Source: a virus. From it: a stretch of DNA of 44,687 bases. The stretch is from positions 1 through 44,687 of IMG/VR virus record IMGVR_UViG_3300036832_000819; one strand, given 5' to 3'. A program made the position numbers and the translations under genes. The notes below the pieces were generated by a model. It ran no database searches. It was not told the origin of the DNA and saw only the letters and a program-made list of their open reading frames with translations. Of the stretch, positions 1-44,687 are shown one piece after another (the first letter of the stretch is position 1; every line of letters starts with the position of its first letter).

Positions 1-42
1 GTGACGCTCCGAGCCGCCCGGTTGCCCGAGCGACTCGCAGAG
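1..42 (-). promoter_or_regulatory. Split two-hairpin leader (module E) joining the window ends
   Basis: Read on the minus strand after the stop at 43-45, this stretch begins CTCTGCGAGTCGC, forms a stem CGCTCGG / CCGGGCG capped by GCAA, then has GGCTCGGAGCGTCAC. It matches the order of the leaders before the genes at 305, 678, 43370 and 44117. It makes sense only if base 1 is joined to base 44687, where it supplies GGAG 11 nt before the ATG at 44682. This copy lacks the GAACGGAAGGAG end. Confidence 0.55.
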
Positions 43-117
43 TCAGTCCGTCCACCAGCGCTGGCATGGAAGCCAGGCGGCGGTGATCGTGAGCGCGATC
101 AGGGTCGACCAGATCAT
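43..117 (-). CDS. Possible 24-residue membrane peptide
   Basis: This short frame starts at an ATG that overlaps the TGA of the upstream gene (ATGA arrangement), the coupling used throughout the minus-strand operons. The peptide MIWSTLIALTITAAWLPCQR plus four residues has a hydrophobic first half that could span a membrane. Its stop is followed at once by the leader module CTCTGCGAGTCGC, as other genes here are. No function can be named. The length is near the limit for a believable gene, so confidence rests on the overlap and the position of the module after its stop. Confidence 0.35.
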   Translation of the reverse strand: MIWSTLIALTITAAWLPCQRWWTD

Positions 118-305
118 CGGGCCTCGACGTTGCCCTCGTCCTTCCAGACGAGGAACGAGACGGGCTGGACTGAGACGAGGTAGCGCGGCCAGCCAGCAGA
201 GGTCGAGCGGTCGAGGATGATGCCTTCGTGCTTGTTGCCCTCTTCGTCCCAGACGTAGCAGTCGGTGTCGATGTCGAACTTGTAGGGCTCGGTGGTGCGG
301 GCCAT
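114..305 (-). CDS. Small hypothetical protein, 63 aa
   Basis: The protein begins MARTTEPYKFDIDTDCYVWD and ends VWKDEGNVEAR. It is acidic and rich in aromatic residues, with no motif I recognise. An ATG 30 bases upstream is open, but the residues it would add (HPERKEPS) are the translated start-associated sequence, so the ATG at 305 is preferred. It lies 7 nt after the motif CCGAACGGAAGGAG. It is the second gene of the leftward operon, and the pattern suggests a small early protein that modifies host functions, which is inference only. Confidence 0.8.
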   Translation of the reverse strand: MARTTEPYKFDIDTDCYVWDEEGNKHEGIILDRSTSAGWPRYLVSVQPVSFLVWKDEGNVEAR

Positions 306-381
306 TGAAGGCTCCTTCCGTTCGGGGTGAAGCACCAGGGTTGGCGCTCCAGCCAGCGCTCGGTGAGCGCCAGCTGCAGGG
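306..381 (-). promoter_or_regulatory. Two-hairpin leader (module A) with start-associated motif
   Basis: After the TGA of the upstream gene come CCCTGCAGCTG, a hairpin GCGCTC-ACC-GAGCGC, GGCTGGAG, a second hairpin AGCGCCA-ACCC-TGGTGCT, and CCGAACGGAAGGAG (plus-strand 312-325) just before the ATG at 305. The order of parts is the same as in the leaders at 679, 43371 and 44118. Confidence 0.65.
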
Positions 382-678
382 TCAGTCCCTCTCGACAGCC
401 CAGCGGGCTAGCTCGTTGCCCTGGATCGTCCAGCGGGGCTCGCCGGTCTTCACCCAGCAGCGGTTCTCGTAGTCGTAGCTGTTGTCGAAGAGCCAGCCCC
501 AGGGCACGAAGCCAGCCTCGCGGACTTCGTCCGGATTGAGGATCAGGCCACGGTGGTAGAAGGTCGAGTTGCCCGGGTGAGACTTGCTCAGCTGCGGGTC
601 GCCGTCGATCAGCACCCGCATGCCGTGCTCGCAGACGATGTCGCCGCGCCGAAGCTCCGGGGTCGTCAGGGTCAGCAT
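382..678 (-). CDS. Conserved-type phage protein, 98 aa, unknown function
   Basis: The chosen start is the ATG at 678, 6 nt after GGAAGGAG. A longer frame reaches 798 but would translate the leader. The protein begins MLTLTTPELRRGDIVCEHGM and ends with WTIQGNELARWAVERD. Proteins with LRxGDxVxxHGMRV near the start and RWT(I/V)QGN near the end are, to my knowledge, common hypothetical proteins of actinophages. No catalytic motif is visible. It is the first gene of the leftward operon and has the most elaborate leader, so its expression is probably controlled. Confidence 0.85.
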   Translation of the reverse strand: MLTLTTPELRRGDIVCEHGMRVLIDGDPQLSKSHPGNSTFYHRGLILNPDEVREAGFVPWGWLFDNSYDYENRCWVKTGEPRWTIQGNELARWAVERD

Positions 679-798
679 TGAAAGCTCCTTCCGTTCGGGA
701 TGGGTGCGAAGACCGCACTCCGAGCCGCTCAAGGCCTTGGCGTCGAGCGACTCGCAATGCAACGGAAGGAAGGATTCTCTTGTCTCCCTCTTGCGCAT
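679..798 (-). promoter_or_regulatory. Leader module D with a possible SD-masking stem
   Basis: On the minus strand the region holds TGCGAGTCGCTCG, GGCTCGGAG, a hairpin GTGCG-GTCTT-CGCAC and CCGAACGGAAGGAG (plus-strand 685-698) before the ATG at 678. Upstream, plus-strand 761-770 reads AACGGAAGGA, the exact inverse of 686-695. In the mRNA this gives a perfect 10-bp stem plus a G-U pair that would cover the ribosome binding site. Confidence 0.6.
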
Positions 799-971
799 TC
801 ACGCTTGAGCGAGGAGCGGCTTACCCGAAACCTGGCGCTCCCTCTCATGGGCCTCCCGGGAGTACGGTCGTGTCCGGGTGGAAGGATCCTCCAGCTCCGG
901 GCCAAACGCCTCGGAGCCGAATGCCAGGTCGCTCGTCCTGGCCTCTCACCTGCAACCGGGGGATCTGATCA

Positions 972-1007
972 CTCGCCGGGCGAGATCACAGTTCACCTGT
1001 TGTGAAC
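972..1007. promoter_or_regulatory. Two adjacent inverted repeats, candidate operators
   Basis: CTCGCC-G-GGCGAG at 972-984 is a perfect inverted repeat, and GTTCAC-CTGTT-GTGAAC at 991-1007 is a second. Their position in the divergent control region suggests repressor or activator sites, which is inference. Confidence 0.45.
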
Positions 1008-1271
1008 GCAGACCGCAAGGGTGCGGCCGAACGAACTTCTCGCAATTTGCGGGAATATCGTGCTCAGAGATCCGGGATTTGCGGGCCTCAGGGACAGAGC
1101 AGGTACTCGGGACGCAGGTACATCCACGCTGCAGTCCTGGCTCGTCCCGAGCCGGTGCACGCCGCACGCCTGGCGCTCGGCTCTGCCCTGCCTGCCGCCG
1201 CCCGGTTGGGCTGGTGCCTCCGCAGCAGCGGCACGCACGGCTCGCGCCCGCACCCACGGGACAGCAGAGCG

Positions 1272-1315
1272 CTCCCCCAAGCCTCCCCCAGTGCACCGCA
1301 ACCCCGCATGGTTGC
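1272..1315 (+). other. Integrase-site-like element: paired CTCCCCCA plus core-like repeat
   Basis: CTCCCCCAA (1272-1280) and CTCCCCCA (1283-1290) are followed after exactly 12 bases by CCCGCATGG (1303-1311). The same arrangement and spacing occurs at 30351-30391 beside the integrase gene. Here the core lies inside the inverted repeat GCAACC-CCGCAT-GGTTGC (1298-1315). Paired short repeats beside a core resemble arm-type and core-type tyrosine integrase sites, but a shared regulatory site is also possible. Confidence 0.4.
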
Positions 1316-1542
1316 AGGAGATCCCAGTGCACAGCGAGTCGCATTGACTTGCTGTTCGACCCGCTCCTGCCATGCCGACCCGGCTGGTGCACCTGCACGC
1401 CCCGGGCCGCCAGGCCGCTCTGCTGCTGGCGCGGCGGGCCGGTGGGGAGGGCACGCTCGCGCTCGGTGTCGCGGTCGGCTCTTGGGAGTCCCACATATCC
1501 CTCCCGATTTCCCGCGTACGAGGGTCGAGCTGGCCGCTTTTC

Positions 1543-1643
1543 ACTTTGTGACATGTCGTGATTTGGCTCAACGGAGCCAGGTCGCCTCCAGATTCCCGGG
1601 GAAACGCTCGGGGTCTGAGGTGACTTTGTGACACGTCAGACCC
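1543..1643 (+). promoter_or_regulatory. Direct repeat and 8-bp hairpin before the late block
   Basis: ACTTTGTGACATGTC at 1543-1557 and ACTTTGTGACACGTC at 1623-1637 differ at one base. The second copy overlaps a hairpin whose stem is GGGTCTGA (1611-1618) and TCAGACCC (1636-1643), just upstream of the GGGAG and ATG of the first late gene. These are candidate operators or an RNA control hairpin. No clear promoter hexamers stand out. Confidence 0.45.
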
Positions 1644-1656
1644 GAAGGGAGTGATC

Positions 1657-1812
1657 ATGGCGAAGGACGAGACGAAGACGGAGAAGGGGAAGGACGAGCC
1701 GCCGGCAGGGCCGTACTTTCCGCCCCTCTCTGAGGAGCAGATCGCCTCGGAGAAGTCGTACTCGCAGATCGAGGACGAGCGGGCAGCGGAGCCTGAGGAT
1801 GACGGCGCCTGA
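1657..1812 (+). CDS. Small acidic hypothetical protein, 51 aa
   Basis: This is the first rightward gene, with GGGAG 6 nt before its ATG. The protein begins MAKDETKTEKGKDEPPAGPY and is highly charged throughout, probably disordered. Its end overlaps the start of the next gene by 14 nt. I recognise no domain. Because it precedes the terminase genes it could be a minor virion or packaging accessory, but nothing in the sequence shows this. Confidence 0.65.
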   Translation: MAKDETKTEKGKDEPPAGPYFPPLSEEQIASEKSYSQIEDERAAEPEDDGA

Positions 1813-1945
1813 GGTCTTGACCGACTGGGCGTTCGAGCCGGAACCGCAGCCGGCGCCCCCTCGAGCGGACGAGCTCCCCGAGCCTCCGACGGCCTACGGC
1901 GAGCAGGTGCCGCTCCCCGGCTCCGACCTCCCGAAGGAGGCGTGA
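1799..1945 (+). CDS. Proline/glutamate-rich hypothetical protein, 48 aa
   Basis: The frame starts at the ATG at 1799 inside the previous gene and stops at a TGA that shares one base with the next ATG (1945). About half the residues are Pro, Glu, Ala or Asp (for example WAFEPEPQPAPPRADELPEP), which indicates a disordered peptide. It resembles in composition, but not in clear sequence, the 44-residue protein at 37833-37967. Support comes from the tight overlaps on both sides. Confidence 0.5.
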   Translation: MTAPEVLTDWAFEPEPQPAPPRADELPEPPTAYGEQVPLPGSDLPKEA

Positions 1946-2310
1946 TGCTCCCATCAGAGACAGATCCTCTCACGGGGATTCTCCAGCAGCTGTTCAACCC
2001 GACGCACGGGTACGAGCCCGACCCGGCTGCGCTGGCCTCCAGGGGCTCGAACCCGGCCCCGGTCGTCGCGGCGGTGCTCGCCCACATGGGGGCTCAGTCG
2101 GGTCCGAACGAGGTGCTGAGAGGTCACCCGCTCGGCGCTCCTGTCCCCGGGAAGCAGTTCGCCTGGGCGGGGCACAACTTCGGCGCACAGAACGCGGGCG
2201 AGTTCCTGAACTGGCTGGCGTCTCGAGGCGTGCATTACGGGCACTGGGCGCAGGCGCATCCCGCCGCTGCTGCGTTGCTCGGCATCCAGGGAGGAATGGG
2301 TCACGCATGA
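1945..2310 (+). CDS. Putative virion protein with a C-terminal HPxAAA motif domain, 121 aa
   Basis: The ATG at 1945 follows GGAGG by 4 nt. The N-terminal half, including TGILQQLFNPTHGYEP, is unlike anything I know. The C-terminal 45 residues (FAWAGHNFGAQNAGEFLNW, then WAQAHPAAAALLG) match the end of the 248-residue protein at 18612-19358 (FDWGGQTWGAGDASKFMAYL, then WAAAHPSAAAIFG). The shared pattern is an aromatic-glycine start, a K/RGV centre and WAxAHPxAAAxxG. This suggests a common particle-associated module. The function is unknown. Confidence 0.75.
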   Translation: MLPSETDPLTGILQQLFNPTHGYEPDPAALASRGSNPAPVVAAVLAHMGAQSGPNEVLRGHPLGAPVPGKQFAWAGHNFGAQNAGEFLNWLASRGVHYGHWAQAHPAAAALLGIQGGMGHA

Positions 2311-2432
2311 GAAAGCCGAGGAGGCTGACCTGTAAGCAGTGCAGGAAGCGCTTGCCGAAGATCGCGCTGATCCACGGCGACCCCTACTGCTCGACCAGGT
2401 GCGCACAGAAGGCTCACGGCGTTGCCGGCTGA
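2307..2432 (+). CDS. Small zinc-ribbon protein, 41 aa
   Basis: The ATG overlaps the previous TGA (ATGA) and GGAGGAATGGG lies just upstream. The 41 residues contain CKQC and CSTRC, spaced as in short treble-clef or zinc-ribbon folds, in a very basic context (MRKPRRLTCKQCRKRLPK). A nucleic-acid or protein-binding role is likely, but no specific function can be assigned. It lies two genes upstream of the terminase, among small coupled genes. Confidence 0.6.
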   Translation: MRKPRRLTCKQCRKRLPKIALIHGDPYCSTRCAQKAHGVAG

Positions 2433-2715
2433 GAAGGGCAGGAACCTGGCGCAGAAGGTCGTCCAGGAGCTGATCACGGAGGAGGAGTGGAGGGAGGCGG
2501 TCGAGAGCCTGTGGTCGATCGCCACTCAGGGGACGAAGCCGGACTGGGTCTACTGCCCTTCTTGCAGAAAGAAGGTGCAGGCCGACCGCGTCGATCTCCG
2601 AGCTCGAGCGGACGCGCTCGCCCGTCTCCAGGAGATGGGCTTCGGCAAGGCGAAGGACGAGGACGAGTCGAAGCAGGGCTTGATCGTGCACCGGACGATC
2701 GTCAGGCCGGCGTGA
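2422..2715 (+). CDS. Candidate small terminase or packaging accessory, 97 aa
   Basis: The frame opens with TTG at 2422, with GAAGG about 9 nt upstream, and overlaps the previous gene by 11 nt. Residues 1-40 look helical (LAQKVVQELITEEEWREAVE), the middle has CPSC, and the C-terminal half is charged and helical. No named small-terminase family is recognisable. The suggestion rests on size, predicted helices and position two genes before TerL with no other candidate nearby. It could equally be an unrelated zinc protein. Confidence 0.5.
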   Translation: MPAEKGRNLAQKVVQELITEEEWREAVESLWSIATQGTKPDWVYCPSCRKKVQADRVDLRARADALARLQEMGFGKAKDEDESKQGLIVHRTIVRPA

Positions 2716-3083
2716 AGTACACGGTCTGCGTCGACTTCGACGGCGTCATCCACCGGGAGGAGAACTTCGTCAGTCCGGACGTGATCCACGGGCCTCCTGT
2801 CCCGGGCGCGATCGGCTGGCTCGAGAACCTGCAGCGGAAGTTCGACGTCGTGGTGCTGTCGACGAGAGCGGAATCGCCGGCCGGGAAGATCGCGATCGAG
2901 CGCTGGCTGACCGCTCGAGGGCTCGGCGGCATCCGGGCGACAGCGGTGAAGGTGCCGGCGCTTCTGTACGTGGACGACCGGGCCTGGCGCTTCACAGGAG
3001 CGAACTTCCCCTCACCTGAAGATATTCACCGGGCTCTGCCCTGGCACAAGGAGCGCGATGCGGGAGGTCGAGTCAAGGTTTGA
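2712..3083 (+). CDS. HAD-superfamily phosphatase-like protein, 123 aa
   Basis: The GTG start overlaps the previous TGA. The protein has the ordered HAD motifs: DFDGV at residues 8-12 (nucleophile Asp8 and acid Asp10), STR at 50-52, Lys80, and YVDDR at 86-90. The fold is compact, without a large cap domain, as in small phage and bacterial HAD phosphatases acting on nucleotides or DNA ends. The substrate is not evident. Its last 26 bases overlap the terminase gene, so the two are probably translated together. A role in nucleotide metabolism or DNA-end processing is inference. Confidence 0.8.
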   Translation: MKYTVCVDFDGVIHREENFVSPDVIHGPPVPGAIGWLENLQRKFDVVVLSTRAESPAGKIAIERWLTARGLGGIRATAVKVPALLYVDDRAWRFTGANFPSPEDIHRALPWHKERDAGGRVKV

Positions 3084-4659
3084 GCCTCTGCCGCCGCAGT
3101 GGGCGTTCTTCCAGTCCGGGGCCAAGGTCCTGGGCTACGGCGGCGCCATGGGCGGCGGTAAGAGCCGCTGTCTGTGCGAGTGGGTGTTCGACCACTGCTT
3201 GCGCCACCCTGGCCTGCAGGCCGTGATCGCCCGCCAGTCGCACGTCTCCATCGTCGAGTCGACGCGCAAGATCATGTTCCAGCAGGTGATCCCTCCCGAG
3301 GTGCTCCAGGTCTCGAGGGTGATCGAGTCGGGTGGCAAGGACTTTGTCGCCTTCCCGAACGGATCGACGATCCACTTCATCGGCCTCGACGACCCGGGCA
3401 AGCAGTTCTCGACCGAGATCGGGCTCGCCGCCTTCGACGAGGCTCACCAGATCGAGGAGGACGATGTCCTACTCATCAGAACACGACTTCGGCAGCGCTG
3501 CCCTGAATGCATTCGCAAGAGCATTGCTGACTGCGGGCATTACCCCAGACGAGTTGCACTGGGATTCAACCCGGAGAACCCGGGACACTGGCTTTACCAG
3601 TGGTTCATTGCCGGTGCGAACATGGACCTCTGGCCCGACGGGAAAATGCGCGGTTATCACAAGACAGAGCTTTTCGCGGCCGGCGGCGACCGTCCACTTG
3701 GCTCCTGCGAATTCATTTTCTCGAAGGCAACCGACAACGCGTATCTTCCTGCGTCGTACATCGAGCAGGAGCTCGGTGGCCTGAAGCCGCTGCTCCGGAA
3801 GCGCTACCTCGAGGGCCAGTGGATCTACGTCTCCGGGCAGTCGTTCTTCGACATCGAGGCACTGTCGGAGTACGAGCAGCGCGTCCGTCCGCCCTGGAAG
3901 ATCGGCATTACCGAGGGCGACCCCATCAGAGATAAAAACGGCCTGTTGAGCCGTCGAAACAAACCGAGAATCAGAGAACACCGAGACGGAAACTGGTGGG
4001 TCTGGGAAGCGCCCGTGCGAGAACGAGAGGGACCTGATGGCGAGAAACTTCCCGCTCACCGTTACGTTGCAGCGGTCGACGTCTCCTCCGGGACGGCGAA
4101 CGACTTCTCGGCGATCCAGGTGGTTGATGTTGACACTTTCTCTCAGGTGGCGGAATACCAGGCACTCATTGATCCTGACCTTTTGGCTGTCGAAGCCGCC
4201 CGCATCGGACACATCTACAACTGGGCTCTCCTCGCCCCCGAGATCACGGGTGGATGGGGAGCCTCGGTCGTCCGGAAGCTCGAGCAGCTGAAGTACGGCC
4301 GCATCTATACGCGCCGCGTCGAGGACCGTCTGGCGAAGAAGTTCACGGACGTCCTGGGCTGGGATACGACCAACGCGTCACGGTCGTACATGACCGACAA
4401 GCTCGAGGAGGTCTTGCGCGAGCGGGAGTTCGGTCTCCTGTCCCCTCGCTGCCTCGGGGAGCTGGCCTCGTTCGTCTACCCGAAGAAGAAGGGCAAGGGC
4501 GAATTCGAGTTGTCCCCGAGAGCGCAGGCCGGCGCCAACGACGACCTCGTCATCACTCTGGCGATGGCAGTGGCTGTCGTCCTGAAGCAGCCGAAGGAGC
4601 TCAGGCGCCCGAAGGACAAGGGGCCGATGGGCGACCTCGCCGCCGTGCCTGGCTACTGA
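3058..4659 (+). CDS. terL: Terminase large subunit
   Basis: This ATPase-nuclease packages DNA through the portal. The ATG follows AAGGAG by 5 nt. Of 533 residues, the N-terminal ATPase has Walker A GGAMGGGKS (28-36) and Walker B LAAFDEAH (123-130). The C-terminal RNase H-like nuclease shows its acidic set at AAVDVSSG (Asp341), APEITG (Glu395) and ANDDLV (Asp495/496). The length is normal. Parts of the gene (about 3470-3730 and 3905-4190) use more AT-ending codons than the rest. The order TerL, portal, scaffold, capsid is classical. Confidence 0.97.
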   Translation: MREVESRFEPLPPQWAFFQSGAKVLGYGGAMGGGKSRCLCEWVFDHCLRHPGLQAVIARQSHVSIVESTRKIMFQQVIPPEVLQVSRVIESGGKDFVAFPNGSTIHFIGLDDPGKQFSTEIGLAAFDEAHQIEEDDVLLIRTRLRQRCPECIRKSIADCGHYPRRVALGFNPENPGHWLYQWFIAGANMDLWPDGKMRGYHKTELFAAGGDRPLGSCEFIFSKATDNAYLPASYIEQELGGLKPLLRKRYLEGQWIYVSGQSFFDIEALSEYEQRVRPPWKIGITEGDPIRDKNGLLSRRNKPRIREHRDGNWWVWEAPVREREGPDGEKLPAHRYVAAVDVSSGTANDFSAIQVVDVDTFSQVAEYQALIDPDLLAVEAARIGHIYNWALLAPEITGGWGASVVRKLEQLKYGRIYTRRVEDRLAKKFTDVLGWDTTNASRSYMTDKLEEVLREREFGLLSPRCLGELASFVYPKKKGKGEFELSPRAQAGANDDLVITLAMAVAVVLKQPKELRRPKDKGPMGDLAAVPGY

Positions 4660-4674
4660 AAGAGAGGTGACGCC

Positions 4675-5154
4675 GTGAGCGTGATGTTCTCCGAGGAGCT
4701 GGACAAGCTCCGAACCGAGCTCGCCGATGCGCAGCTGGCGATGCAGGCGACGGAGCGCCGGCAGGCGCAGGTCTCCGAGGAGCTCACTCGCCAGCGCCAT
4801 CGCGCCGAGCAGGCAGAGAATCTCGTCCGCTCCCAGCACGAAGAGCTCCAGCAGCAGCGCCAGCGGATCACGCAGCTTGCCGGCGAGACGGCTCGCGTCT
4901 CCCAGCTCGAGGCCGAGCTGTCGGCTTCCCGCTCGGAGGCCCGGGACTACCTGGCCGAGGTCGAGCGGCTGACGCGGAACGCCGACAAGGACCGCCAGAA
5001 GCTCGGCGAGCTCCGCGACGCGAATTCCGATCAGCGGGCCGAGATCTCCGCGCTCACCCAGGAGCTCGACCCGACGAGGGCGCTCTTGCTCGCGCTGAAC
5101 GCGAGGCACCAGGCCGAGATCTCCATCACCAAAGAGCTCGAGAGGCTGTTCTAG
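4675..5154 (+). CDS. Coiled-coil protein, 159 aa
   Basis: The GTG start at 4675 follows AGAGAGG by 7 nt. Nearly the whole protein is a heptad-like helix rich in Glu, Gln, Arg and Leu (for example ELDKLRTELADAQLAMQATE), so it should form a long coiled coil. It sits between terminase and the first virion proteins. A packaging, assembly or scaffold-helper role is possible, but a better scaffold candidate lies directly before the capsid gene. It ends at a TAG sharing one base with the next GTG. Confidence 0.8.
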   Translation: MSVMFSEELDKLRTELADAQLAMQATERRQAQVSEELTRQRHRAEQAENLVRSQHEELQQQRQRITQLAGETARVSQLEAELSASRSEARDYLAEVERLTRNADKDRQKLGELRDANSDQRAEISALTQELDPTRALLLALNARHQAEISITKELERLF

Positions 5155-5690
5155 TGCCGAACGTCGAGGCCCTCGACAAGATCTGGAAAGGCAAGGGCTG
5201 GTCGGACGGCGAGCGGGTCACCCGCGTTCCCCAGGCGGACGGCTCGATCGCCGAGGGCATCGCCTCGCTCGCCTACGCCTGGGACCCGAACTCGAACACG
5301 TACGTCAAGATCAAGGTCGACTCGAACGGCGGGCTCGTCGTCTCGAGCACGCCGCTGCAGCTGACGACGAACCACTGGGTCTCTGCGGCCACGACGAACC
5401 CGACCGTGGTCAAGGCCTCCTCAGGGCAGGTGTACACCTACATGGCCTTCAACAACGGCGCCGCTTGGGCCTACCTGAAGCTGTTCGACAAGATCGCCGC
5501 GCCCACGATCGGAACCGACGTTCCCCGGCTCACGATCGGCCTGCCCCCGAACGGAGGCGCGAACCTGACCGTCGCGAATGGGATCGCGTTCGCCGCCGGC
5601 ATCGGCTTCGGCATCACGGCCGGCGCGGCCGACGCTGACGCGTCTGCGGTCGCGCTCAACCAGGTCGTCGTCAACCTTCTCTACCTGTAA
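5154..5690 (+). CDS. Probable virion surface protein, 178 aa
   Basis: The GTG start overlaps the preceding TAG. The C-terminal half (YLKLFDKIAAPTIGTDVPRL, then ANGIAFAAGIGFGITAGAAD) matches a beta-sandwich pattern that I know from many phage structural proteins: 'KLYdk..APTvGTD.P..t..lP..g' and 'GIAFa.GIg.aiT.gaaD'. Such proteins decorate heads or form fibre and baseplate parts. It is followed by two more probable surface proteins. The exact location on the particle cannot be told from sequence. Confidence 0.75.
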   Translation: MPNVEALDKIWKGKGWSDGERVTRVPQADGSIAEGIASLAYAWDPNSNTYVKIKVDSNGGLVVSSTPLQLTTNHWVSAATTNPTVVKASSGQVYTYMAFNNGAAWAYLKLFDKIAAPTIGTDVPRLTIGLPPNGGANLTVANGIAFAAGIGFGITAGAADADASAVALNQVVVNLLYL

Positions 5691-5701
5691 TCGGAGGGCG
5701 A

Positions 5702-6256
5702 ATGGAACAGCGCGATCTAATCCGCTACGAGACTTCGTGGGTGTGTGAGAAGTGGACGGAGGAGCAGTGTGAGGCCGTCCGTCTCAAGCTCGGTCTCGAG
5801 AAGACCGTCGGCGTCAACTCGGAGCAATTGCGGAAGTTCTTCGAGCCCGACGAGGTCGAACACGTTCCCGGAAATCTCCTCCTCCAGGAGGGGATCAACG
5901 AGATCTGGAACCTCGTCTGCGGTCTCGGTTCGCCGACCGCGTTCAACGCCGCCAACGCTCGCCTCGGTGTCGGCGACTCGTCCACTGCCGAGGCCGCGAC
6001 ACAGACCGACCTGCAGGCGGCAACCAACAAGACCTACAAGGCGATGAACTCGACCTGGCCGAAGCTGACGGGAACGGGGAACGTGACTGCGAACTTCCAG
6101 TCCGACTTCCTGACGGCGGACGCGAATTACGTCTGGAACGAATGGGTGGTCGATAACGGCTCCACTGCGGCCAAGACGATGAATCGCAAGGTGGCCTCGC
6201 TGGGGACGAAGACCACCGGCACCTGGACCCTTACCGCCACGATCACGCTTTCGTAA
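5702..6256 (+). CDS. Conserved phage structural protein, 184 aa
   Basis: GGAGGG lies 3 nt before the ATG. The sequence contains GNLLLQEGINEIWNLVCG, then ARLGVGDSSTAEAATQTDLQ, YVWNEWVV and RKVASLGTKTTGTW. These form a pattern recurrent in hypothetical structural proteins of tailed phages, usually beside tail-fibre genes. Function is unknown; a beta-rich surface or fibre-associated protein is most likely. The gene lies between two other putative surface proteins. Confidence 0.78.
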   Translation: MEQRDLIRYETSWVCEKWTEEQCEAVRLKLGLEKTVGVNSEQLRKFFEPDEVEHVPGNLLLQEGINEIWNLVCGLGSPTAFNAANARLGVGDSSTAEAATQTDLQAATNKTYKAMNSTWPKLTGTGNVTANFQSDFLTADANYVWNEWVVDNGSTAAKTMNRKVASLGTKTTGTWTLTATITLS

Positions 6257-6265
6257 AGGGCGACC

Positions 6266-7744
6266 GTGGCGGTCGCCTTCGTCGCTGAGAGGGCGAAGGG
6301 CACGACGGGGACGGTCTCGTCGGTCACCATTCCCGTCTCCGGGGTCACCCTCAACAACCACCTGATCGTCGTCGTCGCATGCGCGGCCGGCGTCATTCGC
6401 TCGATCTCGAGCATCACCGACAACGGCCCGAACGGGCCGTACCAGCTCGACGTCCAGGTCGGCGCGACGAGCACGATCGCCGGGCTCTGCATCGGCTCGA
6501 CCCTCATAGCAAACGGGATCACCTCGGTCACGATCACCCCCAGCGGGTCGACCCAGATGACCTACAAGATCCTGGAGTTCTCCGGGCTCGACCAGCTCTC
6601 CTGGTTCGACATCGGCCCTACCCCCAACACCTGCGCCGCCACGGCCGCGCAGACGACCACGAACGTCACCCCGAGTGCGACCGGCAGGCTCGGCATCGCC
6701 GCTTTCACCACGAATGCGACTGCCGAGAGCTCGTTCTCGGTCGGCACGATCGGAAGCCAGACTGCGACCCAGTCGGGTACGCCCCGCAACGCGGCGCCCG
6801 ACATCGCCGTCGAGTACGTCTTATCGACCAACTCGACGACGCTTCAGAACGCGAGCGGCACCTGGGCGACAGCGCCGACGGCGGCGTCGAAGAACGGCAG
6901 CGGCTACTACATCGCCGCGCCTGCGATCACGCCCAAGTCCGGGAGTGACACCGGCTCTGGTGCCGACGCCGCGACGCCTGCGACACAGATCCCGGGCTCG
7001 GACACGGGGTCGGGCGCGGATGTAGCAACGCTCGCGACGCAGAGCGCCAGCTCAGATGCGGGAGCGGGCGCCGACGTTGCGTCTGTGCTCGCGGCGCAAA
7101 TCCCCGCGGCGGACACGGGTGCCGGCGCTCAGGCGCAGGCGCTCACCGCTCAGATCCCGACGGCAGACACCGGATCGGGCTCCGAGAGCGCCTCGATCAG
7201 CCAGCAGACGACTGACACGGGGACAGGCTCGGACGTCGCGACCGTCGCCGCCGCGCTCAGCCAGGCGGACGCCGGCAGCGGGGCGGATGCGGCAACGCTC
7301 GCGGCGCAGATCGCGCAGGCAGACGCCGGCTCGAGCTCGGAGGTCGCATCCGTCGCCGTTCAGGTCGCGGCATCGGACAGCGGCGCCGGCCTAGACGCCG
7401 CGACGCTCGCCGCGCAGATCACGACGACGGACTCGGGCGCTGGCGCGGACGCGGCTTCCGTCGACACGGGCACGCCCATCTCGAGCTCGGATTCGGGCAC
7501 CGGCTCGGATGCCGCCACCCTGTCCGCTCAACTCACGGCGACCGACTCGGGTGTCGGCTCCGACTCGGCCGTGGTCACCACGGGCACCCTGCCCGTGTTC
7601 GGCGCCGACTCGGGAGTCGGCACAGACGCAGCGACTCTCACCGTCCAGCTCGTAGCGACCGACTCGGGCGTCGGCACTGACTCGCAGATCCTCACTGGGG
7701 TGACGACAGCCCACCTGCTCTCACTGACCGGAGTTGGAGGTTGA
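6266..7744 (+). CDS. Fibre-like virion protein with 14 DSGxGxDA repeats, 492 aa
   Basis: The GTG start follows AAAGGG. Residues 1-220 look like a beta-rich globular domain (AVAFVAERAKGTTGTVSSVT at the start). Residues about 227-480 are 14 imperfect repeats of 16-21 residues around (S/T/A)D(S/T/A)G(x)G(x)(D)AA(x)LxAQI. Such Asp-Gly-Ala-Ser repeats occur in actinophage tail or fibre proteins and probably form an extended stalk. Unusually, the gene is upstream of the portal, so it may be a head fibre or a tail fibre encoded out of the usual order. Confidence 0.75.
   Translation: MAVAFVAERAKGTTGTVSSVTIPVSGVTLNNHLIVVVACAAGVIRSISSITDNGPNGPYQLDVQVGATSTIAGLCIGSTLIANGITSVTITPSGSTQMTYKILEFSGLDQLSWFDIGPTPNTCAATAAQTTTNVTPSATGRLGIAAFTTNATAESSFSVGTIGSQTATQSGTPRNAAPDIAVEYVLSTNSTTLQNASGTWATAPTAASKNGSGYYIAAPAITPKSGSDTGSGADAATPATQIPGSDTGSGADVATLATQSASSDAGAGADVASVLAAQIPAADTGAGAQAQALTAQIPTADTGSGSESASISQQTTDTGTGSDVATVAAALSQADAGSGADAATLAAQIAQADAGSSSEVASVAVQVAASDSGAGLDAATLAAQITTTDSGAGADAASVDTGTPISSSDSGTGSDAATLSAQLTATDSGVGSDSAVVTTGTLPVFGADSGVGTDAATLTVQLVATDSGVGTDSQILTGVTTAHLLSLTGVGG
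6944..7705 (+). repeat. Array of 14 degenerate 48-63 bp coding repeats
   Basis: The repeats encode units such as SDTGSGADVATLATQ, ADTGAGAQAQALTAQ and TDSGVGTDSQILTG. Protein conservation is much higher than DNA identity, so the array is old or selected at the protein level. Such arrays can expand or contract by recombination. Confidence 0.8.
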
Positions 7745-7745
7745 T

Positions 7746-8063
7746 ATGGCAACAGACCCGATTCACGCTGCGCTCCTGCAGCGCATGCTCGGCGGCCCCG
7801 GTGGTCCGCCGGGAGGTCCGGGAGGCCCAGGAGGCCCAGGGGGTCCGGACGCAGGCCCGCCCGGTGGCCCCCCGCCGAACGGTCACGGACTTTCCCCGCT
7901 CGAGGGCGTCCAGTCCGTGATCCAGGACATTCATGACCTGATGCGGATCCTTCCCGATCCGCAGGCGGTCTCGGTCGCCGCCACCTGCCTGAAGGCGATG
8001 ACGGCACTGCAGCAGCAGCTGATGACGCAGGGAAAGGGAGGTGGCCCGGGTGGCCCTAGCTAG
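7746..8063 (+). CDS. Collagen-like Gly/Pro-rich small protein, 105 aa
   Basis: The ATG follows GGAGGTTGAT. After a short helical start (MATDPIHAALLQRMLGG), residues about 17-42 are a GGPGGPPGGPGGPGGPGG-type tract in Gly-x-Pro register, followed by a helical segment (LSPLEGVQSVIQDIHDLMRI). The tract could make a short triple helix or simply be disordered. The portal C-terminus is rich in similar Gly-Pro runs. It is likely a virion or assembly protein. The function is unknown. Confidence 0.7.
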   Translation: MATDPIHAALLQRMLGGPGGPPGGPGGPGGPGGPDAGPPGGPPPNGHGLSPLEGVQSVIQDIHDLMRILPDPQAVSVAATCLKAMTALQQQLMTQGKGGGPGGPS

Positions 8064-8412
8064 TCTCGTTCAACCGCAGCCGGTTCCGGGCGGCGCCGTG
8101 CCGCCGCACAGTCCGTACGCGACCCCGCCAGGCCCGTTCGGCGGGCCGGCGTATCACCTTCCTGGCACGATCGACCCGACGGCGGGCGGCGTCATCCACG
8201 TCACGCCGAGCCCGCAGGCCCAGGCGCAGGCCTCGGCCATGCACGGCGCCGGCTGGACGCTCGGCCAGGCGTTGATCCATCACCTGACGACGGCCGGGAA
8301 CTACGGAGTCGGCGGTGGGCCGACCGGCCCGCCCGTCCAGGCGCCGCCGGGGTTGCCGTACGGCTACCCCAACCTGCAGTCGGTCGTCGACTACATGCGC
8401 GGCATCTACTGA
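8050..8412 (+). CDS. Hypothetical virion-block protein, 120 aa
   Basis: GTG codons at 8041 and 8050 are both possible. 8050 is preferred because AGGGAGG at 8034-8042 then has normal spacing. The protein is rich in Pro, Gly and Ala (PPGPFGGPAYHLPG) with a helical middle (QAQAQASAMHGAGWTLGQAL) and a C-terminal LQSVVDYMRGIY. No family is recognised. It overlaps the previous gene by 14 nt and precedes a further small gene before the portal. Confidence 0.65.
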   Translation: MALASLVQPQPVPGGAVPPHSPYATPPGPFGGPAYHLPGTIDPTAGGVIHVTPSPQAQAQASAMHGAGWTLGQALIHHLTTAGNYGVGGGPTGPPVQAPPGLPYGYPNLQSVVDYMRGIY

Positions 8413-8423
8413 GAGGAGCCCTG

Positions 8424-8654
8424 ATGGCGACCAGCAAAACCGGGAACAACGACAAGGGCTGGTGGACTGACCCAGAGGGCGAGATCGTCGATCCGCCCTA
8501 CCTGAGCCCGGACCCGGGACAGGCCGGCGAGTGCACCCACAACTACCAGTCCTCACTGATGGGCTTCGCCTCCGGGGCCTACCCGAACGGCGATCGTGTC
8601 CCCGATCCCGACTACGTCTGGCACTCGAACCTGTCGGGTGAAGAGGCCAGCTAG
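8424..8654 (+). CDS. Small hypothetical protein before the portal, 76 aa
   Basis: GAGAGGAG lies 5 nt before the ATG. The protein begins MATSKTGNNDKGWWTDPEGE and is rich in Asp, Pro, Gly and aromatic residues with no predicted helix of note, so it is probably extended or disordered. Its TAG shares a base with the portal GTG. No function can be given. Confidence 0.7.
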   Translation: MATSKTGNNDKGWWTDPEGEIVDPPYLSPDPGQAGECTHNYQSSLMGFASGAYPNGDRVPDPDYVWHSNLSGEEAS

Positions 8655-10498
8655 TGGCCGAGGTCGACCCGCTCGTCACCGAGCTCCTGAACGAGACAAA
8701 GGCGGGCGAGGACGAGCATCGACGTCGTACCAGGCGCTTCGACCGTGCCTACGACGTCTACCGGGCGACGGGCGCTGATACGGGGGGTCGTCAGCGTTCC
8801 GTCTCGCCCTGGCAGTCGCGGCTGCGCGTCCCTTACGCGATGCAGACGATCGACACGGCGCTCGTCAACATGGTCGGCACCGGCCAGCCGAGCTGCGAGG
8901 TGCACCCCCGGACGCCGGACTACGTCGACCGGTCGAAGGCCTTCCAGCTCGTCATGGACTACTTCACCGAGCGCGACCACCTGATCGAGAAGGTCCCGGT
9001 CGTCATGCAGCAGGGCCTGATCTACGGGGTCACGGTCGGCAAGACGCACTGGCTGTTCTCGGAGGGCGAGAAGATCGTCAACGGCACCGACCCGATCACA
9101 GGCGAGCGCGTCCCCCAGCCCGTCAACGTCACCCTCAGGGACGGGCCTGCCTTCGAGCCCTGGGACGTCTACGACGCCTGGTGGGATCCGAACGGAAGAG
9201 ACGTCGACACCTGCGCCTACGTCGTCCTGCGCAGCTGGGTGACGAAGAACGATCTCCTGAACCACGCCTGCACGCACCCGAAGGAGCACGACCGGCATGA
9301 GTGCGACGGGATCTACCACAACGTCGAGGAGCTGATCCAGACCGGGACGACGAGCCGGATCACGACGACGGCGCAGGAGCGCTACCTGATGCAGCAGCAG
9401 AAGCAGTCCCAGCGCCGGGACATGTACGAGCTGCTCGAGATCTGGAGAGACGACCGCGTCACCGTCATCGGCAACCGCAAGATCTGCATCCGCGACGAGC
9501 CCAACCCGCACTGGCACGGCCGCAAGCCGGTCGTGATCGCCAACACCCGGCCGGACGTGATGCAGCTGCAGGGCATCCCAGAGACCGAGCTCGTCGACCA
9601 TCTCCAGCAAGCCCTGTGGACGGTCCAGAACCTGCGCATGGACAACCTGCTGCTCACCGTCCAGCGCGGCATCACCTACCGCGAGGGCGGGGTCATCGAC
9701 GTCGATGCGCTCGAGCTCCGTCCCCGCTTCAAGTGGCCGGTCACCGACCACGATGACATCCGCCCCTTCGAGGTGCAGCCGCTCCCGCCCGAGGCCTACC
9801 GGGAAGAGGAGGGCCTGCTCTCGCGCATGCAGCTCGTCACCGGCATCAACCCGTACATCTCCGGGGCGCAGTCGACGGGCACAGACCAGAACACGGCCAC
9901 GGGCGTCTCCGTCCTCTCCGAGGTCGCCTCGAGGCTGCTGCGCTTCAAGGCAGGCCAGATCCAGTGGAAGGTCTTCCAGCGCGTCTACGAGCAGTGGGGA
10001 GCCGACATCCAGCAGTACATGACCGAGCCGATCTGGGTCAGGATCGCCGGCCCCGGCTCCGAGCAGGCTTTCAAGAAGGTCGACCCCGAAGAGGTGCAGG
10101 GCGAGTTCGACTTCAAGCTGGTCGGCTCCGAGGAGTCGCTGTCGCAACAGCAGCGCCGTAACGACGCGATCGGCCTGCTCAACGCCGCCGCACCGCTGAT
10201 CCAGATCGGCGTCTTCAACGCCGCCGGCATCGCCAAGAAGGTCGCCGAGGCGTTCGACTTCGACAACCCTGAAGAGCTGCTGCAGCCCTCCCCGGGACAG
10301 CAGACCGCGGCGCCGCTTCCGCAGCAGAACGGCGGGCCTCCGCAGCCCGGCCAGGGAGGCCCGATGGGTCCACCCGGACTACCTCCACAGGGCCTCCCCG
10401 GTGCCGCGGGCGCTCCGATCCCGGGCGTCGGCCCGATCCAGACGCAGCTCGATCCGAGAGTGTTCCAGCAGCAGGGGCCGGGAGGGGGGCAGTACTAG
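8654..10498 (+). CDS. Portal protein, P22/SU10-like
   Basis: The portal forms the dodecameric ring through which DNA enters and leaves the head. The 614-residue length, the helical start (LVTELLNETKAGEDEHRRRT), the central segment with PYAMQTIDTALVNMVGTGQP and FEPWDVYDAWWDPN, and the later ETELVDHLQQALWTVQNLRM resemble portals of short-tailed phages of the P22/SU10 type. The last 80 residues are a Gly-Pro-Gln-rich tail, probably disordered. Position after TerL and before the scaffold and capsid genes supports the call. The GTG overlaps the previous stop. Confidence 0.88.
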   Translation: MAEVDPLVTELLNETKAGEDEHRRRTRRFDRAYDVYRATGADTGGRQRSVSPWQSRLRVPYAMQTIDTALVNMVGTGQPSCEVHPRTPDYVDRSKAFQLVMDYFTERDHLIEKVPVVMQQGLIYGVTVGKTHWLFSEGEKIVNGTDPITGERVPQPVNVTLRDGPAFEPWDVYDAWWDPNGRDVDTCAYVVLRSWVTKNDLLNHACTHPKEHDRHECDGIYHNVEELIQTGTTSRITTTAQERYLMQQQKQSQRRDMYELLEIWRDDRVTVIGNRKICIRDEPNPHWHGRKPVVIANTRPDVMQLQGIPETELVDHLQQALWTVQNLRMDNLLLTVQRGITYREGGVIDVDALELRPRFKWPVTDHDDIRPFEVQPLPPEAYREEEGLLSRMQLVTGINPYISGAQSTGTDQNTATGVSVLSEVASRLLRFKAGQIQWKVFQRVYEQWGADIQQYMTEPIWVRIAGPGSEQAFKKVDPEEVQGEFDFKLVGSEESLSQQQRRNDAIGLLNAAAPLIQIGVFNAAGIAKKVAEAFDFDNPEELLQPSPGQQTAAPLPQQNGGPPQPGQGGPMGPPGLPPQGLPGAAGAPIPGVGPIQTQLDPRVFQQQGPGGGQY

Positions 10499-10783
10499 AT
10501 GGACGAGTCCGAGCTCCGCGAGCTCCAGGAGCGGGCGCACAGGATCAGGCAGCTCACCGGCACCCCGGACTTCGAGCTCCTGCGCGACTACTGCTCGACG
10601 ATGGTCAACGCCAAGAACCGGGCGCTCCTGAACGGAAACGCGAAGACGCTCGAGGACTACCGGGCCGACGCCGGCTGGATCTCCGGGGCGATGTTCGTGC
10701 TCAACGCCGCCGACCACCTCGACAAGCAGCTCGAGCTCCAGCTCCAGCTTCGCGCCGAGATGCAGGCAGCGGAGGCCGCGTAA
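10499..10783 (+). CDS. Helical small protein after the portal, 94 aa
   Basis: The ATG directly follows the portal stop codon. The protein is mainly helical and charged (MDESELRELQERAHRIRQLT at the start, LDKQLELQLQLRAEMQAAEA at the end). It could be an assembly or head-interior component. No family is recognised. Its TAA overlaps the next ATG. Confidence 0.7.
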   Translation: MDESELRELQERAHRIRQLTGTPDFELLRDYCSTMVNAKNRALLNGNAKTLEDYRADAGWISGAMFVLNAADHLDKQLELQLQLRAEMQAAEAA

Positions 10784-10932
10784 TGCCGGCGAAGTCCCAG
10801 GCCCAGCGGGCCTACCTGAACATGAAGTTCGGGCACGCCTGGGTCAAAAAGCACCACTTCGATAACAAGGGGAAATTGCCCTTGCACGTTCAGGCGACCG
10901 TTGCGCACATGCGCAAGAAAGGGAGGAAGTAG
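10783..10932 (+). CDS. Basic 49-residue protein, MPAKSQAQRAY type
   Basis: The ATG overlaps the previous TAA. The protein starts MPAKSQAQRAYLNMKFGHAW and ends with MRKKGRK, and is strongly basic. Very short phage proteins beginning MPAKSxAQ are common in head-gene clusters; their role is not established to my knowledge. A nucleic-acid-binding or minor head function is plausible. Confidence 0.65.
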   Translation: MPAKSQAQRAYLNMKFGHAWVKKHHFDNKGKLPLHVQATVAHMRKKGRK

Positions 10933-11139
10933 ATGGCGAAAGGAGGAGCCTCGGTGAACCAGGGGAGCGGTGTCAACCCGAGCACAGGCCTGCCGTTCGC
11001 GAAGGCTGTTTCGCCTGCGGCTGGCACGCATTCGCTTCCCGCCGGTCAGGGGGTTTCTGTCGGCTTCTCCGTCGGTGGCTCCGTGCTCGGCACCGGCATC
11101 AACGTCGACCTGAAGACCTACGGAGCGGAGGCTGTGTAA
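10933..11139 (+). CDS. Glycine/serine-rich small protein, 68 aa
   Basis: The ATG directly follows the previous stop, with GGGAGGAAG upstream. The protein is rich in Gly, Ser and Val (ASVNQGSGVNPSTGLPFAKA). Its C-terminus SVLGTGINVDLKTYGAEAV matches that of the next protein (SVLGTGDNPDLVVNGAEAV), which suggests duplication of part of the gene. It lies between portal and scaffold, where head decoration proteins can occur, but no family is recognised. Confidence 0.7.
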   Translation: MAKGGASVNQGSGVNPSTGLPFAKAVSPAAGTHSLPAGQGVSVGFSVGGSVLGTGINVDLKTYGAEAV

Positions 11140-11378
11140 TGCCGATCATTGTGAACTACAACATCAAGCCCCAGACGCAGGGCGCCCAGCATGCGAACCG
11201 GCAGACGGGCGGGGCGATTCAGCTTGGCGAGGTCGCCACGTCTACGGCCTCTCCCGCCGAGGGTTGCGTTCCCACGGGCCTTACCGGCGACTTCCGGGCC
11301 GGCGCCATGCATCCGGCTTCTGTGCTGGGCACGGGCGACAATCCCGACCTGGTCGTGAACGGAGCGGAGGCCGTCTAG
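11139..11378 (+). CDS. Small protein paralogous at its end to the previous gene, 79 aa
   Basis: The ATG overlaps the previous TAA. The N-terminal half (MPIIVNYNIKPQTQGAQHAN) is unique, while the last 19 residues (SVLGTGDNPDLVVNGAEAV) parallel the end of the gene before it. Both are short and precede the scaffold. A decoration or head-assembly role is inferred from position only. Confidence 0.7.
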   Translation: MPIIVNYNIKPQTQGAQHANRQTGGAIQLGEVATSTASPAEGCVPTGLTGDFRAGAMHPASVLGTGDNPDLVVNGAEAV

Positions 11379-12173
11379 ATGTCGACGAGCGCGTTCAACC
11401 AGACAGGCGTCGATCTTCCCGACCCAGAGCCGGTCGCCGAGGCACCAGAGCAGGATCGTCCCGACTGGCTGCCCTCCAACTTCAGAGACGAGCGGGCGTT
11501 CGCCGACTCCTACAAGGAGCTCGAGCGGAAGCTCGAGGGTCTGGCTCGGGACAAGGAGGAGGCTGAGCAGTACGCCCAGGCGATGGCCGAGCAGCTCGAG
11601 CTCGCCTCCCAGCAGCAGGCGCCCCAGCAGCCGACGGAGTTCGATCACAACCCCTTGGTCTCCCAGTGGGAGCAGGCGGTCGAGATGGGCGATGTCAGAA
11701 CGCAGCTCGCCCTCACTGCCTACGTGGCCTCGCAGATCGCCGACCAGAAGTTGGCCGAGGCCTCCCAGCAGGTGGACCCACAAGTGTCCGTAGCCAGAGA
11801 CGCGCAGGCTGGGATCTTCGCTCGCGTCGTCGACCAGGACGTTCAGGCTGCGTACGAAGAGAAGTACAACGAGCCATGGGCGAACGTCAGGGGGAGCGTC
11901 GGGGACTTCCTCAACGACAACCAGCACTGGCTCGAGGGCGTGCAGACGCCCGACGAAGCGGTCAAGCGAATCGCGCAGGCCGCTGACTTCGTCCGCTCAC
12001 AGGGATCGGCCCAGGAGCAGGCCGGCAATCCCCAGCGGGCGACCGCCCAGCAGAAGTACCTGGGCCAGACGCTCCAGGGCCATGGTGCCCGCGCACAAGC
12101 CGCGAAGGACGCCGCCTCCGAGCTCGCCGACCGCATGAAGGCGCTCAACGGGCCGTACGGCTACTCGCGGTAA
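11379..12173 (+). CDS. Probable scaffolding protein, 264 aa
   Basis: The gene lies immediately before the major capsid gene, the usual place for a scaffold. The protein is acidic and Gln/Glu-rich, with coiled-coil helices at about residues 40-85 (ELERKLEGLARDKEEAEQYA) and a basic, helical end (AAKDAASELADRMKALNG), as in scaffolds whose C-terminus binds capsid. The family itself is not recognisable by sequence, which is normal for scaffolds. It shows no protease motif. Confidence 0.75.
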   Translation: MSTSAFNQTGVDLPDPEPVAEAPEQDRPDWLPSNFRDERAFADSYKELERKLEGLARDKEEAEQYAQAMAEQLELASQQQAPQQPTEFDHNPLVSQWEQAVEMGDVRTQLALTAYVASQIADQKLAEASQQVDPQVSVARDAQAGIFARVVDQDVQAAYEEKYNEPWANVRGSVGDFLNDNQHWLEGVQTPDEAVKRIAQAADFVRSQGSAQEQAGNPQRATAQQKYLGQTLQGHGARAQAAKDAASELADRMKALNGPYGYSR

Positions 12174-12294
12174 GGATCCTCCTCCTCAGGGCAATCGCCT
12201 AGCCGATCCGAAAGGGCAATCGGCATTCCGGCGATCCGACGGGAATCCGGAGGGCAATCCGTGACCGGTTCAACCTCGATCACGGAGAGACGAA
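12174..12294 (+). promoter_or_regulatory. Structured leader of the capsid gene
   Basis: This is the largest gap inside the late block. It has three copies of AGGGCAATC (12188, 12213 and 12251) and a hairpin CCGTGA / TCACGG just before the GGAGAG of the capsid gene. It may hold a promoter, a stabilising 5' structure or a processing site that raises capsid expression. No clear promoter hexamers are seen. Confidence 0.5.
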
Positions 12295-13461
12295 ATGCCT
12301 GTCACCCTGCTCAGTGGCGACCTCGCCACTGACATCATCAACCAGTCCCAGCGTGTCATCGACATGCAGGACACGATCGCCGAGCTCGAGCCGAACAACG
12401 CGCCGTTCGTCTCGCTCCTCAGGCGCCTGGGTAAGTACCAGGCCAAGAGCCCGAAGGTCGAGTGGCTCGAGGACGAGTCGATGCCGCGCTTCGACGTCGT
12501 CTCGGCGACGTTCACCTCCGCAGTGACCTCGATCCCGTGCACGAACGCCGCCTGGTTCCGCGTCGGCGACGGCGTGCGCGTCACGGAGACGGGGGAGTTC
12601 ATGGAGGTCACCGGCGTCTCGGCGTCCGGTATCGGCGTCAACCGCGGTGGCTACGCCACGGCAGCGGCCTCTGGCTCGTCTGCCGCCGGCCTGTACATCG
12701 TCAACAACGCCAACGCCGAGGGGGCTTCCCTCCGCACGATCAAGACGGTTCGCCTGGTCAACCAGTCGAACTTCGCCCAGATCATCCGGACGCCGTTCGG
12801 CGTCACGGGCACGGAGATGGCCTCGCAGCTGTACGGGCAGTACTCGAACGATCGCGTCCGGCTCCAGCACAAGTACGGGCTCGAGCACGAACGGCAGATC
12901 GAGGCGACGTTCTTCTGGGGTGGCAAGAAGGAAGACACGACCACGGCCGGCGCCCCGAAGCGCTGGTGCGGTGGTGCGTTCGAGTTCATCCAGACGAACG
13001 TCTACCCGTGCAACGGCGCACTTACCCGTGCCAACTTCGAGACCCTGTTTCTCCGGAAGGCCTTCCGCTTCGGGTCCGACCGGAAGGTTCTCTTCGCGTC
13101 GCCGCTCCTGATGCAGGCGATCGACGGATTCGCCTGGAACGGCGGCACGTCTTCGACCATGCGCGTGATCGAGAACGCGCCGGCCGCGGAGTACGGGGTG
13201 GCGGTGAAGACGTATGTCTGCTCGCAGGGCATCGTCGACATCGTCATGAAGCGGCACTGGAACGACAACACGAACCTGTCCGGAGACGGCTTCCTGCTCG
13301 ACCTCGACGCTATCAAGATGGCGACGTTGCGAGATACGAAGCTGCTGCTCGAGCGGCAGGCGAACGACGCCGACAAGGTCGAGGACGAGTACCTCTCCGA
13401 GGTGTCCCTGATCTTCGAGCATGAGCGCCGGCACGGGATCATTACCGGCGTAACTGGGTAA
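12295..13461 (+). CDS. Major capsid protein, SU10-like (DUF5309 type)
   Basis: The capsid subunit is expected to have the HK97 fold. The 388-residue protein starts MPVTLLSGDLATDIINQSQR and shows features of SU10-like capsids: AELEPNNAPFVSLLRRLGK near the start, VEWLEDESMPRF, and WFRVGDGVRVTETGEFMEVT in a beta domain. The final third ends with EYLSEVSLIFEHERRHG. GGAGAG precedes the ATG by 5 nt. The gene has its own structured leader upstream and a strong terminator downstream, consistent with the most abundant virion protein. Confidence 0.9.
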   Translation: MPVTLLSGDLATDIINQSQRVIDMQDTIAELEPNNAPFVSLLRRLGKYQAKSPKVEWLEDESMPRFDVVSATFTSAVTSIPCTNAAWFRVGDGVRVTETGEFMEVTGVSASGIGVNRGGYATAAASGSSAAGLYIVNNANAEGASLRTIKTVRLVNQSNFAQIIRTPFGVTGTEMASQLYGQYSNDRVRLQHKYGLEHERQIEATFFWGGKKEDTTTAGAPKRWCGGAFEFIQTNVYPCNGALTRANFETLFLRKAFRFGSDRKVLFASPLLMQAIDGFAWNGGTSSTMRVIENAPAAEYGVAVKTYVCSQGIVDIVMKRHWNDNTNLSGDGFLLDLDAIKMATLRDTKLLLERQANDADKVEDEYLSEVSLIFEHERRHGIITGVTG

Positions 13462-13469
13462 CCGGAGAC

Positions 13470-13505
13470 GGGGGGTGCGACTGCGGTCCACCCCCCTCTC
13501 TTTTC
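13470..13505 (+). terminator. Intrinsic terminator after the capsid gene
   Basis: GGGGGGTG (13470-13477) pairs perfectly with CACCCCCC (13489-13496) across an 11-nt loop and is followed by TCTCTTTTC. The genes beyond continue in the same direction, so it probably attenuates transcription and gives the capsid gene a higher transcript level. Confidence 0.85.
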
Positions 13506-13518
13506 GCGAAGGAGCCTC

Positions 13519-14130
13519 ATGTCCTCGACGATCGACGAGCGCTACGCCTACAGGCCTGGGCTGATTTTCCTGTCCAGGCACGCCGGCCTTACGGTTGGAC
13601 TCTGGCCCGAGCGCTACCACACCTACCCCGACGGCCAGCGGGAGATGATCTCCCCGCCGGGTGGCGCCGAATTCGATCTCGGCCTGCAGTCCGTCCCCGA
13701 GTTCATCCCCGAAGACGACGAGGGCAACCCGGTCACCACCGCTCCCGTTCTCGGCATGGAGAACTACCACTCGATGTCGAACGTCTGGGCTGACATCCGC
13801 GGAGGGGCTTTCGACCTCGACGCCGCCGCCGCGCATTACAACTGGACGGACGAGCAGCGCGACATGGCCGCGCTCAAGTTGCTGAAGATGGCGCTCGACC
13901 CGAGGGAAACCAGGGTGACGCTGTTCGAGCCGGCGCCGCCGAATCCGCCCTGGCCGACGTACGACCAGCTCACGAACTACCTCGAGATCGCCAAGCTCGC
14001 CGACGACCTCGGCCTGCTCGACGCGGCGCTCACCTACGAGATGTACACGAAGAAGCGCAAGGGCGTGCTCGACGCGATCCAGGCCCGCCGGCAGGCGCAC
14101 GAAGCCGAGGCGGCGCTCACGGCCGAGTGA
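13519..14130 (+). CDS. Hypothetical protein after the capsid, 203 aa
   Basis: GAAGGAG lies 5 nt before the ATG, just after the capsid terminator. The protein begins MSSTIDERYAYRPGLIFLSR, contains LWPERYHTYPDGQREMISPP, and becomes helical in its second half (IAKLADDLGLLDAALTYEMY) with a charged end. No family is recognised. Its place suggests a head-completion or virion component. The TGA overlaps the next GTG. Confidence 0.75.
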   Translation: MSSTIDERYAYRPGLIFLSRHAGLTVGLWPERYHTYPDGQREMISPPGGAEFDLGLQSVPEFIPEDDEGNPVTTAPVLGMENYHSMSNVWADIRGGAFDLDAAAAHYNWTDEQRDMAALKLLKMALDPRETRVTLFEPAPPNPPWPTYDQLTNYLEIAKLADDLGLLDAALTYEMYTKKRKGVLDAIQARRQAHEAEAALTAE

Positions 14131-15173
14131 CCCCGGCGACGTTCTACGTCATTGCCGGGGACGCCGACTTCTACTGGCGCTGCCTCTCGCCGGCCTCGGT
14201 GATCGGGGCGAACGTCATCCAGATCCCCAAGAGCGCCGCCACCGAGTATCTGGTCGATCGCCCCGAGCTCGTCTACGAGAGCCACGAAGGAGTCGGTGTC
14301 TGGATCCGTCCTGACATGGTCAGGGCGAGGCAGGCCGTGATGATGGAGGAGCACGGTTTCACCACGGTCGCGGAGATCGACGACAACATCCTCTCGAAGA
14401 TCCACCTGAACCTGTTCATGCGGGCCTCCGCAACGGAGGAAGGGCAGCACCGACACCTGAAGACGATGTGCTCCTTCCAGCGGAACGTCTTCTCCACCGA
14501 CTGGCTCAGGGACCGCTACCACAAGGCGTTCAAGAAGCTCAAGGTCGGACACGTTCCCGAGCTCTTCGTCTGCCGCAACCACGTCAACCTGGACGACTGG
14601 CTCGACCCCATCCCCTCGGAGAGACTCCGGGTCGGCTGGATGGGCTCGGCCCAGCACGCTCGCGACATCAAGCTGATCTACGAGTCGCTCGCCTGGGCGA
14701 AGGGCCAGGGGCACGAAGTCGTGCACATGGGCCACGACCCGAGAGACACGACGGACGTCACCAGCTCGAAGGCACTCGACGCCTGCTTCGCCTGGGGCGT
14801 GATCATCACCAGGCAGATCCCCTGGGTCGACCCCGAGCTCTACCACCGCCAGGCCCTCCCGTTCGACATCGGCTTCTGTCCGCTCGAGCGCAACGACCAC
14901 ACGCTCGGCAAGTCGGACGTGAAGTGGCTCGAGTACACGATGGCCGGCGCGGCCACCATCGCCTCCTCAGGGACGGTCTACAAGGACATCGTGCACGGCG
15001 AGACCGGGCTCCTCGCCGGCTCCCCCTCCGAGTTCCTGCACTGGACGAAACGCCTATGCAAAGACCGCGCTTTTCGTGAGGAGCTCGTTCGCAACGCCCA
15101 GCAATACGTGCGCGAAAACCGCACGATGCAAATCCAGGGCCGAAAAGAATGGGAGGCGGCTCTTGCCCAGTAA
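14127..15173 (+). CDS. GT-B type glycosyltransferase, 348 aa
   Basis: The enzyme should transfer a sugar from a nucleotide donor. It has EIDDN (83-87) and FSTDWL (122-127) in the N-terminal half. RVGWMGSAQHARD (168-180) opens the donor-binding half, which continues with DIGFCPLERN (247-256), KWLEYTMAGA (266-275) and HGETGLLAG (290-298). These are typical of GT4-like enzymes. Its place among head genes suggests modification of virion or host-surface components, as seen in other phages with an embedded glycosyltransferase; the acceptor is unknown. The GTG overlaps the previous stop. Confidence 0.88.
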   Translation: MTPATFYVIAGDADFYWRCLSPASVIGANVIQIPKSAATEYLVDRPELVYESHEGVGVWIRPDMVRARQAVMMEEHGFTTVAEIDDNILSKIHLNLFMRASATEEGQHRHLKTMCSFQRNVFSTDWLRDRYHKAFKKLKVGHVPELFVCRNHVNLDDWLDPIPSERLRVGWMGSAQHARDIKLIYESLAWAKGQGHEVVHMGHDPRDTTDVTSSKALDACFAWGVIITRQIPWVDPELYHRQALPFDIGFCPLERNDHTLGKSDVKWLEYTMAGAATIASSGTVYKDIVHGETGLLAGSPSEFLHWTKRLCKDRAFREELVRNAQQYVRENRTMQIQGRKEWEAALAQ

Positions 15174-15402
15174 GAACGGCGCATTCATCCCCACCTGGTC
15201 GAGGCAGAGCTCGGAAACGGGCGAGATGGAATTCGCGCTCGCCGAAGAGGACTTCGAGGCCATCCGGCAGGGATACGGCTGCGCAACCTGCCTCGCCGAC
15301 TACCACGGAATCATCCACACGACCTGTCCGGTCTGTGGCGAAGGGCGATCGCAAACCGAGCTCGTCGTCCCGCAGTGGTGGACGAGCAAATCCGTCATCT
15401 AG
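15163..15402 (+). CDS. Zinc-ribbon protein, 79 aa
   Basis: The TTG at 15163 is chosen because GGGAGG lies 6 nt upstream. A longer frame from 15076 lies inside the glycosyltransferase gene and lacks a site. The protein has two CxxC knuckles (CATC and CPVC, separated by about 14 residues), a classic zinc ribbon, between polar segments (FALAEEDFEAIRQGYG before, SQTELVVPQWWTSKSVI after). It may bind protein or nucleic acid. It overlaps the end of the previous gene by 11 nt. Confidence 0.7.
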   Translation: MPSKNGAFIPTWSRQSSETGEMEFALAEEDFEAIRQGYGCATCLADYHGIIHTTCPVCGEGRSQTELVVPQWWTSKSVI

Positions 15403-15410
15403 GAGGAAGC

Positions 15411-15656
15411 ATGGAAGCAACGAAGCTCGTCACCCGCGACGTCTACGAGATCGCGTACGAGAACTCGACCGGCTCGGGGACGATCACGGCCACCTTCACG
15501 AACCCGGAGAACGGCGACAAGTCGGTCTACAAGGGCGCCGACGACGGCAAGTTCATCGTCACCGTCGAGAAGGACTACCAGGGCACGGACGCGGTCACCG
15601 TCGCCGCCGACGAGAACGGCGAGACGCTCGACTCCGGGACGGTCTCCTTCGGCTAA
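15411..15656 (+). CDS. Beta-rich small protein, possible decoration protein, 81 aa
   Basis: AGGAGG lies 4 nt before the ATG. The protein (VYEIAYENSTGSGTITATFT, then VTVEKDYQGTDAVTVAADEN) has alternating hydrophobic residues typical of an immunoglobulin-like beta sandwich. Small beta proteins of this kind decorate capsids or tails. No specific family is identified. The TAA overlaps the next ATG. Confidence 0.7.
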   Translation: MEATKLVTRDVYEIAYENSTGSGTITATFTNPENGDKSVYKGADDGKFIVTVEKDYQGTDAVTVAADENGETLDSGTVSFG

Positions 15657-16369
15657 TGGCCTTCCCGTCGACATTCGCCGACCTCCAGGACAAGGTCCTC
15701 TCGAAGTCGCGCCTCGACCCGAACAACACGGCCGACGTCAACAAGATCAAGGACTGGATCAACAGGGCGTACTTCCGCGTCGTGCTCGAGACGGAGGCGT
15801 TGCAGGCGAACACGACCCAGACCCTGACGGCGAACGTCAACCAGTACCAGCTGCCAGCGCCAGCAAAGCGGATCAAGTGGATGACTGCCCAGCAGGCCGG
15901 CCAGTCGTTCTACGGCCCGCCGCTTCGGCTCTCGTCCCTGGACGAAATCCTCTGGCGCCGGAAGAGCTCGGGCGGCGGCGTGATCACGAACGGCACCGCC
16001 ACGCATTACGCCTTCTCCAGTCCGAACAACATCGACGTCTGGCCGACCCCGGGCAACGCCGACACGCTGCTCATCTACTACGTCGGCTACCCGACCGCGC
16101 TCACGAATCCGGGCGACGTCCCCCAGATCGACGAGCCCTACGCCTCCGAGCTGCTCGAGGTCGGCGCCCTGATCGAGGCCTCGGACTTCATTAAGGACAT
16201 CATGGCCGGTTACACCTACCCGCAGACCTTCCAGGACGGGATGTACCGGTTCCGCCAGCACCTCTCGCGCAAGGCCGGCACCCAGTCGCTCGACTTCCGC
16301 ATCCCCACCGGGACCTGGCTTCCGCACGACAACTCCACTGACATCGGGCTCGCCGGGAGCGGCGTCTGA
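15656..16369 (+). CDS. Head-tail adaptor, SU10/P22 gp4-like, 237 aa
   Basis: Adaptors sit below the portal and receive the tail nozzle. The N-terminus (FADLQDKVLSKSRLDPNNTA, then KIKDWINRAYFRVVLETEAL) is helical as in SU10-type adaptors, followed by a beta domain (QLPAPAKRIKWMTAQQ, then WRRKSSGGGVITNGTATHYA) and LLIYYVGYPTAL. The position directly before the nozzle candidate fits. The ATG overlaps the previous stop and the TGA overlaps the next ATG. Confidence 0.78.
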   Translation: MAFPSTFADLQDKVLSKSRLDPNNTADVNKIKDWINRAYFRVVLETEALQANTTQTLTANVNQYQLPAPAKRIKWMTAQQAGQSFYGPPLRLSSLDEILWRRKSSGGGVITNGTATHYAFSSPNNIDVWPTPGNADTLLIYYVGYPTALTNPGDVPQIDEPYASELLEVGALIEASDFIKDIMAGYTYPQTFQDGMYRFRQHLSRKAGTQSLDFRIPTGTWLPHDNSTDIGLAGSGV

Positions 16370-17904
16370 TGGCAGCACCCCAGATCAAGCTGCCGCCGAT
16401 CTCCTTCATCCGCATGCGGCGGTTCATGCCGCAGTGGCTGATCGACGGCGACTGGTCACGGGGGATCATCCGCGACTCCCCCCGAGCCTCGATCCCCCGG
16501 GGCGGGGTTTACAACGCGATCGACTACAACCTCGAGGTCCCCGGGATCGCCTACAAGCGCGGCGGCACGACGTACGCCGGCCCCGCGATGACGGGCGCGA
16601 CCCAGGCGAAGGCGCTGATCTTTGCCGACTACATCGCCGGCTCGCAGCTGCTCGCAGTCGGCGACAACAACCACCTGTTCAAGGTCACCTCCGGGACGAC
16701 GACCGACCTCGGAGCTCTCGGCGCCTCCTACATCCCCGCTTGCAAGCTCGTCTACCACCACGGCGGGACGAAGGAGTACGTGATCATCCCGACGTCGGAC
16801 GGCTCCGCGGCGCCGAAGAAGTACAACGGCTCCGCGATCACGACGCTCTCGAGCCCGAAGGGCACGGTCTGCGCCACCTACAAGGGCCGGCTCGTCCTCG
16901 CCAACGACCACGTCAACAAGGTCAGGCTCTGGTTCTCCACCGTCACGCTCGCCTCGGGCGCCGACATCGACCAGGCTTGGGACACGACGAACGCCTGGGT
17001 CGACGCCGACTTCCCCGTCGTCGGGCTCGCCCCGCTCCAGAACTCGCTGCTGATCTTCTCCACCCAGCAGACCGAGCGCCTCACCGGCACCACGCCTCCC
17101 CCGGGCACCGACTTCGACCACGCCCCCGTCGGCGGCATCGGCTGCACCGACGCCCGCTCGATCTCGATCTGGCAGAACTACGCGATCTTCGCCAACACCA
17201 GGTCGATCTTCATGACCAACGGCGTCGGCTTCCGAGACCTCTTGAACGAGGCAGGCCTCGTCCGCTACTGGCAGGGCATCCTCGTCGGCTACAGCTCCTC
17301 CACCTGGACGATCGCGACCGGGATCCTCTGGAACAAGTTCCTGCTCGTCTCGGTGATGAACGGCTCGACCTTCGTCGACTGCCTGCTCTGCAACCTGAAC
17401 CGGAACGCCTGGTGGCGCTTCTCCAACATCAAGGCCGCGATGTTCGCCGCCGCCGTCGGCATCCGCGACGACCTCTACTACGCCGACCTCGGGGCCAACC
17501 GCGTCAACTCGATGGCGAGCTGCTACTTCCCCGCGAGCTCGAACAAGAACGACGCCGACGGCACCGCCATCCAGCCCGTGCTCGAGACGCGGGTGCTCGA
17601 GGCGACCCCGAACGTGAAGACCTACGGGCGCAGCTGGGTCGACTACGACCTCAGGGACGCCGGCACCGACAACCCGACGATGTCCGTCCAGGTCGCTCCC
17701 GGCCTCGAGGCGACGACCTTCTCGGCCGTCCCCGAGAGCCCGCTGCCCGAGTCGACGGACGAGGTGCGCAAGACGGTCTCCTGCTCGAAGACCTCGCAGG
17801 GCCTGTCGATGCGCCTCACCCAGTCAGGGCCGAGCGCCAAGACGGAGATCTACTCGCTCGAGCTCGAGACGATCTCGATCGGAGAGGAGTACGGCACCCA
17901 GTGA
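16369..17904 (+). CDS. Tail nozzle / tail tubular protein, 511 aa
   Basis: This protein has the repetitive beta-propeller look of short-tail nozzle or stabilisation proteins (P22 gp10-like): GGVYNAIDYNLEVPGIAYKR, ALIFADYIAGSQLLAVGDNN, NSLLIFSTQQTERLTGTTPP, and SIWQNYAIFANTRSIFMTNG. Each blade has a phrase with aromatic and Gly residues. The final 130 residues are beta-rich. Together with the adaptor it supports a podovirus-type tail. Overlaps on both sides show translational coupling. Confidence 0.8.
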   Translation: MAAPQIKLPPISFIRMRRFMPQWLIDGDWSRGIIRDSPRASIPRGGVYNAIDYNLEVPGIAYKRGGTTYAGPAMTGATQAKALIFADYIAGSQLLAVGDNNHLFKVTSGTTTDLGALGASYIPACKLVYHHGGTKEYVIIPTSDGSAAPKKYNGSAITTLSSPKGTVCATYKGRLVLANDHVNKVRLWFSTVTLASGADIDQAWDTTNAWVDADFPVVGLAPLQNSLLIFSTQQTERLTGTTPPPGTDFDHAPVGGIGCTDARSISIWQNYAIFANTRSIFMTNGVGFRDLLNEAGLVRYWQGILVGYSSSTWTIATGILWNKFLLVSVMNGSTFVDCLLCNLNRNAWWRFSNIKAAMFAAAVGIRDDLYYADLGANRVNSMASCYFPASSNKNDADGTAIQPVLETRVLEATPNVKTYGRSWVDYDLRDAGTDNPTMSVQVAPGLEATTFSAVPESPLPESTDEVRKTVSCSKTSQGLSMRLTQSGPSAKTEIYSLELETISIGEEYGTQ

Positions 17905-18602
17905 CGTTCGAGTGGCCCTCCTTCCAGCAGCAGGAGACACCGTTCGCCGTCAACTCGATCTACGACTTCTCTCCGGCCTCGCTCGGCGACCTCGCCGCCT
18001 ACTTCACTGCCAACCCGTTCCCCGTCCCGATCGAGCAGGTGACCGGCTTCGGCGCCACTCCGCGAGTGCTCGTCGACTCCGGAGCGCTGCCAGCAGCCCA
18101 GGCGTCGTACGACTTCACCAACATCACCGACTCTTACTTCGGCCTGACGCTCCGCTACATAGCTCGCTCCGACGGCGCCGGCACCGCCACCGCGGGCGTC
18201 CGCTTGAACATGCAGTTCAACGGCGACGCCGCCGCCAACTACCACTCGAGCGTCGCCCAGCGCAACTTCAACGTCGGGGCGGCGACGGTCGTCTGGACAA
18301 ACATCATCCAGAACCACGGCATGAACGCGCTGTCGATCACGGCGATCCCGGGCACGGCCGTCGCCCAGAACTCCACTCCCGGCGCGGGCGTGATCGAGAT
18401 CCCCGGCTACGCCACCTCGAACTTCACCACCATGGCGACCGCCAAAGGTGCGCTCGAGACCGACTGGACGACAGACGCCGGTATCTACGACATCCTCGGC
18501 GTCGGCCACTGGGCGTCGACCGCCCCCATCACCCAGATCACGCTCTCCCCCAACGCCGGCAACTTCGTCGCCGGTTCTCGCTTCGTCCTCTACGGCTTCT
18601 AG
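17901..18602 (+). CDS. Beta-rich virion protein, 233 aa
   Basis: The GTG overlaps the previous TGA. The protein has two beta-sandwich-like regions (YFGLTLRYIARSDGAGTATA, then GAATVVWTNIIQNHGMNALS) and ends ITLSPNAGNFVAGSRFVLYG, a jelly-roll-like closing strand. It follows the nozzle and could be a tail needle, spike or receptor-binding part. No family is recognised. Confidence 0.7.
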   Translation: MTFEWPSFQQQETPFAVNSIYDFSPASLGDLAAYFTANPFPVPIEQVTGFGATPRVLVDSGALPAAQASYDFTNITDSYFGLTLRYIARSDGAGTATAGVRLNMQFNGDAAANYHSSVAQRNFNVGAATVVWTNIIQNHGMNALSITAIPGTAVAQNSTPGAGVIEIPGYATSNFTTMATAKGALETDWTTDAGIYDILGVGHWASTAPITQITLSPNAGNFVAGSRFVLYGF

Positions 18603-18611
18603 GAGGCGCTG

Positions 18612-19358
18612 ATGTTCGGAAACGACCCTGGCGTCACTGGAGCTCCCAATCCGAAGCCGAAGGCTCCGGCGACATCACCTCCCACGGCGCCGACCGGCCC
18701 GGGCGGGCACTACACCAGTCCGTCGGTCGACATCCCGGGCATCCTCGCGACCGACCCGAGCTACCAGGGGCTGCTCTCGCTCGACAAGGCAGCCTCGGCC
18801 GGCGACCTCGCCTCACTGAACAAGAAGATGGCCCAGATGAAGGCCTACTACGGGTCGGACACGGACCCGCTGTCGCTCTACGGGCGCATCTACCAGAGCT
18901 ACCAGGATCGCAACCGCCAGTACGCGAACACGCTCGCCGGCCACGGGATGATCGGCTCCGGAGAGACCGGTTTCGAGGCCGCTCGCTCGACGCTGCAGTA
19001 CCAGCAGCAGGAGTACGACGCCCAATTCAAGCTCCAGCAGTACATCCAGGGATTGCACGACGCCTTCCGCGCCGCCGAGCAGCAGCGGGCCTACGGCGAG
19101 AACTCCGCCGCCGGCACGTCGGTCTCGAACTGGATCAACGCCAACCCGCCGACGTGGGTGACCGACCCGACCTCGCCGCCGCCGGCATCGACCACCTTCG
19201 ACTGGGGAGGCCAGACCTGGGGCGCGGGTGACGCGAGCAAGTTCATGGCCTACCTGTACGGCAAGGGCGTCAAGTTCAGCGACTGGGCTGCTGCGCATCC
19301 GAGCGCGGCGGCGATTTTCGGTTACTCCGGGAACACGGCAGTAGGAACAGGGAGCTGA
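18612..19358 (+). CDS. Putative virion protein with the HPxAAA module, 248 aa
   Basis: AGGAGG precedes the ATG. The N-terminus is Pro-rich, and the middle is helical and Gln-rich (LQYQQQEYDAQFKLQQYIQG). The C-terminal 45 residues repeat the module of the protein at 1945-2310: FDWGGQTWGAGDASKFMAYL, KGVKFSDW, AHPSAAAIFG. Its place ahead of two large internal-protein candidates suggests an internal or tail-associated protein. Confidence 0.75.
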   Translation: MFGNDPGVTGAPNPKPKAPATSPPTAPTGPGGHYTSPSVDIPGILATDPSYQGLLSLDKAASAGDLASLNKKMAQMKAYYGSDTDPLSLYGRIYQSYQDRNRQYANTLAGHGMIGSGETGFEAARSTLQYQQQEYDAQFKLQQYIQGLHDAFRAAEQQRAYGENSAAGTSVSNWINANPPTWVTDPTSPPPASTTFDWGGQTWGAGDASKFMAYLYGKGVKFSDWAAAHPSAAAIFGYSGNTAVGTGS

Positions 19359-19359
19359 C

Positions 19360-20793
19360 ATGGCACTGATCTCGCAGGGCGGGGGGCGCGTCAGGACGTC
19401 TGCGCCCGGTTTCTTCGGTCGCGCCGGCAAGTCGATCAAGGGCGCACTGACGCCGAAGCCCTCTCCGATCCGCAAGGCGACGACCTCGGTCTCTGGTCCG
19501 ACGAAGACCAGCGGGCCGTTCACGGGCTCGGGCTACGGAGCCGGCGGCACCGTCCAGGACCCGTTCGCCTTCATAAAGGGCTTGCTCACCTCCACTGATC
19601 CGAAGGCCGCACAGGCGCTGATCGACAAGATCTACGCGCCGCAGCGCGACCTGGTCAACCAGCAGATCGCCCAGTCGCAGGCGCTCGCCACCGCTCGAGC
19701 CCAGCAGATGCAGGACGTCTACGGCGCCCTCGCCCAGTACATGGGCGGGCTGCAGGGCAACCTCGAGAAGATTTACAGCCAGGGCCACGCCGACGGCAGT
19801 GCGCTCACCGCTGGCATGTCCGGCCCGGTCGGCGACGTCGCTGGACACATGAACGTGATGACGGGCGCGGAGAACGCCTACAACGCCGCCATGGCCAAGG
19901 CCGGCGGCGATCTCGGCGCCTCGATGCCCGGGGTCTACTCCCTCATGGCCACCCAGCAGGTGAAGCAGATGCTCAACGCTGCCGGCGCCGACCAGCAGCA
20001 GCTGCGCCTGAAGCTGCTCGACCTCTCGAGCAAGGAGGCCTCCGACGTCCTCTCCTACCTGGAGAACGCGCAGTCGAAGGACGCCCAGCTCCAGGAGTGG
20101 GCGTACGGCGCGAAGCAGTCCCAGGTCGCGGATCTCGGGAAGCAGAACCAGGCGTACCTGAACTACCTGCAGAAGCAGTACGAGCTCAACTGGCAGCACA
20201 ACTACGAGACCGGCAAGCTCACGCTCGAGCAGTCGAAGGCCCAGGCCGATGCCACCTACAAGGCGCAGCTGCTCCAGCTCAGGCAGCAGGGGCTGATCGA
20301 CACCCAGACCTACCAGCAGGGGATGCTGAACGTCGCCCAGGGCAAGCTCACTGTCGCCCAGAAGAACGCGGCCACCTCCGCGAAGAGCGCCTCCGCTAGG
20401 GCAGCTGCTTCCGGGCCGGTCGGCAAGGCGCAGGCTGCGTTGCTTTCGACCACGCAGAAGATGGGCAAGGACATCGGCTCGAAGAGGTCGAAGTCCGGCA
20501 ATGCGAACAACGCCACCTGGATCACACCGGATGGCAAGGGTTTCGCTCACCAGATCTGGTACGGCGGGCCGGGCAAGTACTCCGACACGCCCGTCAAGGG
20601 CTGGACGAAGGTCGCTCCGTCCCCGGGCAAGCAGTGGTCGAGCCAGAACCTCTGGACCTACGCCTGGAAGACCTACGCGCCGTCGCTGTTCTCGTACTAC
20701 CGCGCCCTCTACCCGAACATCGCGAAGACGCCCGGCGGGATCCAGAAGCTGGTCGAGAAGCGGGTCGCTGCGGCGGTCGGGTGGCATCCGTAA
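19360..20793 (+). CDS. Probable internal virion protein, 477 aa
   Basis: GGGAG precedes the ATG. The central 250 residues are long helices rich in Gln and Ala (VNQQIAQSQALATARAQQMQ, then DATYKAQLLQLRQQGLIDTQ), with a Gly/Ser-rich start and an aromatic end (AWKTYAPSLFSYYRALYPNI). In short-tailed phages the genes between nozzle and the largest ORF usually encode ejection proteins with this helical composition. It directly abuts the 1784-residue protein. Confidence 0.72.
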   Translation: MALISQGGGRVRTSAPGFFGRAGKSIKGALTPKPSPIRKATTSVSGPTKTSGPFTGSGYGAGGTVQDPFAFIKGLLTSTDPKAAQALIDKIYAPQRDLVNQQIAQSQALATARAQQMQDVYGALAQYMGGLQGNLEKIYSQGHADGSALTAGMSGPVGDVAGHMNVMTGAENAYNAAMAKAGGDLGASMPGVYSLMATQQVKQMLNAAGADQQQLRLKLLDLSSKEASDVLSYLENAQSKDAQLQEWAYGAKQSQVADLGKQNQAYLNYLQKQYELNWQHNYETGKLTLEQSKAQADATYKAQLLQLRQQGLIDTQTYQQGMLNVAQGKLTVAQKNAATSAKSASARAAASGPVGKAQAALLSTTQKMGKDIGSKRSKSGNANNATWITPDGKGFAHQIWYGGPGKYSDTPVKGWTKVAPSPGKQWSSQNLWTYAWKTYAPSLFSYYRALYPNIAKTPGGIQKLVEKRVAAAVGWHP

Positions 20794-23700
20794 ATGCCGA
20801 AGGGGCTCCCAGGGCCACCGACGAGCCACCAGTTCTTCTCGGCCCCGAAGCCACCCCCGAAGCCGAAGCCGGCCAAGGTCGGCCCGTACACGAAGGGCTA
20901 CAAGCCGCCGAAGCCGCCGAAGCCGAAGAAGCCGCAGACGGTCGTCGTCCGAACGCGTCCGGACGGCTCGCAGTCGGTCACCCGCAAGCCGATCACGCAG
21001 GCTCAGCCGCACTTCCAGCAGCACCCGACGAAGCCTCCGACGAGCGTCATCCCCTCCATCTACCCGAAGGCCCCGGCGTGGATGAAGCCGGTCAACCCGA
21101 ACACCCGGAAGGGCGGCGCCTGGCCGGCTCCCTACCTGAAGCCCGAGCTCCAGATGGGCTCGGCCCAGCGAACGCTCAGGGCCGGCGGCTCGATCGCGAA
21201 GGCAGAGAAGGCCGGCAGGCGGGAGATGGCCCAGGCCGTCCATCGGGCGCAGGTGCAGACGAGGCTCTGGGAGCAGCAGCAGCAGAACACGCCGCTCGAG
21301 ATGTTCCACCCGTTCGTCGAGGGCGCGGCGCTCGGAAAGGCGGCGATCTCGGCTGCAGCGGCGAAGGCTGGTGAGGCGCTCGGCATCCACCCCGGAGACA
21401 GGGGTCTGTTCGGGGTCGCCCATGAGGGCCTGCGCCCGACGCCCGGCGTCCCCGGTTTCGCCAAGCCGCTCATGCCGATCGGACGGCTGACGCACGGGGT
21501 CGTGAGCAACCTGCCGGCAGCGACCGAGAGCCAGATCGGCCCTGACCTGATCAAGGCGGTTACCGGCCATCCGTTCTCGAACCTCGGGCTCGCCGCCGAC
21601 CTCGCGATGCTCACCCCGGTCGGCAAGCTCGGCGAGGCAGCGAAGACGATTGCCGAAGCAACCAAACTCGCCGAGGTCGGTCGAAGCGCTCCGATCACCG
21701 CTCGCGAGGCTGCGTCCGTTCTCAAGGGCGTCGACCGTTCCGTCTTTCGGCAGCACAAGATCTCGCCGGCTGAACTTGCTCGCCTGATCACAAAGGGTCA
21801 GGCGGGTCGTTACTGGTACGAGAACAGCGGACATGCAATTCGCACGCTGTCGGGCGGCAACCTGGACGTCGCCAACAAGCTCACCCAGCTGACCGCGATC
21901 TACTCGGCGAGCCGCGACCCGTGGCTGAACACCCAGCTCGCCCACAACGCCTACAACGAGTTTCTGACCACGGGCAAGGTCTCGACGGTCGGCACCGGTC
22001 CCCAGATCAAGAAGGCGAACCTGATCATGCAGGGGAAGCCGTGGGAGGGGATGAAGACCCACCGGTTCTACGGCAACATCCTCGAGGACTCGCACCCCGA
22101 GCTCTATCACGAACTTGTTCAGAAGGGTGTGATCAATCCGGCCGGCAGCACGCAGGACATCTGGATGGCTCGGACGTTCGGGCTGAAGACTGACCGCCCA
22201 TCGCCCCGCGAGTACGCGGCGATGGAAGACGCAATGCAGAGGCTGGCCAAGAAGCTCGGGTGGAAGCCGAAGCAGGTACAGGCAGCGCTCTGGATCGCGA
22301 AGAAGGCCGAGGCCGAGGGCACCTCGATCGAGCAGGCCGGCCTCCACTTCGGCGATGCCATCGGCAGGGAGGTCGCCCACCTCCCCTTCGAGGCTGTTCC
22401 CGGCCTGGCGCATCCCGAGCTTCACGCCGCCTATCAGAACCTGACTCGAGCAGAAAAGCTCCGCTACGGCCGTGAGAAGGCCGCGGCCGTAGGCCAGTAC
22501 CTGCACGAAACCAACGTCTACGGCACGATCGGAAACGAGGGCGTCGGTGTCTTCGAGGGCAAGACCAACCCCGGCTGGTCGGCGATCGTCGGCGCCTCTC
22601 GCGGGCCGGTCGTCGGTAGGGGCATTCCCGGCAAGATCGTCATCGGCAAGCCGGGGCGAGACCTACTGAACCACGTTACCGCCACGATCGGCCACGCCCT
22701 CCACCAGGACGCTGGCGCCTGGTTCAAGCCCATGTGGCCCGAGTACATCACTCGGCCGCACATGAACGGCATCAAGGTCACGATCGGCAAGAACGCGACC
22801 GAGAAGCAGATGATCCGGCTCGACCAGGCCTTTCGCGATGCGGGTCACAACGTTGCGATCGTCCACGCTCACGACGGCATCTACCTGCTCAACCTCGACA
22901 TCAAGAAGCTCCCGAACGCGCAGTTCCAGGAGCTGGCTCAGACGGTTGCCGGTAAAGTGTTCAAGCACTCCGAGCTGCGTGGGTTCGCCCACGACAGCAA
23001 CTACATTGAACGGGAGGACTATGCCGGCCATCTGGAAGGGACGTTTGCCAAAGGACGACCCGATCTTCACCGGGGGGCCGCACTTCGTCTTCAAGAGGCC
23101 TCTGCCGCCACAGACGCCAAGTACCTCGGCAAGCACCTCGCAGGAGGAGGAGGGCCAAGCTTCGGAGCCCGTCTCGCCTCCGCGGGGGAGTCAGCCACCC
23201 ATGCAGTAACCGCCGCTCTTCCCACCCTCCTCACCGGCCACCCGAGCGGCATCGGCCTCGGCTCCGCGGTCGCAGCCTCCGCTCTCCGCGGCGCCAAGGC
23301 GGGCGAGCGCGAGCTCGAGCTTCCGGGCGCCGCCGGCCGTGGGCTCGTCACCGGCAGGTCGCCGGCCCTCGCCGGCCTGTACGAGTCCGCCCAGGAGCGA
23401 AACCTCCAGCGGGTGATGGCCGCGAGTCGAGCTCGTCCCGAGTACGCCCCCGGCTACGAGCTCGCCGGCAAACCGACTCGACTCGGACAGCTACAGGCGA
23501 GAGCCGCACGTCGACACGTCGCTCGCATGACCCGCGACGAGTCTGTCTACAGCAAGGCCGGCATGACGGCAGAGGCCGACTGGCTCCGCAACGTCAATCT
23601 CTCCGACCCCGCGCACATGGCGCTGAAGTCGATCGCCGACAACACCTCGCCGACGATGATGATCGCCGCCAACGAGCGCCGGATCACCCGGGCGCAGCGG

Positions 23701-26148
23701 GCGCTCGAGACGTTGCCGGCGAGGATTCACGCCGCCGAGGAGGCCGGCAACAAGGCCAGGGTGCGTCGGCTCCGTCTCGCCGAGTCGCTGGCCCGAGACA
23801 CCGTCGACACGCTTCCGCACCAGAACGAGTGGCTGCGCCAGGCCGACCAGCTCGTCGCGGAGCGGCCGATCCACCAGGTCAACACCGAGCGCTACCCCAC
23901 GCACCCCGACCACACGGGCACGAAGATGGTGCTCCGCGAGGATCACCCGAGGGCGAAGCTCAGCCAGGTCTGGGACGCCATGGTCAGGCAGGGCCACCTC
24001 GGAGGCCAGGCCGAGCTCAAGGCCCGTATCGCCGAGAACCCGGCGAACGAGGACGCGATCCGTCGCCAGTTCGAGCAGCGCGTCCACCAGGCCGGCCGGC
24101 TCGACCGTGGAGCTGCCTGGCGCCCGGGCGAGGAGATGATGGGCAAGCAGCATCTCCGTACCCGGGAGCGAGTGCAGAAGCTCCAGAAGCTCTTCGACAA
24201 GTCCTGGGCGCAAGACCAGAAGCGGATCGGCAAGGGCTCGATGCCGAAGCAGCCGATGGGCTTCGAGGGCGCGATGTCGAGCAGGACGCGCTACCTGCGC
24301 GGCGAGCTCAATCGCCTCGAGGACAGGCTGTCCCAGTTCGAGCGGGCGTACACGAAGCGCACCGGCCTCAACCCGGCCGACGTCTACGGCACTAGGGGCG
24401 GCATCCGCGGCGCCGAGGACTGGAAGGGCGGCACGCTCTACTACCCGTCCGCCGACGAGCTCGTGAAGGCGAAGCCCTCGGCGAGGGGCACGGTCTCTGC
24501 CGGCTCCGAGCTGCTGCCGTTCGCGAAGAAGGGCGAGGCGAAGAAGTCCTACTCGGGCTCCTTGCGCGAGTCGGGGCGGGAGTCGCACCGGGTCGCCAAC
24601 CTGATCGGCCAGCAGTCGCTCTCGCGCCAGGTCAGAGATCACGTCGACTCGCTGCTCGCCCAGGCCCGCCAGGACGCGATGCGGGGCGTGATCCCGATGA
24701 AGGGCGGCAAGGTCGACCCCAACTACGTCGCCGTCCGACTGCACGCCGCCACGCCCCCGGAGATCATCCAGGAGTACCGGCGCCTGGTGAACAAGCCGAG
24801 CGCCGAGTTCACGGCCTCCGACGCCCAGGCCCTGCACGACAACCTGCAGGCCCTGAAGCAGCACCTGATGCCCGAGGTCACCTCGCTCGAGCACGCCAAG
24901 CAGCTCGGCGGCGACGTCGGCTACGTGCATAAGGCGCTCGTCAGCGCCCTCGCCGACGAGCACTGGCAGTCCCCGGAGGCCCTGCGCCACTACCTGAACG
25001 CCTATCGCAACGCCTCCGAGATCGTCAGGGACATGCTGATCTACACCAAGTTCCCGGGTCACATCCCGCCCCGGCTCGCCTCGAACGAGTTCATGCCGCT
25101 CTTCGACGCCGGCTCCGACATGTTCAAGGCGCACAACTGGACGGTGAGGCTGCAGCGCGAAGACCCAGCGCTCGCCCGCTGGCTCTACCACACGGGCGGT
25201 CGCGGCTCGACCCGGGCCTACACCGACGTCGAGGGCGGTGTCGCGAGCAAGGCGACCCGGCGGCTCTCGCACGCCGTCGTCACCCCGATCGAGCTCGCGG
25301 CCGATCGCCTGCCGCGCATGGCGGCTCTCGGGGCGATGGCGATCAAGCAGGGGAAGATCGGCAACTACAAGGACTTCGCCGCCTACCTCGAGCGGATGCG
25401 AGCGGCGGCGCCTGGCTCGAAGGACGCACAGGAGCGCCGGCTCTGGATCGAGGCCGGCCGCAAGGCGGGCGGCGAGTACGACAACCTGCGCCCCTGGCAG
25501 CACGCCCTGTCGAACTTCGTCTTCCTCACCCGCTGGCTCGTCGCCTCCTCCCGCTGGACCGTGCGCACGATGACCCGGCACCCGCTGAAGTCGGCAGCGC
25601 TCGGCTACCTCACTGCCAAGTACGCCTACAACGCCCAGAACCCGATCTGGAACCGCTTCAACATCGCAGGCCACAACATCCAGACGGCCGTCCCGTTCTC
25701 GACCCCGTTCGAGATCGGCGAGCGAGCGCGGGAGACGCTCGGCACCGGCAGCAAGACCCCGGCGCTCGAGTCGCTGCTCGGCATGGCCTCGCCGACCCTG
25801 CTCGCGCTCGAGAGCATGCTCCAGCACCGCGACATCGAGTCGGGCAGGGACATCAAGGGCTGGGCGATTCCGGGCGAGCTCGAGGCGCTTGTGAGACAGA
25901 CCCCGATCGGCGCCCTGATCGGCGGCAAGGGCTCGTTCACCGGCTACAGGTTGCCCAAGTTCCTCGCCGGCAACTGGCTCCCGATCTCCGGGCCGTCAGG
26001 CCCTGGGGCCGGCGGGGGCACCATCACTCCGTCGAAGCCTCTCTCTGGAGCCCGTGGCTCGATCACGACTGCCCAGCGACGTGCGATCGAGATGCGGATC
26101 CAGCAGGCCGAGGCCAGGGCGAAGAGGATCGCGCAGGCGAGACGCTAG
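20794..26148 (+). CDS. Giant probable ejection/internal virion protein, 1784 aa
   Basis: This is the largest gene, about 12 percent of the window. It has a Lys/Pro-rich start (PKPPPKPKPAKVGPYTKGYK), an Ala/Gly-rich region, and a globular region with WYENSGHAIRTLSGGNLDVA and LAKKLGWKPKQVQAALWIAK. A second Ala-rich hydrophobic stretch lies near residue 800, and a long helical C-terminal half follows. The LGWKPxQVQAAxW phrase resembles domains of large multi-domain phage proteins, but I cannot name the family. No transglycosylase, polymerase or protease active site is visible. An ejected protein lining the DNA path is the best inference. Confidence 0.7.
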   Translation: MPKGLPGPPTSHQFFSAPKPPPKPKPAKVGPYTKGYKPPKPPKPKKPQTVVVRTRPDGSQSVTRKPITQAQPHFQQHPTKPPTSVIPSIYPKAPAWMKPVNPNTRKGGAWPAPYLKPELQMGSAQRTLRAGGSIAKAEKAGRREMAQAVHRAQVQTRLWEQQQQNTPLEMFHPFVEGAALGKAAISAAAAKAGEALGIHPGDRGLFGVAHEGLRPTPGVPGFAKPLMPIGRLTHGVVSNLPAATESQIGPDLIKAVTGHPFSNLGLAADLAMLTPVGKLGEAAKTIAEATKLAEVGRSAPITAREAASVLKGVDRSVFRQHKISPAELARLITKGQAGRYWYENSGHAIRTLSGGNLDVANKLTQLTAIYSASRDPWLNTQLAHNAYNEFLTTGKVSTVGTGPQIKKANLIMQGKPWEGMKTHRFYGNILEDSHPELYHELVQKGVINPAGSTQDIWMARTFGLKTDRPSPREYAAMEDAMQRLAKKLGWKPKQVQAALWIAKKAEAEGTSIEQAGLHFGDAIGREVAHLPFEAVPGLAHPELHAAYQNLTRAEKLRYGREKAAAVGQYLHETNVYGTIGNEGVGVFEGKTNPGWSAIVGASRGPVVGRGIPGKIVIGKPGRDLLNHVTATIGHALHQDAGAWFKPMWPEYITRPHMNGIKVTIGKNATEKQMIRLDQAFRDAGHNVAIVHAHDGIYLLNLDIKKLPNAQFQELAQTVAGKVFKHSELRGFAHDSNYIEREDYAGHLEGTFAKGRPDLHRGAALRLQEASAATDAKYLGKHLAGGGGPSFGARLASAGESATHAVTAALPTLLTGHPSGIGLGSAVAASALRGAKAGERELELPGAAGRGLVTGRSPALAGLYESAQERNLQRVMAASRARPEYAPGYELAGKPTRLGQLQARAARRHVARMTRDESVYSKAGMTAEADWLRNVNLSDPAHMALKSIADNTSPTMMIAANERRITRAQRALETLPARIHAAEEAGNKARVRRLRLAESLARDTVDTLPHQNEWLRQADQLVAERPIHQVNTERYPTHPDHTGTKMVLREDHPRAKLSQVWDAMVRQGHLGGQAELKARIAENPANEDAIRRQFEQRVHQAGRLDRGAAWRPGEEMMGKQHLRTRERVQKLQKLFDKSWAQDQKRIGKGSMPKQPMGFEGAMSSRTRYLRGELNRLEDRLSQFERAYTKRTGLNPADVYGTRGGIRGAEDWKGGTLYYPSADELVKAKPSARGTVSAGSELLPFAKKGEAKKSYSGSLRESGRESHRVANLIGQQSLSRQVRDHVDSLLAQARQDAMRGVIPMKGGKVDPNYVAVRLHAATPPEIIQEYRRLVNKPSAEFTASDAQALHDNLQALKQHLMPEVTSLEHAKQLGGDVGYVHKALVSALADEHWQSPEALRHYLNAYRNASEIVRDMLIYTKFPGHIPPRLASNEFMPLFDAGSDMFKAHNWTVRLQREDPALARWLYHTGGRGSTRAYTDVEGGVASKATRRLSHAVVTPIELAADRLPRMAALGAMAIKQGKIGNYKDFAAYLERMRAAAPGSKDAQERRLWIEAGRKAGGEYDNLRPWQHALSNFVFLTRWLVASSRWTVRTMTRHPLKSAALGYLTAKYAYNAQNPIWNRFNIAGHNIQTAVPFSTPFEIGERARETLGTGSKTPALESLLGMASPTLLALESMLQHRDIESGRDIKGWAIPGELEALVRQTPIGALIGGKGSFTGYRLPKFLAGNWLPISGPSGPGAGGGTITPSKPLSGARGSITTAQRRAIEMRIQQAEARAKRIAQARR

Positions 26149-26157
26149 GAGGCCGGG

Positions 26158-27159
26158 ATGGCGACAGGGTTGCCCCCGAACATCTTCGACATGTTCCAGT
26201 CGTCGAGGACGATGCTCGGTCTTCCGAAGCTGCCCTCGGTTTTCGAGGCTGCGCCGCCGCCGGCTCTCCCACGGATTCCGGGTGCCACCACGCTCGGGTC
26301 TGGCGGCGGCGCACGTTACGGCGGAAACTCACCGGTCGCCGTCATCGCCCAGAACGCGAAGCGGTTTGGTCTCGACCCGGCGGCGGTACTCGCCTATGCG
26401 CTCGAGGAGTCGGGCGCTCACTACGGCGCCGTCGGTGATCAGGGGACGAGCTTCGGCCCGTTCCAGGCACACATCGGCGGCGCCGCAGGCAACCGCACGA
26501 CGCAGGCCGCGTCCTCCTGGGCGAACAGCCCCGCCGGCCTGATCCAGATGATGGGGATGATGTCCCGGGGCGGGGCTCGAGGGCTGACGGGAGAGGCCGC
26601 AGTCAGGGCGATCTACTCAGGCTTCGGCAAGGGCACGCCGCTCGCGATCCCGAAGGGAATCGCCCAGTACCAGAACGCGCTGCGGGTGCTGCAAGGAGGA
26701 GCTGCTCCGCAGGATGCTGTTTCGCCCTGGGGCGGCAAGGTGCCTCCGGCGAATGTCGGGAGGTGGGTGACCGTCGCGGCCGGCGCTGACCGACAGGGCA
26801 TGCCGACACAGCCGATGGTGATGCAGTTCGTCTCCCAGGTCGCGCAGGTCTTCGGCCAGCGGCTGACGATCGGCACCGGCTCCAACCACCACAAGTACGT
26901 CCTCGGCGAGGGCAACACGATCTCCGACCACTGGTACGGGGACGCAGCCGACATCCCGATGACCGGCTCGTCGCTCACCCGGCTCGGCCAGGACGCCCTG
27001 ATCGCGGCCGGCGCGAATCCCGCTTGGGCTCGCAAGCAGACGGGTGGGGTCTTCAACGTCAACGGCTACAACATCCTCTTCAACACGCACGTCGGCGGGA
27101 ACCACTTCAACCATCTGCACGTCGGCCTCGGCCGACGCCCTGGCTCCCGCCGCGGCTAG
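26158..27159 (+). CDS. Two-domain peptidoglycan hydrolase (SLT-like + M15-like), 333 aa
   Basis: AGGAGG precedes the ATG. Residues 58-175 resemble a lysozyme/transglycosylase: YALEESGAHYG (catalytic Glu83 or 84), GDQGTSFGPFQ and YQNALRVL. Residues 200-325 have the zinc-peptidase M15 signature: SDHWYGDAADI (His258, Asp265) and HFNHLHVG (His319, His321). Such a protein can cut both glycan and peptide. Its place beside internal virion proteins and separate from the endolysin suggests a virion-carried enzyme for DNA entry. Confidence 0.8.
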   Translation: MATGLPPNIFDMFQSSRTMLGLPKLPSVFEAAPPPALPRIPGATTLGSGGGARYGGNSPVAVIAQNAKRFGLDPAAVLAYALEESGAHYGAVGDQGTSFGPFQAHIGGAAGNRTTQAASSWANSPAGLIQMMGMMSRGGARGLTGEAAVRAIYSGFGKGTPLAIPKGIAQYQNALRVLQGGAAPQDAVSPWGGKVPPANVGRWVTVAAGADRQGMPTQPMVMQFVSQVAQVFGQRLTIGTGSNHHKYVLGEGNTISDHWYGDAADIPMTGSSLTRLGQDALIAAGANPAWARKQTGGVFNVNGYNILFNTHVGGNHFNHLHVGLGRRPGSRRG

Positions 27160-27167
27160 GAGGGCTC

Positions 27168-27392
27168 ATGCCCGACCAGATCGAGGACCGGATCACGGTC
27201 GTCCTTCACCTGCTCCATGACGCGCTCGACTCAGCCAGGCAGCGCGGGAGCGACGAGCCGGTCATCCGCTTCGCCGTCTTCTTGCTCGCTCGGGAGATCC
27301 TCGAGGGCAGTGTCCGCGAGATCGTCTGGACGGAGCCGCCGTTCCCTGAGCACGACGACACCTCTGACGACGAGGAGCCTTCCGATGGCTGA
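27168..27392 (+). CDS. Small acidic helical protein, 74 aa
   Basis: AGGAGG lies 5 nt before the ATG. The protein has an N-terminal helix pair (ITVVLHLLHDALDSARQRGS, then FAVFLLAREILEGSVREIVW) and a very acidic end (HDDTSDDEEPSDG). The hydrophobic stretch is short for a membrane segment. It overlaps the endolysin gene by 8 nt, so a lysis-related role is possible but unsupported otherwise. Confidence 0.65.
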   Translation: MPDQIEDRITVVLHLLHDALDSARQRGSDEPVIRFAVFLLAREILEGSVREIVWTEPPFPEHDDTSDDEEPSDG

Positions 27393-28212
27393 GTGGTGGC
27401 AGTTTCCCTACCCGAAGAACCCCAGCCCTCCGAAGATCTCCCTGCCGCGCACGCTCACGGTCGGCGACCCCGACGGCCCCGACGTCGAGGCGTACAAGCG
27501 GGCGATCTCCCGCGGCGGACGCTGGCCCTGGCAGGAGTTCAACCAGAACTACTCGGGCGGCTTCGCCAACGGCACCAGCGGCAACGTCGGTCACACCGGA
27601 ATCAGCGGCTTCCAGCGCCAGTCGAAGCTCGCCGACGACGGTGTCATCGGCCAGTACACCTTCGAGGCCCTGCGCACGGCGCTCGTCCCTGCGCCCCTGA
27701 ATCACGCAGGCGAACCGCTCTTCGACGCCAAGGCGCTCGACCTCCTCGAGCAGGCTCAGGGAGGAGATCACGGAGGCGGTAGCGCCGAGGCGAACCTGGC
27801 CGACTACTGCAAGCGCTGCTTCGCCAACGAGCCGATCATCCACTACTCCCAGCATCGGGCAATGACCCACCTGGGAGCCCAGCCCGAGAAGGGCTTCACC
27901 TGCGACTGCTCCGGGCACGCCACCGGCTGTTACTACTGGGTGCACTGGGCCGACCCGAACCACTCGGGCTACAACGGCTACGGCTGGACGGGGACGCTCG
28001 TCAACAACCCCGGCACCGGCCCTCCCTACAAGGTCGGCGACCTGGCGCTCTACGGCACCTCGGCCTCGAACACGACGCACGTCGTCACTTGCTACCTGGC
28101 CGGCGACGCCAATGCTTCCGCCTGGGCCTCGCACGGCTCCGAGGCCGGTCCCTACGCCGTGCATCTGCACTACCGAGACGATCTCGTTTGCGTCGTCCGT
28201 CCGACGAAGTGA
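27385..28212 (+). CDS. Endolysin: peptidoglycan-binding domain + NlpC/P60-like peptidase, 275 aa
   Basis: Residues about 25-100 form a peptidoglycan-binding domain (VEAYKRAISRGGRWPW, then GFQRQSKLADDGVIGQYTFE). Residues 135-275 form an NlpC/P60-type cysteine peptidase: TCDCSGHATG (nucleophile Cys175), VGDLALYG and NTTHVVTCY (His232). It should cleave peptide stems of the wall. No signal peptide is present, so export by the holin encoded next is expected. The ATG overlaps the previous gene. Confidence 0.88.
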   Translation: MAEWWQFPYPKNPSPPKISLPRTLTVGDPDGPDVEAYKRAISRGGRWPWQEFNQNYSGGFANGTSGNVGHTGISGFQRQSKLADDGVIGQYTFEALRTALVPAPLNHAGEPLFDAKALDLLEQAQGGDHGGGSAEANLADYCKRCFANEPIIHYSQHRAMTHLGAQPEKGFTCDCSGHATGCYYWVHWADPNHSGYNGYGWTGTLVNNPGTGPPYKVGDLALYGTSASNTTHVVTCYLAGDANASAWASHGSEAGPYAVHLHYRDDLVCVVRPTK

Positions 28213-28223
28213 AAGGGCCATCC

Positions 28224-28382
28224 ATGCCAGTGAACAAGTTGACCATCGCGCTGCTCGCTTTCCTGGCCGGGTTCTTCTTCGCGATCCTGGCCGCGCTCGA
28301 CGTCACCCTCGGGAGCGTGAACGAGCTCGCAGCCGCCGCCGCCTCGATCGCCGCCGGCTTCGTCATCGAGAGGCTGCCATGA
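28224..28382 (+). CDS. Holin candidate, 52 aa
   Basis: The protein starts MPVNKLTIALLAFLAGFFFA and has one strong membrane segment at about residues 6-27, then a weaker hydrophobic Ala-rich segment (LAAAAASIAAGFVIERLP). Size, membrane character and position right after the endolysin suit a holin that releases it at lysis. No holin family can be named. The gene overlaps the next by 4 nt. Confidence 0.65.
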   Translation: MPVNKLTIALLAFLAGFFFAILAALDVTLGSVNELAAAAASIAAGFVIERLP

Positions 28383-29173
28383 CCGCGCTCAAGCCCTACC
28401 TCGCCGGCCCAGGCGTCTGCGCCTGCTGGGGTCTGCAGCCAGGGCACGGCTTCGACGCTGCTCCGAACGGCATCGCCGACTACGTCTCCTTCTGCAAGGG
28501 GCACGGGGTCCTCTGGCACTGCTTGCAGGTGATCCCCGAGAACGACGCGATCGGCCCCGAGATGAAGGAGGAGTGCCGGCGCCAAGGTGTCCACTTCGGC
28601 GGCTGGACGAATGTGTCGCAACAGGTGGGCTCGCCCGACCAGCTCGAGGCGCTGCTCCAGCGGATCGACAACTACAAGTGCGGCTTCTTCCAAGCCAACA
28701 TCGAGTTCCGCGGCTCGGGCATCGGCGACCCGAACGACCCGAACGGCTGGCACAAGGCCTTCTCGAGCGCCTTCCGCAAGCGCTTCCCGCGCAAGCCGGC
28801 GTGCGTGAACACGAACTTCGGAGGCTTCGACCACCCGGGTGGCGGCTACGACCGCGACGCCTCGGCGATCTACATCAAGGCCCACTTCGAGTGCCAGCAT
28901 GAGGACTACTGGGTCAACAGCCCGAACCTGACGCCGCTCAACGGCGACTTCAACGCGCACAACCAGCTCGGCTGGCCCAGGCCCTCGAGCTCGATGACGG
29001 GGATCTTCGGATCGGAGACAGGTCGCACCGACGATCAGGGCAACCGCCTGTGGAACACCGTGCTCGGCGAGCGCCCGCGACTGCTCGCCTCGGGCCGGCA
29101 CCACATCGAGTGGATCTGGACGGGCGAGTACATGTCGGAAGAGGACTGGGCACACGTCGCCGACAAGTTCTGA
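28379..29173 (+). CDS. TIM-barrel-like protein, 264 aa, function unknown
   Basis: The ATG overlaps the previous TGA. Alternating strand-helix phrases (GVLWHCLQVIPEND, GVHFGGWTNVSQQV, YKCGFFQANIEF, KPACVNTNFGGFD, SAIYIKAHFECQ) suggest a TIM barrel like those of glycoside hydrolases. A possible acid is in ANIEF, but no known family signature is complete. Among lysis and tail genes it might be a glycosidase or a receptor-binding part. The final GEYMSEEDWAHVADKF caps the fold. Confidence 0.65.
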   Translation: MTALKPYLAGPGVCACWGLQPGHGFDAAPNGIADYVSFCKGHGVLWHCLQVIPENDAIGPEMKEECRRQGVHFGGWTNVSQQVGSPDQLEALLQRIDNYKCGFFQANIEFRGSGIGDPNDPNGWHKAFSSAFRKRFPRKPACVNTNFGGFDHPGGGYDRDASAIYIKAHFECQHEDYWVNSPNLTPLNGDFNAHNQLGWPRPSSSMTGIFGSETGRTDDQGNRLWNTVLGERPRLLASGRHHIEWIWTGEYMSEEDWAHVADKF

Positions 29174-29673
29174 TGCACGCCGAGGCGTACGCCTTCGTCA
29201 TGCAGGTCGCTCAGAAAATCGGCGAGCCGCGGGAGGGGTTGGAACTCGGGTCGTACAACGTCAACGGCTCCGCGAGGGAAGAGCTGACGTCAGTGACGTC
29301 CTGGTACGGCATCGACCGCCGGCCAGGCCCGAATGTGGACGAGGTCGCCGACGCCGAGACGTGGAAGCCGAAGAAGCGCTACGACCTGGTGCTCTGCACC
29401 GAGGTGCTCGAGCACGCCACGCACCCGGATGAGATCGTCAAGACGGCCTTCCACTCACTGAGAAGGGGTGGCTTCTTCATCATGACCTGTGCGGCTCCGG
29501 GGAGAACTCCGCACTCGGACGACGGGGTGCACGACCCGGCGCTCATCTCCCACTACGAGAACGTCTCTTCGGGCGAGATGTACGACTGGCTCGAGAAGGC
29601 GGGTTTCGAGGTCGTCGCGATCGAGGTCAACCACCGGGCGTGCGATCTTTACTCGCTCGCTCGACGGCCCTGA
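29173..29673 (+). CDS. SAM-dependent methyltransferase, 166 aa
   Basis: The fold is a class I Rossmann methyltransferase: motif I LELGSYNVNGS (23-33), acidic motif II GIDRR (Asp48), motif IV YDLVLCTEVLEH (70-81), and LRRGGFFIMTCAAPG as the next strand. It has no DNA-methylase NPPY motif, so the substrate is more likely a small molecule, glycan or protein. The only glycosyltransferase is far upstream, but both could serve surface modification. It is the last gene of the late block and overlaps an antisense gene by 47 nt. Confidence 0.82.
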   Translation: MHAEAYAFVMQVAQKIGEPREGLELGSYNVNGSAREELTSVTSWYGIDRRPGPNVDEVADAETWKPKKRYDLVLCTEVLEHATHPDEIVKTAFHSLRRGGFFIMTCAAPGRTPHSDDGVHDPALISHYENVSSGEMYDWLEKAGFEVVAIEVNHRACDLYSLARRP

Positions 29674-29824
29674 CGGCGAGCAGCAACAGCTCGTAGGCGC
29701 CGAGCTCGCGAGGGAAGTTTTCGACCCGGGCGTAAACGACCTCGCGGGGAAGAGCGACGCTGACGTCGTAGTTGCCGATCAGGTGGTTGCCCGTCCCGTC
29801 GTTTCTGACGTCGAGGCGGATCAC
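29627..29824 (-). CDS. Small protein coupled to an Xre regulator, 65 aa
   Basis: The GTG at 29824 is chosen because GGAAGGAG lies 5 nt upstream, inside a near-copy of the start-associated motif, and overlaps the TGA of the regulator gene. A frame from 29866 lacks a site. The protein starts VIRLDVRNDGTGNHLIGNYD and looks like a small alpha/beta domain. It is probably made with the regulator. Its last 47 nt are antisense to the methyltransferase gene. Confidence 0.65.
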   Translation of the reverse strand: MIRLDVRNDGTGNHLIGNYDVSVALPREVVYARVENFPRELGAYELLLLAVRAVERASKDRTPGG

Positions 29825-30042
29825 TCGTTCTCCTTCCGGTCGGTTATCCAGATCTCGAGCAGGCACTCGCCAGGCATCGCCCGGTCGTATGCCAGGGCTC
29901 CGTTGTAGTCGGGAGGGTGCTGGGTCTCATGGCGCGAGATCGCCCCCTGGGAGAGACCTGTCTGCTGGGAAAGGGCCACCTGCGTCCAGCCGTGTCGGTG
30001 ACGAGCCTGGCGTAACTTCCGGCAGAAGCGGTACTGTTCCAT
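29821..30042 (-). CDS. Xre-family helix-turn-helix regulator, 73 aa
   Basis: The ATG at 30042 has GAGGAGG 4 nt upstream. The HTH covers residues about 6-55: FCRKLRQARHRHGWTQVALS followed by QTGLSQGAISRHE, a standard Xre/Cro pattern. The C-terminal part is short, without a dimerisation or peptidase domain. Rightward late transcription would run antisense through it to the terminator at 30101. It could be a lytic or lysogenic regulator, and a palindrome at 30063-30093 in its leader may be its own operator. Confidence 0.85.
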   Translation of the reverse strand: MEQYRFCRKLRQARHRHGWTQVALSQQTGLSQGAISRHETQHPPDYNGALAYDRAMPGECLLEIWITDRKENE

Positions 30043-30062
30043 TCGCCTCCTCACGGGGGTGC

Positions 30063-30093
30063 TTTAGTCTCGTTCCTTCCGTTCGGGACTAAA
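30063..30093 (-). promoter_or_regulatory. Palindrome around a start-associated motif
   Basis: TTTAGTC (30063-30069) and GACTAAA (30087-30093) flank TCGTTCCTTCCGTTCGG on the plus strand. On the minus strand the motif reads CCGAACGGAAGGAA and lies about 30 nt before the regulator start, with no start codon of its own close by. It may be an operator, or a hairpin that holds the motif in its loop. Confidence 0.5.
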
Positions 30094-30100
30094 TCGGGGT

Positions 30101-30134
30101 AGAGGGGGTCCGTTCGCGGGCTCCCTCTCTTTTT
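30101..30134 (+). terminator. Intrinsic terminator ending the late transcript
   Basis: AGAGGGGG (30101-30108) pairs with CTCCCTCT (30121-30128), with one G-U, and is followed by CTTTTT. It lies 430 nt past the last late gene and just upstream of the minus-strand regulator, so late mRNA would include full antisense to that regulator. Confidence 0.82.
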
Positions 30135-30135
30135 G

Positions 30136-30488
30136 CGTTCGTAGATAGGGCCTCATGGGCCTGCCTCCGTGCTCGACTACAGCTGCCTCCTGGAGAGCTC
30201 CCCCGCCGCAGAGGAGCGCCTAGTCCGGAGAGCTCCGGGGCGTCCGTCCTTCCTATCAGGACCGCGTCGGGTGGCGCAAGACGGAGTCTCTGCAAATTGC
30301 GGGATTCCATGGGAAAGAATCGGAGCCTGTGCGGGGGGTCGAAAAGGAGGCTCCCCCAAAATCTCCCCCAAAACGCCGGAATCCCGCATGGATAAAGGCA
30401 ATACACAGATTGAAAGGGGACAGCACGGGCCTGTGGATCGACCTCCGTTGTACGTCACGTCGGCGTAGGTTTCCCCTGCACAAAGACA
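30136..30488. other. Non-coding att/control region beside the integrase
   Basis: No gene is supported here. It contains two copies of GGAGAGCTCC (30192 and 30227), an inverted pair GCGGGATTCC (30299-30308) and GGAATCCCGC (30378-30387), the paired CTCCCCCAA repeats at 30351-30371, and a core-like CCCGCATGG at 30383. Position next to the integrase 3' end and repeat content make it the best candidate for attP. Confidence 0.5.
30351..30391 (+). other. Candidate attP arm pair and core
   Basis: CTCCCCCAA occurs at 30351-30359 and 30363-30371, then after 12 bases from the second CTCCCCCA comes CCCGCATGG (30383-30391). A third such pair, CTCCCCCAA at 30561-30569 and 30573-30581, lies within the last codons of the integrase gene. 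The arrangement also occurs at 1272-1311. Paired repeats at 11-12 bp spacing are typical of integrase arm sites, but binding is not shown. Confidence 0.45.
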
Positions 30489-30525
30489 TAAAAGAGGGGG
30501 CGAGGCGTAGAACACGCCCCACCCC
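30489..30525 (-). terminator. Intrinsic terminator after the integrase gene
   Basis: On the minus strand GGGGCG pairs with CGCCCC across a 12-nt loop, with extra flanking G/C pairs, and is followed by TCTTTTATG. It lies about 30 nt beyond the integrase stop and should end the long leftward early transcript. Confidence 0.78.
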
Positions 30526-30555
30526 CAAGGAGTGCGTGAAGAGGCCTTGTGGAGG

Positions 30556-31725
30556 TCAATCTCCCCCAACAACTCCCCCAAACGCGAGGCCGATCAGATT
30601 GGCCCGCGCTGCCCGCTCGGAGTCCACCTCCTTGCGGATGTGCTCGTAGGTCGTCCGGGTCACTTGGGTCGACGAGTGGCGCATCACCAGCTTGACCTGG
30701 TTGTCGTCGGCGCCCGCGTAGATCAGGGCCGTCGCCAGGTTGTGGCGCAGCGGGTGCAACGAGGTGACGGGCGAGCCGGCCTTTTCGCAGATGCTCTGAA
30801 CGTAGCGGTGCAGGTTGCCGCGGTCGATGGCCGTGCCCTCGGTCTCGGTCGCGAGCACGAAGTGCGTTCCGAACTTGTACTCGGTCTCCTTCCGCAGCTG
30901 CCAGAGGGCGTCGTACAGCTCGTCGACCATCGGCACCCAGCCCTCGGAGTCTTCCGTCTTGACGTCGAAGCCGATCTCCTCGTTCGGGGCGACGAGGATC
31001 ATCCGGCGTTTGAAGTCGATCCGATTCCAGGTCAGGTTGATGATCTCCTTCTGGCGCAGGCCGGCGAAGAGCGCGAGGCAGATCGCGACGAGCCAGCGGG
31101 TGTCGGTGGCGCCGGCCACCTCGAGCAGATGTCGGGCCTCCTGCTTGGTCAGGATCGGGAAGCGGCGGCTGCGGCGCTTCTTCGGCTTGTCGTCCTTGTC
31201 GAGCTGCAGGACCGGGTTGACGCCGTTCTCGCTGAAGACGTCGTCGTGGACGGCGCGGGAGAGCATCCGCTTCAGGCAGGTGAGGACGCCGTTCTGCGTC
31301 AGCTCGGCCAGGGGCTCGCCCTTCTCCGTGCGGTACTCCCTCAGGTAGTGGACGAAGTCGCTGACCATGGCGACCCTGATGTCCCTGACCCTCTGGCCCT
31401 CACCGAAGAAGGGGTAGATGTAGCGCTCCAGCAGGCCGCGGTAGTGCTTCTCGGTCGACTTGGCGAGCGGGGCACGCTCGAGCCAGCGCTCGGCCATGTC
31501 CCGCAACCTGATGCTCTTCGGGACGGAGCTCGTCGTGCTTGTCGGCGTCTCGAGCTTGGTCTTCAGCAGGGCGAGGTACGCCTCCTGCGGGCAGGCGAAG
31601 CTGTCCTTGAGGCGGCGCTTCTTGCGGGTGATGTCGTACTTGAACCGGTTCCCGTGTGGCGAGATGCCGGGGAAGTCGGCGAGATCGTGCCTCAGGCCGC
31701 AGCCGGGGCAAGAGTCGATGATCAT
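30556..31725 (-). CDS. int: Tyrosine-recombinase integrase, 389 aa
   Basis: The enzyme integrates and, with a partner, excises the prophage. Residues 70-165 are the SAM-like core-binding domain (MAERWLERAPLAKSTEKHYR). The catalytic domain has Arg224 (AGLRQKEI), Lys256, His324 and Arg327 (LHPLRHNL), His350 (MRHSS) and Tyr360 (TTYEHI), all present. The N-terminus has CPGC and a third Cys in FACPQEAY, perhaps an arm-binding or zinc segment. The ATG at 31725 follows a start-associated motif. The last codons (FGGVVGGD) encode the arm-like CTCCCCCAA repeats. Confidence 0.95.
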   Translation of the reverse strand: MIIDSCPGCGLRHDLADFPGISPHGNRFKYDITRKKRRLKDSFACPQEAYLALLKTKLETPTSTTSSVPKSIRLRDMAERWLERAPLAKSTEKHYRGLLERYIYPFFGEGQRVRDIRVAMVSDFVHYLREYRTEKGEPLAELTQNGVLTCLKRMLSRAVHDDVFSENGVNPVLQLDKDDKPKKRRSRRFPILTKQEARHLLEVAGATDTRWLVAICLALFAGLRQKEIINLTWNRIDFKRRMILVAPNEEIGFDVKTEDSEGWVPMVDELYDALWQLRKETEYKFGTHFVLATETEGTAIDRGNLHRYVQSICEKAGSPVTSLHPLRHNLATALIYAGADDNQVKLVMRHSSTQVTRTTYEHIRKEVDSERAARANLIGLAFGGVVGGD

Positions 31726-31730
31726 GAGAG

Positions 31731-31744
31731 CTCCTTCCGTTCGT
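31731..31744 (-). promoter_or_regulatory. Start-associated motif of the integrase gene
   Basis: On the minus strand ACGAACGGAAGGAG ends 5 nt before the ATG. The gap to the previous gene is 81 bp and also holds a single ACTCCCCCA repeat at 31784-31792. Confidence 0.65.
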
Positions 31745-31806
31745 CGCGGTCGCCCGGGGTGAACGACAGTCACAGCAAATGATACTCCCCCAGGCGGACG
31801 TCCGTC

Positions 31807-32307
31807 TTACGAACCGACCCGTACGGGAGCGTCGAAGACCCAGTCGAACCAGAGCGTGCACTCCGAGTCCATGACGTAGAAGAACATCGACAAGTCGCCG
31901 TACTGCTCCTCGAGCCCGAACCGCCAGGCCCAGGGTGAGGGGATCCAGAGCCCGTCGAAGTCGTGCGCCATCGCCTCGTAGTTGAGCGGCCTCCCGAGGA
32001 ACTTCAGCTTCGAGGTCTCCGGGGGGACGGGGAGCGGGTATAGGTCGAGCAGGCTGGCCAGGTCATCGGGTGTTGCGCAGACGGCGATACGGACGTCGTC
32101 CCGGGGATGAAGGATCCAGCGCTCGTCCGACTGCTTGAACTCCTCGGCCTCCGTCCATTCCGCCCAGGAAGACGGGTGCTCGGCGTCAGGGGTATATGTC
32201 GACGTCCACAGCCCGCCTCTCGGCTTCCAGAAGAACTGCGGGTCGTTGCGGACGGGCTGAAACTTCTCGAGCTCGGGCCTCGGGCCGAGGAAGAGCTGTG
32301 GTTTCAG
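31807..32307 (-). CDS. Conserved 'GGLWTS' protein with an apparent CTG start, 166 aa
   Basis: A stop-free frame of 167 codons runs from CTG at 32307 to TAA at 31807. No ATG, GTG or TTG lies in its first 110 codons. The CTG overlaps the previous TGA and has GGGAG 8 nt upstream. The protein reads KPQLFLGPRPELEKF, then FFWKPRGGLWTSTYTPD, SSWAEWTEAEEF, DVRIAVCATPDDL and ECTLWFDWVF. I know this pattern from hypothetical actinophage proteins, so the whole frame should be real. Alternatives are a sequencing error or ribosomal slippage from the gene before. The function is unknown. Confidence 0.75.
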   Translation of the reverse strand: MKPQLFLGPRPELEKFQPVRNDPQFFWKPRGGLWTSTYTPDAEHPSSWAEWTEAEEFKQSDERWILHPRDDVRIAVCATPDDLASLLDLYPLPVPPETSKLKFLGRPLNYEAMAHDFDGLWIPSPWAWRFGLEEQYGDLSMFFYVMDSECTLWFDWVFDAPVRVGS

Positions 32308-32651
32308 GCCCGGATCTCCCAGAGCTCGATGCCTCGTCTCTTCACTTCGTCGATCATGCCCTTCGTGCCCGGGCTCTCACCGTCCCAGAAGGCGATGACG
32401 AGGTCGGGCTGCTCCTGGTCGAGCATCAGCCGGTTACGGATGTGGCCGGCGGCTCGGCCCTGCTCTCTCCACTTCGCCGGGTAGACAATCGGCGTTCCGA
32501 GACCGAGCTTCACGGCGAGGCTTCCGGCCATCCTGTCTGCACCGCCAGCCCCACCGTGAATCACGATCGTCCCTTCAGGGAGGCAGGAGAGAACCTCGCG
32601 CATCCGATCTGCGTCTCTCCAACCTCTGCTCCCGCAGACGACTACCTTCAC
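32304..32651 (-). CDS. DUF2493/SLOG-like protein, 115 aa
   Basis: The GTG overlaps the previous TGA, with GAGG just upstream. The protein begins VKVVVCGSRGWRDADRMREV and continues with IVIHGGAGGADRMAGSLAVK and DLVIAFWDGESPGTKGMIDE. The GSRxW, HGGAxGAD and FWDGxSxGT phrases are those of the DUF2493 group in the SLOG Rossmann-like superfamily, thought to bind nucleotides or their derivatives. Its phage role is unknown. It is followed directly by the CTG-start gene. Confidence 0.87.
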   Translation of the reverse strand: MKVVVCGSRGWRDADRMREVLSCLPEGTIVIHGGAGGADRMAGSLAVKLGLGTPIVYPAKWREQGRAAGHIRNRLMLDQEQPDLVIAFWDGESPGTKGMIDEVKRRGIELWEIRA

Positions 32652-32851
32652 GCCGCCTCGGCCAGCTCCTTCGGTCTGCGCCCCCTGCGAGCGACCTTCG
32701 TGCCCGTCGCCTTGTCGGCGCAGCTGCCGCAGAGGTCGGCCTGCTTCGAGCCTCGGCGTGCGTCCATGTAATTGACACGCATCGTCGCGCCCGATTGCTC
32801 CTCGACTTCGCTCCCGCACTGGTCGCAGACCAGCACAGTTTTCCTTGCCAT
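32648..32851 (-). CDS. Zinc-finger small protein, 67 aa
   Basis: The ATG follows CGAACGGGAGGAG, a variant of the start-associated motif, by 2 nt. The protein starts MARKTVLVCDQCGSEVEEQS and has a second pair in LCGSCADK, so CxxC...CxxC binds zinc. The end (ARRGRRPKELAEAA) has an AT-hook-like RRGRRP, which suggests DNA binding. It heads a three-gene coupled group with the DUF2493-like and GGLWTS genes. Confidence 0.78.
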   Translation of the reverse strand: MARKTVLVCDQCGSEVEEQSGATMRVNYMDARRGSKQADLCGSCADKATGTKVARRGRRPKELAEAA

Positions 32852-32853
32852 TA

Positions 32854-32866
32854 CTCCTCCCGTTCG
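32854..32866 (-). promoter_or_regulatory. Variant start-associated motif
   Basis: On the minus strand it reads CGAACGGGAGGAG and lies 2 nt before the ATG at 32851, in the short gap between two coupled groups of early genes. Confidence 0.55.
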
Positions 32867-32881
32867 TCGATGACCGAAGGA

Positions 32882-33061
32882 TTAGACCACATTGCGACGA
32901 CGGAGTTTCGCGATGACCTCGAGGAGCTCGACGATATGCCGTGCGCAGTTCTGGCGCATCGACGGCGGGTATCTCCCTTTCGGAGGGTAGAACGTGTCGT
33001 CCCAAGCGTTGAGGCGCAGGAAGTCCCGCGCCTCACGCTCGGCTTTCGTGATCCCGCTCAC
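32882..33061 (-). CDS. Small hypothetical protein, 59 aa
   Basis: The GTG overlaps the TGA of the previous gene (GTGA). The protein begins VSGITKAEREARDFLRLNAW and ends in a basic helix (IVELLEVIAKLRRRNVV). It looks helical and may bind nucleic acid. No family is recognised. Confidence 0.65.
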   Translation of the reverse strand: MSGITKAEREARDFLRLNAWDDTFYPPKGRYPPSMRQNCARHIVELLEVIAKLRRRNVV

Positions 33062-33261
33062 GCCACCAGGCGGTTCTCTCGGAGCAGGTCCCGGATGGAG
33101 TCCTCCGACATTGACACGTTGCCGGTAATCGCGATCCACCTCACCCGGTCGACGAGCTCGTCCTTCGTCAGGTGGAAGGGGTCGAAGGATTCGACGTACC
33201 GGCCGGCGCGAAGGAGCACCGTTCCGTCCCTGTTCTTCCGCAAGGTGACGGTCTTCCTCAT
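33058..33261 (-). CDS. Small hypothetical protein, 67 aa
   Basis: The ATG overlaps the preceding TGA. The protein begins MRKTVTLRKNRDGTVLLRAG and has FHLTKDELVDRVRWIAITG, with an N-terminal beta segment and helices after. No family is recognised. It is part of the coupled early chain. Confidence 0.68.
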   Translation of the reverse strand: MRKTVTLRKNRDGTVLLRAGRYVESFDPFHLTKDELVDRVRWIAITGNVSMSEDSIRDLLRENRLVA

Positions 33262-33755
33262 CGGAATCGCCTCTTGCTCGTTCCGTACTGCCACTCTCGG
33301 CGCATGAGCTGGGCGCCTGTCGCGCCCGTCGAGCGGTACTTGTTCGTCACCCCCCGGGCGAGCGAGAGCAGCTTGTCGTCGGCCAGGTTCTCGAGCATGC
33401 GCTTCTCGGCGGCAGTGAGGTTGGCCCTGACCATGGCCCTGCCCACTGCAGAAAGACGCCAGCGTCCGGTCTCGTCCGGGTCTTTCTCCATCGCCCCGTA
33501 ACGAGTCAGCCAGGAGAACCTCGAGCCGACGCACTGCCTCGCGTTCTCGACGTCGAGTCCGATGACGAGCACCATCTCCTCGGTCATCACGTAGCCGTCC
33601 GAGTCGGCGTGCTCGTTGACGAGGGCGAGGAGCTCGACGTCGGAGAAGTCCTCGATCGTCAGGGAGTCCGGGCCTTCGCCCGTGTTGCCCACCAGCCTGA
33701 GGGCGGGTTGCTGCGAGGGCGCTACGTCAAGGGGTTGACGTGCCCTAGCCACCAT
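33258..33755 (-). CDS. Winged-helix-like early regulator, 165 aa
   Basis: The ATG overlaps the previous gene by 11 nt. Residues about 33-105 resemble a winged helix: LTIEDFSDVELLALVNEHAD, TEEMVLVIGLDVENARQC and SRFSWLTRYGAMEKDP with RWRLSAVG as the wing. The C-terminal helices (LTAAEKRMLENLADDKLLSL) may dimerise. It is likely a DNA-binding regulator of phage genes. It follows another protein with winged-helix motifs. Confidence 0.72.
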   Translation of the reverse strand: MVARARQPLDVAPSQQPALRLVGNTGEGPDSLTIEDFSDVELLALVNEHADSDGYVMTEEMVLVIGLDVENARQCVGSRFSWLTRYGAMEKDPDETGRWRLSAVGRAMVRANLTAAEKRMLENLADDKLLSLARGVTNKYRSTGATGAQLMRREWQYGTSKRRFR

Positions 33756-34446
33756 TGCTCACCACCTTGTATTGGGTTGTCTGGTTCCCGTGCTCTCTCG
33801 GGAGCGCCTCGAGCTCCCCGTCCTCGGCGAGGATACGAACAGCGAAGTCGACCTGTGCGCGGTGGAACCCGACCTTTTCCGCGACGTCAGCTCGCGTCCA
33901 GATCCTGTCGGGCTCGGCCTGCATGGCCTTCCTGACCCTGTCGAGCTTCTCGGCCGAGACCATCTTGCGAATGTTGCTCTTCCCTCCCCCCAGGGGCTTC
34001 TTCTTCTCGGCGCCGGGAGGTGTCGCCGTCTCGGCGATCTTGAAGCCGAGCGGGGCTGCGCCCATTGCCCCGGGGGCCTTGGGCATGCGCCCCTTGTTCT
34101 GGACGTCTCCTCGCTGACGGAGGACCTGGATTGCTCCCGAGACTGACGTCGAGTGCAGGCCTGTCTTGCCCGCGACCTCGGCGATTGTCCAAGTCTTCGC
34201 CGGCTCGGCCCACATGACCCGGAAGATGCGTTCGACCGTCTCCTCGGACGGCCCGCCGTTCTTCCCGTCTTCTTTCTGTGACGCGTAGCTCTCCGGATCT
34301 GCGACTCGGAGCATTCTCTGCACCTGCCTGAGCTCCTCGAGAATCTCTGCGAGCTCGGCCTGCTTCGCGTCGCGCTGCTCGATCAGCGCCGCCTCCTCCG
34401 ATTTCAACGGCGCGATCAGCGCCGCGATGCGCTCCTTCACTGCCAT
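33745..34446 (-). CDS. Coiled coil plus two winged-helix-like domains, 233 aa
   Basis: Residues 1-50 form a coiled coil (LKSEEAALIEQRDAKQAELA). Two similar HTH units follow: ERIFRVMWAEPAKTWTIAEV...GLHSTSVSGAIQVLRQRG at about 75-115, and KAMQAEPDRIWTRADV...GFHRAQVDFAVRILAEDG at about 175-220. Both share AEPxxxWTxAxV, suggesting internal duplication. It is probably a DNA-binding protein bridging sites as a dimer. A degenerate start-associated motif (CCCGACAGAAAGGA) lies upstream. Confidence 0.75.
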   Translation of the reverse strand: MAVKERIAALIAPLKSEEAALIEQRDAKQAELAEILEELRQVQRMLRVADPESYASQKEDGKNGGPSEETVERIFRVMWAEPAKTWTIAEVAGKTGLHSTSVSGAIQVLRQRGDVQNKGRMPKAPGAMGAAPLGFKIAETATPPGAEKKKPLGGGKSNIRKMVSAEKLDRVRKAMQAEPDRIWTRADVAEKVGFHRAQVDFAVRILAEDGELEALPREHGNQTTQYKVVSNGG

Positions 34447-34498
34447 AGAGGGGATCCTTTCTGTCGGGGTAGTGAAGTGTTAGCACAGACCATGGACA

Positions 34499-34786
34499 TC
34501 AGTTGCGCAAAGAGCGGGAAAAACCATCGCGGGAAAGGCGGTTTTGCAGGGCGGATACCCTCGCGTCGACCACGACAAGGGCGGTTTGGACGTCGAGCTC
34601 GAGCGCCAGCTCGGCCGCGGTCGGATGCACGATCGCATCCAGCGCCTTGATCTGCTCGGAGATCCGTGTGACCAGCACCTCCGAGTAGGAGCCGGCTTCG
34701 ACCAGTCGACGGAGCCGTCCGACGTCCTCGGCCAGGAGCAGCAGACGTCGAAGGATCAGCTCTCGTTGCTCGTCGAGCTCTTGCAC
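34499..34786 (-). CDS. Helical coiled-coil protein, 95 aa
   Basis: The GTG at 34786 lies inside the end of the upstream gene, overlapping by 31 nt, without a clear ribosome site, so coupling is assumed. The protein is almost wholly helical (LDEQRELILRRLLLLAEDVG, then LALELDVQTALVVVDARVSA). No family is recognised. Confidence 0.6.
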   Translation of the reverse strand: MQELDEQRELILRRLLLLAEDVGRLRRLVEAGSYSEVLVTRISEQIKALDAIVHPTAAELALELDVQTALVVVDARVSALQNRLSRDGFSRSLRN

Positions 34787-35064
34787 CGAAGCAGGTAGTC
34801 GAGCGAGCAGACGACGATCGCATTCTCTGCGTGCTGGCCCGGGCGGACGACGACGAGCACCCAGTCCTTCTTCTCGTTTCGGCCGTGCCTCTTCGCCGCC
34901 TCGATCCAGCGACCCTCGGGGACGCCGCGCTTCGAGCGCTTCACCTGGACGGCCTCGACCGTGCCGACGCAGTCGGACTGGCCGTACCCGTCCGGGCCTC
35001 GCCGGCTACCTCCGAACAGACTGCAGATCCGTCGCTCGCAGGCCTTCCAGGCGGTGTCAGGCAC
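34756..35064 (-). CDS. Holliday-junction-resolvase-like nuclease candidate, 102 aa
   Basis: The GTG overlaps the previous stop. The start TAWKACERRICSLFGGSRRG resembles the WKxxERRxxxxFGGxR opening of small phage resolvase-like nucleases. VEAVQVKRSK gives an E-x-(Q)-x-K element, then ERHGRNEKKDWVLVVV-like strands follow. The PD-(D/E)xK set is only partly convincing. A role in recombination or DNA debranching before packaging is possible. Confidence 0.6.
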   Translation of the reverse strand: MPDTAWKACERRICSLFGGSRRGPDGYGQSDCVGTVEAVQVKRSKRGVPEGRWIEAAKRHGRNEKKDWVLVVVRPGQHAENAIVVCSLDYLLRCKSSTSNES

Positions 35065-35554
35065 GTAACTCCCTGACGAGCGCGTCGAAGGACGCGAGCT
35101 CCTTCTTGTCGACGACGTAGTAGAGCTCGTCCTGGCCGAGCCCGGAGTCGTAGAGGGTCTGCGCCCTCCAGCGCGGCCTGGTGGCCATGGGGACGTAGAG
35201 CATGCCGCCGGTCGGTTGCGAGACGAGCACGATTGCGATCGGACAGTGGCCTGCCGCCTCCTTGCGATCCCAGCCGACCACGGTGTCAGGGAGGGCTATG
35301 GGAAACGGGAAGCGCACGGGGTCGTCCGACCACTCGTACCGGGACGACTTCACCTCGATGTTGCCCTGGAACACATGCAGGTCGGTCTCCAGACGGAAGA
35401 GCGGGATCTCGTCGTGCCCCTGGACGATCTTGAGCGGAGGCTGGTAGGCGACGACTCCTGCGGCCTGGAGTCGGTTCGCGACGAGAGCGGTATAGCCGTA
35501 GCCGAGGAACAGTCGCTCCCGGAACTTCTGGTCGGGCAGGAGCCATCCCGTCAA
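35057..35554 (-). CDS. PD-(D/E)xK-like nuclease candidate, 165 aa
   Basis: The TTG overlaps the preceding TGA (TTGA). The key phrase FRLETDLHVFQGNIEVKSS has Asp then Glu-x-Lys across two strands, as in PD-(D/E)xK nucleases, followed by basic residues and strands (CPIAIVLVSQPTGGMLYVPM). The N-terminus (FRERLFLGYGYTALVANRLQ) is helical with a typical Glu. The substrate is unknown. It lies next to another nuclease-like gene. Confidence 0.62.
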   Translation of the reverse strand: MTGWLLPDQKFRERLFLGYGYTALVANRLQAAGVVAYQPPLKIVQGHDEIPLFRLETDLHVFQGNIEVKSSRYEWSDDPVRFPFPIALPDTVVGWDRKEAAGHCPIAIVLVSQPTGGMLYVPMATRPRWRAQTLYDSGLGQDELYYVVDKKELASFDALVRELRA

Positions 35555-35832
35555 CCGAGCACCTTGAGCGCGTTGCGCACCGAGAGCGCGTCCATGAACA
35601 CGACCTCGTACTCCTTCACTCCTTGCTCGCGCCAGTACCAGCGGTAGTGCTTGAACCTCTTCGCGAGCTCCTCGTCCTGCGTCATCGCGACAACCTGCGT
35701 CTGTGCTCGGTCGACCCAGAAGCTCTTGAAGGATCGGAGCTCCTCCTGCGTCGCCCGCCTCGAGGCCGCGATGATCTTCAGCCTTTCCGGCACTACCTCC
35801 CCTCGCGCACGCTTGGGGGTGAGCCGGCTCAC
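35551..35832 (-). CDS. Basic hypothetical protein, 93 aa
   Basis: The GTG at 35832 overlaps the preceding TGA. The protein begins VSRLTPKRARGEVVPERLKI and is basic, with FKSFWVDRAQTQVVAMTQDE and RFKHYRWYWREQGVKEYEVV as mixed strand-helix segments. No family is recognised. A longer frame upstream lies in the next gene and is rejected. Confidence 0.65.
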   Translation of the reverse strand: MSRLTPKRARGEVVPERLKIIAASRRATQEELRSFKSFWVDRAQTQVVAMTQDEELAKRFKHYRWYWREQGVKEYEVVFMDALSVRNALKVLG

Positions 35833-36026
35833 GGCCGACCCGCCTTCCAGATCGTCCCGTCGCCCCACGACATGACGAGGAGCGACTCGTCCTCTCGGGC
35901 CTTGGTCATGTCGATGGCGTGCTCGGCCCACTCGAACGAGGCGAACGGGCCTGCGACGACCCTGGCCTCTCTCTCGTCGCCGCCCTCGTACACCGAGACG
36001 ACGTAGAACGGCGGCTCTCCGGGCAT
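35829..36026 (-). CDS. Small hypothetical protein, 65 aa
   Basis: The ATG overlaps the TGA of the HNH gene by one base. The protein begins MPGEPPFYVVSVYEGGDERE and continues with AGPFASFEWAEHAIDMTKAR, a pattern of small beta-alpha proteins in phages with 'V..GPF.s...A...'. The function is unknown. Confidence 0.65.
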   Translation of the reverse strand: MPGEPPFYVVSVYEGGDEREARVVAGPFASFEWAEHAIDMTKAREDESLLVMSWGDGTIWKAGRP

Positions 36027-36700
36027 CAGACCGGCACCGTCCCGCAGGTGGGGCAGGGACCTTCGCCCGTGTACTCTTCGGCCTCCGGGTGGTAGTTCCA
36101 GGAGAACCAGCTGAGCACGTCGACCAGGGTGTAGTAGCCCTCGTCCTCGGATCGCCCGATCATCTCCGCGCACTTCGAGAGCTGGTCCCGCAGGATCGAC
36201 TCACCGTCCTCGAGGCTGTCCTTGGGCACCGTGAACACGACGCGGCTCTTGCCGCGCTTGGGCGCCTTGGGGAGGTCTTCTCGACGCTTTCGGGGCTTCC
36301 GCCGGCCGCACTCGCTGCAGAGCTCTGGCTGTTCGGAACTGACGAAGGGGTCAGCGTCGACTGACGAGCCCCAGACGAGCTCGAGCTCCGCGCCTCCCGG
36401 CCAGATCCAGTAGAGGCATCCCGTCTCGGGCTCGTAGCGGATGCCGGCGCCGTAGCCGCCGATCTTGCCGGTGACGTCTTCGTGGTGATCCCAGCACAGG
36501 GGCAGCAGGTTCGGGAGCGTGACGCCCGAGACGGTCACCCAGTCGAACGGCTTGCCCATGAAGCTTCGCGACCAGAGGTGATGGGCGTGATCGGCGAGCC
36601 GGCCACAGGTCGGTACCGCACACAGCGGCCCGACCTTGTAGCGCGGCCCGTCGGTTCCCCGGACGAGCGGGAAGGGCGCGTCTCCGATCGACCAGGTCAA
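36026..36700 (-). CDS. HNH-type endonuclease, 224 aa
   Basis: The TTG at 36700 overlaps the previous TGA (TTGA). The N-terminal 80 residues carry an HNH module: CAVPTC (27-32), DHAHHLW (37-43), LPNLLPLCWDHHED (62-75), with the central Asn64 and paired His. Two more cysteine pairs (CSECGRRK and CPTC at the end) may form zinc ribbons, and the middle is Lys/Arg-rich. HNH enzymes cut DNA during packaging, homing or defence. Its place among early genes rather than beside the terminase makes a packaging role less certain. Confidence 0.75.
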   Translation of the reverse strand: MTWSIGDAPFPLVRGTDGPRYKVGPLCAVPTCGRLADHAHHLWSRSFMGKPFDWVTVSGVTLPNLLPLCWDHHEDVTGKIGGYGAGIRYEPETGCLYWIWPGGAELELVWGSSVDADPFVSSEQPELCSECGRRKPRKRREDLPKAPKRGKSRVVFTVPKDSLEDGESILRDQLSKCAEMIGRSEDEGYYTLVDVLSWFSWNYHPEAEEYTGEGPCPTCGTVPV

Positions 36701-37194
36701 CGAGCCGCCTTGAGCCGGTACTCGTACAACGCGCCTCGGTGGTTGGAGTCTCGGCGCTCGAGCTCCCCGTCTCGGTACATCTCCCGCAGCCGTCCGTTGA
36801 CGGCGCTCTTCAGGTAGCGGCAGTGCTCCTTGCTCTTGCCGTACTGCTCGGCGATCCAGAGGCCCGTGTACCACTTCCCGTCGGCGAGCACCACGTTGCG
36901 GAGCCAGTCGACCTGCTCCCGGCGCGGACGCTTGTCATATGCGGGCGCTCGGATCCTGTCCTCGTCCGCAACGACCGTGTGCTTGCTCTTGGGCTTCTCC
37001 GCTGGTGTCGCGCCGCCGTTGAGTTGCGTCTGCAACGCCTGCAGGATGTCCTTCTGCAGGTAGACGAGCTCGAACACCATCTGCGTCAGGGCGTCGGTGT
37101 CGCCCTCGAGCTTCTGCAGGGCCTCCTGCAGCTCCGGGGTCAACGACACGACGGTCTCTTGAACGACGGGCTCCTGTTGTTGTCGACGAAACAT
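36697..37194 (-). CDS. Probable winged-helix DNA-binding protein, 165 aa
   Basis: The ATG follows AAACGGAAGGAG, a near-copy of the start-associated motif, by 5 nt. Residues about 15-58 are a helical dimerisation segment (LQEALQKLEGDTDALTQMVF). Residues about 90-160 look like a winged helix (VDWLRNVVLADGKWYTGLWI, then RYLKSAVNGRLREMYRDGEL with a final YEYRL strand). It may regulate early genes. It heads the group down to the 32.9-kb genes. Confidence 0.7.
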   Translation of the reverse strand: MFRRQQQEPVVQETVVSLTPELQEALQKLEGDTDALTQMVFELVYLQKDILQALQTQLNGGATPAEKPKSKHTVVADEDRIRAPAYDKRPRREQVDWLRNVVLADGKWYTGLWIAEQYGKSKEHCRYLKSAVNGRLREMYRDGELERRDSNHRGALYEYRLKAAR

Positions 37195-37199
37195 CTCTG

Positions 37200-37211
37200 C
37201 TCCTTCCGTTT
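37200..37211 (-). promoter_or_regulatory. Start-associated motif variant
   Basis: On the minus strand it reads AAACGGAAGGAG and overlaps the end of the upstream gene by two bases. It lies 5 nt before the ATG at 37194. Confidence 0.55.
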
Positions 37212-37836
37212 ACTTCTTGCCCCGTCTCAGCAGCCGCACCGGGATGTCGCGCCGGAAGTCGGCGAACGGCGCCACCGGCACGCCGTAGTCCTCGAGCTTC
37301 AGGTCGGTGAAGAGCTGGAGCGGGTAGGCGTACTGCGCCCGGAACCCGTCCTGGCCGGGGATGACCTTCCCCCAGAGGGAGACGGCGCCGATCGCGTCGG
37401 CCGAGTTGGCGTACGGGGAGCTGACGAGCGAGCTACGACCCCGGAGTGCGTAGATGCCGCAGGTGCAGCCCTCCTCCGGGGGCTCCTGCGGGACTTCCAC
37501 GACCTCGTAGCCCCAGCCGTCCGGGAGTTGCATCAGCGGCAGCGGGACGTCGTTCAGCATCCGAACGTCCTGGCCCATCATCTCGTAGCCGTAGGCCCAG
37601 TCGCGCACCCTGAGGCCGTTGCCGATGTCTCGCTCCACCTGCTGCCGGCCCGTCGGCACGATGTGCCCGCCGCGCTGGGCGGCGTAGCGGTACCTCGGCG
37701 GGCGTGAGCACCCCGCCTGCAGCGCCTCCTTCGGCGTCCAGACCGTCTGGTTGTTGAGCGAGCAGAGGAAGCCCTCGATCACCGTCCAGCTGCGCCAGCC
37801 GACCTCGGGGGTGATGCCATCCGGGATGACTGTCAC
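37210..37836 (-). CDS. Conserved actinophage-type protein of unknown function, 208 aa
   Basis: The GTG overlaps the previous TGA. The protein has VGWRSWTVIEGFLCSLNNQT at the start, GCTCGIYALRGRS in the middle, and GAVSLWGKVIPGQDGFRAQY with AYPLQLF after it. Hypothetical proteins with CxCGIYA, VxLWGxV and GYRAxxAYP are, to my knowledge, frequent in actinophages and some actinobacteria. The Cys pair may bind metal. The role is unknown. Confidence 0.8.
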   Translation of the reverse strand: MTVIPDGITPEVGWRSWTVIEGFLCSLNNQTVWTPKEALQAGCSRPPRYRYAAQRGGHIVPTGRQQVERDIGNGLRVRDWAYGYEMMGQDVRMLNDVPLPLMQLPDGWGYEVVEVPQEPPEEGCTCGIYALRGRSSLVSSPYANSADAIGAVSLWGKVIPGQDGFRAQYAYPLQLFTDLKLEDYGVPVAPFADFRRDIPVRLLRRGKK

Positions 37837-37967
37837 GCCGGTACCGGCTCTCCCTCGGGGATCGCCTCGGGCACTTCGGCCGGCTCGACCTTGTACGGGT
37901 CCTCCGCGGGAACCGGGTCGACGATCGGCTCGATCGTGTAGGGCTTGTCCTCCTTGCCGATCTCCAT
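37833..37967 (-). CDS. Acidic Pro/Glu-rich peptide, 44 aa
   Basis: GGAGGAGG lies about 8 nt before the ATG and the TGA overlaps the next GTG. The peptide begins MEIGKEDKPYTIEPIVDPVP and repeats the theme PYTIEP/PYKVEP, ending EGEPVPA. It is surely disordered. It is supported by the good ribosome site and coupling. Confidence 0.6.
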   Translation of the reverse strand: MEIGKEDKPYTIEPIVDPVPAEDPYKVEPAEVPEAIPEGEPVPA

Positions 37968-37968
37968 G

Positions 37969-38424
37969 TCAGCAACCTCCTCCCCAGGGCTCGAGCCCTG
38001 AATGGCGATAGAGAATGAACGCGAGGCGGATCGACTGGACTGGGTCAGAGAGTCGAGCTCGGAAACCCGTCCAGGTGACAGGCCGGTTGTGCCAGAAGTG
38101 CTTGAAGGCGGACGTCACCCTCGGGTTGTTCGCCGTCCACAGGGGATAGGCGATCTGGAAGATGCCCGCGACTCCCTGACGCGGCCAGTCGTCGTCGTTG
38201 TAGGCCGTGGCGGCGTAGCCGGACTCGCGGCGGGCGATGCAGTCCATCGTCGAGCCGGCGCCCGTGCGGTCGAACCAGACGTGGATGGCGTGCTGGGCGA
38301 ATGCTTGCTGCCTGGCCGTGACGCGGCCGTAGTTCTCGGCGTTCGCCGTCTGCCCGACGACGATGATCACGGCGATGGCGAAGACGACGAGCAGGATCCA
38401 TGCAACCCACCTCGGTACGGTCAT
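37969..38424 (-). CDS. Exported lysozyme / SLT-like transglycosylase, 151 aa
   Basis: Residues 5-29 form a Sec signal or signal-anchor (WVAWILLVVFAIAVIIVVGQ, ending ANA). The rest resembles a small transglycosylase: MDCIARRESGYAATAYN (catalytic Glu in RRESG), QGVAGIFQI and IRLAFILYRHSGLEPW. It would act on peptidoglycan outside the membrane. Unusually, it lies in the early leftward operon, 10 kb from the lysis genes. Roles might be superinfection exclusion, wall remodelling or signal-release lysis, all inference. The ATG overlaps the preceding stop. Confidence 0.78.
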   Translation of the reverse strand: MTVPRWVAWILLVVFAIAVIIVVGQTANAENYGRVTARQQAFAQHAIHVWFDRTGAGSTMDCIARRESGYAATAYNDDDWPRQGVAGIFQIAYPLWTANNPRVTSAFKHFWHNRPVTWTGFRARLSDPVQSIRLAFILYRHSGLEPWGGGC

Positions 38425-38960
38425 GTCCCCTCCTTCAGGTGGTAGACGCAGTAGCGCTCGCCGGGGAGCTTGCGGAGCCCGCAGCGCTTCCTGTACACGG
38501 TCGTCCCCTCGCAGCGCTCCCGACGTGGTTGGACGCGAATCCGCTTCTTCTTCTGGGGGAACGGGGCGTGCCGACTGCCTGTCTTCGCGAGCAGCTGCTC
38601 CTCTCGGCGGATGCGCTCGATGCGCTTGTGGCGGTCTTCGGTGGTCGCCGGTTCGGGCGTGAGGTCGCTCCGTCCGATCCTGGAGAGCAGGATCGACTCG
38701 GGGAGCTGGAGCCCGGGGTTGCGCCTCCGAGGCGGCAGACGGGAGGCCTGGATGTCGCGAAGGATTGTCTCCGGGGTCGAGATCGACAGCACCTTCTCGA
38801 TTGGTCCGAGGCGCTCCAGCGCGTCGATGGCATCCTCGAGCGCCGGCCCGGAGAGGCCGTAGCCCGCTCGCGTACGCGGCTCGCCGCCGATGACGGCGGT
38901 GACGATCGCGCCGTAGTCGGCGCGGATGTCCTCGTACAGCGCTCGCAGCTGCTTGGTCAC
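38421..38960 (-). CDS. Hypothetical protein with a C-terminal cysteine motif, 179 aa
   Basis: The GTG overlaps the stop of the exonuclease gene and has GGAAGGAG just before it. The N-terminal half is helical (VTKQLRALYEDIRADYGAIV), the middle is basic and the C-terminus reads RCEGTTVYRKRCGLRKLPGE followed by RYCVYHLKEG, a Cys/His set suggesting a small zinc site. The function is unknown. Confidence 0.65.
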   Translation of the reverse strand: MTKQLRALYEDIRADYGAIVTAVIGGEPRTRAGYGLSGPALEDAIDALERLGPIEKVLSISTPETILRDIQASRLPPRRRNPGLQLPESILLSRIGRSDLTPEPATTEDRHKRIERIRREEQLLAKTGSRHAPFPQKKKRIRVQPRRERCEGTTVYRKRCGLRKLPGERYCVYHLKEGT

Positions 38961-39835
38961 GCTCCTTCCCAGCCAGGGCACCTGCCCCTCCAGTGACAGC
39001 GCTTGCAGGCAAACGTGTGCCAGATCCCCGTCCAGTCCCAGTCCTCTTCAGGGCCATGGGTCTTGTAGGCGTCGTTGATGCGCCAGGCGATCCGCTTGAC
39101 GAGCTGGCGGGTGCGTTCAGCCTGGAGCTCTGAGTAGGGCTGGAGGAGAGCGGCCGATTCCGCCGATGTGACGGCTTGGGGAGTGGCTTGCTTCGTCAGG
39201 ACATGCCAGTCGATCGGCCGCTTCTCCACCAGTTGGTACACCCGGCCCTGCAGCAGCCATCCAGGCAGGATCGTGTACTGCGCCTTGGCCGAGGTCTTGA
39301 TGTCGATCGCCGGCCTCGTCCCCTTCTGGGTGATGTCGATGAAGCCGACGATCGGAACGGGTACGTCCGGGAGCTTGAGCTCGAAGCGCTTCTCGATCTG
39401 GTCGACCTCGAGCCGCGGGGCGACCTGCTTCATGTAGGTCTCCACCATCAGCGCCCCCCGGAACCGGAGCGCGTCTCGGTCTTCGTCTCGCCAGTCGATC
39501 TCCTGCTGCTGGTCCTCGATCGCGTTCGGCCAGGCGCTGTCGATGAAGAACTCGCTGATCTCCGTCGGCCGGTAGTCGGGGCGGATGACGCCGAAGGCGA
39601 TGGCTCCGTGCACGGCCGTGCCGAGCACCTGGTCGGAGCTCGCGGGCGCCTTGTCGCCGACGACGTAGGACTGCTGGTAGGCCCGCTCGCAACGCGAGAA
39701 CTGGTTCAGCTGGGAGACGGAGAGATGGTCGACCGGCAGCACCCAGTCCTCGTCGATCCAGCGGGCCTCGCCGCGGTCGACCATCTCCTGCATGTCGTGC
39801 AGGTTCGCCGCCTCGTTGAAATCCTCGATCTTCAT
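38957..39835 (-). CDS. Cas4/RecB-like PD-(D/E)xK exonuclease with Fe-S cysteines, 292 aa
   Basis: Motifs of the RecB/Cas4 nuclease group occur in order: GTAVHGAIA (His76), GFIDIT (Asp167), AIDIKTSAK (Asp178, Lys180) and LQGRVYQL (Gln196, Tyr200). Cys49 in SRCERAY and C-terminal Cys277, Cys280 and Cys286 (CKRCHWRGRC) match the C...CxxCxxxxxC pattern that holds a 4Fe-4S cluster in Cas4 and AddB. It probably resects DNA ends for recombination during replication. No CRISPR array is present, so it is not a CRISPR adaptation protein here. Confidence 0.87.
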   Translation of the reverse strand: MKIEDFNEAANLHDMQEMVDRGEARWIDEDWVLPVDHLSVSQLNQFSRCERAYQQSYVVGDKAPASSDQVLGTAVHGAIAFGVIRPDYRPTEISEFFIDSAWPNAIEDQQQEIDWRDEDRDALRFRGALMVETYMKQVAPRLEVDQIEKRFELKLPDVPVPIVGFIDITQKGTRPAIDIKTSAKAQYTILPGWLLQGRVYQLVEKRPIDWHVLTKQATPQAVTSAESAALLQPYSELQAERTRQLVKRIAWRINDAYKTHGPEEDWDWTGIWHTFACKRCHWRGRCPGWEGA

Positions 39836-40014
39836 CCGTTCACCGGCAAGCTGGAGGCCTGGGTGTAGGTCGACATCGTCGGAGCCGCCGAGAAGCTGAC
39901 GTTCGTCTGCGGCAGCATCTGGCGGACGAACTGCATCTGCGGCCTCGCCTTGATCGGCTCGACCGCTCGACCGGTCTCCTGCCAGTCGACGTCGCCCCAG
40001 TCGTCGTCGCTCAA
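39832..40014 (-). CDS. Small hypothetical protein, 60 aa
   Basis: The TTG overlaps the previous TGA (TTGA), with no separate ribosome site. The protein begins LSDDDWGDVDWQETGRAVEP and ends NVSFSAAPTMSTYTQASSL-. It is acidic at the start and Ser/Thr-rich at the end, and likely disordered. It may partner the exonuclease, whose ATG overlaps its stop. Confidence 0.55.
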   Translation of the reverse strand: MSDDDWGDVDWQETGRAVEPIKARPQMQFVRQMLPQTNVSFSAAPTMSTYTQASSLPVNG

Positions 40015-40223
40015 AAAGGGCGCACGGCCACCGTGATCCGATCGAGCTTGGCCATCTCCTTCTCGGGGATGGCGCGGCCGGCGAGCAGCGTCGCCTGGGG
40101 CTGGTCTTCTGCCAGCACCGAGGTCGGGGACACGATCACCGAACCCTGCTCGACGATCTCGCCGTCCTTGTCCAGCTTCGGCTGGAGGATGACCGCGTAC
40201 TCGTACAGCTTCAGCTCGCTCAT
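40011..40223 (-). CDS. Small beta-rich hypothetical protein, 70 aa
   Basis: The ATG overlaps the previous TGA. The protein reads MSELKLYEYAVILQPKLDKD, then GSVIVSPTSVLAEDQPQATL and LDRITVAVRPF. Small phage proteins of the type 'YeyAVl.P...dge.v..p..vlA.de.qA..lA.r.ip' are common; their role is not known to me. It lies upstream of the exonuclease genes. Confidence 0.72.
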   Translation of the reverse strand: MSELKLYEYAVILQPKLDKDGEIVEQGSVIVSPTSVLAEDQPQATLLAGRAIPEKEMAKLDRITVAVRPF

Positions 40224-40504
40224 TGCCTCACCCCGGTCTGGTCGATCGAGAGCGAGGTGGTGCGGAGGGTGGCGTCCTGCTCGCGCTCCTCGGGGGCGTA
40301 GCCCGAGACTGAGACGGCGTACTGCTGTCCGGAGGTCTTGCCGGCCAACGCTGCGATCAGTCCCTCGGCCGACGCTGCGGCCTCGCTGATGATGTCTCGG
40401 GCGTTGTCGTCGAGCTGGTCGAAGGGCGGTGAGTGCGTGCCTGTCTTGGCAGGGTCGAGCGAGCTACCGGGCTCGACGTCGCGCCACTCTGACTGGAACC
40501 TCAT
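40220..40504 (-). CDS. Hypothetical protein, 94 aa
   Basis: The ATG at 40504 follows GAGGAGGT by 7 nt. The protein begins MRFQSEWRDVEPGSSLDPAK, has a helix (DIISEAAASAEGLIAALAGK) and then beta segments (YAVSVSGYAPEEREQDATLR). No family is recognised. A longer frame upstream lacks a ribosome site. Confidence 0.68.
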   Translation of the reverse strand: MRFQSEWRDVEPGSSLDPAKTGTHSPPFDQLDDNARDIISEAAASAEGLIAALAGKTSGQQYAVSVSGYAPEEREQDATLRTTSLSIDQTGVRQ

Positions 40505-40541
40505 GTGTCGTACCTCCTCGGTCCGAAAACGTTGATTGCGA

Positions 40542-40799
40542 TCAGCTCTGTTTGGAAGAGGTCGGCGAAGGTCGGACCTTGAGCCTTCGCGAGATCGACC
40601 AGCGGCCACGCGCTGTCTTGCCGAAGCCCCGCTCCTCCATCTCCCAGGTCGACAGGCAGCGCCTCCCGTCCTCTCTCGGCGGGTTCATCGCCAGGCCCTC
40701 GGTCGACGTGTACTGGTGCGTCCCGACCCGGTGGGTGTCGAAGGCATCCAGGCCCCCGAAGACCTCGCCACAGGCTCGGCACTCGTAGCCGCCGTTCAC
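40542..40799 (-). CDS. FDxHR-type zinc-binding protein, 85 aa
   Basis: The GTG overlaps the previous TGA. The protein has CRACGEVFGGLDAFDTHRVG (CxxC, then FDxHR), the mark of a family of putative zinc-binding proteins in actinophages. A later RRCLSTWEMEERGFGK with Cys completes a C2HC-like set. The end is basic and Ser-rich. Its exact role is unknown; DNA or protein binding is likely. Confidence 0.83.
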   Translation of the reverse strand: MNGGYECRACGEVFGGLDAFDTHRVGTHQYTSTEGLAMNPPREDGRRCLSTWEMEERGFGKTARGRWSISRRLKVRPSPTSSKQS

Positions 40800-41299
40800 T
40801 GGGCAAGCCAGGCTTCCCAGTTCTGTGCGATGGCCAGCACCTGATCCGGGTGCTCGACGGGAATCGACAGGCTCGGGAGCGTGGCTACCGCGGCGTTCAG
40901 CGCGACCGCTCGACGGATCGCCCGCTGCTCCTCCGGGTGCTTCGGCCGCTGGAACTCAGATGCCGGTTGCGCTCCTGCTGTCGGCGCTGGGAACGGCTGT
41001 GCGGTCGGGGTGGGCTGCGCTGCCTGGGGGAAGAGCGCCGGGGCTGGTTGAGCGGAGGGCATGGCGCCGTCCAGCTCGACCGACTCCAGGTAGCGGTCCT
41101 CGAACCTGCCGTCCTTCGACGAGCGCGAGTCGTAGGTCACCCTGACCGGAGCGTTCAGGGTCGCTCGCGCCTGCTCCCAGATCGCCTGCTGGAAGGTCAC
41201 GTACTCCGTCCCGTACTGATCCCAGGCCTTGAAGATCGCGCCCTTGCTCGTCTGCTGCGGCTCGGCCCTGGTGAGCACGGTGGACACGGTCTGCTGCAT
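40796..41299 (-). CDS. Possible OB-fold ssDNA-binding-like protein, 167 aa
   Basis: The ATG at 41299 follows AGGAGA by 5 nt and overlaps the previous TGA. Residues 1-80 have the strand order of a small OB fold (STVLTRAEPQQTSKGAIFKA, then WDQYGTEYVTFQQAIWEQ, PVRVTYDSRSS and YLESVELDG). Residues 85-115 are a Pro/Ala linker and the end is helical. A single-strand-binding or related DNA role near the exonuclease would fit, but the family is not certain. Confidence 0.55.
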   Translation of the reverse strand: MQQTVSTVLTRAEPQQTSKGAIFKAWDQYGTEYVTFQQAIWEQARATLNAPVRVTYDSRSSKDGRFEDRYLESVELDGAMPSAQPAPALFPQAAQPTPTAQPFPAPTAGAQPASEFQRPKHPEEQRAIRRAVALNAAVATLPSLSIPVEHPDQVLAIAQNWEAWLAQ

Positions 41300-41553
41300 C
41301 ACTCTCCTCTCAGGTACAGGTAGTCCCGTCCGGTCAGGTCATGCAGCTTCCGCAGGTGCTCGTTCCGGGGCATCCGTCCGCGCCTCTCCCAGAACCACCA
41401 GGTGTTCGGAGCCACGTTCAGCGCTGCGGCCATACCTGCGTGGTCGAGGTTGCGCTCCTCGCGGAGCAGGCGGTACCGGACCTTGCGGTTCGCAGTCCGT
41501 TGGTCTTCGGGCGTGCCCTCGGACGTCATCTCGTCGCTGATGCCGACCGTCAT
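41299..41553 (-). CDS. Xre-like regulator at the switch, 84 aa
   Basis: The protein has an HTH: KVRYRLLREERNLDHAGMAA, then NVAPNTWWFWERRGRMPRNE, a Cro/Xre-like pattern with unusual Trp-Trp in the recognition helix. The ATG at 41553 has no visible ribosome site, so a leaderless mRNA is possible. TTGCAG and TAGGTT, 18 bp apart on the minus strand, could be its promoter. It is first in the long leftward chain and faces three operators at 41652-41689, so it is a good candidate repressor or Cro. Confidence 0.78.
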   Translation of the reverse strand: MTVGISDEMTSEGTPEDQRTANRKVRYRLLREERNLDHAGMAAALNVAPNTWWFWERRGRMPRNEHLRKLHDLTGRDYLYLRGE

Positions 41554-41651
41554 TGGTGCGTGAGAGTGCCGTAGACGAAGCTGATGCGCAATACGCGGAA
41601 CCTATGTGCGACCTACGGTCCCCTGCAAATGCCAGCAATCAGGTTTTACAT

Positions 41652-41695
41652 CGGAATATTCCGCTCGGCATATTCCGTTCGGAATATTCTTGACA
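41652..41695 (+). promoter_or_regulatory. Three tandem palindromic operators and a -35 box
   Basis: CGGAATATTCCG (41652-41663, perfect palindrome), CGGCATATTCCG (41666-41677) and CGGAATATTC (41680-41689) repeat every 14 bp. TTGACA begins at 41690, directly after, with ACAGAT 18 bp downstream as a weak -10. Such spacing suggests cooperative binding that controls rightward transcription. Confidence 0.75.
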
Positions 41696-41734
41696 GATAC
41701 GGCGAGCTGTGCAACAGATACCGAAAACGGACTC

Positions 41735-41770
41735 GCGCAGGAGCAAGCGCAGGGGCAAGCGCAGGGGCAA
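41735..41770 (+). repeat. Three 12-bp tandem repeats
   Basis: GCGCAGGAGCAA is followed by two copies of GCGCAGGGGCAA. The array lies between the putative rightward promoter and the first rightward gene, so it would be in its 5' leader. Confidence 0.8.
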
Positions 41771-41852
41771 GGGGGCGACCGAGGCTTCCGGGCTCTCCGG
41801 GCTGTTTCCGGGATGTGGATGTAGCGGACGCGGATGGAGAGGAGGGGCACGG

Positions 41853-42008
41853 GTGGGTACGGACCCGTTCAACGACGAGCGGAACGACGAGCTGTACGAC
41901 GCCTGGATCGACAGGCTGGCGCTCGACGATCCGGGATCAGAAGACCCGAACTGGCATGTACGGAGGTACGAGCCCAGCTGCGAGACCGCGGTTGCTGACG
42001 GCGGCTGA
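41853..42008 (+). CDS. Small acidic protein downstream of the switch, 51 aa
   Basis: GGAGAGGAGGGG lies 6 nt before the GTG at 41853. The protein begins VGTDPFNDERNDELYDAWID and is acidic and helical. A longer frame upstream would translate the repeats and leader and is not preferred. It is the first gene controlled by the operator-linked promoter, so it may antagonise repression. This is inference. Confidence 0.6.
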   Translation: MGTDPFNDERNDELYDAWIDRLALDDPGSEDPNWHVRRYEPSCETAVADGG

Positions 42009-42528
42009 GCGCGTCGTTCTCCTCCTCCGCACGTTCTACGAGGCGAGGGAGTACTGGGACGCTCGCTCAGGCGGCGACGGCCCGCAGCTGATGCCTTCGG
42101 TCTGGCGCGAGGGGTCGTATATCGAGCTGGAACGTCGGCTCGCAGATCTTCGCGACGGTGCCGATCGCCAGCTCTGGTTCCACGCCACACGTCGGTACCG
42201 AGATGGCGAGATCGTCTCGCTCGAGGTGCCCGTGCGGCGCACCGTTCGCGGTCCGACATTCACGCTGCCGCCGTGCTGCGAGCTCGTCGCCGGGGCGGTC
42301 AAGCTTTCGGACGAGCGCACCCTGGTGCGCTGCTACCGCTGGCGCTCAGATGTGGACGAGGCGCTCGCGGCCGGAGGTGTGCTGCTCCTGACGGAGCTGA
42401 TGTACGACGGCAGGCGGGACAAAATCGTCGTGCCGGACGTCTTCCACCGACGCGCACTCGGACTCCCACCGAAAGACGAAAAACCGCCTGGAATCGGCGG
42501 CGGGGCTTTGATACGCTCCAGAGCGTAA
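41956..42528 (+). CDS. Rightward protein of unknown function, 190 aa
   Basis: The start is uncertain: ATG at 41956 (used here) or TTG at 41992. Neither has a strong ribosome site and both overlap the previous gene. The protein has LLTAAERVVLLLRTFYEARE, EGSYIELERRLADLRDGADR, and a beta-rich half (GEIVSLEVPVRRTVRGPTFT). Small actinophage proteins with an N-terminal helix pair and 'LWFHATRRY' occur, but I cannot name a function. It ends convergent to the leftward operon. Confidence 0.65.
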   Translation: MYGGTSPAARPRLLTAAERVVLLLRTFYEAREYWDARSGGDGPQLMPSVWREGSYIELERRLADLRDGADRQLWFHATRRYRDGEIVSLEVPVRRTVRGPTFTLPPCCELVAGAVKLSDERTLVRCYRWRSDVDEALAAGGVLLLTELMYDGRRDKIVVPDVFHRRALGLPPKDEKPPGIGGGALIRSRA

Positions 42529-42594
42529 ACGGGGAAAGTGCGCTCTAGAGTCGATCGAGAGGGGGTCGCTCGGGAGCCCTCCTTGTGGAGCGGT

Positions 42595-42618
42595 GAGGGA
42601 GACAGAGAATCCTCCTTC
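42595..42618. repeat. Copy of a 24-nt element also at the head of the leftward operon
   Basis: On the minus strand GAAGGAGGATTCTCTGTC, then TCCCTC, directly after the last stop of the operon, matches the plus strand at 765-790 with two single-base gaps. The two copies are therefore complementary within one leftward transcript. The rest of the short gap 42529-42616 shows weak hairpins without T-runs. Confidence 0.55.
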
Positions 42619-42814
42619 ACTGCTGCTTCTGTTTCCAGGCGTCGAGCTGGGACTTCGTCCAGATCGGCCCGCAGGCAAGCACCCACATCGGCTCAGGCAA
42701 GCTCCCATCACTGATGCCCTTCCGGTCCTGGTAGAGCCGAGCCCGGAACGACATCCTGGAGATGCCGAGGTAGTCGGCCGCTTCCGCGGCTCCGAAGATC
42801 TGGAGCTTGGTCAC
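42617..42814 (-). CDS. Excisionase-like HTH protein, 65 aa
   Basis: The GTG at 42814 overlaps the previous TGA. The protein (VTKLQIFGAAEAADYLGISR, then SFRARLYQDRKG, MWVLACGPIWTKSQLDAW) fits small HTH proteins of the excisionase/MerR-like (HTH_17) group, which bind DNA through a helix and a wing. It could be the directionality factor for the integrase, although it lies far from it. It is the last gene of the leftward operon. Confidence 0.75.
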   Translation of the reverse strand: MTKLQIFGAAEAADYLGISRMSFRARLYQDRKGISDGSLPEPMWVLACGPIWTKSQLDAWKQKQQ

Positions 42815-43032
42815 GGCTGTTCCGGGTTCAAGAAGTCGAGGATCTCGTCGATCATGTCGAAGGTCTCGTCCAGGCGTGCCAGGTAGCCCTCGGCCCACGC
42901 TGCGGAGAGGGCTGTTTCCAGCCGGTCGTGCAGGCTGCGTGCGAGTTGCACCAGCTCCTGGTGATCGTCGTCGGTCTCGCCACCCGTGAAGCCGAGGCGA
43001 GGGTCGCCCTTGATCCTGCGATGTTCGGTCAT
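42811..43032 (-). CDS. Small helical acidic protein, 73 aa
   Basis: The ATG overlaps the stop of the previous gene. The protein begins MTEHRRIKGDPRLGFTGGET and is helical afterwards (HQELVQLARSLHDRLETALS, LDETFDMIDEILDFLN). No family is recognised. The GTG of the next gene overlaps its TGA. Confidence 0.68.
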   Translation of the reverse strand: MTEHRRIKGDPRLGFTGGETDDDHQELVQLARSLHDRLETALSAAWAEGYLARLDETFDMIDEILDFLNPEQP

Positions 43033-43370
43033 AGCTCCTCGATCGCCCTGTCGATCTTGCCGCCTGCCTCGACGAGCAGGAGCGCGGCTTTCCGAGCCCC
43101 GAGGTCGTGGTCAGGATCGGCCTCGGCCTCCAGCTTCTCCGCGACTGCTGCGAGCAGTCGACCGAGGTGCGTGATCACCCAGTGGGCCTCGCCGACGTAG
43201 TCGTTGGAGCCGTCGAAGTGCAGGGCTCCTATGGCCTCGTCGATCCTGTCGACGGCGTACATCGCGGGATCGGGGTCGAGACCTAGATCGGCTGGGTCGA
43301 TCGCGTCCGGATCGTCCAGGGCCGTGCGTGCCAGGCTGAGCGCCTGCAGCGGGTCGAAGGTCGTTTCCAT
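43029..43370 (-). CDS. Acidic helical protein, 113 aa
   Basis: The ATG at 43370 lies 6 nt after the start-associated motif. The protein begins METTFDPLQALSLARTALDD and is acidic and largely helical (MYAVDRIDEAIGALHFDGSN, LLAAVAEKLEAEADPDHDLG). It may be a host-takeover or regulatory protein, but nothing identifies it. Its gene heads the last three genes of the leftward operon. Confidence 0.75.
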   Translation of the reverse strand: METTFDPLQALSLARTALDDPDAIDPADLGLDPDPAMYAVDRIDEAIGALHFDGSNDYVGEAHWVITHLGRLLAAVAEKLEAEADPDHDLGARKAALLLVEAGGKIDRAIEEL

Positions 43371-43446
43371 GATGTTCTCCTTCCGTTCGGTTCGGAGGTT
43401 CGGGATTGAGCCTCCGAGCCCTGGCTCGCGGCCAGGACTCGCAGGG
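43371..43446 (-). promoter_or_regulatory. Two-hairpin leader (module C)
   Basis: After the previous TGA come CCCTGCGAGTC, a hairpin CTGGC-CGCGA-GCCAG, GGCTCGGAG, a second stem GGAGG...CCTCC and CCGAACGGAAGGAG (plus-strand 43377-43390) before the ATG at 43370. The order is that of modules A, B and D. Confidence 0.65.
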
Positions 43447-43584
43447 TCACTCCTTCGGGCCGCACTTCTCGCAGCACACGACGACTTGCCGGCCGGCGCG
43501 AAGCGCAACCCACATGCGCCGGCTCCAGCCTTCGCACTCCGGGCAGTAGCCCGGGTTGATCCAGGTGACGAGCTGGAACGTCAT
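43447..43584 (-). CDS. Zinc-ribbon small protein, 45 aa
   Basis: The ATG overlaps the TGA of the upstream gene. The protein MTFQLVTWINPGYCPECEGW continues to CCEKCGPKE, giving CPEC and CEKC knuckles of a zinc ribbon in 45 residues. The function is unknown. Its stop is followed by a leader module. Confidence 0.68.
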   Translation of the reverse strand: MTFQLVTWINPGYCPECEGWSRRMWVALRAGRQVVVCCEKCGPKE

Positions 43585-44117
43585 GCCGTCACCTCGGCCC
43601 ACCACTCGTCCAGGCCGTAGCCCTCGATCGTCGCCGCGACGATCCCCAGGATCTCCTCGCGAGCCGGATGGCCCTCGGGCAGCTCCCTGGCCTGGCGGAC
43701 GAAGCCCTCGGCCCAGTCGCGGGCCTGCTCCTCGTCGTTCGGCGTGCAGTCGAAGCTGGAGCCCAGGTCGATGTAGACCACCTCGGCCTCGACCCCGTGC
43801 AGCGAGATCTGATCCTCGCTGTCCGGGTGCCGGGTGACCACGACCACGGGCTTCGTCGGCTGCAGAGCCGTGAGCACCCGCTTGCGCATGTCGTCGGCGT
43901 CGAGATACGCGCATGCGGCTTTCCCGGCTGCGGGCTCCTCGCCCTGCATGCCGTTGTGCCACAGCTCCTCGCTGTCCGAGCCTTCGGCGTCCGTCGTCCA
44001 GACGTTGACGAAGGTGTCCGACCAGTCGACCTTGACGTCGGTCACTTCGTTGTCGGCGTCGAGCTGCACGCTGACGTAGGGCGTGAACAGGCAGGAATAC
44101 CCGTTCGTGTTGGACAT
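43581..44117 (-). CDS. Hypothetical early protein, 178 aa
   Basis: The ATG at 44117 lies 7 nt after the start-associated motif. The protein begins MSNTNGYSCLFTPYVSVQLD, with beta segments (VTDVKVDWSDTFVNVWTTDA), a central LTALQPTKPVVVVTRHPDSE, and acidic helices near the end (REEILGIVAATIEGYGLDEW). No family is recognised. A larger frame upstream translates the leader and is rejected. Confidence 0.78.
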   Translation of the reverse strand: MSNTNGYSCLFTPYVSVQLDADNEVTDVKVDWSDTFVNVWTTDAEGSDSEELWHNGMQGEEPAAGKAACAYLDADDMRKRVLTALQPTKPVVVVTRHPDSEDQISLHGVEAEVVYIDLGSSFDCTPNDEEQARDWAEGFVRQARELPEGHPAREEILGIVAATIEGYGLDEWWAEVTA

Positions 44118-44197
44118 GGTGATTCTCCTTCCGTTCGGTTTTGAAGTGTCGGGGTGACACTCCAGCCCATCCGGCGTGAGCCGGACGAGCTGCAGGG
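44118..44197 (-). promoter_or_regulatory. Two-hairpin leader (module B)
   Basis: After TGA: CCCTGCAGCTC, hairpin TCCGGC-TCAC-GCCGGA, GGGCTGGAG, hairpin AGTGTC-ACCCC-GACACT, then CCGAACGGAAGGAG (plus-strand 44125-44138) and the ATG at 44117. It is the clearest of the five modules. Confidence 0.7.
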
Positions 44198-44434
44198 TCA
44201 GAGCCACTCGTTCTCGCAGCCGGTGAACTTGCCGGTGAGGATCGTGGCCGTGTAGCACGACCCGAGGTCTTCGTCGGCTCCGTGGCCGTCTCCCGTCTTC
44301 GGGAACACGACCTCGTTGAACCAGTCGTCCAGGTCGGCGATCAGCATGTCGTCGGGCAGCTCCAGCTCGACGACGCACTCGGAGTGATGGCCGTCCGAGT
44401 AGTCGTTCTCGATCTTGACCTCGACGACGCTCAT
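44198..44434 (-). CDS. Acidic hypothetical protein, 78 aa
   Basis: The ATG overlaps the TGA of the upstream gene. The protein begins MSVVEVKIENDYSDGHHSEC and is acidic with beta segments (VVELELPDDMLIADLDDWFN) and ends SCYTATILTGKFTGCENEWL. No family is recognised. Small acidic early phage proteins often bind host proteins, but there is no direct evidence here. Confidence 0.7.
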   Translation of the reverse strand: MSVVEVKIENDYSDGHHSECVVELELPDDMLIADLDDWFNEVVFPKTGDGHGADEDLGSCYTATILTGKFTGCENEWL

Positions 44435-44682
44435 GACTTGGCCACCAGCTGCAGCTTCGGCAGCTTGCTGATGTCGACGGTCGTGTAGTCGATGTCGTGG
44501 TCGTTCTCGCAGTAGAGCCGCGCCTTGCCGGTCTCCCAGTCGAACGCGCCGCCGTGCTCCTCGTCCCAGGTGAAGCCCAGCTCGTAGCCGACGATCGCGC
44601 CGTCGGCGTCGAGCACGACGTTCTCCAGGTAGACGGGGACGGTTGCCTCGATGCGGCCACCGCACTTGGGGCAGGTGTCCAT
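44431..44682 (-). CDS. Zinc-ribbon/beta protein at the window end, 83 aa
   Basis: The ATG is 5 bases from the window end. The protein begins MDTCPKCGGRIEATVPVYLE, with CxxC and a later single Cys (LYCENDHDIDYTTVDI). A ribosome site, GGAG, appears 11 nt upstream only when the window ends are joined. It overlaps the next gene by 4 nt and would follow the 43-117 peptide in the operon. Confidence 0.72.
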   Translation of the reverse strand: MDTCPKCGGRIEATVPVYLENVVLDADGAIVGYELGFTWDEEHGGAFDWETGKARLYCENDHDIDYTTVDISKLPKLQLVAKS

Positions 44683-44687
44683 CAGAT

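Follow-up and report, generated by a model that had tools for sequence, protein, structure and literature searches.

Introduction

Cluster K mycobacteriophages carry Start Associated Sequences (SAS) and Extended SAS (ESAS) (Pope et al. 2011, PMC3203893; Adephagia, PMC11373665). The ESAS are 17-bp imperfect inverted repeats that share a consensus and hold a SigA-like promoter within them (PMC11373665), and the Cluster K authors found scant evidence that this upstream element forms RNA hairpins. SAS and ESAS have also been described in Cluster EF Microbacterium phages (PMC7302621), where a 13-bp motif, GGGAAAGGACCCC, recurs about ten times at ribosome-site positions, each time with a weaker conserved element centred on GTAGAG just upstream and no hairpin reported. 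In the Stanwilliamsviridae Streptomyces phages Muntaha and Blueeyedbeauty, as well as the related-looking DekoNeimoidia and Byblos (large phages of about 127-130 kb), we found an intergenic hairpin followed immediately by AAGCTT; before most genes of the stretch concerned, the order is a stop codon, a perfect hairpin of variable sequence, a constant tract, a Shine-Dalgarno (SD) sequence and the start. Ingham, Hunter and Smith are said to have described, in 1995, U-less rho-independent terminators in the early region of actinophage phiC31, a system known to us here by title and citation. ANTAR RNA targets consist of two hairpins with hexaloops in which an A and a G are fixed. The put RNA of phage HK022, finally, is an element of about 70 nt with two stem-loops in an early phage transcript; each early operon has one, close to its promoter, and it acts on RNA polymerase, with no tie to a ribosome site (PMC9378689).

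The window analysed here is the whole 44,687-nt stretch of IMG/VR record IMGVR_UViG_3300036832_000819. It comes from a temperate tailed phage, in which capsid, terminase and integrase families were recognised and whose host is probably actinobacterial; a search for portal relatives in bacterial genomes found none. Its leftward early array contains a hairpin-linked new variant of the Cluster K and EF SAS. Like the Cluster K SAS, the motif is short, repeated and asymmetric; it contains an SD core, sits a few nucleotides before non-structural genes and is nearly confined to one strand; its conservation exceeds SD pairing, and a second element lies upstream of some copies. An SD-core motif close to the start, in this one orientation and ahead of a non-structural gene, was found at five starts. 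The sequences themselves differ, as had been noted earlier: the Cluster K consensus is GGGATAGGAGCCC (PMC3203893), and the one here is CCGAACGGAAGGAG. Unlike the ESAS, the upstream element here consists of two sequence-variable, covarying hairpins without a promoter match. Neither of the Cluster EF sequences occurs here, and the Stanwilliamsviridae leaders, for all their similar layout, have no sequence kinship to those described below. The hairpins share with the phiC31 early region the lack of a poly-U tail and with put RNA their general outline, but five copies stand at unit borders within a single array, rather than one per operon. A search of the genome for ANTAR proteins gave no match, as did the positive control of that search, and the leader loops are variable (AACCCT, AATCCC, ACCCC and GTCTT).

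A start-associated sequence on the minus strand

Exact copies of CCGAACGGAAGGAG occur at 312-325, 685-698, 43377-43390 and 44125-44138, all on the minus strand, where copies with one mismatch were also found at 29830, 30073 and 31731 and one with two mismatches at 32854. Shuffled genomes yielded 0.025 copies at ≤1 mismatch, so that the recurrence reported in the earlier note is real; at ≤3 mismatches, 18 copies were observed against 8.9 ± 2.8 expected. The exact copies lie 6 nt before the ATG of genes 114-305, 382-678 (the first gene of the leftward array) and 43029-43370, and 7 nt before that of gene 43581-44117. Rightward late genes had been said to lack the motif, and indeed all 38 rightward starts differed from it by at least four mismatches.

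The 5' part of the motif was assessed conditionally on an [AG]AGGAG core, by scoring the 8 nt upstream against CCGAACGG. Matches at ≤1 mismatch were seen at 5/21 start sites versus 2/105 other sites, the two non-start matches being the copies at 29830 and 32854. This enrichment at starts indicates that conservation of the 5' part exceeds what a ribosome site needs, as previously noted. The motif also marks the first genes of leftward translation units: in segments 44687-42600 and 800-1, all four called starts preceded by a gap of at least 35 nt carry it, and the remaining junctions have gaps of -4 to +5 nt. The genes behind the leaders are mostly orphans.

Among the ten copies originally listed, about five form one family (312, 685, 43377, 44125 and probably 31731), while the others are doubtful or at chance level. 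The probable member, ACGAACGGAAGGAG at 31731-31744 (minus strand), is separated by 5 nt from the start codon (ATG) of the integrase gene 30556-31725; 4 nt upstream of the motif, a hairpin weakly resembling stem II (GTCGTTC ACCCC GGGCGAC, fitted by eye) lies in a region without unusual stability (rank 0.265). Two doubtful copies on the same strand lack a leader and lie within the preceding coding sequence or at its end; they may be weak family members: ACGAACGGGAGGAG at 32854-32867, followed after 2 nt by the ATG of ORF 32648-32851, and CCGACCGGAAGGAG at 29830-29843, within the end of gene 29821-30042 and before a GTG. The copy at 30073 has a small inverted repeat of its own and no start behind it. 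Copies at 34451 and 37200, with four and three mismatches respectively, are at chance level. A further candidate, CCGAACGGAATATG at 41669, was rejected as a member; it is part of an operator-like inverted-repeat region, GGAATATTC, between divergent genes.

Two-hairpin leaders upstream of the motif

The idea of the 14-mer as the conserved unit held as far as its association with starts is concerned, but the real unit is far larger. Each exact motif forms the 3' end of a leader of ~75 nt with two adjoining hairpins, and is thus not a bare ribosome site. The order is stop codon, stem I, stem II, short linker, extended SD and ATG, and the leaders begin at the preceding unit's stop codon, except for the copy at 685, which lies behind a long non-coding gap. 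All are on the minus strand. The leader at 330-376 comprises stem I (376-350, 12 bp) and stem II (349-330, 7 bp, loop AACCCT), starts 5 nt downstream of the stop codon of gene 382-678 (TGA, 384-382) and is joined to its motif by a 4-nt linker. At 43395-43441, stem I (43441-43415, 11 bp) and stem II (43414-43395, loop AATCCC) follow the TGA of gene 43447-43584; at 44144-44192, stem I (44192-44163, 13 bp) and stem II (44162-44144, 7 bp, loop ACCCC) follow that of gene 44198-44434. The leader of the first gene (702-754) has stem I at 754-721 and an imperfect stem II at 720-702. A fifth leader (1-45), cut by the left contig end, retains TGACTCTGC, a complete stem I (37-10) and the 5' arm of stem II. 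Outside the motif, the copies also have TGACCCTGC and GGAG in common.

Stem I is paired in 50/50 cells over the five leader copies despite their differing stem sequences, whereas swapping its 3' arms between copies gave a mean of 33.2 and a maximum of 38 of 50 paired cells. Eight of its ten pairs vary, mostly with changes on both sides. Pair 5 is U.G in all five copies, which places the constraint at the RNA rather than the DNA level, U.G being meaningless in DNA. This maintenance of pairing through compensatory changes points to a structure that acts as RNA. Stem II is imperfect in two of the copies. As no orthologs of the leader genes were found among the viral contigs searched, the covariation rests on copies within one genome. 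In folding predictions, the regions upstream of the four exact motifs ranked among the most stable 0.7-2.2% of 60-nt windows, which those of the doubtful copies did not; folding z-scores were -2.4, -5.5, -3.3 and -3.4. The first leader appears able to close its own ribosome site: TCCTTCCGTT at 761-770 (minus strand) is a 10-nt perfect complement of AACGGAAGGA inside the motif at 685 and is predicted to sequester it (z = -5.5), the ribosome site being closed in the predicted fold.

The same plan in distant relatives

Two distant relatives follow the same plan with other constant sequences. In L194, hairpins are followed by GTCAGTCAACCC…GAAAGGAGG; GTCAGTCAACCC at ≤1 mismatch has 10 copies on one strand and 0 on the other, against 0.03 in shuffles, and 7/12 gaps contain a perfect hairpin versus 1.8 expected. 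In G002 (L149), a hairpin and GTCGTC…CCCC…GAAAGGAG (the constant tract also reads GTCGTC...CCCCAACGAAAGGAG) precede about ten early genes, with perfect hairpins in 8/14 gaps versus 1.9 expected. Control gaps within the window had them in 2/10 (1.0 expected) and 1/4 (0.8 expected). The relatives' hairpins are single, and many measure only 7-9 bp. A plan of one or two hairpins of variable sequence but kept folding, followed by a fixed, over-long ribosome-binding sequence, is common to three distantly related phages. The earlier note would have dismissed the motif as a mere ribosome site if relatives kept only its AAGGAG core; the exact 14-mer is indeed not kept, but an equally long phage-specific tract together with a hairpin is. 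The motif was absent from the more distant portal relatives G010, G012, G013 and G014, and G001 showed isolated cases only, such as a hairpin with ACTGTCAACGAAGGAG.

The simplest mechanical role for the hairpin, that of keeping the ribosome site accessible, was not supported: predicted accessibility in the three phages was no better with the native hairpin (0.17, 0.38 and 0.27) than with a shuffled one (0.27, 0.36 and 0.34).

Interpretation of the leaders

On this evidence we lean, with slightly better than even confidence, towards the leader being a boundary module, whose hairpin closes one translation unit and whose extended SD opens the next. GC-rich hairpins directly after stop codons could also be U-less intrinsic terminators or attenuators, with a partial stop at each unit border producing a graded or regulated array, and PMC8355165 and PMC4411717 cite the phiC31 early region as a precedent. 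This we consider somewhat unlikely. A T-run is missing behind the hairpins (the following 8 nt contain 0-3 T), and no canonical intrinsic terminator was matched at the leaders. Just 3-20 nt separate the hairpins from the next ribosome site, which leaves no space for a new promoter, and neither a sigma-70-like promoter in the leader regions nor ESAS-like promoters inside the leaders could be matched, so that strong termination would shut off the genes downstream; nor would this reading explain why the motif behind the hairpin is invariant. RNase III sites lie between the early genes of T7, and the hairpins here, likewise situated between units, might be endonuclease processing sites that cut the array into separate messages, all the more so if stem I (11-13 bp) stacked on the adjoining stem II (7-8 bp) to give about 20 bp; many of the relatives' hairpins, however, are too short for standard RNase III, and we regard such processing as unlikely.

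Alternatively, an RNA-binding regulator or put-like antiterminator might act on the leader and switch translation or elongation of the early genes, with a phage protein, a host protein or RNA polymerase as the candidate binder of hairpins and motif. Two adjoining stem-loops within about 70 nt, an outline like that of HK022 put RNA (PMC9378689), would suit such a role, as would the U.G at pair 5 in every copy, a motif exceeding the needs of 16S pairing and the ability of the first leader to close its own motif. We nevertheless judge it improbable, given that an early operon has a single put site, close to its promoter, and not one before each unit, that the hairpins of the relatives are single, that Rfam 15 families gave no match above the gathering score in the window, and that no candidate regulator was found. 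Recent cassette duplication could have spread a strong SD, with the hairpins incidental or serving as DNA repeats for cassette recombination; the likeness of the copies outside the motif and the orphan genes behind them, as in exchangeable cassettes, agree with this. Yet the motif has stayed constant as the stems diverged through compensatory changes, every copy retains the U.G pair, and the plan recurs with other constants in L194 and G002, which makes duplication a very improbable explanation.

For the favoured boundary module, the AAGGAG part would load ribosomes de novo, with genes inside a unit coupled by stop-start overlaps. The hairpin would be an RNA-level boundary. Its most likely task would be to seal the upstream segment and shield its 3' end, whether from exonuclease or following cleavage in the linker, and to restrain the ribosome that terminates on the upstream gene. 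A putative host or phage factor would recognise the motif's invariant 5' part in a sequence-specific manner. More broadly, it is possible, if doubtful, that such leaders represent a widespread undescribed class of actinophage cis-RNA, in which a hairpin of unrestricted sequence but constrained pairing and a constant, phage-specific tract mark each translation unit, and a phage-specific factor recognises them and so favours viral messages. SAS were described in 2011 and have had no function assigned since; here, an over-long ribosome site is paired with RNA structure under clear selection, and with three different constants in three phages the problem becomes one of an RNA module and no longer of a DNA repeat. 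If the leader is a boundary or processing module, it would explain how many small genes are expressed independently in long polycistronic early arrays, and could provide portable insulating leaders for high-GC hosts.

Database searches

The exact 14-mer was rejected as an element common to other phages, its matches in IMG/VR being roughly at chance: 114 contigs, with one copy per stretch examined and 43 with an ATG nearby. The leader pattern TGACCCTGC..GGAG..GGAAGGAG had 10 matches in IMG/VR, none with two hairpins before a start; the G002-type pattern found none in IMG/VR, and the L194-type pattern none in genomes. One contig with the 14-mer, L111, led to the relative G002.

Conservation of the start-associated motif

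A search of the whole window for the 14-mer CCGAACGGAAGGAG returned four exact copies (left coordinates 312, 685, 43377 and 44125) and three with one mismatch, all on the minus strand. Shuffled genomes gave 0.025 copies at ≤1 mismatch, which bears out the earlier note's single-strand repeat (seven copies at this threshold). Genes, including their starts, were called with a home-made script, and the best match was scored ≤34 nt upstream of each start. Four minus-strand starts carried the exact motif, one a copy with one mismatch and one a copy with two, while 0/38 plus-strand starts had a match below 4 mismatches; rightward genes thus lack it, as claimed. Copies proposed at 34451 and 37200 were at chance level, and those at 29830 and 32854, taken to be start-associated, fall inside the preceding coding sequence or at its end. 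The copy at 30073 was rightly excepted as having no gene start.

The 5' part was also said to be conserved beyond the Shine-Dalgarno (SD) sequence. At ≤1 mismatch, CCGAACGG preceded the [AG]AGGAG core at 5/21 start sites versus 2/105 other sites, and this enrichment indicates conservation extending past the ribosome site. AAGGAG itself surely serves as the ribosome site, and CCGAAC is likely recognised sequence-specifically by a putative factor. Separately, inverted repeats 3' of the integrase gene (30065–30141, minus strand), AGAGGGAGCCCGCGAACGGACCCCCTCT and TTTAGTC...GACTAAA, one of which contains the start-less copy 30073, are a possible attachment site or terminator.

A two-hairpin leader upstream of the motif

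The 14-mer had been regarded as the conserved unit; it is real, but each exact copy is preceded by a larger, overlooked element. The minus-strand leaders read TGACCCTGCAGCTGGCGCTCACCGAGCGCTGGCTGGAGCGCCAACCCTGGTGCTTCACC-motif (312), TGACCCTGCAGCTCGTCCGGCTCACGCCGGATGGGCTGGAGTGTCACCCCGACACTTCAAAA-motif (44125), TGACCCTGCGAGTCCTGGCCGCGAGCCAGGGCTCGGAGGCTCAATCCCGAACCTCCGAA-motif (43377) and GCATTGCGAGTCGCTCGACGCCAAGGCCTTGAGCGGCTCGGAGTGCGGTCTTCGCACCCATC-motif (685), each comprising two abutting hairpins (0 nt between them), a 3–5 nt linker and the motif. Those at 312, 44125 and 43377 open with the TGA stop that ends the unit before. A fifth minus-strand copy, TGACTCTGCGAGTCGCTCGGGCAACCGGGCGGCTCGGAGCGTCAC, is cut by the left contig end (45–1), and the right contig end starts right before the start codon of the ORF at 44431–44682. 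If the genome is circular, we infer a short missing piece holding the remainder of this leader.

In stem I, 50/50 cells were paired (ten pairs across five copies), although 8/10 pairs differed in sequence, usually with both partners changed (A-T/G-C, G-C/A-T, C-G/G-C and others); when 3' arms were swapped between copies, a mean of 33 and a maximum of 38 cells remained paired. Pair 5 was U.G in 5/5 copies. Because this pair, meaningless in DNA, is kept and stem I pairing is maintained, the leader appears to act as RNA, the covariation evidence coming mainly from copies inside single genomes. Stem II, integrase leader included, was paired in 33/35 cells. In the genome-wide ranking, the 60 nt upstream of the four exact motifs were among the 0.7–2.2% most stable, and those upstream of the doubtful copies fell outside that class; leader folding z-scores were -2.4, -5.5, -3.3 and -3.4. 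The leaders contained no sigma-70-like promoter match, no T-run followed their hairpins, and Rfam returned no match.

Genomic setting

The window resembles an almost complete temperate phage record: structural genes, terminase and capsid among them, run rightward at 1657–29673, whereas an integrase and a PD-(D/E)XK exonuclease are leftward. In the leftward array (798 to the contig end; 44687 to 42600), called genes preceded by a gap of ≥35 nt carry the leader, and at every other junction the genes lie -4 to +5 nt apart. This restriction to wide gaps implies that the leader stands at the head of translation units, with stop-start overlaps coupling the genes inside each, in agreement with the earlier proposal that the motif marks first genes. 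The products of leader genes mostly lack a known family; for gene 382–678, relatives occur in phages of Streptomyces and Mycobacterium.

The array is flanked by two oppositely oriented copies of GAGGGAGACA(A)GAGAATCCT(T)CCTTC, one at the start of the first leader (765–790, minus) and one right after the stop of an HTH-like gene at 42617–42814 (42595–42618, plus). They would make the ends of the array message complementary over ~24 nt, or would be operator or terminal repeats.

The main early operon (41553 to ~29600) is built on overlaps and showed no hairpin excess (2/10 gaps versus 1.0 expected). Operator-like inverted repeats of the GGAATATTCCGAACGGAATATGCCGAGCGGAATATTCCG type at 41640–41690, between divergent genes, overlap a sigma-70-like promoter match (41645–41674, plus), and their leftward neighbour (41299–41553) has a weak HTH_31 match; this is probably an immunity switch.

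Comparison with other phages

Start Associated Sequences (SAS) are known from Cluster K (GGGATAGGAGCCC; PMC3203893) and Cluster EF (GGGAAAGGACCCC; PMC7302621) phages and have position, strand bias and excess conservation in common with our motif. The Cluster K upstream element bears a SigA-like promoter (PMC11373665), RNA hairpins having been judged little supported, whereas the present leader is RNA-structured and without a promoter match. The element is SAS-like by position, with a different sequence and an RNA-structured upstream part. SAS function is still given as unknown in 2024–2025 papers.

Relatives were found via capsid, portal and exonuclease alignments. Against the earlier note's refuting condition that relatives keep only the AAGGAG core, two distant relatives, both uncultured phages, keep a hairpin plus a long constant tract, but their constants differ from the 14-mer. 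In L194 (IMGVR 3300027874_000023; leaders at 1057–6753), a hairpin and GTCAGTCAACCC...GAAAGGAGG stand ahead of most early genes. GTCAGTCAACCC occurs ten times at ≤1 mismatch on one strand and 0 times on the other (shuffles, 0.03), mostly 3' of a GC-rich hairpin and with C?GAAAGGAGG, or a variant of it, between the tract and the start; perfect hairpins occupy 7/12 gaps versus 1.8 expected. In G002 (IMGVR 3300036857_000362; portal identity 26–28%; leaders at 109–4625), most early genes have a hairpin and GTCGTC...CCCC...GAAAGGAG, about ten in the form hairpin, GTCGTC, ACCCC(C)AAC, GAAAGGAG and ATG or a variant; one leader carries our 14-mer exactly. The motif was absent from the further portal relatives G010 and G012–G014. 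The same plan with other constants indicates a phage-specific constant tract within a shared architecture.

A separate parallel is found in Stanwilliamsviridae Streptomyces phages, where a variable hairpin is directly followed by AAGCT(T), SD and start. Many intergenic gaps of Muntaha (NC_070786), Blueeyedbeauty (NC_048720) and two other large Streptomyces phages (L144, L148) carry a variable perfect hairpin with AAGCT(T), and AAGCT stood directly 3' of a hairpin in 39/77 cases on the gene strand versus 7/71 on the other.

Possible roles of the leader

A hairpin that keeps the ribosome site open was considered and rejected, as the predicted openness with native hairpins did not exceed that with shuffled hairpins in any of three phages (0/3). 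With accessibility unsupported, a role at the unit border remains, and we favour a model in which the leader is a boundary module: the hairpin would close one translation unit and the extended SD would open the next, possibly with sealing or protection of the upstream message segment, or braking of the terminating ribosome. The hairpins might instead be partial U-less terminators, full termination being disfavoured by the lack of space for a new promoter after the hairpin, or a cleavage or protein target, although many stems in relatives, at only 7–9 bp, speak against standard RNase III. The first leader of the array (685) stands apart, and the first unit may be under translational control, since TCCTTCCGTT at 770–761 matches 10 nt of this leader's motif in perfect complementarity and the predicted fold closes the motif.

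Among rightward genes, hairpins were found in 1/4 gaps versus 0.8 expected. The gap after the major capsid gene (13462–13510, plus) holds a strong hairpin, GGGGGGTGCGACTGCGGTCCACCCCCC, then TCTCTTTTC, which looks like a terminator or attenuator. Ahead of the first rightward gene (1657), the leader at 1530–1660 (plus) is strongly folded (z = -4.2), with GACCCGAAGGGAGTG upstream of the start, loosely echoing the leftward leaders.
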